A stretch of 40,351 bases of DNA from Bacteroidaceae bacterium (GTDB lineage: Bacteria > Bacteroidota > Bacteroidia > Bacteroidales > Bacteroidaceae). This document shows, piece by piece, positions 1-40,351 of this stretch. Under the pieces are notes generated by a model. The model saw only the letters and a program-made list of their open reading frames with translations, had not been told where the DNA came from and searched no databases. Both the position numbers and the translations under genes were made by a program. Position 1 is the first letter of the stretch; each line of letters opens with the position of its first letter. Location: contig JAFZWK010000050.1 of assembly GCA_017617335.1 (NCBI GenBank), forward strand, positions 1 to 40,351. The letters run 5' to 3'.

Positions 1-14
1 AATCGTCTCTCGAC

Positions 15-57
15 GAGTCCTGTTTTGTCAGGATTTTTGAAACTTTTCTGAAGAGGG
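15..57. repeat. Small dispersed repeat, copy A (TCCT..TTTTGTC..AGGA element)
   Basis: The stretch has a short inverted repeat, TCCTG (18-22) and CAGGA (29-33), followed by TTTTTGAAA and an A/G-rich tail. Closely similar stretches lie at 11960-12005 and 12246-12292. It sits just downstream of the GH95-like stop codon. No function is recognised. It could be a weak transcription terminator or a degraded mobile repeat. Confidence 0.5.
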
Positions 58-73
58 GATGTGATTATCTCCT

Positions 74-2305
74 TTAAATAACAATTACTGTCTCTCCTGC
101 TTTTGTCTCGCGTTCAATGACTTCTCCTGTCTGAGGATGACGGATGCGCAGCCGGCCTCCCTTCTCGCAATAGACGCTGAGGGACTGTATCTCTCCGTCT
201 TTCATTTCGGACGAGACGAGGAAGGCTCCTCTGGCTCTCAGACGGTCGAAGCGGATGTCTGTCCACTCGGCAGGAATGGCGGGAAAGACATTGATAATGC
301 CCGTGTGACTTTGTAACAGCATCTCATGCAGACCAGAAGCGAAGGCGAAGTTGCCTTCCAGTGTGAAGGGGCGGTATTGGAACTGTGATTTTCCACTCTT
401 GGACTGGTCGCCGTTTGCGTGGAATGAATTTCGCAGGACAAAGCATTGTGCAAAGGTGCGCAGGGCCTCGCAGGCCTCGTTGCCGTGTCCAGCTCGTGCT
501 TCCATGTTGGCTAACCATGAATAGGAGTAACCACACCACCAGTCTGGCCCATATTCATGTAGACCGGCCAGGGTGGCTTCGACAATTTCCTTCTCCTTCT
601 GGCTGTGACTGATGTCAATCAAACCCAGCGGATGGATGGCCATAGCATGAGAGAAGTGCCGATGCGACTGGTGGTAGGGTAGGCTGGGAGCAAAACAGAG
701 TGCCCCTTTTTCATCTAAAGAATAGTCAGGCAACTGAGCCTCCACCTGTTTCCAATGAGTTGCCTCATCAGAGAGTTTCAGTGAGTCAGCCATCTCACTG
801 GCAGCCAGGAAGGTAAAGTGCATTAGAGCGAGATCGAAGTTTGTGAAGTCAGGAAACCAAGACTCCAACTGATTGTTGTTAATCTCTGGGCTGCTGCTGA
901 ACTCCAGCCGACGCACTCCCTGTTCATCTACTACACTTTGTTGTTCCAGGAAGATAGCCACGTCACGCATATAGGGATAACCACGCTCGGCAAGGAAGTT
1001 GCTGTCGGCCGAGTACTTCCAATGCAGGTAGAAGTGCTGGCCCAGCCATGCGCTTGTAGTCTGCGACATAGTGTAGGCTGTCCAACCTGGAATGATATGA
1101 CCGTCCAGCGAGCAAGTGCCAGGCGCGTTCAATCCATCCTTTCCATATAAGGTACGTGTGAACTCCTTGTGCACAGGACGTTGGTTCCATAGGGTATTGA
1201 GGTAGGCCAGTCCTTCATCCAAGCGGTTGCCGACGTATGCGGGCCAGTAGCTGAGCTGTGTATTCAGGTCGTGGTGGAAGTCACCTTTCCATGGGGGCAG
1301 GCGTCCATCATCGGCAGTCCAAACAGCTTGTAGAGAGATGGGCCATGAGTCTTTGCGACTGGCAGAGCCAAACTTATACATCTCGCGGTCATACTGATGC
1401 TGAACTATCGTGTCTGGTACGCTGACCACAGCCTTGTCCCAATATGTATTCCAGTAGTCCATGTGATGTTTGTAGGCCGAAAGAATCCCGTTGCCAAGAG
1501 CCTGTTTCACCTCTTCCTCGGCCTTCTCTCCAACGAGTGACGAAGTGATGCTCCATGCGCCCACAAGCCGATGCCCTTGATGTTTCCATGCTACGGCCAC
1601 ATCGTAGAAGAACCCGTCCCATCCCACTTGGTGGTAGGTAATCAGATTGCCCTCCTGTTTCACCTCGCCCTGATCGTAGCCCAGTAGACCTAGGGACGAA
1701 TCGCCAAGCCCACCATTACCCGCCGTGTTCTGGTCAGGGCGGTAAAGAGGAGGGATAAGCCTAGGTTGTAAGGTATCGGGCACATTCTCGAAGACAAACC
1801 ATCCCACGGGACGATCGGCCTGAATGAATGTCTGGAGACACACTCCGCTGTCCCAGCTTACTTGACAAAGGGCATTGTGCAGGAAAAGGCGCGAATCAGT
1901 CACCTGTCCCCATTCTTCTGATTCGAACTCCAGTCCTGCACCAGGAATCTTAGAAGGGGCAGGGTTGTTGTGTCCCTTAGTTTCCAATTCATAAATGACG
2001 GGACCATAGTCCTTTTCCCTTATTTTGCTGCTGATCCATTGGAAGGAGAAACACTCACCTTGGAAACAGTCTAGGGGACGGAGGTCCCAGAGGTCGCTGC
2101 GATCCAGCGAGAAGCGCAGCCTGCCGTCCCGTTGCCAAACAAGGGAGCCCAGCGTGGCGTTGCCCAAAGGCATAGCTTCGTCCCAAACGGTAGCCAGGTC
2201 CGTAAATTGTAGGTCGCTGTCAGAAGGTTCCACCTTCAGTTCGTGTGTTTGGCACGATGTCAAGATAAGGCTCAAGCCGAGAGCCGTCAGTGAAGTCAGT
2301 CTCAT
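74..2305 (-). CDS. GH95-like glycoside hydrolase, exported lipoprotein (alpha-L-fucosidase/galactosidase family fold)
   Basis: The 743-residue protein starts with a lipoprotein signal (lipobox LTSC, Cys18). An N-terminal beta domain contains WDEAMPLGNATLGSLVW (about 41-57). A central (alpha/alpha)6 barrel follows, with HRHFSHAMAIHPLGL (548-562), and then a C-terminal beta domain. These match the GH95 family, which removes alpha-L-fucose or L-galactose, and the length is normal. The family general acid seems present in SSSPEINNN (Glu474). The usual Asn-x-Asn before the TxxxYW motif reads D346-L-N348, and the usual base in DGNFG reads E650-G-N-F. The substrate may therefore differ from fucose, and this could be a divergent subgroup. 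It is transcribed away from the GH2-like operon, from a good promoter at 2336-2366. The family call is firm; the specificity is unknown. Confidence 0.8.
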   Translation of the reverse strand: MRLTSLTALGLSLILTSCQTHELKVEPSDSDLQFTDLATVWDEAMPLGNATLGSLVWQRDGRLRFSLDRSDLWDLRPLDCFQGECFSFQWISSKIREKDYGPVIYELETKGHNNPAPSKIPGAGLEFESEEWGQVTDSRLFLHNALCQVSWDSGVCLQTFIQADRPVGWFVFENVPDTLQPRLIPPLYRPDQNTAGNGGLGDSSLGLLGYDQGEVKQEGNLITYHQVGWDGFFYDVAVAWKHQGHRLVGAWSITSSLVGEKAEEEVKQALGNGILSAYKHHMDYWNTYWDKAVVSVPDTIVQHQYDREMYKFGSASRKDSWPISLQAVWTADDGRLPPWKGDFHHDLNTQLSYWPAYVGNRLDEGLAYLNTLWNQRPVHKEFTRTLYGKDGLNAPGTCSLDGHIIPGWTAYTMSQTTSAWLGQHFYLHWKYSADSNFLAERGYPYMRDVAIFLEQQSVVDEQGVRRLEFSSSPEINNNQLESWFPDFTNFDLALMHFTFLAASEMADSLKLSDEATHWKQVEAQLPDYSLDEKGALCFAPSLPYHQSHRHFSHAMAIHPLGLIDISHSQKEKEIVEATLAGLHEYGPDWWCGYSYSWLANMEARAGHGNEACEALRTFAQCFVLRNSFHANGDQSKSGKSQFQYRPFTLEGNFAFASGLHEMLLQSHTGIINVFPAIPAEWTDIRFDRLRARGAFLVSSEMKDGEIQSLSVYCEKGGRLRIRHPQTGEVIERETKAGETVIVI

Positions 2306-2335
2306 CTTTTGTCAGTTTATTGTTAATTATGACTG

Positions 2336-2366
2336 CAAAGATAATGCAAACTATGCGAAATACAAA
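2336..2366 (-). promoter_or_regulatory. Bacteroidetes-type promoter for the GH95-like gene
   Basis: On the minus strand the -33 element TTTG (2363-2366) is followed after 19 bases by the -7 element TATCTTTG (2336-2343). This matches the Bacteroidetes housekeeping-sigma consensus TTTG-N19-21-TAnnTTTG. It lies about 30 bases before the start codon. Confidence 0.7.
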
Positions 2367-2571
2367 AGATGAGTTCTATAAATTCATTTTTTATTTTAGG
2401 AAAATGGACGGTCTCCTTTCAATCTCCTCTGCTTGTTTTTTTCTGCAAACATACGCATTATAACCGAATTTCCCTTTTTACCTGTCCCCTCATATTTAAT
2501 ATAAATTAGGTCTTTTTGCAATTCCTGATAGTATTAGTGATGAATATTCAATAAACTTCATTACCTTTGCA

Positions 2572-2579
2572 GTATAAGA
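2572..2579 (+). promoter_or_regulatory. -7 promoter element for the exported-enzyme operon
   Basis: TACCTTTG followed by C matches the TAnnTTTG consensus. No TTTG lies at the expected -33 distance. The element is about 70 bases upstream of the GH2-like start and is the only good candidate to drive the five-gene run to 11882. Confidence 0.55.
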
Positions 2580-2651
2580 CGGCATAATCATGCTGAAAAC
2601 GACAATAAACGAAATCAATGCATGAGAAATCTTCTTCAGAGGCAAACTAAA

Positions 2652-5504
2652 ATGAAGAGAAGAAATGTTATACTGATTTTGGTTGCTGTCTGGCCCTTCA
2701 TGATGAAGGCTCAGGAATCCAGTAGCTTTGAGATGCGCTATTTCACTCGTGATGTCAAGGCCAATGGCGTGACTGACTTCCATGGAGAAACTGAATGGTT
2801 GTCGTTGGAGCAGCGGATGGAGGCGTTGAACTTTTATGCGGACTATGCCTCGCGTCGTTGGGGAGATCCGAACCTGAACACTCCGTTGTTTACGGAAAAG
2901 GAGGTGGATGAACAGCTCTCTCGTATCAAGCCGCAACCGTCCACAACCATCCGGCAAACCATCGCCCTGAAGGAGTGGCGGGCATACGGCTATAAAGTAG
3001 GGAAGGAGAATGCTGTGGCCGATCGCTGGCAGCAGTGGACAACTGGCGGGGCACGCATTCAGGGCGGGCGGCTTATCTTGGACGGTGCTAAGGCTTCGCC
3101 TTTCATTAATCCGCTCAATTGGCGTTTCCGCATGAAGGGAACGCTTGACGGATTGTCTTCCAACTTACACGTTGTCCTGAAAGGAAAAGATGGTGTAGCG
3201 TTGGATATCGCAATAGACATTCGAGACTTTGAGATATACGGTGATCTACCCAATCGGTGCGTATTTCTCTCCTCCGAAGGCAAAACGGTGCGAGAACTGC
3301 CCATCCCTGAGAACTTCGGCGATGCCGTCACCACTTTCTCTATTGGAGCCAAGGAGGGAAGAGCCTCGCTGCAGCGCTTCTCGTTATACGCCTTTGAACT
3401 TCAGCCCGAAAACAAGCATACCCCTTACCGCATGGAACTGCTCTACGACGAGGATTTCTGTGAGGTGCCTCAGATGGAGGGATGGCAGCGCGATGACTAC
3501 GATGATACTGCCTGGAAGCATGTCATCCTACCCTCGCCGCATGGAGGACTTAGCGAAGCAGGGGAGGACTATTATCTGCGAACAACGGTTCGAGTAGATA
3601 GTTTCAAGACTGCTTTTTTGGATATCGAAGCGTTGGATCCTGCAGGCGAGGTGTGGGTCAACGGTGAACCTGCAGTTGTTTTGAGAGGACGAATTCCTCA
3701 TCGGATAGACGTTGCCGAATATCTCCGGCCAAATGCTGAGAATACCATTGCTGTGCGCGTAAAGCCTTACTATGCCCATAACTCTATGCTTCATACCCCT
3801 TCGGATCACAACATTGGCTGGTTCTTGGGTCGAACCAGTCTGATTCTATGTAAGGATAAATGCTCAATACGCCAGGGACTGGTGCATACACTTCATCTCA
3901 CTGCCGACGAGACTGTTCAACATCACCGTATTACGCTGGATAACCTCACGAACGATGCGAAGAAACGACAACTCGAAGTTCGTTATTATCCTTGGTTCCC
4001 ACAGGATGGGCAATGTGTCGCTTCAGCGAAAAAGGACATTGTTCTGCTGCCTCAGATAGAGAACCATATAGACTTAGACTTAAACCTGAAACAACCTCTG
4101 TTGTGGAGTCCTCAGGCCCCTAGACTTTATCGAGTGGAGTTTATCCTGCGTGATGAAAAAGGGAACCCCATCGATGACTGGCAGACAACCACCGGCGTTC
4201 GCTTCATCGAACAGCGCGGAGGCGTGCTCTATGTCAACCACCAGCCCGAGATGCTGAACGGTGCCCAGAATTTCGGATATCGCTTGCCACTGGAAACCGT
4301 GGCGAAGACAGTGAGATGCGGCACTGATCAGATGATGATGCGAGATCTGATGATGGCAAAAGAGTTAGGCAACCTGCTACGTATCCATGTTCACTCTGAA
4401 GGTTACACACAAGATGGTATCAATGATCCACGATATGCCGAATATGCTGACCAACTGGGCCTTTATCTTATCTGGCAGACTTCTGGATGGATTCGCGAAG
4501 GAGAGACTTCACTTATCGATGTCAGGAACTATCCAGTTTATATGCGGCAGGTCTTCAACCATCCCAGCATAGCCATTTGGGAGGGCAGCAACCATCCCAA
4601 CCGATACAAGGAACATCCCTCCAGCGAGTCAACACGCTTTTTCGGTGAGATGGCCCGCGCTATGTTGGAAACGGACAGCTCACGTCTGGCCTCGCCTTCA
4701 TCTCATTGGCAAAACTCCCATATTAACAGTTACGATGCAACGGTTGACTATCAGGGAAACCCCATGAAACAGCCTCATTTGGTGATGCACCCGATGATGA
4801 CTCGTGGTAACCAGGATTCATACTCGGGCTATGGAAACAAATGGAGCAGCCTGCGCCATATTCCTAACGACTGGGCACGTTCCTGCCTGGAAGCAAAGGA
4901 CCTTTGCTATTTCAACTTTGAACACGAAGAATCCGTTGCCCAGCCCAACTGGAGCCTGGCTAGGAAGGAGCCGTGGTTCGAGGTGAAATCTTACGAGTGG
5001 GGCTACTTTAAGGGCAGCATAGGCCAAGAATTAGAGATTGGCGAGTGGCGGGCAAGCCAAGCCTATCAGGCCTTCTCTGCTTGGGAGTCCATGAAGATGC
5101 AGACGCTGGCTGGTGTGAGTGGTTATTCTTGGTGCTCGTTGGAGTCAGGACCTAATATGTTCACATACATGAAACCGCTCGTCGACCCGTTCTGCGTGCC
5201 CAAATTGGCTTTCTATGCCAACAAGATGATCTTCCAACGTATCTGGGCCGGAAGCGACGATGTCGATACAGTCTATGGACCAGACGACAGCATCCGTCCT
5301 GTCATCTTCAACCTGGGCGAAGCTTGCGTGGTAACGCTTACGGTGGAGCTGCAAAACGAAAAAGGGAAGACGCTGGAAAAGAAGACGTTCCGGAATATCA
5401 GGGTGCCAGCAGGACGTAGCGTGACACGTCTCGACGCGTTCCGTTTCCGCAATCGTTCCGAGGGATGCCGCTTCGTTGTCTATCAGATTTCTAAAAACAA
5501 TTAA
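2652..5504 (+). CDS. GH2-like exported glycoside hydrolase with atypical acid/base position
   Basis: The 950-residue protein (numbered from 2652) has a Sec signal ending near FMMKAQ. Residues about 25-250 form an N-terminal segment I do not recognise. They are followed by the GH2 sugar-binding jelly roll (about 255-400, including GEVWVNGEPAVVLRG), an immunoglobulin-like domain (to about 515) and a TIM barrel from about 520. GH2 hallmarks include ELGNLLRIHVHSEG and FNHPSIAIWEGSNHPN (about 635-650). In active GH2 enzymes the last motif ends in Asn-Glu, Glu being the acid/base; here it reads Asn-His. A nucleophile candidate is in FNFEHEE (about 755-760). The enzyme may use another acid or have another activity. 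Start 2652 puts MKRR directly before the hydrophobic core; an in-frame ATG at 2622 is the alternative. It is the first gene of the operon. Confidence 0.75.
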   Translation: MKRRNVILILVAVWPFMMKAQESSSFEMRYFTRDVKANGVTDFHGETEWLSLEQRMEALNFYADYASRRWGDPNLNTPLFTEKEVDEQLSRIKPQPSTTIRQTIALKEWRAYGYKVGKENAVADRWQQWTTGGARIQGGRLILDGAKASPFINPLNWRFRMKGTLDGLSSNLHVVLKGKDGVALDIAIDIRDFEIYGDLPNRCVFLSSEGKTVRELPIPENFGDAVTTFSIGAKEGRASLQRFSLYAFELQPENKHTPYRMELLYDEDFCEVPQMEGWQRDDYDDTAWKHVILPSPHGGLSEAGEDYYLRTTVRVDSFKTAFLDIEALDPAGEVWVNGEPAVVLRGRIPHRIDVAEYLRPNAENTIAVRVKPYYAHNSMLHTPSDHNIGWFLGRTSLILCKDKCSIRQGLVHTLHLTADETVQHHRITLDNLTNDAKKRQLEVRYYPWFPQDGQCVASAKKDIVLLPQIENHIDLDLNLKQPLLWSPQAPRLYRVEFILRDEKGNPIDDWQTTTGVRFIEQRGGVLYVNHQPEMLNGAQNFGYRLPLETVAKTVRCGTDQMMMRDLMMAKELGNLLRIHVHSEGYTQDGINDPRYAEYADQLGLYLIWQTSGWIREGETSLIDVRNYPVYMRQVFNHPSIAIWEGSNHPNRYKEHPSSESTRFFGEMARAMLETDSSRLASPSSHWQNSHINSYDATVDYQGNPMKQPHLVMHPMMTRGNQDSYSGYGNKWSSLRHIPNDWARSCLEAKDLCYFNFEHEESVAQPNWSLARKEPWFEVKSYEWGYFKGSIGQELEIGEWRASQAYQAFSAWESMKMQTLAGVSGYSWCSLESGPNMFTYMKPLVDPFCVPKLAFYANKMIFQRIWAGSDDVDTVYGPDDSIRPVIFNLGEACVVTLTVELQNEKGKTLEKKTFRNIRVPAGRSVTRLDAFRFRNRSEGCRFVVYQISKNN

Positions 5505-5539
5505 GATTATTAAACAATAAAGGTGTAGACTATTAAACT

Positions 5540-6829
5540 ATGAACTGTAAACTCATAATTACCGCCCTTGCCGCATGTGCAACAATGACACTTCTGGCTC
5601 AGGAAGTAAACTACGACGAAAGCAAAGTTAGACCCTACACTCTGGAAGACCCGCTTCGCTTTGTGAACGGAAAGAAAGTGAAGAACCTGAAGGATTGGGA
5701 TCTCCGACGCCAAGAGATTCTGGACATCTTCCAGAAGGAAATGTACGGCCAGATGCCGCCCAAGAGCGACGTCGTACTGGAAAAACTGGAGGAAGGCGTC
5801 ACTCTGGCTGGGTTTGCCCTGAGAAGACAGGTGAGAATGTGGTTCCGTGCTGATAAGTCGGGACCTTTCATCGATTGGCTTATTGTGACACCCCGACACG
5901 TCAAAACTCCCGTGCCCGCTATTTTGCTGCTAAACTATTGTGGCAACCATACGGTGATGAATGACGAGCAGATTCTTGTGACGCAGAGTTTGGACATGCC
6001 CAAGAATCTGTTTCGGGAGCTCAAGCCTCGTGGCACCTTTGCCGATGCCAACCAAGATACCTATTTCCCCGTCAGCATGATGCTGGCACGAGGCTATGCC
6101 TTAGTGACAACTTGCTACTGCGATATTTCTCCCGACCCTGACCCAGCCACCGCCGAGGAGCAGGATAAGTATGCCTACCAGCGTTGCTTTGAACTATGGC
6201 CGCCTCGCGACTCAAACCGTGATGACAACACAACCTCGCTCTGTGCGTGGGCCTGGGGACTGATGCGCGGTATGGACATGATTGAACAGGACTCTTTGCT
6301 GGATGCCAGTAGAGTCATCCTGACAGGGTATTCGCGTTTGGGAAAGGCTGCCTTGATAGCCGGAGCCTTCGACGAGCGATTTCCTGTAGTGGTACCCAAT
6401 CAGACGGGTGGCGGCGGTGTGCCTTTGGCTAAACGAAACTATGGCGAGAACATCACAACTGAAACAAGGTCATTTACCCATTGGTACTGCAAAGCCTATA
6501 AAAAATATGCCGGGCATGAGGATATGATGCCTTTCGACCAGCATCTGTTACTCTCCTGCATAGCCCCGCGAGCCCTGTTGGTGGAGGGCTTCGATCAACC
6601 GTGGTTTGACACGAAAGGCGAATTCCTGGCTGTGCAGGCCGCTAGTCCCGTTTGGGAAAAATTCTGCAAGACGGGACTTCCTAAGGTGGAATGGCCCGAC
6701 GACTACGACACCAGCGCCATTGGCCCCATGCTAGGCTATGTGCGCCGCAGCGAAAAACATGGTCTCTCGGCCTTTGACTGGACTTGGATGATGGATTTTG
6801 GCGACAAGGTGTTTAAATATAGAAAATAA
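5540..6829 (+). CDS. CE15-like glucuronoyl esterase, exported
   Basis: The 429-residue protein has a Sec signal ending about residue 20. It resembles bacterial carbohydrate esterase family 15, alpha/beta hydrolases that cut the ester between 4-O-methylglucuronic acid on xylan and lignin alcohols. The nucleophile motif is GYSRLGKAA (Ser265; the family usually reads GCSRxGK). It is followed by PNQTGGGGVPLAKRNYGEN (286-304), and the catalytic His is probably His407 in SEKHGLSAFDW. The usual acidic residue after the Ser strand (E-S-G-x-G-G) reads Gln288-Thr-Gly. The acid may instead come from the later loop VEGFDQPWFD (Asp352), as described for some bacterial CE15 enzymes. It starts 35 bases after the GH2-like gene. 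The family call is good; the substrate is inferred. Confidence 0.78.
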   Translation: MNCKLIITALAACATMTLLAQEVNYDESKVRPYTLEDPLRFVNGKKVKNLKDWDLRRQEILDIFQKEMYGQMPPKSDVVLEKLEEGVTLAGFALRRQVRMWFRADKSGPFIDWLIVTPRHVKTPVPAILLLNYCGNHTVMNDEQILVTQSLDMPKNLFRELKPRGTFADANQDTYFPVSMMLARGYALVTTCYCDISPDPDPATAEEQDKYAYQRCFELWPPRDSNRDDNTTSLCAWAWGLMRGMDMIEQDSLLDASRVILTGYSRLGKAALIAGAFDERFPVVVPNQTGGGGVPLAKRNYGENITTETRSFTHWYCKAYKKYAGHEDMMPFDQHLLLSCIAPRALLVEGFDQPWFDTKGEFLAVQAASPVWEKFCKTGLPKVEWPDDYDTSAIGPMLGYVRRSEKHGLSAFDWTWMMDFGDKVFKYRK

Positions 6830-6845
6830 AAAGGACGTTCAAATT

Positions 6846-8357
6846 ATGAAAAGATTTATCCTAGCTCTTACCGCCCTGTCACTATTGAGTTCTTGCAGAG
6901 AGAAACAAGAGGTTTCCGACCCCGATATCTATGCCTTAGACGGTCCCACCGATACGGCGTTTTACGAGCAGGCGCCCTTCGAGTGGCGCATCACTCCGCG
7001 TCATGATTATTCCAAGACCTACGTGCTCAAGCTTTTCATGTCTCAGGCTGAGTACGACGGAGACTATATGGGGAAGTACAAAATGCACGACAACGGACGG
7101 CAGACCAATTATTTGGATTGCGAGCTAGCATTGGAAATCATCAAGGGAATGGATGCTATAACTTTAGGCCTGCCCAAGATTGTCTATCTCGTGGGCTGGC
7201 AGTACAACGGACACGATTCCAAGTATCCCGCTTTCTTCGAAGGCAATAAAGCCATTGCTCGTCAGGGTGAAGATCCGCTGGAGAGTATCCGATGGCTGAT
7301 GCAGGAAGCCAAGAATTATAACACAACGGTAAGTCTGCACATCAACCTTTTCGATGCATTCCAGGATAGTCCCCTTTTTGATAAATATGTCAAGGAAGAC
7401 GTGCTCGCCAAAGACAAGGATGGGCAACTGATCAAGAGTGAGTGGGGCTATAAAGTCAGTTATGCTGCCGAGTGGGAAAAGGGTCTCTTACAGGAACGGA
7501 TAGACAGCTTATGCTGGCTACTCCCCATTGAGGAGGCTGGTACCATCCATATTGATGCCTTCCATAATAATGTTCCCAGACCGTATCTTGTGGACGGCCA
7601 GCCGAAAGTACAGTTCGATTCGCCCATTAGCCCGTGGCACGGGCATACGGCTGAACAGGATATTGAAGCAAAGAAGAATATCATCAAATATCTTGACGGG
7701 AAAGGTATTGACGTAACGACCGAAGGCGTATGGAATATGTCCATCGGCAACGTGACGGATGGCTATTTTCCCATGTATTGGCATTTTAATTCCCGCCAGC
7801 ATACGCTCTCCCTGAAAGCGTCTCAGGCCTGTGGTGGTAACGTCTATGGTGTAGAGCGCGTCTTTGGCAACAATGTAAATGGCGAACAATTGTTCCGCAC
7901 TCTTCCTGATCTTGACGAAGCTTTCCCTGCTTTCAAGAGGGAGTTCTGCAAGACTACTCTCATCACGCAATACCTGAACAATTTCGAGCGTCAGTCACTC
8001 ATCACTGATCAGAATGGTAATGCCATCGGAGTCTTCGAGAAGGGCGTGCGTACTATGATAAGGGACAACAAGATGTATGTGGCTCAGGACGGCAATGTGC
8101 TGGCCGAAGGCGGTGACATCTTTATTCCTGCTGTTTGGTTGGGCAACAAGGCTGTTGTAGCATTCTCTGAGGACGGTTACAGCGTGCGCACTTGGATCCT
8201 TCCGGCTGGTACAAAGCTACCGCGCAGCACCAAGGGTTGGGTTATCCAACCACAAGGCCGCACGGAGTTTAAGGACTTCAAAGTAAAGGGCCGTCAAGTC
8301 ACTCTTACTCTGGCACCTGGAGAAATGGTTCTGCTCACGGAGAACATGAAGAAATGA
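6846..8357 (+). CDS. GH101-like glycoside hydrolase, exported lipoprotein (endo-alpha-N-acetylgalactosaminidase related)
   Basis: The 503-residue product from 6846 starts MKRF and has lipobox LSSC (Cys17). An in-frame ATG at 6798 lies inside the preceding gene and lacks a signal, so 6846 is preferred. The stretch GWQYNGHDSKYP, then DPLESIRWLMQEAK and VSLHINLFDAF (about 117-172), follows the order of the GH101 catalytic domain. Likely catalytic residues are Asp237 in IHIDAFHNN (nucleophile) and Glu293 in DVTTEGVW (acid/base). Classic GH101 enzymes release the Gal-GalNAc core disaccharide from mucin-type O-glycans and exceed 1000 residues. This is a compact form with barrel and C-terminal beta domain only, so the activity could differ. 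It starts 16 bases after the CE15-like gene. Confidence 0.72.
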   Translation: MKRFILALTALSLLSSCREKQEVSDPDIYALDGPTDTAFYEQAPFEWRITPRHDYSKTYVLKLFMSQAEYDGDYMGKYKMHDNGRQTNYLDCELALEIIKGMDAITLGLPKIVYLVGWQYNGHDSKYPAFFEGNKAIARQGEDPLESIRWLMQEAKNYNTTVSLHINLFDAFQDSPLFDKYVKEDVLAKDKDGQLIKSEWGYKVSYAAEWEKGLLQERIDSLCWLLPIEEAGTIHIDAFHNNVPRPYLVDGQPKVQFDSPISPWHGHTAEQDIEAKKNIIKYLDGKGIDVTTEGVWNMSIGNVTDGYFPMYWHFNSRQHTLSLKASQACGGNVYGVERVFGNNVNGEQLFRTLPDLDEAFPAFKREFCKTTLITQYLNNFERQSLITDQNGNAIGVFEKGVRTMIRDNKMYVAQDGNVLAEGGDIFIPAVWLGNKAVVAFSEDGYSVRTWILPAGTKLPRSTKGWVIQPQGRTEFKDFKVKGRQVTLTLAPGEMVLLTENMKK

Positions 8358-8442
8358 ACTTTTGTGCTCTTGGAGCAGCGAAGAATCGTAAGTCAACAAG
8401 AACGTGATATGTGCTAATTCATCGAACATATAACAAGAAGCA

Positions 8443-10668
8443 ATGAAAAAGATATGTAGTCTTCTTTTTTTTGTTATCCTTTCAGCTGTTTCGTATTCGG
8501 ACGTTTTGCCCGTCTATCCTCCGATTGATAAGTTGCCCGGCCAGTCGGATCAGGCTGGAGTGAAGTTGGATCATTTCCCTTCTATGCTGCATGCTTTTAT
8601 CTGGAGGAACTGGGGACTTGTCCCAGCTGCTCGTTTGGCTGAAGTTGTCGGAACTTCGGAAAGGAATGTTTGCAAGATAGCTGTTTCGATGGGACTGGAG
8701 GCCAGACCTGAGGTGGATTCCATTTGGACTTCCTCGAAGGGATACATTACTCTGCTGCGACGGAACTGGCATATCCTCCCTTATGAGCAGATCCTCATGT
8801 TGTTGGATATGACTCAGGAACAGCTTGTCTGGTGTCTTTATGAGGATGATTTCCTGTTTACTAAACTCGGGAATAAGAAACCCAAATGTGAGCGTTTAAT
8901 ATACCGGAAGCCTACCAAAGAGATGAATGTTCGGGCCAGAGAGATTGCCAAACTGGCGCGTAGGAACAAGCCAGGAAAATTGGTTCCGAGATTTGATTTT
9001 TTCTCTGCAATGCCTGTCTTTCAACCGACAAGTCAAGAGCGTAAACGAGATGGCTTACGGATGGTATTCTCATACAATGCTGTTTATGGCGATCCGCTTA
9101 TGGACGCGGAGCAATCCTCATATTCGGAGGAATTACTCTCCAGACTCTCTGCGATGGGTGTCAATGCTGTTTGGGTTCATTCGGTGCTCAGGATGCTGGT
9201 CGCTCCGGAAGGTCCCTTCCCGGGTGACGATAGTTATCAGGAAAGACTAGACAATCTGAACACGTTGGTGAGGAGAGCTGCGAAATACGGCATTAAGGTA
9301 ATGATGTATGTTAACGAGCCACGTGCTCTGCCGAAAAGTTGGTTTGACACCGAGGAAAGGCAGAGCTTCTCGGGGATAGCAGAACGGGACCTTCAGGCTT
9401 TTTGCACGTCTGATCCGCGTGTTCGGAAGTGGTTGTCAGGTTCTTTCGAGAAAGTCTTCAAGGCCGTTCCTGGACTTGGTGGTGTATTCATTATCTCTAT
9501 GTCAGAGAACCTCACCAGTTGTACTTCCCACTTTCATCAGGACCAGTGTCCAAGGTGTTCGAAGAGACCTCATGATGAGGTGTTGGCTGAAGTGAACAAC
9601 ACCATTGCTGAAGGCGTATTGAAAGGTAACCCTGAAGCGAAAGTGTTGGTATGGGACTGGGGATGGAGGGATGAGTATGCCGAACGAGTCATTAACCGTT
9701 TGGATAAGAGATGTGTCCTCCTTTCCGTAAGCGAATGGTCATTGCCCATCGAAAGGGGTGGTGTAGCGTCCAATGTAGGCGAGTACTCCATTTCATCCGT
9801 TGGTCCTGGTCCCAGAGCCCTTGAACACTGGCGATTTGCCCAAGCTGTCGGTCTTCAAACCGCAGCAAAGGTGATGGTGAACTCCACGTGGGAGGTTAGT
9901 TCCATTCCGGTGATTCCTGCTATGGACCTTATTGCCTCTCATGCCCGCAACCTTGGTCTGGCAGGAGTTAGAGACGTGATGATGACCTGGAGTTTAGGAG
10001 GTTATCCTTCAATCAACTATACTGTCTTCCAGAAGATGCTGGCAGACCCGACAGCAAGTCTTGACAAGATAGCAAAAGATTGCTACGGAGAGAAATCAGG
10101 AGTCGCAGTAAGGAAAGCATGGAAGGAATTCTCGGATGGCTTCAAGGAATATCCTTACAATATCAACACGCTCTATACCGGTCCCCAGCATGTCGGCCCC
10201 TCGAACCTATTTTATCCAGAGGCTACAGGGTGGAAGGCCACTATGGTAGGATTCCCCTATGATGATCTTAAATCGTGGAGGAGCATCTATCTTGCTGACA
10301 TCTACATTTCTCAGATACACAAGGTGGCTGATGGTTTCGAGCGCGGAACCGTCTTCCTTGAGCAGGCCATTGCTCAAGAGACCGACCCTGCCATTAGGAA
10401 GACGATGGAAACAGACTTGAGGCGGGCACGAGGTTTTAAATGTATTTTCAGATCCATCGAGAATCAGGCTACGTATGTACTTTGTCGGGATAAGGGAGAT
10501 AGCGAGGGGATGAGAAAAGTTGTCGAGAGAGAGATCCTTAACGTTCGGGAGTTTATCCCCTTGTGTGACGAAGACCCCACCTTCGGTTTCGAATCATCCA
10601 ACCATTATTTCTTCGTCCGTCAGGACCTGCTGGAAAAACTTATCAACCTTGAATTCCTTCGGAAATAA
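8443..10668 (+). CDS. Exported TIM-barrel-like protein, probable glycoside hydrolase of unrecognised family, with duplicated HTH-like N-terminus
   Basis: The 741-residue protein has a Sec signal (about 1-20). Residues 50-90 (FIWRNWGLVPAARLAEVVG, then a helix ending SMGL) and 101-143 (LLRRNWHILPYEQILMLLD, then a helix) repeat one pattern, RNW-x-[LI][VL]P-helix-turn-helix. That looks like a DNA-binding fold but is exported. From about 205 a barrel-like domain follows: MGVNAVWVH, YGIKVMMYVNEPRALP, GLGGVFIISMSENLTSC (Glu355 a candidate acid), a Cys cluster at 360, 369 and 372, and VLVWDWGWRDEY. The arrangement recalls GH20 or GH163-type enzymes, but I cannot assign it. The last 170 residues are mostly helical. 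It follows the GH101-like gene after an 85-base gap that has no clear promoter. Confidence 0.6.
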   Translation: MKKICSLLFFVILSAVSYSDVLPVYPPIDKLPGQSDQAGVKLDHFPSMLHAFIWRNWGLVPAARLAEVVGTSERNVCKIAVSMGLEARPEVDSIWTSSKGYITLLRRNWHILPYEQILMLLDMTQEQLVWCLYEDDFLFTKLGNKKPKCERLIYRKPTKEMNVRAREIAKLARRNKPGKLVPRFDFFSAMPVFQPTSQERKRDGLRMVFSYNAVYGDPLMDAEQSSYSEELLSRLSAMGVNAVWVHSVLRMLVAPEGPFPGDDSYQERLDNLNTLVRRAAKYGIKVMMYVNEPRALPKSWFDTEERQSFSGIAERDLQAFCTSDPRVRKWLSGSFEKVFKAVPGLGGVFIISMSENLTSCTSHFHQDQCPRCSKRPHDEVLAEVNNTIAEGVLKGNPEAKVLVWDWGWRDEYAERVINRLDKRCVLLSVSEWSLPIERGGVASNVGEYSISSVGPGPRALEHWRFAQAVGLQTAAKVMVNSTWEVSSIPVIPAMDLIASHARNLGLAGVRDVMMTWSLGGYPSINYTVFQKMLADPTASLDKIAKDCYGEKSGVAVRKAWKEFSDGFKEYPYNINTLYTGPQHVGPSNLFYPEATGWKATMVGFPYDDLKSWRSIYLADIYISQIHKVADGFERGTVFLEQAIAQETDPAIRKTMETDLRRARGFKCIFRSIENQATYVLCRDKGDSEGMRKVVEREILNVREFIPLCDEDPTFGFESSNHYFFVRQDLLEKLINLEFLRK

Positions 10669-10697
10669 AAACCTAAATAAATAAAATGACAGATAAA

Positions 10698-11882
10698 ATG
10701 AAGAAGTATTTGCTTTCGTCCGTTTGGACAATGATTCTGATGTGCTGCTACTCCTGTGGAGGAAATGGCAACAAGCCCATTAGCGGAGATGACTACTATG
10801 TGTGTGCCTACGTGTGGCCTTCCTGTCACGACGACTCACTCGGACACAAATATCTGTGGCCGCAAGGCGACGGGGAATGGGAAGTCATCAAGCAGGGCAA
10901 TCCCCGATTCCCTGGTCATTATCAGCCCAAGCAGCCGCTTTGGGGTTACGGGCACGACGATGACCCTAAGGTGGTGGAGAAGTGGATAGAAACGGCCTTG
11001 AAGTATGGCGTGAACACTTTCGTTTATGACTGGTACTGGTTCATGGATTATCCTTATCTGGAAGGAGCCCTCGATGATGGTTTCCTCGGTGCCAAGAATA
11101 ACGGAAAGATGAACTTCTACATCATGTGGGCCAACCATGAGGTCAAGAAGAACTACTGGAACTATCACCTTCACGGCGATGACACCTCTCTCCTTTTCGA
11201 CCCAAAGGTGAACATGGATCAGTTCAAGACGATTGTGGCAAGAGTCATCAAGCAGTATTTCAAGAAAAAGAACTATGTGAAGATAGACGGCTGTCCTGTA
11301 TTTGGAATTTTCGACATGAACCAGTTCGTACAGAGTTTCGGTACATTAGACGAGGCTGCCAAGGCGATGGAATACTTCCGTGCCGAGGTGAAGAAAGCTG
11401 GTTTCAAGGGGCTCCACATCCAGCAGAACAACGGTGGCGGCAGTTTCTTGGCTGAAGACTTCATCACGGCCCAGCAGGAACGTATCGACAAACTTGGCAT
11501 CAACAGCCATGCATTCTATAACATGGGCGGTTTCACGACAGACTATCTTACCTACGGCGCGAATGCCATCAAGATACGTGAGCAATGGGAAAAGGCTTTT
11601 AACATTCCTGTTTTCCCCACGGTATCCATCGGATGGGACGACACGCCTCGTTTCCCTGCGAAGGGTGAGAATGACATCACGCGTTTCAACCAGACACCCC
11701 GTGCCTTCGAATCTTTCCTTGAAGTAGCCAAGAAGTATGTCGACGAGCATCCTCAGCAGCCTCCCTTCATCATGATAAACGCCTGGAACGAATGGGTGGA
11801 AGGAAGCTATCTGCTGCCCGACCGCTATTTCGGCTTCGGCTATCTGGAGGCTGTTCAGCACGTCTTCCGTCAAGAAGAATAA
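10698..11882 (+). CDS. GH99-like / WbsX-type domain lipoprotein
   Basis: The 394-residue product from 10698 (MKKYLL) has a hydrophobic signal and a possible lipobox YSC (Cys20). The in-frame ATG at 10686 would add only MTDK. GNPRFPGHYQPKQPLWGY, then LKYGVNTFVYDWYWF (about 102-115), and the C-terminal NAWNEWVEGSYLLPD (361-375; Glu365 and Glu368) are the signatures of the GH99-like WbsX family (PF14307). GH99 enzymes are endo-alpha-1,2-mannosidases or mannanases. WbsX-type proteins are found both in glycan biosynthesis and, when exported as here, in glycan breakdown. Its place as last gene of an all-exported enzyme run favours breakdown. It begins 29 bases after the preceding gene. Confidence 0.75.
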   Translation: MKKYLLSSVWTMILMCCYSCGGNGNKPISGDDYYVCAYVWPSCHDDSLGHKYLWPQGDGEWEVIKQGNPRFPGHYQPKQPLWGYGHDDDPKVVEKWIETALKYGVNTFVYDWYWFMDYPYLEGALDDGFLGAKNNGKMNFYIMWANHEVKKNYWNYHLHGDDTSLLFDPKVNMDQFKTIVARVIKQYFKKKNYVKIDGCPVFGIFDMNQFVQSFGTLDEAAKAMEYFRAEVKKAGFKGLHIQQNNGGGSFLAEDFITAQQERIDKLGINSHAFYNMGGFTTDYLTYGANAIKIREQWEKAFNIPVFPTVSIGWDDTPRFPAKGENDITRFNQTPRAFESFLEVAKKYVDEHPQQPPFIMINAWNEWVEGSYLLPDRYFGFGYLEAVQHVFRQEE

Positions 11883-11959
11883 TCCTTAATTTAGGTTAGG
11901 ACCCGCACCCTCTGCAAGCAAATTAGATTACAGTAGAAGACTATCAAGCGAACATTGAA

Positions 11960-12005
11960 GCGCTTCCTTTTGTCAGGATTTCAGATAAAACCTTTTTCAA
12001 GAGAG
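11960..12005. repeat. Small dispersed repeat, copy B
   Basis: TCCTTTTGTCAGGA (11965-11978) has TCCT/AGGA arms around TTTGTC. It is followed by an A/T stretch and CCTTTTTCAAGAGAG, resembling copies A (15-57) and C (12246-12292). Confidence 0.45.
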
Positions 12006-12126
12006 AAGAGATGCCTGACAGTGTCTTTTCCAGTATATTTTGCAGAAAGGTAGTTGCTGCTCAATCTGTTGATAATCAGATTGTTGTAGTGTAGATTAAA
12101 CTGGATATTTATTCTTTTTAAAGACA

Positions 12127-12224
12127 CGACGTGTTGACTCTCGGATTTCGACGTGTCGAGTCGGCAAAGTTAACGTGTTAAAATCGTCAACTCAACACGT
12201 TGTCTTTGCCTTTTCAACGTGTCG
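12127..12224. repeat. 22-bp phased dyad repeat, array 1 (five units)
   Basis: Ten-base cores start at 12127, 12149, 12171, 12193 and 12215, exactly 22 bases apart. They read CGACGTGTTG, CGACGTGTCG, TAACGTGTTA, CAACACGTTG and CAACGTGTCG. Units 2 and 3 have both arms changed relative to CAAC..GTTG yet keep full dyad symmetry (CGAC/GTCG, TAAC/GTTA). Spacers are 12 bases and less conserved; the fourth, TCTTTGCCTTTT, is close to the spacers of array 2. No phased unit is seen at 12105 or 12237. The function is unknown. Confidence 0.85.
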
Positions 12225-12245
12225 CATTTCTAACGACCTCTTGAA

Positions 12246-12292
12246 GAGTCTCCTATTGTCAGGAATTTTGAAAGCCTTTTGAAAGGAAGAAG
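12246..12292. repeat. Small dispersed repeat, copy C
   Basis: GAGTC, then TCCTATTGTCAGGA (12251-12264), then ATTTTGAAAG and CCTTTTGAAAGG follow copy A closely. It lies 22 bases past array 1. The CCTTTTGAAAGG piece is itself a perfect palindrome. Confidence 0.5.
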
Positions 12293-12421
12293 TTTCCGCC
12301 CTTATATTTTTGTTGATCCCATCAAGCACCAGAAATGATGGTGGTAGAGATGATAGCATTAAGCATGGTTGCCACTACCATTCCTCGTGTCACAGTTCAC
12401 ACAAGTCGTAAGATGTTGATT

Positions 12422-13228
12422 TTACTTCAGGCTCTTCTCTGTTGCAAGGAAATACAATTGGTAAACACCTACGTTGGCATAACCGTTGTAATTCATGTGA
12501 AGGTTGTCGTTGAGATAGAAGAGATCTTTTGTCTGAAGATTCAGGATGGGAAGACTGAACTGATCGAAGAACTTTATGCCCTGCAAGTCAGCCACATCAC
12601 GTTGTAACTGCGTGTAGTAGTAGAAATTATGACCGCATTTATTGATCTCGGTGCTGGCGGGGTCGTAACCCCCTGTGTTCCACCAGAAGGGCAGGGAGCC
12701 AAAGATATAGATGGTGGCGTCAGGATTGATTTCACGCAACTTGCGGATACAGTAGTTGAGGCCTCCACACTGCGTTGTAAGCTTCTCCTTGTCGAAATTG
12801 TCAGCCTCTGTATAATCCAAGGGCGTTCCAGGCTCTCGATTGTTGGTGTAGTCGTTGGTGCTGGCCCACAGGATATAGATATCATGTTTCTGGGCACGAT
12901 TCACTTGGTCGATGATGGAGCCTTGAAGGGAGGAGAATCCGTATCCCCCATGTCCGTAGTCAGTAACGTTCATGTTAAGGTACTGGCGCCACATCAGTTT
13001 CGCTGCCTGGCTTTCCTTGTTGACGCTGAGGCTGCCACCAAAGACTGCCACTGTCTTGCCCCGATTCTCGCTGAACCGGCATTTCTCGGCTACTTGATGC
13101 ATTAAGGAAGAGTCCACGAGTTCACATCCAAGTTCCTTGAGACGATAAACGTTGCGGGGCACGTGATTTTGAGCGGCAATCGAGGATGCCAGTAATGAGA
13201 TGAAACAAAATAAAAGCAATGATTTCAT
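12422..13228 (-). CDS. Secreted SGNH/GDSL-type hydrolase
   Basis: The 268-residue protein has a Sec signal ending SIAAQ (about 20). SGNH blocks can be followed: block I VFGGSLS with Ser66, block II Gly in YGHGGYGF (91-98), block III ASTNDYTN with Asn125, and block V YLNDNLHMNYNGY with Asp241 and His244. The family deacylates esters, often acetyl groups on sugars. It lies 72 bases downstream of cvfB on the same strand without a clear promoter between, so it may be read through from that operon. The fold call is good; the substrate is unknown. Confidence 0.75.
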   Translation of the reverse strand: MKSLLLFCFISLLASSIAAQNHVPRNVYRLKELGCELVDSSLMHQVAEKCRFSENRGKTVAVFGGSLSVNKESQAAKLMWRQYLNMNVTDYGHGGYGFSSLQGSIIDQVNRAQKHDIYILWASTNDYTNNREPGTPLDYTEADNFDKEKLTTQCGGLNYCIRKLREINPDATIYIFGSLPFWWNTGGYDPASTEINKCGHNFYYYTQLQRDVADLQGIKFFDQFSLPILNLQTKDLFYLNDNLHMNYNGYANVGVYQLYFLATEKSLK

Positions 13229-13300
13229 GTGGAAGAGGGTGTTAGTTAGTGATGAATAAGGAAAGAATTAACTGTTGAAACGATGAGTGCCGGCTTCTGG

Positions 13301-14158
13301 TTATTCAGTCAGCACCAAGCCATCAGGACGGATATCAATCAATCGACGTTTGTAGAGGTCGCCCACAGCTTTCTTGAAGACTTTTTTGCTGACTCCGAAG
13401 ATCGTATATATCTCCTCGGCAGGACTCTTGTCCCCTAAAGTTGTTTTGCCGCCATTGAGACGAATGTGCTCTAAAAGTATTTCGCTGAAATCGGATACCG
13501 CCTTCTGACCTTGTTGCTGGAGGATGAGATCAATCTTTCCGTCAGGACGCACTTGCTGTACATAAGCCTTAAGCCGATCACCCGTTCGGATATCGCGGAA
13601 AACCTGACCTTCATAGAGCAAGCCTCCGAACTCGTTGTCGACAATGGCCTTAAATCCCAAATCAGTCTTCTGCCAAATGAGGATGTCCACTTCATCGCCT
13701 GAATAATAGGGAGGCATCTCTTTGCTGAGATAGTTTTCTACTTTGGCACTGGCCATGATGCGGTAACTCTCCTCGTCAAGATGAATGTGGACAATGTAGC
13801 TTTGCCCTTTCTGCATTTTCATTTTCTGCTCACGGAAAGGTACGAAGAGGTCTTTCATCAGTCCCCAGTCCAGGAATGCTCCGAAATTGTTCACCCATGC
13901 AACCTCCAAATAGGCAAAGTCACCCACTTGAGCCTTGGGATGTTTCGTTGTGGCCACTAAACGTTCCTCGTTATCCAAGTAAAGGAAGACGTCAAGTTCA
14001 TCATCCAAATAGACGTCAATATCACTGCGTATCTCTCCATTAGGAAGGAGAATCTCGCCAAATTTCTCACCGCCATCAAGATAGAATCCGAAATCAACCT
14101 GTTTCAGGACCTTCAGGCGATTGACTCGGCCCAACCGTAATGTGTCACTGCTTTTCAT
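13301..14158 (-). CDS. cvfB: CvfB-like S1-domain RNA-binding protein
   Basis: The 285-residue product from 14158 starts [20 protein letters not shown]. Repeated S1-like modules include [50 protein letters not shown] and [21 protein letters not shown] winged-helix C-terminus ends [10 protein letters not shown]. This is the CvfB/YitL layout (three S1-like units plus winged helix), a conserved RNA-binding protein linked to virulence gene expression in staphylococci. A longer frame to 14260 runs into lolD and is not favoured. The start overlaps the end of lolD by 14 bases, which suggests coupled translation. Confidence 0.85.
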
Positions 14159-14894
14159 CTTGTAGAGAATTAATGTCAATGGAAGAAACGATAGATGATT
14201 CCTTTGCTGTCTTATCCTTTGGGGCAAAAGAGTCAAAAGGTTCTGAAGAGGTAAGGCCATCTACCATGTGGATGGTGCGGTCAGTCATAGAGGCAAGAGA
14301 CTCGTCGTGGGTAACGATAACGAAGGTTTGTTTCAGACGGTCTCGAAGATCGAAAAAGAGGCGATGAAGTTCGTCTTTATTTTGAGAATCCAGACTTCCG
14401 CTAGGTTCATCGGCTAAAACAACAGCGGGATGATTGATGAGGGCACGAGCCACTGCCACACGCTGCTTTTCACCACCAGAGAGTTCGTTTGGCTTATGAT
14501 CAGCGCGATCCGTCAGTTTCATGAATTCCAGCAATTCTGTGGCACGATGTTGTGCTTCCTTACGGCCAACACCCCCTATAAAAGCAGGAATCATAATATT
14601 CTCCAGAGCCGTGAACTCAGGAAGAAGCTGATGAAACTGAAAAACAAAGCCAATGCGCCGATTGCGGAACTGGGCCATTTTTTTTCTGCTCAATTTCCTC
14701 ACGTCCTGACCATCGATGATAATTTGACCCGTATCAGGCTGGTCCAACGTTCCCATAATCTGGAGCAAGGTTGTCTTGCCGGCTCCACTGGGACCAACAA
14801 TGCTGACCACCTCTCCCTGGTTAATGTCTAAATCGATGCCTCGCAATACCTGCAAGGAACCGAAACTTTTGGTTATATTTCTTAAGTGTATCAT
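14145..14894 (-). CDS. lolD: LolD-type ABC transporter ATP-binding protein
   Basis: The 249-residue ATPase has Walker A GPSGAGKT (34-41), Q-loop Gln86 in [17 protein letters not shown], signature LSGGEKQR (138-145), Walker B VVLADEP (158-164) and switch His196. The [12 protein letters not shown] stretch and overall length fit LolD/MacB-type ATPases; LolD drives release of lipoproteins from the inner membrane. No partner permease (LolC/E) is nearby. The last 25-30 residues after the ATPase core are a low-complexity tail. The start overlaps the antiporter stop by one base (TAATG), and the end overlaps cvfB. Confidence 0.83.
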
Positions 14895-17032
14895 TATCTG
14901 TTTTTGTCAGAAAGGAATAATTCTCTGAACCAGCTGCCTATCGTATGCGGTTGGCGAGTAACCACCGTACCACTGGGAGCGAAGACAGAAACTGTCTCCA
15001 AAGGATCGCCCCACTGGTCGGGATAAAGAATCATCACGCTGGTATGGCTAAAATAGCGATAAAGCTGGAGTGGCAAAGAATCGAAAGAGGATTGATATGA
15101 GATGAATCCAGAACGAGCTGTAACAGCAATAATCATATCATCCTTATCCATGTGATTGGAAAGGGATGTCAATTGTGTCCAGAGAGACATCTCATGATAT
15201 TCTGTACGCAAGAAAGCGTGTTTCTGTCGCATATAACCTTGGATGTAGGGCAGAGTATCAGGATGCGCATGAAACTCCAAATGACAATCTAATTGCTCAC
15301 CCACACGACAGACGTGCTCAAGCCACTTGTAGAATCCCACCTCGTATTCGGCTTTTTGAGGTACTGCAATTATCACACGTCGTAATGTGCCAACAGGAAC
15401 GATGCATCTCAAAGCCATTACCTCTCGGTGAGAACCTGCAATCACGTTGTCGATCACAGTTCCAAGGCTGGACTTGGGCATGCCAGTCTCGCGGTCTGTG
15501 AGACATACAATGACTTCACCACAATCGCACTCTCGCATAGTATGAAGAATTCCACTGGCAATGTTCGTGCTAACCCTACTCATGGTGGTCATGTTGACAT
15601 CAGCCGAGGCAGCAATGTTCTGAGCCTTCTCCAAAAATGCCTTTCCCTGGCGGTGGTCACCCTCGCCACGAACATCATCGTAGGCCACAGAAAGTCCCAT
15701 TAGACTATCTGGAATGTATGGATTGCGGATGAGAATGGCAAATTGAGTCATCACTCCTACTGTATCGGCCTGAGAATAAGTGACCAAGCACTTACCGTGA
15801 TACGAACCTCGGTTCTCTTCGAAGGAAGTGTCACTCAAAGCCAGTTTGCGGGCACCGTGACTGGTGGCAAATGAACTAATGATACAAGAGAAGAAAATAA
15901 GCATAACAGTACCATTAAGGATGGCACTATCCATGAGATTCACATCAGGATCTGTGCCAATCATTACAATAGCCAAGGCACCTGCCGCATGAGCACTTGT
16001 AAGACCAAACATCAGATTCATCCCATCATGGGAATATTTATGAAAGCGGTTCATAAGCCAAGCGGCAAGCCATTTGGTAAACATACCTGTGATGACTATT
16101 ACTGTCACTACCCACAAAGTATGGGCATCGCTCACAAGGATGCGAACATCGATAAGCATTCCAACTCCAATCATGAAATAGGGAATGAATAAAGCATTGC
16201 CAACAAACTCAACTCTGCTCATTAAGGGACTGGTTCGAGGAATGAGCCGATTAAGTATCAATCCTGACAAGAAGGCTCCTAAAAGTCCCTCCAAACCAAC
16301 CAAATCAGCCAAGGCTGCACTGAGGAAAACCAAAGCCATGATGAATATGTATTGCATCACATTATCATCATAGCGCCGCAAGAACCATCTTCCTAAACGT
16401 GGATAAGCCAAGACGACAAAGGAACCATATAAGATACACTTTATACTAAAGAGAATCCATGTAAATATTGTGCTGTCAGGTTTGAGAGAGCCCACTACAA
16501 GCGCCAATGAGAGCAATGCGGCAAAGGTTGCAACTGCTGTGGCAACTATGCTGATTACTACCACTCTATGTCGCGTCATACCATATCGGCCTACGATTGG
16601 ATAGGAAACCAAAGTGTGAGAGCTGAAAATACAAGCCAGCATCAAACTGGTAAGAACCCCATAGCCAAGTATATATTTGCCTGCAAGAAACCCCAAAATG
16701 AATGGAATCACAAAGGTAATGACACCAAACTGAAATCCACGACGGCCATAATGCTCCACGCTACCCATGTCCAGCTCTAACCCAGCCAGGAACATAATAT
16801 AGTATATCCCCACTTGACCGAAGAGTTGGAACGAACTATCACGCTCAAGTAGATTGAAACCATATTGCCCTATCAAGATACCTGCAATGATGAGGCCGAT
16901 AACATGAGGAATATGTAACTTGCGAAACAGAAGGGGTGCAAACAGGATAATAAACAACACCACGAAGAATATCCATGTGGGGTCGGTTATTAAAGGTGCG
17001 CCACTAGTCAAAAGAACTGCAATAAGATGCAT
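14894..17032 (-). CDS. CPA2-family cation/proton antiporter with C-terminal USP-like region
   Basis: The 712-residue protein has about 12 hydrophobic segments in residues 10-400, with [18 protein letters not shown] and [10 protein letters not shown] typical of KefB/NapA-type antiporters (PF00999). The part after about 410 is soluble, with strands and helices like one or two universal-stress-protein domains rather than a TrkA-N domain. The family exchanges Na+ or K+ for H+ across the inner membrane. It is first in an overlapping set with lolD and cvfB. A -7 element lies at 17062-17069. Confidence 0.83.
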
Positions 17033-17061
17033 AAAAGGGCCTTTTTACTGTTTCCTTGTCG

Positions 17062-17069
17062 CAAAGATA
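17062..17069 (-). promoter_or_regulatory. -7 promoter element for antiporter-lolD-cvfB
   Basis: Minus-strand TATCTTTG (then C) lies about 30 bases before the antiporter start. There is no TTTG at the -33 distance. Confidence 0.5.
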
Positions 17070-17123
17070 TAGTATTTTGTTGAAAACATGTTCTTAAACA
17101 TACCTTATTTATAATAATTTGAC

Positions 17124-17131
17124 TAATTTTG
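17124..17131 (+). promoter_or_regulatory. -7 promoter element for asd
   Basis: TAATTTTG followed by C matches TAnnTTTG, 47 bases before the asd start. The -33 element is not evident. Confidence 0.5.
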
Positions 17132-17177
17132 CAGTCAAATTCAAGATGAATAAATAAAACAAGGAAAAAATAAAAAG

Positions 17178-18185
17178 ATGAGAGTAGCAATTGTAGGTGC
17201 CAGTGGTGCGGTAGGGCAAGAATTCCTAAAAGTTCTGGATGAAAGAGAATTTCCCTTGGATGATTTGGTCTTGTTTGGTTCAACTCGTAGCGCAGGAAGG
17301 GAATACACTTTTCGTGGGAAAAAGTATGAAGTAAAGCTATTGCAACACAACGATGATTTCAAAGGCATCGATATTGTTTTTGCCAGTGCTGGCGCAGGTA
17401 CAAGCAAAGAATTTGCTGAGACAATCACCAAGTATGGTGCTGTGATGATTGATAACTCAAGTGCATTCCGTATGGACGAGGATGTCCCTTTGGTAGTTCC
17501 TGAGTGCAATGCTAAGGATGCTTTGAATCGTCCCCGCAATATCATAGCAAATCCCAATTGTACAACCATCATGATGGTGGTGGTGCTCCAGTGTCTGGAA
17601 CGCCTGAGCCACATCCGCCGCATCCATGTGGCTTCCTATCAGGCTGCCAGTGGCGCAGGTGCTGAGGCTATGGCCGAACTGGAGAAGCAGTATCGTGAAA
17701 TTGTGGATGGCCACCCTGTTACGGTAGAGAAGTTCGCCTATCAGCTGGCCTACAATGTGATACCGCAGATCGATGTCTTCACCGACAATGGATATACGAA
17801 GGAGGAGATGAAAATGTTCAACGAGACGAAGAAAATCATGCACACCGATGCCTTGTGTTCGGCCATGTGTGTCCGAGTGCCCAGTTTGCGTAGCCACAGT
17901 GAGGCGGTCTGGGCTGAGACAGAGGAACCCGTCAGCCCTGAGACTTTTGCTCAGGCTATCCGCGAAGGACAGGGTGTGCAGTTAATGGACGACCCTCAGA
18001 ACAAGGTCTATCCCATGCCGCTGTTCCTTGCAGGAAAGGATGATGTTTATGTGGGACGCATCCGCAAGGATCTGGCCTGTGAGAATGGTCTCACCTTCTG
18101 GCTCGTGGGTGATCAGATAAAGAAAGGTGCCGCACTGAATGCCGTCCAGATAGCGGAGTATCTGGTGAAGCAGGGGGAAGTATGA
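17178..18185 (+). CDS. asd: Aspartate-semialdehyde dehydrogenase
   Basis: The 335-residue enzyme converts aspartyl phosphate to aspartate semialdehyde with NADPH, the branch point to lysine/diaminopimelate, threonine and methionine. Visible marks are the nucleotide-binding [11 protein letters not shown] (6-16), the catalytic Cys128 in [17 protein letters not shown] and the catalytic His240 in [10 protein letters not shown]. The length is normal for the family. The last codons overlap the next gene by ATGA, so an SGNH hydrolase is translated in step with it, an unusual partner. Confidence 0.95.
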
Positions 18186-19417
18186 AAAAATTGTTTTTAC
18201 TTCTTTTATTTGCGTTCAGTTTCGGTTTGACGTGGGCACAAGGTGGGTCGAGTGAGGTACATCCTACGCCTCATCCTTATCCTGAGAAGTTTTTTCATCT
18301 GAATCCTAGGGGCAGTTTGAACAACTCGTTTCTGAAGTTTGAGCGTGGCGGTGAAGCATGTGTGGCTTTTTTAGGTGGCTCCATTACTGAGATGAGGGGG
18401 TGGCACAATAGCTTGATGGAATATTTCACGACACGCTTTCCCAAAACGAAGTTTCGATTTGTTGAGGCAGGTATAGCCTCCATGGGCTCAACGCCACACG
18501 CTTTTCGGTTGGTTCAAGATGTTCTGTCAAAAGGCAAAGTAGATCTGCTCTTTTTTGAAGCAGCGGTAAACGATGAGGGAAACGAATTCTCTCCCTTGGA
18601 ACAAATCAGAGGTGTGGAAGGCGTTGTCCGGCATGTATGGAACAATGACCCTGAAACGGACATTATTCTTATGCACTTCATCAATGAGTTCTCTCCTGAA
18701 CGTGCCGCACAGGGACAGCAGCCCGATGCAATCTTCAACCATGAACGTGTCGCCAATCACTATGCTATTCCCAGCATCAATCTGGAGCAGGAAATCGGTG
18801 AGCGCATCCTGGACGGACAACTCACGTGGGCAGAGTTCGGCGGCGTTCATCCTTCACCGTTGGGACATCAGTACTATACAGCCACAATGGTGCGACTGAT
18901 GGAAACGATGTGGAGTAGAGTGAAAGGTGGCGATACCGTCTCTCCCCATCACATACCGACAAAACAACTTGACGATTACAGTTATACTGACGGTGAATTC
19001 ATCGATATTCGCGAAGCACAACTGGGGCAAGGATGGTCACTCAATCCTGCCTGGCATCCACAGGATGGAGTTCCAACACGCCAAGGCTTTGTTGATGTTC
19101 CGATGTTAGAGACGACCCAAAGCGGGGCCAAGTTAACACTGGATTTCGAGGGACGTGCCATCGGAATTTGTTGCGTGGCAGGTCCGTGCGCTGGAATACT
19201 GGAGTACAGCATCGATAGATTGCCATTCAAAACACTTGACACCTTTATTCATTGGAGTGGTGGCTTGTATATTCCTTGGGTATATATGTTCGAGACAGAA
19301 CTAAAATCAGGAATCCACAAACTGACATTGAGGATGTCGAAAGACCATAATGAGAAATCGACCGGGACGGCATGCCAGATACGCAACTTCGTGGTCAATC
19401 GCTCTAAACCTGAATAA
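18182..19417 (+). CDS. Secreted SGNH hydrolase with C-terminal beta domain
   Basis: The 411-residue protein has a Sec signal ending TWAQ (20). The SGNH part (about 45-245) has block I FLGGSITE with Ser67, block [11 protein letters not shown] with Asn130, and block [11 protein letters not shown] with His223. The Asp normally three residues before that His is Gly220, so the enzyme may act with a Ser-His pair or take the acid from elsewhere. Residues about 270-405 look like a beta-sandwich carbohydrate-binding or accessory domain. Probable role: esterase on sugar acetates. It overlaps asd by 4 bases (ATGA). The small region after it has no strong terminator. Confidence 0.75.
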
Positions 19418-19497
19418 AATGTAATGGTTCCTGTACAAGGAAAGAAAATAACAAGGAACTGAAAGAATAAGTTCTATTCTATCTTGCAATACGGTCT

Positions 19498-20181
19498 TTA
19501 CTGCCAATCTGACGATTTCGATCCGCTAATAAAAACTCCTACGAGATTAAGGCGAAAGACGAGGGTGCTGTAGGGAGGAATAGCATCAGAGTCTTTCTCT
19601 CCGTAAGCAAGATTTTCAGGAATATATACAAGCCAATCATCTCCCTTCACCATATACTGAAGAGCTGTTCCAAAACCTTCTACAGTTCCATTTACAGCCA
19701 TCGTTTGAGGAGCAGCAGTCATGGGATTAAAGGCTCCATAGTATGTTTGGCTAAATACTGCTTGATAGGAATCCAAACCACCTTCGTCATTCACGTATTC
19801 AGTCTTAAGTGTCCACCCGCGGAAATTCAAGCGGATACTATCCGTGTAAGCAGGACTTACTGAGCCAGTTCCACGTTTCAGAATATGGACACATATACTA
19901 TCTGTGACAGGACCCACATAATCAGCACTACGCAGTAAGCTCTTGTACATGCGCCAGTCGCAATGGTATTCCCAATCGTCACCATAGGCAGCCTTAGATT
20001 GGGCTATAGCTGTGCGGGCTGAATCGGCAATCTCCTGAAACCATTCTGCGTTGCGAGCTCGCCAATTGTAATAAGGATTCCACACGTCTTCATTCTCAGA
20101 GCAGGATACAAGAAACATCATTCCTAAACCAAGGATGAGACCTAACGAGATCCAGTTTCTTTTTTTATTGTAAAATCTCAT
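19498..20181 (-). CDS. FKBP-type peptidyl-prolyl isomerase-like lipoprotein
   Basis: The 227-residue protein has lipobox LVSC (Cys27). The C-terminal half reads like an FKBP domain: GFGTALQYMVKGDDWLVYIP, then ENLAYGEKDSDAIPPYSTLVF (about 168-212), which corresponds to the usual G..A...M..G......P..LAYG......IP....L.F pattern. The N-terminal 28-95 segment is a helical part typical of Bacteroidales relatives. The protein would assist folding in the periplasm. It lies 50 bases downstream of glyS and is probably co-transcribed. Confidence 0.78.
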   Translation of the reverse strand: MRFYNKKRNWISLGLILGLGMMFLVSCSENEDVWNPYYNWRARNAEWFQEIADSARTAIAQSKAAYGDDWEYHCDWRMYKSLLRSADYVGPVTDSICVHILKRGTGSVSPAYTDSIRLNFRGWTLKTEYVNDEGGLDSYQAVFSQTYYGAFNPMTAAPQTMAVNGTVEGFGTALQYMVKGDDWLVYIPENLAYGEKDSDAIPPYSTLVFRLNLVGVFISGSKSSDWQ

Positions 20182-20231
20182 TCTGACTTACAGGTTTTGT
20201 CCTTCAAAAAATGTGACATGAGAAATGGATA

Positions 20232-21785
20232 CTATGCCAATTTTTTCAGCAATGAAGTGATGGTTACCTTTTCGTCTACAATATGTTGAAGATCGCTGAT
20301 GGCAACACGAGTCTGTTCCATCGTGTCACGATCACGCAAAGTGACAGTATTGTCCTCTAGGGTTTGCTGGTCAACAGTTATGCAGTAAGGACAGCCAATA
20401 GCATCCATGCGACGATAACGCTTGCCTATCTGATCCTTCTCTTCATACTTGCAATTAAAATAGAAACGCAGATCATTGAAGATTTCCTGAGCCTTTTCTG
20501 GCAGTCCATCCTTCTTGGTCAACGGGAAAATAGCCAACTTGACAGGAGCCAAAGCTGCAGGCAAATGCAGTACAGTACGAATCTGTCCATCTGGCAGCAG
20601 CTGCTCCTCATAAGCATGGCACAGAACGCTTAGGAACATACGGTCTACACCAATACTTGTTTCTATAACATAAGGAGTATAGCTTTCGTTGGTCTCAGGA
20701 TCAAAGTACTCAATCTTCTTGCCACTGTACTTGGCATGTTGCGAAAGGTCAAAGTTAGTGCGAGAATGGATTCCTTCCACTTCCTTGAAACCGAAAGGCA
20801 TGTGGAACTCAATATCGGTAGCAGCATTGGCATAATGAGCTAACTTGTCATGATCGTGGAACCGATAGTTCTCAGCACCAAAGCCTAAATTCTGATGCCA
20901 TCTCATACGAGTCTGCTTCCAGGAATCAAACCATTGCAGTTCGGTGCCAGGCTTAACGAAGAATTGCATTTCCATTTGCTCAAATTCACGCATACGGAAG
21001 ATAAACTGACGAGCAACAATCTCATTGCGGAAAGCCTTACCTATCTGAGCAATACCGAAAGGCAATTTCATACGACCAGTTTTCTGTACATTCAGATAGT
21101 TGACGAAAATTCCCTGAGCAGTTTCTGGACGCAGATAGATGGTGCTGGAACCTTCAGCAGCAGCGCCTATCTCTGTCTTGAACATTAGATTGAATTGGCG
21201 TACATCAGTCCAGTTGCGAGTCCCACTGATAGGACATACGATCTCTTCATCGAGGATAATCTGTTTCATGCCCTCCAGATCAATGCCACCAGGAGCATTC
21301 ATCACTTCTTGATAACGATGGTGCAGACCGTCTCGCTTTTCCTGCAGCTCTTGAACTTTAGGACTTGTGGAACGATACTGGGCTTCATCGAAGTTCTCCT
21401 TGAAGCGCTTGCGTGCCTTTTCTACTTCTTTCTCAATCTTTTCATCATATTTAGCAATCTGATCTTCAATCAGCACATCGGCACGATAACGCTTTTTGCT
21501 ATCACGATTATCGATGAGAGGATCGTTGAATGCATCTACGTGACCACTGGCCTTCCAGGTAGTGGGATGCATGAAGATGGCAGCATCCAGACCTACAATG
21601 TTCTCGTGCATCTGAACCATGCTTTCCCACCAATACTTCTTGATGTTGTTTTTCAACTCCACTCCATTCTGACCATAGTCATAAACAGCGCCTAATCCAT
21701 CGTAAATATCACTGCTTGGAAAAACGAAACCATACTCCTTGCAATGTGAAACTATCTTCTTGAAAACGTCTTCTTGTTGTGCCAT
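20232..21785 (-). CDS. glyS: Glycyl-tRNA synthetase (single-chain class II type)
   Basis: The 517-residue product from 21785 starts MAQQEDVFKKIVSHC. An upstream in-frame ATG at 21815 falls at the promoter and is not favoured. Class II motifs are visible: FRNEIVARQFIFRMREFEQM (motif 2 region), YLRPETAQGIFVNYLN, and IGVDRMFLSVLCHAYEEQ (motif 3). A C-terminal anticodon-binding domain starts near APVKLAIFPLTKKDG. It belongs to the alpha2 (eukaryote-like) type found in Bacteroidetes. Confidence 0.95.
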   Translation of the reverse strand: MAQQEDVFKKIVSHCKEYGFVFPSSDIYDGLGAVYDYGQNGVELKNNIKKYWWESMVQMHENIVGLDAAIFMHPTTWKASGHVDAFNDPLIDNRDSKKRYRADVLIEDQIAKYDEKIEKEVEKARKRFKENFDEAQYRSTSPKVQELQEKRDGLHHRYQEVMNAPGGIDLEGMKQIILDEEIVCPISGTRNWTDVRQFNLMFKTEIGAAAEGSSTIYLRPETAQGIFVNYLNVQKTGRMKLPFGIAQIGKAFRNEIVARQFIFRMREFEQMEMQFFVKPGTELQWFDSWKQTRMRWHQNLGFGAENYRFHDHDKLAHYANAATDIEFHMPFGFKEVEGIHSRTNFDLSQHAKYSGKKIEYFDPETNESYTPYVIETSIGVDRMFLSVLCHAYEEQLLPDGQIRTVLHLPAALAPVKLAIFPLTKKDGLPEKAQEIFNDLRFYFNCKYEEKDQIGKRYRRMDAIGCPYCITVDQQTLEDNTVTLRDRDTMEQTRVAISDLQHIVDEKVTITSLLKKLA

Positions 21786-21812
21786 ATTGGTTATATTTTG
21801 TTGATTTCTGTG

Positions 21813-21820
21813 CAAAAGTA
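21813..21820 (-). promoter_or_regulatory. -7 promoter element for glyS
   Basis: Minus-strand TACTTTTG matches TAnnTTTG, 28 bases before the glyS start. It lies 24 bases from the divergent parC element, so the two promoters share sequence. Confidence 0.5.
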
Positions 21821-21843
21821 CATATTTTCTGCGGATAATTTAC

Positions 21844-21851
21844 TATATTTG
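21844..21851 (+). promoter_or_regulatory. -7 promoter element for parC operon
   Basis: TATATTTG followed by C lies 43 bases before the parC start at 21894. Confidence 0.5.
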
Positions 21852-21893
21852 CACATAAATAATACAAAAAGAGGGCATGAAGCCTTTCTTATC

Positions 21894-24569
21894 ATGACGA
21901 ACAACATGACAAACATAGAGGGTATAACCCATCATTTAAATCAGATGTACCAGAACTGGTTTCTGGATTATGCATCTTATGTGATTCTTGAACGAGCCGT
22001 CCCTCATATAGTAGATGGTCTAAAGCCAGTGCAGCGACGTATCCTGCATAGTATGAAGCGAATGGATGATGGAAGATATAATAAGGTAGCCAACATTGTG
22101 GGGCATACCATGCAATTCCATCCTCATGGAGATGCCAGTATCAAAGATGCTTTGGTGCAGTTGGGACAAAAGGATTTGCTGATTGATTGCCAAGGGAACT
22201 GGGGAAACATTCTGACTGGTGACGATGCTGCTGCAGGTCGATACATTGAGGCTCGATTAAGCAAGTTTGCTTTGGATGTGGTTTTCAATCCTAAGACAAC
22301 TGAATGGAAACTTTCTTATGATGGACGCAACAAGGAGCCGATAGCGCTACCAGTAAAATTCCCACTCCTTTTGACTCAAGGAGCCGAGGGCATTGCGGTA
22401 GGTTTATCCTGCAAGATACTTCCTCACAACCTAAACGAGATTTGTGATGCTGCCATACAATATCTGCATGGTGAAGAGTTTCATCTTTATCCAGATTTCC
22501 CCACAGGAGGCAGTATTGATGTGAGCCGCTACAACGATGGTCAACGTGGAGGTGTAGTCCGTATCCGAGCCAAAATAGAAAAACGGGACCATAAGACCCT
22601 CGCTATTACAGAGATTCCTTTTGGTAAGACAACAGGAACGGCCAGCAAGCCTAGTCCTTTCATCGAGAGTATTCTGAAAGCTAACGAGAAGGGTAAGATT
22701 AAGATTCGTAACGTTGAGGACCTGACAGCTGCTGGTGTGGAGATTCTCATTCATCTGACTCCAGGTGCCTCATCGGACAAGACCATTGATGCCTTGTATG
22801 CTTGTACTGATTGTGAGGTCAGCATCTCGCCGAATTGTTGTGTGATTGATGAAAAGAAACCCTGTTTCCTCACCGTTAGTGAAGTGCTGAAGCGCAGTGT
22901 GGACAATACGTTGGCACTACTTCGTCAGGAGCGTCTTATTCGTAAGGGTGAATTAATGGAGAGTCTACATTTCGCATCATTGGAGAAGATATTCATCGAG
23001 GAACGTATATATAAGGATAAGCAATTCGAGAATGCCAAGTCGATGGATGCTGCCTGTGAATGGGTTGATGAGCGGTTGACTCCTTGGTATCCAAAGATGA
23101 TTCGCGAGGTAACCAAAGACGATATCCTGCGTTTGATGGAAATCAAGATGGCACGAATCCTGAAGTTCAACAAAGACAAGGCAGATGAGATGATTGCTCG
23201 TATTAAGGAAGAGATAGCCCATATCGACAAGGAACTCAATAATATGGTAGAAGTAACTTGCGACTGGTATCGTTTCATCAAGGACAAATATGGTAAGGAT
23301 CATCCCCGTCTGACTGAAATCAAGAATTTCGACACCATCTCTGCCGTCAAGGTTGTGGAAGCTAATGAGAAACTTTACATCAATCGTGAGGAAGGATTCA
23401 TAGGAACTAGTCTGAAAAAGGACGAGTACGTCTGCAATTGTTCTGACATCGACGATGTAATCATTTTCTACAGGGACGGAACCTACAAGGTGGTTCACAT
23501 TGCTGACAAACTTTTCATAGGTGAGACAGAGCGAAGCAAGGCCGAAAAGAAGAAGGCGGAGATAATTCATGTGGCCGTCTTTAGAAAAACGGACAGCCGT
23601 ACGATTTACAATGCCGTTTATCGTGATGGAAAGGCAGGCACCTGTTTTATCAAGCGATTCAATGTGACCAGCATCACTCGTGACCGCGAGTACGACCTGA
23701 CGCAAGGCAAGCCGGGTAGTCGTGTACTCTATTTTACGGCAAACCCTAACGGCGAGGCTGAGATTGTCAAAGTTACCTTGAAACCTAATCCCAAATTGAA
23801 GAAAATCTTCTTTGACAAGGATTTCCGCGAGTTGGCCATCAAGGGTCGCCAAAGCATGGGTAACGTATTGACAAAACAAGAGGTAAGTCGCATCACCTTG
23901 AAGAGTCATGGAGGCAGCACTTTGGGTGGGCGCAAGGTGTGGTTTGACCACGATGTGAAGCGTATCAACTACGATGAATTGGGCACATATCTGGGAGAGT
24001 TCTACAACGATGATAAGATACTCGTAATCCTGAAAGGTGGAGACTTCTATCTGAGCAACTTCGATGCCAACAATCATTACGAGGATAATATCCTTCGCAT
24101 TGAGAAGTATGACCCCCATAAAGTTTGGACTGCAGTTCTCTATGATCAGGACCAGAATGGTTACGTCTATGTGAAGCGATTCCGCTTGGAGGCAACTATC
24201 AGGCATCAAAACTATTTGGGCGAGAATCCTGACAATCAGTTGATTCTGCTTACAGATACCATGTATCCTCGTATTCGAGTCATCATGGGAGGTGTGGATA
24301 GTTTCCGAGAGCCCATTGAACTGGATGCGGATGAATATATTGGCATCAAGAGTTTCAAGGCTCGCGGTAAACGTATAACCACTTTCAACGTGGCTGATGT
24401 CAAGGAGTTGGAACCTGCAAATCCAGAGGAAGCGAAAGTTGATGAGGGAGAGTATAGTGAGGAGGATCCCTCAATGGATGACGATGAAAATCTGGACCCA
24501 GACGCTGGAAAAAGTCAACAGGATGTGGCTGACGAGTTGACAGGTCAAATGCATCTTTTCGATGAGTAG
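21894..24569 (+). CDS. parC: DNA topoisomerase IV / gyrase-type subunit A
   Basis: The 892-residue product from 21894 starts MTNNMTNIEGITHHLNQMY. The stretch before it in the longer frame from 21774 covers the promoter, so that start is rejected. Type IIA subunit A marks are YASYVILERAVPHIVDGLKP (26-45), HPHGDASIKDALVQLGQ (76-92) and the catalytic Tyr117 in GRYIEARLS. A coiled-coil region (about 400-500) and C-terminal beta-pinwheel-like repeats follow, then an acidic tail. The position of GyrA Ser83 is Ala81 here, in HPHGDAS. The protein cuts and passes double-stranded DNA with ParE, which is not in the window. It begins a run with the DUF3316-like and S41 genes. Confidence 0.92.
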   Translation: MTNNMTNIEGITHHLNQMYQNWFLDYASYVILERAVPHIVDGLKPVQRRILHSMKRMDDGRYNKVANIVGHTMQFHPHGDASIKDALVQLGQKDLLIDCQGNWGNILTGDDAAAGRYIEARLSKFALDVVFNPKTTEWKLSYDGRNKEPIALPVKFPLLLTQGAEGIAVGLSCKILPHNLNEICDAAIQYLHGEEFHLYPDFPTGGSIDVSRYNDGQRGGVVRIRAKIEKRDHKTLAITEIPFGKTTGTASKPSPFIESILKANEKGKIKIRNVEDLTAAGVEILIHLTPGASSDKTIDALYACTDCEVSISPNCCVIDEKKPCFLTVSEVLKRSVDNTLALLRQERLIRKGELMESLHFASLEKIFIEERIYKDKQFENAKSMDAACEWVDERLTPWYPKMIREVTKDDILRLMEIKMARILKFNKDKADEMIARIKEEIAHIDKELNNMVEVTCDWYRFIKDKYGKDHPRLTEIKNFDTISAVKVVEANEKLYINREEGFIGTSLKKDEYVCNCSDIDDVIIFYRDGTYKVVHIADKLFIGETERSKAEKKKAEIIHVAVFRKTDSRTIYNAVYRDGKAGTCFIKRFNVTSITRDREYDLTQGKPGSRVLYFTANPNGEAEIVKVTLKPNPKLKKIFFDKDFRELAIKGRQSMGNVLTKQEVSRITLKSHGGSTLGGRKVWFDHDVKRINYDELGTYLGEFYNDDKILVILKGGDFYLSNFDANNHYEDNILRIEKYDPHKVWTAVLYDQDQNGYVYVKRFRLEATIRHQNYLGENPDNQLILLTDTMYPRIRVIMGGVDSFREPIELDADEYIGIKSFKARGKRITTFNVADVKELEPANPEEAKVDEGEYSEEDPSMDDDENLDPDAGKSQQDVADELTGQMHLFDE

Positions 24570-24600
24570 ACTTTGGGATATAAAAAGGAAGCGCATACGC

Positions 24601-25419
24601 ATGGGACGAATCCGCCTTTTGATGTACGTCCTATGTGGCTTGTTTTATCCATTTTTTCTCTCTGCCCAGCGTGATGCTGCCCATGCCTTGATGTTTGGAC
24701 AGGGTGGAAGCAATCAGTTTGATACCTATCTTTCTCCGATGGAATATAAGGGATCTCAGTTCACTTTTCTTCGTGAGACGTTACGCATGACTCAACGAGC
24801 CAAAGAACGGTTATCTTTTCAAAGTCTGACACAAGGAACCTTCTCTATGACGGAGAATCCTGCCCAGAATGCAAATGAATATGGAGGACACATTGGCTAC
24901 AATGCAGGCTGGCATTACAATTGGATGCTTCGCGAGAGGCTTCGTTTGATGGCAGGTGGATTGTTGGGAGCAGACGCAGGTTTCCTTTACAACGAGCGAA
25001 ACGGCAACAATCCTGCCCAAGCCAGACTTAAGGCAGATATGGCACTTTCCTTGGCAGGTATCTATAAGTTCAGGTTGAGGCGCCAGGTGCTGGCTCTCCG
25101 TTACCAGGCCGATTTGCCTCTCATGGGGTGCATGTTCAGCCCTCAGTATGGACAAAGCTATTGGGAAATCTCGCAAGGAAATCGTGACCATAATGTGTGC
25201 TTCACCAGTCCTGGCAATGCACTCAGCCTACGACAACTCTTCACTTTAGACTTTCCTGTGCGGCGTTTCACCATTCGTACGGGCTACTTCAGCGACATTC
25301 GCCAGAGTCATGTCAACGGGATCAAGATGCACGACATCTCCCGTTCTTTCCTGATTGGTTTCGTTCGTCATTTCTCTATCATTCAGGATAAGGAAAGAAA
25401 GGAGGAACTTATCCTATGA
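24601..25419 (+). CDS. DUF3316-like exported protein (probable outer-membrane beta protein)
   Basis: The 272-residue product from 24601 starts MGRIRLLMYVLCGLFYP and has a Sec signal ending LSAQ. An ATG at 24562 would overlap parC by 8 bases and add 13 charged residues, and remains possible. The sequence FDTYLSPMEYKGSQ near the start and many alternating strands with aromatic ends fit the DUF3316 family of Bacteroidales. The function is unknown. It overlaps the next gene by ATGA and is probably in an operon with parC and the S41 peptidase. Confidence 0.65.
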   Translation: MGRIRLLMYVLCGLFYPFFLSAQRDAAHALMFGQGGSNQFDTYLSPMEYKGSQFTFLRETLRMTQRAKERLSFQSLTQGTFSMTENPAQNANEYGGHIGYNAGWHYNWMLRERLRLMAGGLLGADAGFLYNERNGNNPAQARLKADMALSLAGIYKFRLRRQVLALRYQADLPLMGCMFSPQYGQSYWEISQGNRDHNVCFTSPGNALSLRQLFTLDFPVRRFTIRTGYFSDIRQSHVNGIKMHDISRSFLIGFVRHFSIIQDKERKEELIL

Positions 25420-26432
25420 AAAGAATGATATGTCTCTTTTGTGCGGTTTTGATATGCTTTACCTTTTCTTCCTGCCAGAAGGGAATGGACGAGGCTGACA
25501 GTTCGCCTGAGGTAAACTTGCAGGCTCTTTGGGAAATCATCGATCAGCACTACTGTTTCCTGGACTATAAAGCCGAAGAAATCGGTCTTGATTGGAATGC
25601 CATCCGCTCAACGTATCTCGGGAAATTGAGTCCTCAGATGTCGCGCACCCAACTTTTCGAAGTCCTTTGCCAGATGCTGAGCGAATTGCGTGATGGTCAC
25701 GTTAATCTTTATTCGAGTGCAGATGTAGGGCGTAACTGGAGCTGGAAAGAGGACTATCCAGACAACCTGAATACAGAAGTGCGCGACGAATATTTAGGAA
25801 CTGATTACAAGATAGCAGCAGGACTGAAATACAAGATATTGGATGACAACATCGGCTACATTCTCTATGAGAGTTTTCAGAATGGCTTTGGGGAGGGCAA
25901 TCTCGACGATGTGATTTATTATATGCGTCTTTGCAACGGTCTTATCATTGATGTGCGAAGCAACAGCGGAGGCTTCCTCACCTATGCAGAGCGATTCTCC
26001 AGCCGATTCACCAACGAGAAGATCCTGGTAGGTTACAATTCCCACAAGACAGGGCCAGGTCATAATGACTTCTCCAAGCCTGAACCAGAGTATCTGAAAC
26101 CCAGTGAGGGAGTCCGTTGGCAGAAGAATGTTATCGTCCTGACCAATCGTGCCTGTTTCAGTTCTACCAATACATTTGTGCGAAACATGAAGGAGTGTCC
26201 CTTGGTCACCATTTTGGGAGACAAGACAGGTGGCGGTGGAGGTATGCCCTTCACCAGCGAGATTCCCATCGGCTGGTCAGTCCGTTTCAGCGCCTGTCCC
26301 TCTTACGATGCCCGCATGCAGCAGATAGAATTTGGCATCGACCCTGATGTGACCTGTTCGCTCGACTGCAAGGATGTGGAGAATGGACACGATACCCTGA
26401 TTGACACCGCCCGTCAGATGTTGTCAGAATAA
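25416..26432 (+). CDS. S41-family peptidase-like lipoprotein
   Basis: The 338-residue protein has lipobox FSSC (Cys20). A helical N-terminus with LRDGHVNLYS (91-100) is typical of Bacteroidetes S41 (tail-specific protease / tricorn core) proteins. The core has LIIDVRSNSGGF (176-187), the likely nucleophile Ser249 in RACFSSTNTF, and GDKTGGGGGMPF (268-279). No PDZ domain is apparent. It is presumably a periplasmic serine peptidase anchored to a membrane; the substrate is unknown. The start overlaps the DUF3316-like stop (ATGA). Confidence 0.82.
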   Translation: MKRMICLFCAVLICFTFSSCQKGMDEADSSPEVNLQALWEIIDQHYCFLDYKAEEIGLDWNAIRSTYLGKLSPQMSRTQLFEVLCQMLSELRDGHVNLYSSADVGRNWSWKEDYPDNLNTEVRDEYLGTDYKIAAGLKYKILDDNIGYILYESFQNGFGEGNLDDVIYYMRLCNGLIIDVRSNSGGFLTYAERFSSRFTNEKILVGYNSHKTGPGHNDFSKPEPEYLKPSEGVRWQKNVIVLTNRACFSSTNTFVRNMKECPLVTILGDKTGGGGGMPFTSEIPIGWSVRFSACPSYDARMQQIEFGIDPDVTCSLDCKDVENGHDTLIDTARQMLSE

Positions 26433-26503
26433 AAGACCGTATTTTTGTGGTTCACGCATACAATCCAACATTCTTTCCTTCTCAACTCTCTTTGTAACAG
26501 AAA

Positions 26504-26533
26504 ACTTCCACGGCCTTCACAGGTGGTGGAAGT
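26504..26533. terminator. Possible hairpin between convergent S41 and anti-sigma-like genes
   Basis: ACTTCCAC (26504-26511) pairs with GTGGAAGT (26526-26533) across a 14-base loop. No T-run follows directly on the plus strand. It may end transcription weakly, or be unrelated. Confidence 0.3.
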
Positions 26534-26670
26534 GAGCTCGAGCAGATCTTTTATTAACATGAAATAATACAATTGTTAGTCTTTTGACATGAACAAAGAG
26601 GAACTATTGTGCAGGGGTTTTGTCGAAATCATATTTTATTGAACTTTTCATGAATTACTTGGTTCTGTTT

Positions 26671-27387
26671 CTATTCTTTCGACAGGTGTCCCATGCGCTC
26701 CAGTACGAAGTCGTAATCTGAAAACCAGCGTCCTTCCATGTGTGAGCCTGTCAACTCAGGTCCATAGAAGAAGCTATAGGTAAACGTGTTGTCACGTTCG
26801 AGTATGTCCTTTATAATCATTTGGTTCCATCCGTATTCCATACCCTCATTAGCTAATGTGATATACACATCCTGTGGAGAGACATATTCTCCTTTCTTGT
26901 CGGAATCTTTTTCGCATATCGCTATTTGTCGCCAGATGTCGCCTCTTTGTTCGCCGCATGCAGGCATCTCTTTTGGGAAAGGTTTTCCCTTCTCTTCGTT
27001 TGTCCTTACGAAGATGAAGGTATCCGATTTGGTGTGATTCGACACAACGTGTTGTCTTTGCTGTTTCAACGTGTTGTCTTTGCTGTTTCGACACGTTGTG
27101 TTTGCCGTTGCCTCAGCTTGTACTTTTGGCGTGACGTTTGACGGTGTGGAATGCGATGAATTCATTCGCCATGTGCCTATTGCCGCGACTGCCACTACGA
27201 TGACTGCCGCTGCTGTCCACTTCAGCACAAAGGGTGGGGCGTGACGTGTTGTTTGGGTGCTTGCGACCAGTTGGTCAAACTCTTTCTCAGCGGCATCCAA
27301 TTCTGTTTCCGAGGGAGTTCTCCTTTTTTCAGGATGAAGCGGGATTTCTCCGTTCAGGTACTTCTCGATGAAATCATGTTCAGTCAT
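26671..27387 (-). CDS. Putative one-TM anti-sigma partner of the ECF sigma factor
   Basis: The 238-residue protein has a cytoplasmic N-terminus (1-52), one membrane helix (about 53-73, TAAAVIVVAVAAIGTW) and a periplasmic part. It overlaps the ECF sigma gene by 8 bases, which is why an anti-sigma role is inferred; no FecR or zinc anti-sigma motif is seen. The C-terminal 130 residues (for example GDIWRQIAI and FSDYDFVLERMGHL) are not recognised. The linker after the membrane helix, residues about 97-115, is encoded by array 2 of the 22-bp repeat. Confidence 0.65.
   Translation of the reverse strand: MTEHDFIEKYLNGEIPLHPEKRRTPSETELDAAEKEFDQLVASTQTTRHAPPFVLKWTAAAVIVVAVAAIGTWRMNSSHSTPSNVTPKVQAEATANTTCRNSKDNTLKQQRQHVVSNHTKSDTFIFVRTNEEKGKPFPKEMPACGEQRGDIWRQIAICEKDSDKKGEYVSPQDVYITLANEGMEYGWNQMIIKDILERDNTFTYSFFYGPELTGSHMEGRWFSDYDFVLERMGHLSKE
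27045..27098. repeat. 22-bp phased dyad repeat, array 2 (three units, inside a gene)
   Basis: Cores start at 27045, 27067 and 27089: CAACGTGTTG, CAACGTGTTG and CGACACGTTG. The first two units, core plus spacer TCTTTGCTGTTT, are identical over all 22 bases. The third spacer-like stretch is TGTTTGCCGTTG. The array lies in the coding region for the periplasmic linker of the putative anti-sigma protein. Three units make 66 bp, a multiple of three. Confidence 0.85.
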
Positions 27388-27892
27388 TGATGAATCCTCC
27401 TTTCCTAAGGGTCTTTCTTATGCGTTGGCGTGCTGCGCTCAACATTGCGCTGACGCTTTTCTGATTCATGGCAGTGGCGGCTGCTATCTCTGCCGTCCCC
27501 ATCTGCGCCTCAGTGTGCATCTCCCACAATAGTCTTTCCTTTCGAGGAAGTTGCCTTATGGCGCGTTCCAGCGCCACTCGGACTTCGTCCTCTTCAAGTG
27601 TGGCATCCGCATGTGTCTCAGCAGTATGCTGCGTCTCCTTGTCGAAGAGTGGAGACATACGACGTGTCCTGGCACTGCGCAGCACATTGATGCATTCGTT
27701 TTTTGTCAGCCTGCAAGCCATTCGTTCTGCATCCGCCTCAGTGGGAAGTTCTGCCCACATTGTCCACAGATGCAAGAGCGCCTCTTGCACGGCATCCTCT
27801 GCGTCTTCCGTTTTCGGCAGAAGTTTGGCGGCAAGCCGTAGCAAACAGGGACGCATTCTTTGCGTCACGAAGGCAAATCTGATGGGCTCCAT
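27380..27892 (-). CDS. ECF-type RNA polymerase sigma factor
   Basis: The 170-residue protein has the sigma2 region (about 8-45, TEDAEDAVQEALLHLW) and the sigma4 helix-turn-helix (about 108-165, AIRQLPRKERLLWEM, then TAEIAAATAMNQKSVSAMLS). This is normal length and order for extracytoplasmic-function sigma factors. It would direct polymerase to a special set of promoters on release from its membrane partner, the next gene. No standard -7 element is seen just upstream, so it may control its own promoter. Target genes cannot be told from this window. Confidence 0.88.
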   Translation of the reverse strand: MEPIRFAFVTQRMRPCLLRLAAKLLPKTEDAEDAVQEALLHLWTMWAELPTEADAERMACRLTKNECINVLRSARTRRMSPLFDKETQHTAETHADATLEEDEVRVALERAIRQLPRKERLLWEMHTEAQMGTAEIAAATAMNQKSVSAMLSAARQRIRKTLRKGGFIND

Positions 27893-28055
27893 ACACTTCC
27901 TATAACGTAAAGAGAAGGAGAAACCAAGTTTCCGTTAAGTTTTTTTAAGAAAAAAAGTTGCTGAATGGTACTTGTTACGATGGATCCCCCAAATGTTCTT
28001 GTACGAAAAAGCAAGCCAACAATCAGCCAATTTTTTTATTTTTTTTCTCCCCTCC

Positions 28056-28088
28056 AAAAAAGTAACTAAATGTGTTGCATCCAGTTAC
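28056..28088 (-). terminator. Rho-independent terminator after tRNA-Leu
   Basis: On the minus strand GTAACT (28083-28088) pairs with AGTTAC (28062-28067) and a run of six T follows (28056-28061). It starts 14 bases past the tRNA 3' end. Confidence 0.65.
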
Positions 28089-28101
28089 CTTTTTCCTTGA
28101 G

Positions 28102-28183
28102 TACGCCTGATAAGACTCGAACTTACACGCCCGAAGGCACTAGATCCTAAGTCTAGCGTGTCTACCAATTCCACCACAAGCGC
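28102..28183 (-). tRNA. tRNA-Leu (anticodon UAG)
   Basis: The 82-base tRNA folds with acceptor arms GCGCTTG and CAGGCGT, discriminator A, and anticodon stem TCTAG/CTAGA around the loop CTTAGGA, giving anticodon UAG. A long variable arm (TGCCTTCGGGCG) and the T-loop TTCGAGT also fit tRNA-Leu. CCA is not encoded. A -7 element lies at 28198-28205 and a terminator at 28056-28088, so it is a single-gene unit. Confidence 0.93.
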
Positions 28184-28197
28184 ATACTTAGATGGCG

Positions 28198-28205
28198 CAA
28201 AGATA
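28198..28205 (-). promoter_or_regulatory. -7 promoter element for tRNA-Leu
   Basis: Minus-strand TATCTTTG (then C) lies 15 bases before the tRNA 5' end, a suitable distance for a transcript start just upstream of the tRNA. Confidence 0.5.
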
Positions 28206-28278
28206 CATCTTTTTTGTGAAAATGAAGTGATATAGCATAGTTTTTTCAAAATTTCATGGATTCTCAACAGGAAAGTTA

Positions 28279-28286
28279 TAATTTTG
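28279..28286 (+). promoter_or_regulatory. -7 promoter element for beta-helix/FAD oxidoreductase pair
   Basis: TAATTTTG lies 30 bases before the start at 28316. No exact TTTG is at -33. Confidence 0.45.
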
Positions 28287-28315
28287 TTGATGAAAATTTG
28301 CAAAAATAGACACCC

Positions 28316-29530
28316 ATGAAGCGTAATTTCCTTTTTGTCTTCTCCTTTCTCTGCTCTGTTTTATGTCTGGCTCAGGAGATGATTTCTATCCAAAAATATG
28401 GTGTGTTGCCTTCAAACACACCTGAGAAGAATCGTGAATGCATCCAGAAGGCCATTGATGAGATGTCTGTCTTTGGGGGTACTCTCTATGTTACTCCCTG
28501 CGAAAAGGGTTATCCTGTTGCTACAGGCATTGTGTTGAAGAAGAATGTGTCTTTAATTGGCGCTCACGGCCCTACAGGACGAGGAACAGCCAGTGCAGAC
28601 AGGAAGCATCCTGTGGGATCACTTTTTTTGATCACAGACACTTTACATGCTTTCATCACGGTGGAATCGGCGACACAGATTCGTGGGATCCAGTTCTGGT
28701 ATCCTGAACAGTCCAACACGGATGCCAGCAAGATTATTGCTTACAAGCCAACCATCCAGATGGCTCAGCAAACTGTGGAGGGGGTAACGCTTTCCTGCTT
28801 GACTTTTTATGGTGAATATATGGCGATGGATTTTCGTGCTGGGAAGAACAACATTTGCGAACAGATCCTTTTTGAGCATTGCTATGGATATCCCTTGAGC
28901 GGTCAGTTCATTGCCATTGATAAGTGCTATGACATTCCTCGTGTTCTGCATTGTCACGTGAATCCTGCCAATATGCGTGAGTTTGGACGCACATTCAGTC
29001 GCGAAGTAATAGATAGCGTTGTACGTCAGAAGACTTATACCTATTGGATTGATCATACTGATAATGCTCAAATGATGGATGTTTTCACCTTTGGGGTGTT
29101 CGGAGGAATCTATTTGGGAGATGAAACTTACGGACAACTCACCAACTTCAATTTGGATTGTGTTTCCATTGGAATATACAAAAATGGGTCTAATACGAAA
29201 AACCGCAACTGGCAAATATCACAAGGCAGTATCATTGCCAATGCTGGCGAGCGAATAGAAGATATTCATCCCATTCTGGTAGAAGGTATTGGCCATACTG
29301 CTCTGACCAATGTGGAATGTTTCTCAGGTGACAATGGAGCGCTGACCAACAAAGCGAAGTGTTACGACTACATCTGCGTGCAGGGCGATCGTCCCCTTAC
29401 GGTAACCATTATAGGTGCCCGTATGCAAGGTTATGCTGCCGCAAATCCCATCACCATCAAGAATCCTAACGCTCAGGTGAGAGTCATCGGGTGTCTGACA
29501 GAAAAAGAGGGTTTCATTCATGACAGATAA
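28316..29530 (+). CDS. Exported right-handed beta-helix protein (GH28 / pectate-lyase-3-related)
   Basis: The 404-residue protein has a Sec signal ending CLAQ (20). ISIQKYGVLPSN, then a helix QKAIDEM and GGTLYVTP (about 24-61), is the usual start of Pectate_lyase_3/GH28-type beta-helices. It is followed by coils of short strands with Asn/Asp turns (VSLIGAHG, GVTLSCLTFYG, ALTNVECFSG). No clear GH28 catalytic Asp pair (NTD, DD) is seen, so it may be a lyase-like or binding protein. It is followed after 3 bases by an FAD oxidoreductase and is surely co-transcribed with it. The substrate is unknown; a polysaccharide is likely. Confidence 0.68.
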   Translation: MKRNFLFVFSFLCSVLCLAQEMISIQKYGVLPSNTPEKNRECIQKAIDEMSVFGGTLYVTPCEKGYPVATGIVLKKNVSLIGAHGPTGRGTASADRKHPVGSLFLITDTLHAFITVESATQIRGIQFWYPEQSNTDASKIIAYKPTIQMAQQTVEGVTLSCLTFYGEYMAMDFRAGKNNICEQILFEHCYGYPLSGQFIAIDKCYDIPRVLHCHVNPANMREFGRTFSREVIDSVVRQKTYTYWIDHTDNAQMMDVFTFGVFGGIYLGDETYGQLTNFNLDCVSIGIYKNGSNTKNRNWQISQGSIIANAGERIEDIHPILVEGIGHTALTNVECFSGDNGALTNKAKCYDYICVQGDRPLTVTIIGARMQGYAAANPITIKNPNAQVRVIGCLTEKEGFIHDR

Positions 29531-29533
29531 TTT

Positions 29534-31414
29534 ATGAAAAGATTCTTCTTTGGGACTTGCTTTCTTTGTGTGCTCAACTCCATTTGGGCTACTTCCATTT
29601 TGGTAGAAGCAGAGTCCTTTCAACAAACGGGTGGATGGCAGGTTGACCAGCAGTTTATGGATCTCATGGGTTCTTCTTATCTGATAGCACACGGTATGGG
29701 TGTTCCTGTAGAAGATGCCTGTACATCAGTCAAAATAGTGAAAAAAGGTAGATACCAGGTATATGCCCGAACTTTCAACTGGACCTCAAATTGGACTTCA
29801 AAAGAAGGTCCTGGTGCCTTTAAAATTTCACTCAACGGGAAAGAACTTCCAAATACGTTAGGAACAAAAGGTTCCATCTGGGAATGGCAATATGCAGGAA
29901 GTGTAGATTTGGGAAAAGGAGAGACAGCGTTGGTGCTGAAAGACATGAGCGGATTTGATGGCCGATGTGACGCTATCTATTTGACCACCCAACAGAATCC
30001 TGTATTGCCCAACTCATTGGAAGAACTGGATGATTTCCGTCGCACATTAGGAACTCTTCCGAAATCTCCTTCTGAAGGAGGACACTATGACTTGGTGGTT
30101 GTTGGAGGTGGAATTGGAGGCATGTGCACCGCCATATCTGCCGCCAGACTTGGATTGAAGGTAGCTCTCGTTCATGATCGTCCTATTCTTGGAGGGAACA
30201 ACAGTTCTGAGGTTCGTGTCCATTTGGGTGGTAAGATTGAAATGGAACCTTATCCTGCTTTAGGACGTCTCCTTCGAGAGTTTGGACATTCCACTATAGG
30301 GAATGCTCAACCTGCAGAAAATTATGAGGACGGGAAAAAGGATTCCATCATTGCTGCTGAGCCCAATATAAAAATGTTGCGTAACTATCGGGCGATAAAA
30401 ACGCAAATGAATGCCGATGGCACCATTGCCTCCATCATCATACGTCAAGTTTGTACTGGCGAGGAATTGTGTCTCTCAGCTCCTCTTTTTTGTGATTGTA
30501 CAGGAGATGGGAATTTGGGCTTCATGGCAGGCGCAGATTGGCGAATGGGACGTGAAGGACGCAATGAGTTTGGAGAATCGTTGGCTCCTGAACAAGCTGA
30601 TAAGATGACGATGGGATCCTCCGTGCAGTGGTATAGCGTCGAAACAAACAACAAGACGGATTTCCCTGATTTTGATTATGGCCTGCAGTTCACTGATGAA
30701 TCTTGTCAAAAAGTCACAATGGGAGAATGGACTTGGGAAACAGGTATGAATTACAACCAGATTACAGATTTCGAGCGAATTCGTGATTATGGCATGTTGG
30801 TAATATACTCCAACTGGAGTTACCTGAAGAATCATCTTCCTAACAATGAGAAATATCAGAACCGTGAATTAGGTTGGGTAGCTTATGTGGCAGGAAAACG
30901 CGAATCACGTCGTCTGATGGGAGACTATATCTTGAAGCAAGATGATGTGGACAAACATGTCTTTCACGAGGATGCGACCTTTACCATAAATTGGCATTTC
31001 GATCTGCATTTCCCTGACCCCAAGAACACTCGTTATTTCCCTGGAAACGAATTCAAGGCTGAAACTAAGAGCAATCCCATCTATCCTTATGCTGTCCCCT
31101 ATCGTTGTCTCTATTCACGCAATGTAAACAATCTGTTCATGGCTGGACGATGCATTAGTGTAACTCACGTCACGTTGGGTTCAACCCGTTTGATGCGTAC
31201 TATTGCGATGATGGGAGAGGTTGTGGGTATGGCTGCCTCTATCTGCAAGACCCATCAGGTGCAACCACGCCAAGTATATCAGTACTACTTGCCTGAATTG
31301 AGAAATTTGATGAAGAAAGGGGTGGGACGTTCTGGCAATTTGCCTGACAATCAGAATTTCAATGAAGGAGGTTACCTTAAAGAAATGCCTAAAGTAACGA
31401 TTCCTGGAAGATGA
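29534..31414 (+). CDS. Exported FAD-dependent oxidoreductase with N-terminal beta domain
   Basis: The 626-residue protein has a Sec-type signal (1-20, no twin arginine). Residues 21-155 are a beta-sandwich like a carbohydrate-binding module (ILVEAESFQQ, GRYQVYARTF, LVLKDMSG). An FAD-binding domain (PF12831 type) follows: VVVGGGIGGMCTAISAARLG (188-207), DRPILGGNNSSEVRVHLGG (215-233), DCTGDGNLGFMAGA and a C-terminal LFMAGRCISVTHVTLGSTRL. Such proteins often sit among polysaccharide genes; the reaction is unknown and oxidation of a sugar hydroxyl is one possibility. It is paired with the beta-helix gene and convergent with the GH43 gene (9 bases between). Confidence 0.75.
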   Translation: MKRFFFGTCFLCVLNSIWATSILVEAESFQQTGGWQVDQQFMDLMGSSYLIAHGMGVPVEDACTSVKIVKKGRYQVYARTFNWTSNWTSKEGPGAFKISLNGKELPNTLGTKGSIWEWQYAGSVDLGKGETALVLKDMSGFDGRCDAIYLTTQQNPVLPNSLEELDDFRRTLGTLPKSPSEGGHYDLVVVGGGIGGMCTAISAARLGLKVALVHDRPILGGNNSSEVRVHLGGKIEMEPYPALGRLLREFGHSTIGNAQPAENYEDGKKDSIIAAEPNIKMLRNYRAIKTQMNADGTIASIIIRQVCTGEELCLSAPLFCDCTGDGNLGFMAGADWRMGREGRNEFGESLAPEQADKMTMGSSVQWYSVETNNKTDFPDFDYGLQFTDESCQKVTMGEWTWETGMNYNQITDFERIRDYGMLVIYSNWSYLKNHLPNNEKYQNRELGWVAYVAGKRESRRLMGDYILKQDDVDKHVFHEDATFTINWHFDLHFPDPKNTRYFPGNEFKAETKSNPIYPYAVPYRCLYSRNVNNLFMAGRCISVTHVTLGSTRLMRTIAMMGEVVGMAASICKTHQVQPRQVYQYYLPELRNLMKKGVGRSGNLPDNQNFNEGGYLKEMPKVTIPGR

Positions 31415-31423
31415 TAGAGATTT

Positions 31424-33550
31424 CTATCTCAGGATCTTTTTGCCGTCTCTCACATAAATCCCATGAGAGAGATGATGAAAATCTGTGCCGACATACTTCC
31501 CATCGAGACTGAAAATACGTGTATCACGATTGATGATTTGGTGCAAGATATCCCGAATGGAGGTGTCATCGGAAGGGAGTTCTGCAAAATTCTTGAAATT
31601 CTTCCAATTAGCTGCTGCATTATAAACTTCAACGCACCCTGCGGGAACATATACTGTGGCATCTGAATACACATTAGTTGGAATGACAGATTTCAGAATC
31701 AAATGAGGAGGTTCCTGAGCGCGTACGATAATTGTATTAATTGAAGTACAATTGTGAAAAGAATCATTGCCAATGAATAGCAGTCCTTTTGGTAAATCAA
31801 TACTCTCCAAATCATAGCAATCATAGAAAGCAGCGTAACTGATGGTATCTACTGACTCTGGCAGTATCACGTTGCGTATAAGACGGCTTTCTCGGAAAGC
31901 ATTCCTGCCAATCTCTGTTACAGAGAATGTTTCACCCTCAAACTCTGTCGTAGATGGAACGATAATGTCAGGACCACGATAACTTGAATATTCGGCACAT
32001 TCATAGGAGATCATACAGCGATCTGGCATCTTTTTGTTCTTCTGAAAAAAGAATCCATCTTGCGTGAAGTCGTACGTCAATTCTTTGCCAGGTTTACCAC
32101 TTATAATGGTAAAGGAACTCCAGCCTATCGTTGACTGATAAGCGGCCTCACGTCCAGACGGGACCCACAGTTTTGCCCTTCGATACACAGTTGAGGTGAA
32201 CATATCCGCAGGGATGCTACGGGGTACAGTCCTGGTGACAATTACGTCCTGAATCTTATCACATCCTTTGAAAGCCATCTCTCCCAACGTGGCCAGCATG
32301 GAACCTATTTCTATCTCCCGGATACCGCTATTCTCAAAAGAAGACTGACCCAAAGATGTCACTGAAGAAGGAAGGTCCACACATGTCAGCTTGTTGCATT
32401 TGTAGAAGGCGCTGTATCCTATTCCTGTCACTCTATAGCTATGTCCGTCATTCTCCACTCGAGAAGGAATCTCTATCCGACCAGTATATCCGTTGAAGTT
32501 TACAGGGTCTGCGAAAGTAACTTCGCATTGAGTATTGTTCAAAATGTTGTAATGAATGCCATCCACTTCGAAGCGGTTTCCTCCTTTTGGAAAAGAAGCG
32601 CTTGCAGAGGCAGAACTATCCAAGAGATACATACGGTCGATGTCAGGGATGAACTTGTTCTTTGGATCATCAGTTAACGTGATAGGAACAATTGCAGTTC
32701 GACGAGTGCCCACCTCATTGTTGCTCGCATGCACGTGAAACACATAATACCAGTTTCCATCGGAATCTTGGAAAAGATCGCCATGACCTGAACCATTGAT
32801 GCCAGTATTATGGCGAGAAAGGAAAGGATGTCCAACTTTGGTCCAAGGACCGGTAGGTGATTTGGAATAAGCGTATCCCACAGAATAGTCAATATCTCGA
32901 AAATCATTGGCAGAATAGAGAAGATAATAGTAACCTCCATCCTTGATAACTGTTGGGCCCTCAGTGATCTTACCCGTTCCATAGTTCCAGGCACATTCCC
33001 AAGTACCTTCGTCTGCGCCTAAACAACGTGTTATGGTATTCTCTTTGATACTGGAGAAGTCATCAGTCAACTTAGCAACATATAATGTGTTTCCACCCAC
33101 GAAGCGAACGTAGTACATGTATTTTGTCCCATCATCATCAATGAAGACGTAAGGATCAATCTGACCTGTTGAGTGAGGCAACTCATGGATGTTTTCCTGT
33201 TTGTAAGGACCCATGGGACTGTCACTCGAAGCAATGCCAATCAACTCATTGGCAGCATATGCAATGTAGTATTTCCCTTCGTACTTAAAAATTTGGGGAG
33301 CCCAGAAACTACCTGTTCCAAACGTGTCCCCTTTCCACATGGCTAACCCGCCTTGAGCATTTCCAACCGATGTCCAATGGACCATGTCAGTCGAGCGATA
33401 CATACTGAAACCGCTATTCACCTTGTCCGTTCCTGTCAGATAATAGTAACCATTCTCATAGAAAATGGTTGGATCTGCCATTGTAATGGTAGCAGCTTGG
33501 GTACATAGGAGCGACAGCATCAGGGCTATCAAGGATAAGATTCTTTTCAT
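31424..33550 (-). CDS. GH43 glycoside hydrolase fused to BspA-type leucine-rich repeats
   Basis: The 708-residue product from 33550 starts MKRILSLIALM. A longer frame to 33610 crosses the promoter. A Sec signal (1-20) is followed by a five-bladed GH43 domain (about 22-310) with the expected residues: Asp26 in MADPTIF (base), Asp132 in GQIDPYVF, and Glu197 in ITEGPTV (acid). GH43 enzymes act on arabinan, xylan and related chains. Two BspA/LRR_5 blocks follow (about 330-485 and 495-660), each with VT-x-IG-x-x-AF, LP-x-SV and VPxG marks, evidently a duplication. The tail (about 672-708, FSLDGKYVG and HGIYVRDGKKILR) resembles type IX secretion C-terminal signals of Prevotella. Joining a catalytic domain to BspA repeats is unusual. 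Confidence 0.85.
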   Translation of the reverse strand: MKRILSLIALMLSLLCTQAATITMADPTIFYENGYYYLTGTDKVNSGFSMYRSTDMVHWTSVGNAQGGLAMWKGDTFGTGSFWAPQIFKYEGKYYIAYAANELIGIASSDSPMGPYKQENIHELPHSTGQIDPYVFIDDDGTKYMYYVRFVGGNTLYVAKLTDDFSSIKENTITRCLGADEGTWECAWNYGTGKITEGPTVIKDGGYYYLLYSANDFRDIDYSVGYAYSKSPTGPWTKVGHPFLSRHNTGINGSGHGDLFQDSDGNWYYVFHVHASNNEVGTRRTAIVPITLTDDPKNKFIPDIDRMYLLDSSASASASFPKGGNRFEVDGIHYNILNNTQCEVTFADPVNFNGYTGRIEIPSRVENDGHSYRVTGIGYSAFYKCNKLTCVDLPSSVTSLGQSSFENSGIREIEIGSMLATLGEMAFKGCDKIQDVIVTRTVPRSIPADMFTSTVYRRAKLWVPSGREAAYQSTIGWSSFTIISGKPGKELTYDFTQDGFFFQKNKKMPDRCMISYECAEYSSYRGPDIIVPSTTEFEGETFSVTEIGRNAFRESRLIRNVILPESVDTISYAAFYDCYDLESIDLPKGLLFIGNDSFHNCTSINTIIVRAQEPPHLILKSVIPTNVYSDATVYVPAGCVEVYNAAANWKNFKNFAELPSDDTSIRDILHQIINRDTRIFSLDGKYVGTDFHHLSHGIYVRDGKKILR

Positions 33551-33578
33551 GCTAATGTAATTTTTCCATTTTGTCATA

Positions 33579-33586
33579 CAAAGATA
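33579..33586 (-). promoter_or_regulatory. -7 promoter element for GH43-BspA gene
   Basis: Minus-strand TATCTTTG lies 29 bases before the chosen start at 33550. This also argues against a start at 33610. Confidence 0.5.
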
Positions 33587-33659
33587 ATCATTTCCTTTTA
33601 TATTTTTCATTTCCTTTCAAAAGAAAACTCTTTTCCTTGAGTTTTTTGCAACTATCTTC

Positions 33660-33691
33660 TTTGATATTCACAAACAAAATACGTAATTTTG
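33660..33691 (+). promoter_or_regulatory. Bacteroidetes-type promoter for Tat FAD oxidoreductase
   Basis: TTTG (33660-33663), a 20-base gap, then TAATTTTG (33684-33691). This is a full match to TTTG-N19-21-TAnnTTTG, 61 bases before the start codon. Confidence 0.7.
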
Positions 33692-33752
33692 TGAAAGAAA
33701 GCATCACATTTGTCATGTCATGAAGGAGAAACCATAAAAATGATACATCAGC

Positions 33753-35084
33753 ATGGATAGAAGAAGATTTTTCAAAACCTCAACGATAGGATTGGGTGCG
33801 TTGGCACTCAATGAAATGCCTGCTCAAGCAAAGAAGAAGCCGATGCCCTCCACCCAACGTTTAGAGGCGCAGGCATGGTTCACTGAACCCGCACGTAAGA
33901 TTCCGGTCATCGCATCAGCCGACGTGGTGATATTAGGTGGTGGCCCTGCTGGTGTTGCGGCTGCCCTGTCTGCAGCCCGTGAGGGGTGCAGTGTCTACCT
34001 GGTGGAGCGTACTGGCTTTTTGGGAGGATTATGGACTGGAGGTCTTGTGTTGATTGTTTGGTGTCTTTTCGGCGCAAACAAGCAAGGGAAACAGACGCAA
34101 GTCATCCATGGGGTGACTAAAGAGATTTTAGATAATCTGAAACGGCACAAGATGCTCGTCTTTGAACAAAAACCTACGCCTGATCCTGAAACGGCCAAAT
34201 ATGTGTTGGCCGAGATGCTCCACAATGCTGGAGTGAATGTGTTGTACAATTCCTCGGGAGCTAATGTGATCCACAATGGCGACTGTATTGAAGCATTGAT
34301 TCTGGAGACAAAGAGTGGACGTGTAGCCATTCAGGGCAAAATGTTTATAGATGCCTCAGGAGACGGAGATCTGATGGAATGGGCGGGTGAGAATTTTAGC
34401 GAGATGCGATATCAGATAGGACTCAATTACCGTCTTGGAAACGTAGATCATGTGAATCCAAATGCATCAGGATTTGAAGAACAATGGATAGGAAGTGAAA
34501 CACCTCTTCCAAGCGTCAATTGGGTGAACATTTACGGTCAACCAGAGCAGGATGCGTTGGATGTGTTCAATCTCTCCCGTCTTCAGTATGAGTTGCGCAA
34601 GTCTGCTTGGGAAAATACTGAGAAGATTCGCCAGAAACCTGGTTACGAAGACATTTTCCTTTTGGATACTGCACCGATTTTGGGAACACGTGTGGCACGC
34701 ATACTGGATAGTTTGCATAATGTGACTCTCGAGGAATCCATGACTTACACTGTATATAAGGATGTTGTCGGTATCAGTGGCGGCTGGACTAATCTGCCAT
34801 ACAAGGGTGGTGTCGTGAAGGCTAAAGAACGTCCCTACTGGCAAATTCCCTTGCGTTCCTTATTATCCCTCAAAACAAGGAATCTAATCGTTGCAGGTCG
34901 TTGTTTTGGTTTTGAGAAGGGACTGGTTGAGGATGCTCGAGAGATAGGCACCTGTTTCGTGACGGGTCAGGGTGCTGGCATAGCAGCCGCTCAAGCTGTT
35001 TTGCAGCAAACGGTTCCTTCTGATCTCAATCTGGAGAAGCTTCGCTCGGCTCTAAACAGACAAGACGTATTCTTGGATTTGTAG
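33753..35084 (+). CDS. Tat-exported FAD-dependent oxidoreductase
   Basis: The 443-residue protein has a twin-arginine signal: MDRRRFFKTSTIGLGALAL with RRRFFK matching the RRxFLK-type motif and a cut near AQA (24-26). An FAD_oxidored (PF12831) domain follows: VVILGGGPAGVAAALSAARE (58-77), VERTGFLGGLWTGG (84-97), DASGDGDLMEWAG and a C-terminal LIVAGRCFGFEKGLVEDARE. It is related to the FAD part of the 29534-31414 protein but without the beta domain. Tat export means it is folded with FAD before crossing the membrane. It has its own good promoter. The substrate is unknown. Confidence 0.82.
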   Translation: MDRRRFFKTSTIGLGALALNEMPAQAKKKPMPSTQRLEAQAWFTEPARKIPVIASADVVILGGGPAGVAAALSAAREGCSVYLVERTGFLGGLWTGGLVLIVWCLFGANKQGKQTQVIHGVTKEILDNLKRHKMLVFEQKPTPDPETAKYVLAEMLHNAGVNVLYNSSGANVIHNGDCIEALILETKSGRVAIQGKMFIDASGDGDLMEWAGENFSEMRYQIGLNYRLGNVDHVNPNASGFEEQWIGSETPLPSVNWVNIYGQPEQDALDVFNLSRLQYELRKSAWENTEKIRQKPGYEDIFLLDTAPILGTRVARILDSLHNVTLEESMTYTVYKDVVGISGGWTNLPYKGGVVKAKERPYWQIPLRSLLSLKTRNLIVAGRCFGFEKGLVEDAREIGTCFVTGQGAGIAAAQAVLQQTVPSDLNLEKLRSALNRQDVFLDL

Positions 35085-35097
35085 GGATTTATGCCTG

Positions 35098-35138
35098 TTG
35101 GCAAGGAGGAGTAGAAACTTTTATTTCAGCCTTGCCAA
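35098..35138. terminator. Hairpin between convergent FAD oxidoreductase and aminotransferase genes
   Basis: TTGGCAAGG (35098-35106) and CCTTGCCAA (35130-35138) are a perfect 9-bp inverted pair with a 23-base loop. The right arm lies within the last codons of the aminotransferase gene. No T-run follows on either strand, so a bidirectional stop is only a possibility. Confidence 0.35.
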
Positions 35139-36317
35139 AGCCTCCTTGATTCTCCTGATAGCCTCACAGATGTTTTCGTCGCTGGTGGCATAACTCATGC
35201 GGAAACACTCAGGAGCGCCAAAGGCATCACCGCCTACAGTGGCTACGTGACCTACTTCGAGTAAGTACATCGCGAAGTCCGTGCTATTCTTGATAACACG
35301 CTCTCCATCTGTTTTGCCGAAGAAACTACTACACTTGGGGAACAGGTAGAAGGCACCCTCAGGATTGTTCACTTCAAGTCCAGGTACCTCTTTGGTCAGT
35401 TTCACAATCAGATTTTTTCTGCGTTCAAAAGCCTGACGCATGTCTTCCACGCATTGCTGATCACTATTGTAGGCTGCCACAGCTGCTTTCTGTGAGATGG
35501 AACAGGGACCGCTGGTGTATTGACCTTGCAGTTTGTTGCATCCTTTCACTATCCATTCGGGAGCCGCGATGAATCCGATGCGCCAACCTGTCATGGCATA
35601 AGCCTTGCTCACTCCATTAATGATGACAACGCGGTCTTTCAAATCCTCGAACTCTCCCATGCTGGCATGTTTGCCAACGTAGTTGATATGCTCGTAAATC
35701 TCATCGGCAATCACAATCACGCGCTCATGTTTCACCAAAACATTCTTCAACTTCTCTAATTCATCCTTGCTGTATACACTTCCTGTAGGGTTGCAAGGGG
35801 AACAAAGGATGAGGGCACGAGTCCTGGGACTGATAGCAGCCTCTAATTGTTCAGGTGTGATCTTGAAGTCTTGTTCTATTTTGGCTTCCACGAAGACGGG
35901 TGTACCCTCTGCAAGGAGTACCATTTGGGGATAGCTTACCCAATAAGGAGCAGGAATGATTACTTCATCACCAGCATTCACAATAGCCATGATGGCATTG
36001 CAAACGCTTTGCTTGGCACCATTCGACACAAGAATCTGGTTAGGAGCATAGTCCAAGCCATTCTCTGTTTTCAGTTTGTTTGAAATCGCTTTCTTCAGAT
36101 CAGGATAGCCTGGTACTGGACTATACTTGGTCCAATTCTCTTCGATAGCCTTTACGGCAGCAGCCTTGATATGTTGTGGGGTAGGGAAGTCTGGTTCGCC
36201 TACACTCATGTTTACCACATCGATGCCTTGTGCTTGCAGTTCACTACTCTTCTGGCTCATGGCCAGCGTTGCGCTTGGTGACAGGCGATTAAGTCTGTCG
36301 GATAATTGATTGCTCAT
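35121..36317 (-). CDS. Pyridoxal-phosphate aspartate aminotransferase-type enzyme
   Basis: This is a 398-residue class I aminotransferase. Cofactor residues visible are Asn176 in PCNPTGS, Asp205 in IADEIYEH and the Schiff-base Lys238 in NGVSKAYAMTGWRIGF. The substrate carboxylate Arg is in FRMSYATS near the C-terminus. YSPVPGYPDLKKAI and LVSNGAKQS mark the bacterial aspartate/prephenate aminotransferase subgroup. It probably swaps amino groups between aspartate and 2-oxoglutarate; prephenate use is possible. It starts 35 bases after ribBA and is likely in that operon. Confidence 0.9.
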   Translation of the reverse strand: MSNQLSDRLNRLSPSATLAMSQKSSELQAQGIDVVNMSVGEPDFPTPQHIKAAAVKAIEENWTKYSPVPGYPDLKKAISNKLKTENGLDYAPNQILVSNGAKQSVCNAIMAIVNAGDEVIIPAPYWVSYPQMVLLAEGTPVFVEAKIEQDFKITPEQLEAAISPRTRALILCSPCNPTGSVYSKDELEKLKNVLVKHERVIVIADEIYEHINYVGKHASMGEFEDLKDRVVIINGVSKAYAMTGWRIGFIAAPEWIVKGCNKLQGQYTSGPCSISQKAAVAAYNSDQQCVEDMRQAFERRKNLIVKLTKEVPGLEVNNPEGAFYLFPKCSSFFGKTDGERVIKNSTDFAMYLLEVGHVATVGGDAFGAPECFRMSYATSDENICEAIRRIKEALARLK

Positions 36318-36352
36318 CTCGATTGATATTTTATATGAATTCCTTTTTCTTT

Positions 36353-37558
36353 CTACAACTTGTGTCCCATCCTTGTTCTCTTGGTTTCTAAGTAACGTTT
36401 GTTGTGTTCGTTGGGTTCAATCACGATAGGGATGTTTTCCACGATCTCCAGTCCGTAGCTTTCCAAACCTACACGTTTCACAGGGTTGTTTGTGATTAGA
36501 CGAAGTTTGCTCACCCCCATCTCACGCAGGATTTCAGCTCCCACACCATATTCGCGCTCGTCTGGTTGGAATCCCAAATGGATGTTTGCATCCACGGTAT
36601 CCTCTCCCTGCTCCTGCAGTTTATAAGCTGCAATCTTGTTCATCAGCCCAATGCCTCGACCTTCTTGACTCAGGTAAACGACCAGTCCTTTGTTTTCCTT
36701 CTCTATCATCTGCATGGCTTGATGGAGCTGTTCGCCACAGTCGCATCGACGGCTACTGAAGATATCACCAGTCATGCAACTCGAGTGCATACGCACCAGA
36801 ATGGGCTCATTGTAGTCCCATTTCCCTTTATAAAGCACGACATGTTCCAGCCCGTTGCTCTTTTGCCGGAAGGGAATGATGTGGAAGTGGCCATATTCTG
36901 TAGGCAAGTCAGCCTCTACACCTCTTTCCAACAGTGATTCTTCTTTCGCACGATAAGCAATCAGGTCACGTATGGTAATTATTTTCATATCGAACTGCTC
37001 AGCAATTTTCTGTAATTGAGGCATGCGTGCCATTGTGCCGTCTTCGTTGAGAATCTCTATCAGGGCAGCAGCAGGTTGCAGTCCGCTCAGTCTTGCCAGA
37101 TCTACGGCAGCCTCCGTATGGCCGGCACGGCGCAGTACACCTTTATCTTGTGCATAGAGGGGATTGATGTGACCAGGGCGACCAAAGTCTGTAGGCTTTC
37201 TGTTAGGGTCTGCCAAAGCACGTATGGTGGCAGCTCGGTCGTGGGTACTCACTCCTGTGGTGCATCCTTCCAGTAGGTCAACTGTTACTGTGAAGGGAGT
37301 CCCCAACACGCTGGTGTTTTCTTGAACCTGATGATCCAACTCCAGTTCCTTTGCTCTGCTGATAGTGATGGGAGCACAGAGGACACCACGTCCGTTCTGC
37401 AGCATGAAATTGACTTTTTCTGGGGTAATCAGTTCAGCAGCAGTGATGAAATCACCTTCGTTCTCGCGATCCTCGTCATCCACTACAATCACGAATTTGC
37501 CTGCTCGAAAATCCTCTATTGCCTCTTTTATCGTGCTTAGTTTCACTTGTTCACTCAT
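36353..37558 (-). CDS. ribBA: RibBA: dihydroxybutanone-phosphate synthase / GTP cyclohydrolase II
   Basis: This 401-residue bifunctional enzyme makes both precursors of riboflavin. The N-terminal half has [11 protein letters not shown] (27-37), [11 protein letters not shown] and [11 protein letters not shown] of RibB. The C-terminal half has [20 protein letters not shown] with three zinc-binding Cys and [14 protein letters not shown] of RibA. The length is normal. The start overlaps the lptF/G-like gene by 8 bases. No FMN riboswitch fits in this overlap. Confidence 0.95.
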
Positions 37559-39461
37559 ATTGTTTTTTGGTTATTCGTTCACTTATCTGCTCATTCAACT
37601 TCTGAATGTCTTGCAAGTCCTTCCAAAGACGCAATCGATAGCGCCAAATGCGGAAGAAGAAAAAAATGCCGAGAGGCAGGAAAATGCCAGTAAACATATT
37701 CCAGCGTGCGCTGCGGAAGGGACGAGTGTGTGCGTCAGGTGCCATGATGGGATACTCGTTGATGCGTGTCAATATCACGTTGTCGCGGCTGTTGTGCAGT
37801 TCCTCGATCAGGGCCTCCAGTCGGTTGTTGATTCCTATGACCGTCGTGTCCTGTTCGTATCGGAAGAAGAGCTTCCAGTAGTTGGGCATCAGGTAAAGAT
37901 GTGCTTTATCCATGTAGGCTTGGCAGTCCTTGTTCAGTACAGCCATGTCTTGTTGGATGCGCTTGTATTCTGGATTGTGGATGATCACTTCCTTTCGGTT
38001 CAGTTTGCGGGTGGTGCGGAGACCCAGCAACTTCATGAAGAAGTTTCGGTATCCTTCAATGTTGAATACAACAGAGTCCTTGTTGGCACGGTTGATCAGG
38101 AAAAGTCCTATGGGAAGTAGCACGGCGGTGCTCAGCCACATGCCGCACAGCATGTTCCATTGTCCCGTCTTAGCCATTTTCTCGCTTCCTACGTTGATAA
38201 TGTAGTAAAATATGAAAATGATTACGCTGATGACTACAGGAATCCCCAGTCCTCCCTTGCGGATAATCGCTCCTAAGGGAGCTCCGATGAAGAAGAACAG
38301 GAGACAGGCGAGGCTCATTGTGTACTTTTTGTTGGCTTCCATGTGATGTTTCCTTAACTGCAGGTTCGAGTCAGCTGTGATGATGGCTCTGAAGTCATAT
38401 TCTGCCTGAGCTGTCGAGACACGTTGCATGGCAGTTCGCCAGGAAGCACTCTGTTCCTCCTCCGTCATGTTAAAGTAGGTGGAGTCGAAGGGCTCTCTGT
38501 TTTGGGCGTTAGCCACTATCTTGACAGAATCTTTTGTACCGGTCGGCAAGTCTCGTTTCAGGATAGTCTCCAAGCTGTTCTTGCAGATAGCGTGACCCAT
38601 GCTGTCAGTCAGGTGAGTCAGCGAGTCGATACCTCGATAAACTTCCGCCAGGTCCTTCGTTTGCGCGTTGCCAGCAAAGAGGTTGGCATCCATCAGGTTG
38701 AAGTTCCCGTCAAAGGGAATCACGTCGACTTCTGTGACAAAGGATTCACGCATGTAGGGAACATTGGCACGCAGGATATTGTTGCCTCCTTGATTGTCCA
38801 TGTTGCGGAATCGCTCGCCATTGTAAAGAGTCAGCATCAGATGCATCTTGTCCTCAGTACTCTGAAGGCGGGCACTGTCGGCTAATACGATCTGTGCATC
38901 CTCGTATCCGTCCGTAGTGCTGTAGATCATCACGCCATACAGCATCCCTGTCTCCTTGTCCTTGTGTTCCACAAAGAGATTGTAACCAGGGATGGAGTTG
39001 TAGAAGATTCCCTCAGGAATCTCCAGCTCAGGCGATTTCTGTTTCATGCTCCAAACCAGCGTGGCCAATTGCTTGGTGGCTTCTGGACCAATGTTGTTCT
39101 GGAAATAGAAACTGCCTCCGCAGACAAGCAGGACAAACAGGAAAATGGGCTGCAGGATACGTACCAAAGGAATGCCCGCTGCCTTCATGCTCAGCAGTTC
39201 GAAACGTTCGCCCAGATTGCCGAAAGTGATCAGGCTCGCCAATAAAACGGCTAAAGGAAGACTGGTGGGCACCAAAGTCAGTCCACTGTAGTAGAAGAAT
39301 TTCATCAGCACCTCAGTGCTCAGTCCCTTTCCAATCAATTCGTCCACATATCTCCACATGAATTGCATCATGAAAATGAACAGGCAAATGAAAAAAGTTC
39401 CCGCAAAGAGTAGCAGGTAAGATTTCAGAATGAAAATGTCCAGTTTCTTTATTATTCTCAT
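37551..39461 (-). CDS. LptF/LptG (YjgP/YjgQ)-family permease, enlarged
   Basis: The 636-residue product from 39461 starts [16 protein letters not shown]; an ATG at 39470 would add three residues. Three N-terminal membrane segments (about 10-33, 55-80, 100-120), a large periplasmic part, then three segments (about 375-460) give the LptF/LptG plan, the inner-membrane core that lifts lipopolysaccharide with LptB. A C-terminal extension of about 160 residues with one more hydrophobic stretch ([18 protein letters not shown]) makes it much longer than the proteobacterial 350-400 residues, as in other Bacteroidetes members. It is first in a run with ribBA and the aminotransferase. Confidence 0.85.
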
Positions 39462-39486
39462 AATGCACACGTGCGCAATCGATGGA

Positions 39487-39494
39487 CAAAGGTA
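39487..39494 (-). promoter_or_regulatory. -7 promoter element for lptF/G-like gene
   Basis: Minus-strand TACCTTTG lies 26 bases before the start at 39461, supporting that start. Confidence 0.5.
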
Positions 39495-39568
39495 CTACAA
39501 TTACGTGAAAAGAGAAAGATTCACAAGATGAAAGTTTCACCTTTTCTCATTTTTTTCTTTGTATTTTC

Positions 39569-39599
39569 TTTGCAGATACGGAAAAAGTATCTACCTTTG
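39569..39599 (+). promoter_or_regulatory. Bacteroidetes-type promoter for tRNA-Met
   Basis: TTTG (39569-39572), a 19-base gap, then TACCTTTG (39592-39599), 20 bases before the tRNA 5' end. A full consensus match. Confidence 0.7.
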
Positions 39600-39618
39600 C
39601 ACTCGCAAATCAGCGGAT

Positions 39619-39692
39619 GGCGGGATAGCTCAGCTGGTTAGAGCGTCGGATTCATAATCCGAAGGTCAAGGGTTCAAGTCCCTTTCCCGCTA
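39619..39692 (+). tRNA. tRNA-Met (anticodon CAU)
   Basis: The 74-base tRNA has acceptor arms GGCGGGA and TCCCGCT (G1 with U72), discriminator A, D-arm AGCTCAGCTGGTTAGAGC, anticodon stem TCGGA/TCCGA around TTCATAA, and T-loop TTCAAGT. CCA is not encoded. It lacks the C1-A72 mismatch of the initiator, so it is elongator Met, or less likely a lysidine-modified Ile tRNA. Confidence 0.93.
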
Positions 39693-39698
39693 CGAAAC

Positions 39699-39735
39699 AA
39701 CCCTTGTAACCGATTGGATTACAGGGGTTATTTGT
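39699..39735 (+). terminator. Rho-independent-like terminator after tRNA-Met
   Basis: AACCCTTGTAA (39699-39709) pairs with TTACAGGGGTT (39719-39729), 11 bp with one G-T pair and a 9-base loop, followed by the T-rich ATTTGTTT. It is 6 bases past the tRNA. Confidence 0.7.
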
Positions 39736-39992
39736 TTCCTGAGAGGTACTGAAAGAGTACGAGGTAGCAAATCATACGAGACCTACACCAATGAAACGCT
39801 TTATTGTTAATGGAAATTTCTAAACGTATCGCGTGGTACGCATGGTGCGCAGGTCAAGACAGTCTTCAACAACTCCCCCTCATTTTATCCCATACTACCC
39901 GCAAATTCAATGGGCGCTGCGCATGCTGACTCCTGCAGTACATGCCAACTCGCTTTTTCAGGAAACTCCTCATCGCTTTGTTTCTCCAAACG

Positions 39993-40068
39993 CAACACGT
40001 TGAAACCCCAAAGTCAACACGTTGAAACCCCAAAGTCAACACGTTGAAATCCCAAAGTCAACACGTTG
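39993..40068. repeat. 22-bp phased dyad repeat, array 3 (four units)
   Basis: Identical cores CAACACGTTG start at 39993, 40015, 40037 and 40059. Spacers are AAACCCCAAAGT twice, then AAATCCCAAAGT, and AAATCAGAAAGT after the last core. Read on the other strand, the core is CAACGTGTTG and the spacer ACTTTGGGGTTT, which is close to the array 2 spacer TCTTTGCTGTTT. It is therefore the same family in the opposite orientation. Confidence 0.88.
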
Positions 40069-40252
40069 AAATCAGAAAGTTCAAAGTAAACGGAAAAATC
40101 TAAGAGAAAAGAAAGAGGGAATCCGTTGCCTGTATGGGTGGCTAATTTACCTGTTTTTACCCCTCTTGCGACAGATTCTTGCCCTGTTCTGGGGTTTTGT
40201 CGCAAATGCAGCAGCCAGTCGCATACACTTGGAAAGAAAAGCAGAAAAATCC

Positions 40253-40283
40253 ATTGTGTCCAGTAATAACCGCCTTACCTTTG
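40253..40283 (+). promoter_or_regulatory. Promoter for the right-edge gene
   Basis: ATTG (40253-40256, three of four bases of TTTG), a 19-base gap, then TACCTTTG (40276-40283) and C. It is 41 bases before the ATG at 40324. Confidence 0.55.
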
Positions 40284-40323
40284 CATCAGAAAACAAAAGT
40301 AATAACATTTAAAAGATACGATT

Positions 40324-40351
40324 ATGAAAACGATGGAATTAAACCCAATGA
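40324..40351 (+). CDS. Start of a gene cut by the window edge
   Basis: ATG at 40324 opens a frame MKTMELNPM that runs off the end. A promoter at 40253-40283 and an A-rich leader support it. The opening is hydrophilic and not a Sec signal so far. It faintly recalls the leader of small double-glycine-type peptides, but nine residues cannot show this. Confidence 0.45.

Follow-up and report, generated by a model that had tools for sequence, protein, structure and literature searches.

Repeated protein sites about two helical turns apart are familiar from the R6K iterons and the ArgR boxes, which occur at one or a few loci, and bacterial chromosomes also carry many dispersed palindromic sites of the MatS, Noc and SlmA kind, each of them single and conserved in sequence. 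In the genome-wide sets of protein sites that we know of in bacteria, the sequence is kept and the spacing varies. The arrays described here present the reverse, with a spacing fixed to the base pair, a word that is swapped between species and, in one genome, unrelated spacers. They resemble phased operator and iteron arrays in having what look like protein sites about two turns apart, but they are dispersed genome-wide and their cores are genome-specific; they share with MatS, Noc and SlmA sites the many dispersed palindromes, but are phased and have a changing core. Two classes of repeats are also close. REP elements are dispersed, extragenic and palindromic, with a preference for co-directional and convergent gene ends (PMC3733652), and the BrickBuilt elements of Porphyromonas gingivalis are presented as a minisatellite MITE with 23-nt units, a leader, a tail and terminal inverted repeats (PMC4596501). 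A search of the open PMC literature returned no description of a class of phased 22-bp arrays.

The window, that is the whole stretch of DNA analysed, comprises 40,351 nt from a Bacteroidaceae bacterium (GCA_017617335.1, contig JAFZWK010000050.1, positions 1 to 40,351 of the forward strand). The original prediction of three arrays of 5, 3 and 4 units with a 22-bp step was borne out by direct reading, as were the 12-bp spacers throughout. Array 1 (12127..12224, no strand assigned) has five cores and four spacers, the cores starting at 12127 (CGACGTGTTG), 12149 (CGACGTGTCG), 12171 (TAACGTGTTA), 12193 (CAACACGTTG) and 12215 (CAACGTGTCG), and lies between convergent genes at 10686-11882 (+) and 12422-13228 (-). 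The predicted core, CAAC-[GT or AC]-GTTG and variants, holds here mostly through the variants, with exact CAAC-RY-GTTG in one of the five cores by direct reading. This array is degenerate: neither TRF nor a scan for similarity at lag 22 (60% identity) reports it, whereas both recover the other two. Array 2 (27045..27098, no strand assigned) has cores at 27045, 27067 and 27089, the third being CGACACGTTG, and its lag-22 similarity spans 27021-27131. Array 3 (39993..40068, no strand assigned), with cores at 39993, 40015, 40037 and 40059 and lag-22 similarity over 39962-40099, comes ~300 bp after the end of a tRNA gene (39619-39692, +). As predicted, Arrays 2 and 3 have a spacer consensus in common (TCTTTGCTGTTT and, once reverse-complemented, ACTTTGGGGTTT). 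The window holds 12 AACRYGTT words against 2.32 expected, a count reached in 0 of 100 shuffles. An Rfam search of the window returned two tRNAs and nothing else, with no known RNA family at the arrays.

Chance-level or purely local phasing, which the original prediction had named as the outcome that would speak against it, is not what the genome scan shows: the window's own genome has 210 AACRYGTT pairs at 22-bp spacing, part of them listed individually, and the reversed pattern has 0. Together with the sampled stretches this supports the suggestion of units of a genome-wide element. In a sample of 418,510 bases from genome G000, all 60 neighbour-core distances up to 120 bp were 22 or 44 bp. 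The same bases contain 112 AAC(AC/GT)GTT cores against 10.3 expected, a density that is inflated by part of the sample having been picked for already-listed array places, which leaves the phasing unaffected. The centres of CAACNNGTTG in this sample were AC in 46 cases, GT in 39, AT in 2 and GC in 3. When periods of 12-60 were scanned in G201 and in the sampled genome groups of the genus, each of them showed 22, which corresponds to two helix turns, as the only abundant period apart from 44. The stretches from G000, G009 and G447 and part of those from G201 and G024 had been picked because arrays were known there; stretches picked without such knowledge gave 3 arrays in 80 kb (G016), 3 in 60 kb (G003) and 5 in 80 kb (G012). 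Sixteen stretches from other families were also sampled, of which one is made up entirely of N (422 bases) and a number are short.

Arrays with a 22-bp step but built on other words occur elsewhere in the family, among the matches listed in part of the scans. What the relatives have in common is the 22-bp phase and not the sequence, so that "repeat family", as the arrays had been called, is too narrow for a set whose core differs between genomes. In the relative G447, TTGCGCAA pairs were sought at spacings of 10-40 bp: 142 were found in all, and 50 of the 50 listed are exactly 22 bp apart. In ten of its arrays, all 30 spacers are distinct, with a mean pairwise identity of 0.40 and 1.1% of pairs above 0.7. 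Because these spacers are unrelated at exact phase, tandem duplication fails as an explanation where phased protein-binding sites succeed. This bears directly on the view that the arrays are a neutral or selfish minisatellite, functionless and spread as 22-bp units by slippage and gene conversion, which expects units to be copies of each other, spacer included, and is already hard to hold in G447. A single period across differing cores likewise speaks against it, as does the better conservation of cores: in same-length orthologous arrays of G000 and G009 (five pairs, one of them nearly identical throughout), identical positions amount to 103/108 in cores, 207/252 in spacers and 547/650 in flanks. 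On the other side, the copy number of three of eight cleanly aligned orthologous arrays differs by 22, 22 and 44 bp, two G009 arrays are absent from G000, and identical spacers recur within some arrays, such as L036. In G000, 68 of 80 spacers are distinct, yet some arrays hold copies, and half-spacers are shared within this genome. The limited vocabulary from which the spacers of G000 and G009 are drawn and the copy-number shifts of 22 or 44 bp show that duplication and copying also act there; we nevertheless regard a functionless minisatellite as improbable. Of 25 arrays from other genomes, only 7 have significant dyad symmetry over the whole unit, and the palindromy of G016 and G003 units is not clear.

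Dispersed copies and their presence or absence between relatives could also result from MITEs with internal repeats, moved in trans by a transposase. Array ends show partial complementarity, with a sum z of 2.5 in G000, and longer repeated blocks occur in P. canoris and in G515/G612, among the matches listed. However, 141 array ends from G000 and G009 have no strongly position-specific word past ~+24, the strongest later one being AACG at +45 (6/141); they show a T-rich half-site and a degenerate core at +13. A MITE with common ends, as in BrickBuilt, was rejected, there being no conserved leader, tail or terminal inverted repeats in the G000 and G009 flanks; the array copies of P. canoris do have flanks in common. 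Given also the unrelated spacers of G447 and a Y1 transposase (the only type searched) in one of nine genomes, the MITE reading seems to us very improbable. Like BrickBuilt (PMC4596501), the arrays occur in Bacteroidales, lie between genes at many loci and consist of tandem units close to two helix turns long; they differ in their 22-bp unit and in having no common flank past ~+24 in G000 and G009. A REP/RAYT system was rejected as well, PF01797 (Y1) being found only in G003 (22.7 bits) and not in G201 or G363 (both 99% complete), with a positive E. coli control; G000 and G009 are just 62-67% complete in this search. REP, BIME and REPIN elements do resemble the arrays in being dispersed, extragenic, palindromic and found preferentially at co-directional and convergent gene ends (PMC3733652), but here the step is fixed at 22 bp, the core changes between species and a RAYT-type transposase is lacking in eight of nine genomes. 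The GTAG or CGTC tag at the foot of REP/BIME hairpins is not visible in the array units listed here. A viral origin was rejected, with 0 viral contigs carrying the 3-core AACRYGTT pattern, the one core searched.

The arrays are mostly intergenic and near gene 3' ends, the extragenic location seen in REP/BIME elements. By our own ORF and codon-scoring scripts, 7 of 110 arrays lie inside ORFs and 16, at contig edges, were left unclassed; 45 of 55 co-directional arrays are closer to the 3' end of the upstream gene. Convergent gaps hold arrays more often (20/55) than divergent ones (11/84, p 0.0017), the difference from co-directional gaps (51/212) not being significant (p 0.086). This placement would suit bidirectional terminators or 3'-UTR hairpins that act as RNA, with cores pairing mutually and T-rich ends supplying the U-tract. 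Separate intrinsic terminators occur in 18/65 array gaps vs. 76/158 array-less gaps in G000 and G009 (own finder, p 0.007), array RNA folds well (mean z -3.0 vs. -0.46 for flanks) and array ends are often TCTTTT or TGTTTT. The same finder places a terminator-like hairpin inside 18 of 65 arrays, and a terminator role is possible. Yet core strand shows no preference relative to gene direction (GT 20, AC 14, tie 4), although the GT strand folds better (-0.283 vs. -0.208 kcal per nt for AC), and T-rich ends (at least 6 T in 9) flank co-directional arrays on both sides, upstream in 10/31 and downstream in 12/31 (2/11 and 6/11 in G000 alone). An exact step of 22 bp combined with unrelated spacers is, moreover, nothing that RNA pairing requires, and Array 2 sits inside a gene. 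We consider an RNA-level explanation rather unlikely.

The gene with Array 2 is an ORF of 238 aa (26671..27387, -), in which the array is in frame at residues 97-115. The ORF has no Pfam match, and in other relatives its C-terminal half corresponds to a gene of its own. We call the product anti-sigma-like only because the ORF comes after a sigma-factor gene (27380-27892) and holds a hydrophobic stretch. Its orthologs have a 22-bp array at this place, kept in frame, in all nine genomes examined, with differing cores, and the in-frame array is old. Conservation of array places over the genus was rejected: among 15 array-side genes with a match, the three with the nearest orthologs (78-88% identity), all of them from G024, lack an array at the ortholog, so most places turn over. 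Weaker ortholog matches are mixed, and two of them adjoin G000 arrays.

On balance, we think it rather probable that the arrays are binding platforms at the DNA level, with core sites two helical turns apart, and likely boundary or 3'-end elements. Each 22-bp unit would offer one core site to a putative dimeric DNA-binding protein, and with units exactly two turns apart some 3-6 dimers would be aligned on one helix face, touching and presumably binding cooperatively. The hundred or so arrays per genome, mostly between genes and close to 3' ends, would most likely serve to separate transcription units, as boundary or 3'-end elements; between species the recognised core would have changed while the geometry stayed the same and, with it, the step of 22 bp. 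Platforms for a protein fit best because the exact phase persists with unrelated spacers and other cores; whole-turn spacing that is fixed whatever the spacer sequence is a feature of phased binding arrays. The binding platform on one helix face proposed originally thus stands as the best-fitting reading, its dimeric protein still a putative one. We counted in favour of platforms that cores are better kept than spacers or flanks in G000 and G009, strand neutrality and the in-frame array in 9/9 genomes, and against them the significant dyad symmetry in only 7/25 arrays, the fewer separate terminators in array gaps, the good RNA folding, the duplication and copying seen in G000 and G009 and the turnover of places. 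More tentatively, a family-wide system of chromosome marking is plausible, if somewhat less likely than not, in which a putative oligomerising protein of fixed 22-bp geometry has a fast-changing specificity that co-evolves with a genome-specific palindrome, about a hundred arrays behind genes acting as boundary elements; one and the same structural mark would then be spelled differently in each species. If the arrays are a binding system, this rumen and gut family of bacteria would have a DNA-organising or transcription-boundary protein that is so far undescribed, for which a species' own phased word could serve as bait.

Pairing of neighbouring half-spacers was rejected, since in G000 their likeness is below shuffled both across the spacer (sum z -4.6) and across the core (-3.7), the array ends alone being above. 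The corresponding three values are slightly negative for T-type loci (-0.8, -1.9 and -1.5) and positive for mixed C-type public loci pooled from several species (2.3, 5.4 and 6.1).

Direct reading bore out the three arrays of the window at the places originally predicted, with five, three and four units respectively, a 22-bp step and 12-bp spacers throughout. Measured from first to last core start, array 1 lies at 12127-12215, array 2 at 27045-27089 and array 3 at 39993-40059. The window contains 12 AACRYGTT sites versus 2.32 expected, a number reached by 0 of 100 shuffles. Array 1 is degenerate, with an exact CAAC-RY-GTTG in one of its five cores, and was missed by both TRF and a lag-22 scan. 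The genome scan proposed as a check on the original prediction gave 210 AACRYGTT pairs 22 bp apart in the parent assembly (G000; 2.37 Mb, 62% complete) and 0 for the same pattern read backwards. Within a sample of 418,510 bases of this genome, AAC(AC or GT)GTT cores number 112 versus 10.3 expected from a first-order model; neighbouring cores no more than 120 bp from each other are 22 bp apart in 58 of 60 cases and 44 bp apart in the other two, and the centre of CAACNNGTTG is AC 46 times, GT 39, GC 3 and AT 2.

AACRYGTT pairs are present in 10 of 61 genomes (G000 included), every one from the same genus, and three of these hold 210-243. In public genomes, three cores in a row occur at 106 loci at least; among the matches listed, most come from ruminant 'Bacteroidaceae' MAGs or from Porphyromonas canoris, and a few from unrelated phyla. 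Viral contigs gave no match to the three-core AACRYGTT pattern. The P. canoris arrays (L054, L064, L079, L092, L099, L102, L119) have roughly three units each, with spacers that are almost identical and flanks in common, and look more like a small mobile element. Those of the JAGAAS MAG (L034, L037, L058, L065, L068, L103, L118) have a GC centre (CAACGCGTTG) and a CCCCC-rich outer sequence in common.

What genomes share is the 22-bp phase. A census of tandem arrays counting every period from 12 to 60 found 27 arrays at 22 bp and 15 at 44 in G000 (next-best period, 6), 38 and 22 in its genus-mate G009 (next-best, 5), and 20 and 16 in 300 kb from four genus-mates (next-best, 3). G201 has five at 22 bp, three at 44 and none at other periods in 100 kb; other genera of the family have two at 22 bp and none at other periods in 80 kb, or three at 22 bp in 134 kb once the set was enlarged by 54 kb at a slightly lower cut-off. 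No 22-bp arrays were found in 16 stretches (235 kb) from other families, which hold two at 23 bp, or in 50 kb of E. coli. Two genomes, G016 and G003, have 0 AACRYGTT pairs yet show a lag-22 excess (14 vs a median of 4, and 17 vs 3); their units are not clearly palindromic. Units of the 22-bp arrays differ, including GGTTAACC, CTGCAG, AACTAGTT, GAACGGTC and, in G363, GACCTAGGTC, among others, and 7 of 25 such other-core arrays show significant dyad symmetry over the whole unit. Spacer pieces such as AAGTYGGGCAACTT are common to AACRYGTT-core and CTGCAG-core arrays. A CCCCTCT/AGAGGG-like inverted sequence adjoins the AACTAGTT arrays of G201 (L260, L261, L262). Three AACNNGTT at 22-bp steps match in 20 of 251 family genomes (5 of 30 genera). 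The control TTGNNCAA, which is the AACNNGTT pattern read backwards, is above zero in 19 of the 251, and in some genomes its matches form a genuine further family; those in G549 are an 11-bp repeat. There (C74, C125, C146, C214), TTGTTCAA recurs every 11 bp, one helical turn, not 22. The AACNNGTT arrays of G515 and G612 are built of longer multi-unit blocks recurring at many places.

The phasing is clearest in G447, a 99% complete genome from another genus of the family, with the core TTGCGCAA. Core pairs at any start-to-start spacing of 10-40 bp number 142, and all 50 distinct pairs among the matches listed are exactly 22 bp apart. Across ten 4-kb stretches, nine of the ten arrays are intergenic, no perfect core lies outside arrays, and all 30 spacers are distinct, with a mean pairwise identity of 0.40 (best of both orientations, without a random baseline) and 1.1% of pairs above 0.7. 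Because tandem duplication would have copied the spacers, these cores appear to be held at the 22-bp step by selection.

Array 2 lies in frame inside a 238-aa ORF (26671-27387, minus strand; see also L142, L144, L146, L149) that has no Pfam match and adjoins a gene for a sigma factor, in which Sigma70_r2 and r4_2 were identified. We compared this ORF in nine genomes (G000, G009, G035, G012, G005, G008, G027, G024, G036), leaving out the G003 match; in all nine a 22-bp array follows the hydrophobic stretch, and period 22 ranks first of 51 (best identity 0.70-0.93), the arrays of G012 and G024 reading alike. The cores vary (CAACRYGTTG, CACGAGAAGT, CACACGTGAAGT, ACGTGTTAAGT). Repeats at the protein level do not account for this, because 22 is not divisible by 3. 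By sequence the ORF of G000 and G009 looks like a fusion, matching a ~240-aa gene of relatives in its first part and the C-terminus of a different, ~530-aa gene in its last part; array 2 thus lies near the fusion point. The G035 ORF (L154 1410-1643) carries about ten 22-bp units of two kinds side by side.

Among 110 arrays from eight genome groups, 55 lie between co-directional genes, 20 between convergent and 12 between divergent ones; seven are inside ORFs, and the other 16 are at contig edges. Co-directional arrays are mostly closer to the upstream gene's 3' end (45 of 55, p 2e-6), with a median distance of 63 bp from it and of 190 bp from the start of the following gene. Among gaps of 120 bp or more, arrays occupy 20/55 convergent, 51/212 co-directional and 11/84 divergent ones (convergent vs divergent, p 0.0017; vs co-directional, p 0.086). 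One array is downstream (L204 near 4978) and another upstream (L266 6918-7041) of an ordinary intrinsic terminator hairpin.

We propose that the arrays form a platform for a putative dimeric protein that would oligomerise along one helix face, each core being a dimer site and the two-turn step being set by protein-protein contacts; a change of specificity would swap the cores and leave the step. Such arrays would most likely act at gene ends, as boundary, transcription stop or in chromosome organisation. The main rival, that they are RNA terminators, could explain why a separate terminator is found in 18/65 array gaps vs 76/158 array-free gaps (p 0.007) and why the arrays score well in RNA folding (mean z -3.0 for 130 strands vs -0.46 for 65 flanks), but fits poorly with the lack of strand preference (AACRYGTT cores in sense orientation: GT 20, AC 14, tie 4), T-rich ends on both array sides, the mid-gene position of array 2 and the exact phase despite unrelated spacers in G447.

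The nearest known kind is genome-wide palindromic sites. REP/BIME elements have the same location preference (PMC3733652, PMC6006769), but their transposase was not found in eight of nine genomes with 22-bp arrays, and they do not share the phase rule. The repeat units of BrickBuilt in P. gingivalis are 23 nt long, against 22 bp here, and come with a leader and a tail (PMC4596501). We found no description of phased 22-bp palindrome arrays as a class in the open PMC literature.

Compared with the G009 sample, 9 of 32 G000 arrays have an array at the ortholog and 23 have no ortholog; conversely, the G000 sample lacks the corresponding place for 38 of 49 G009 arrays, whereas an array is present there for 9 (one match doubtful) and absent for 2. 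Three array-side genes of G024 have orthologs (78-88%) without an array. Eight arrays align cleanly by their flanks between G000 and G009: five are equal in length and three differ by 22, 22 or 44 bp. In the five equal pairs, one of them nearly identical throughout, cores are identical at 103/108 positions, spacers at 207/252 and flanks at 547/650, so spacers are kept no better than flanks. Around one array (L128 near 13162 vs L225) the two genomes are 95-100% identical, compared with about 83-93% at the other sites compared, and a recent exchange there is possible.
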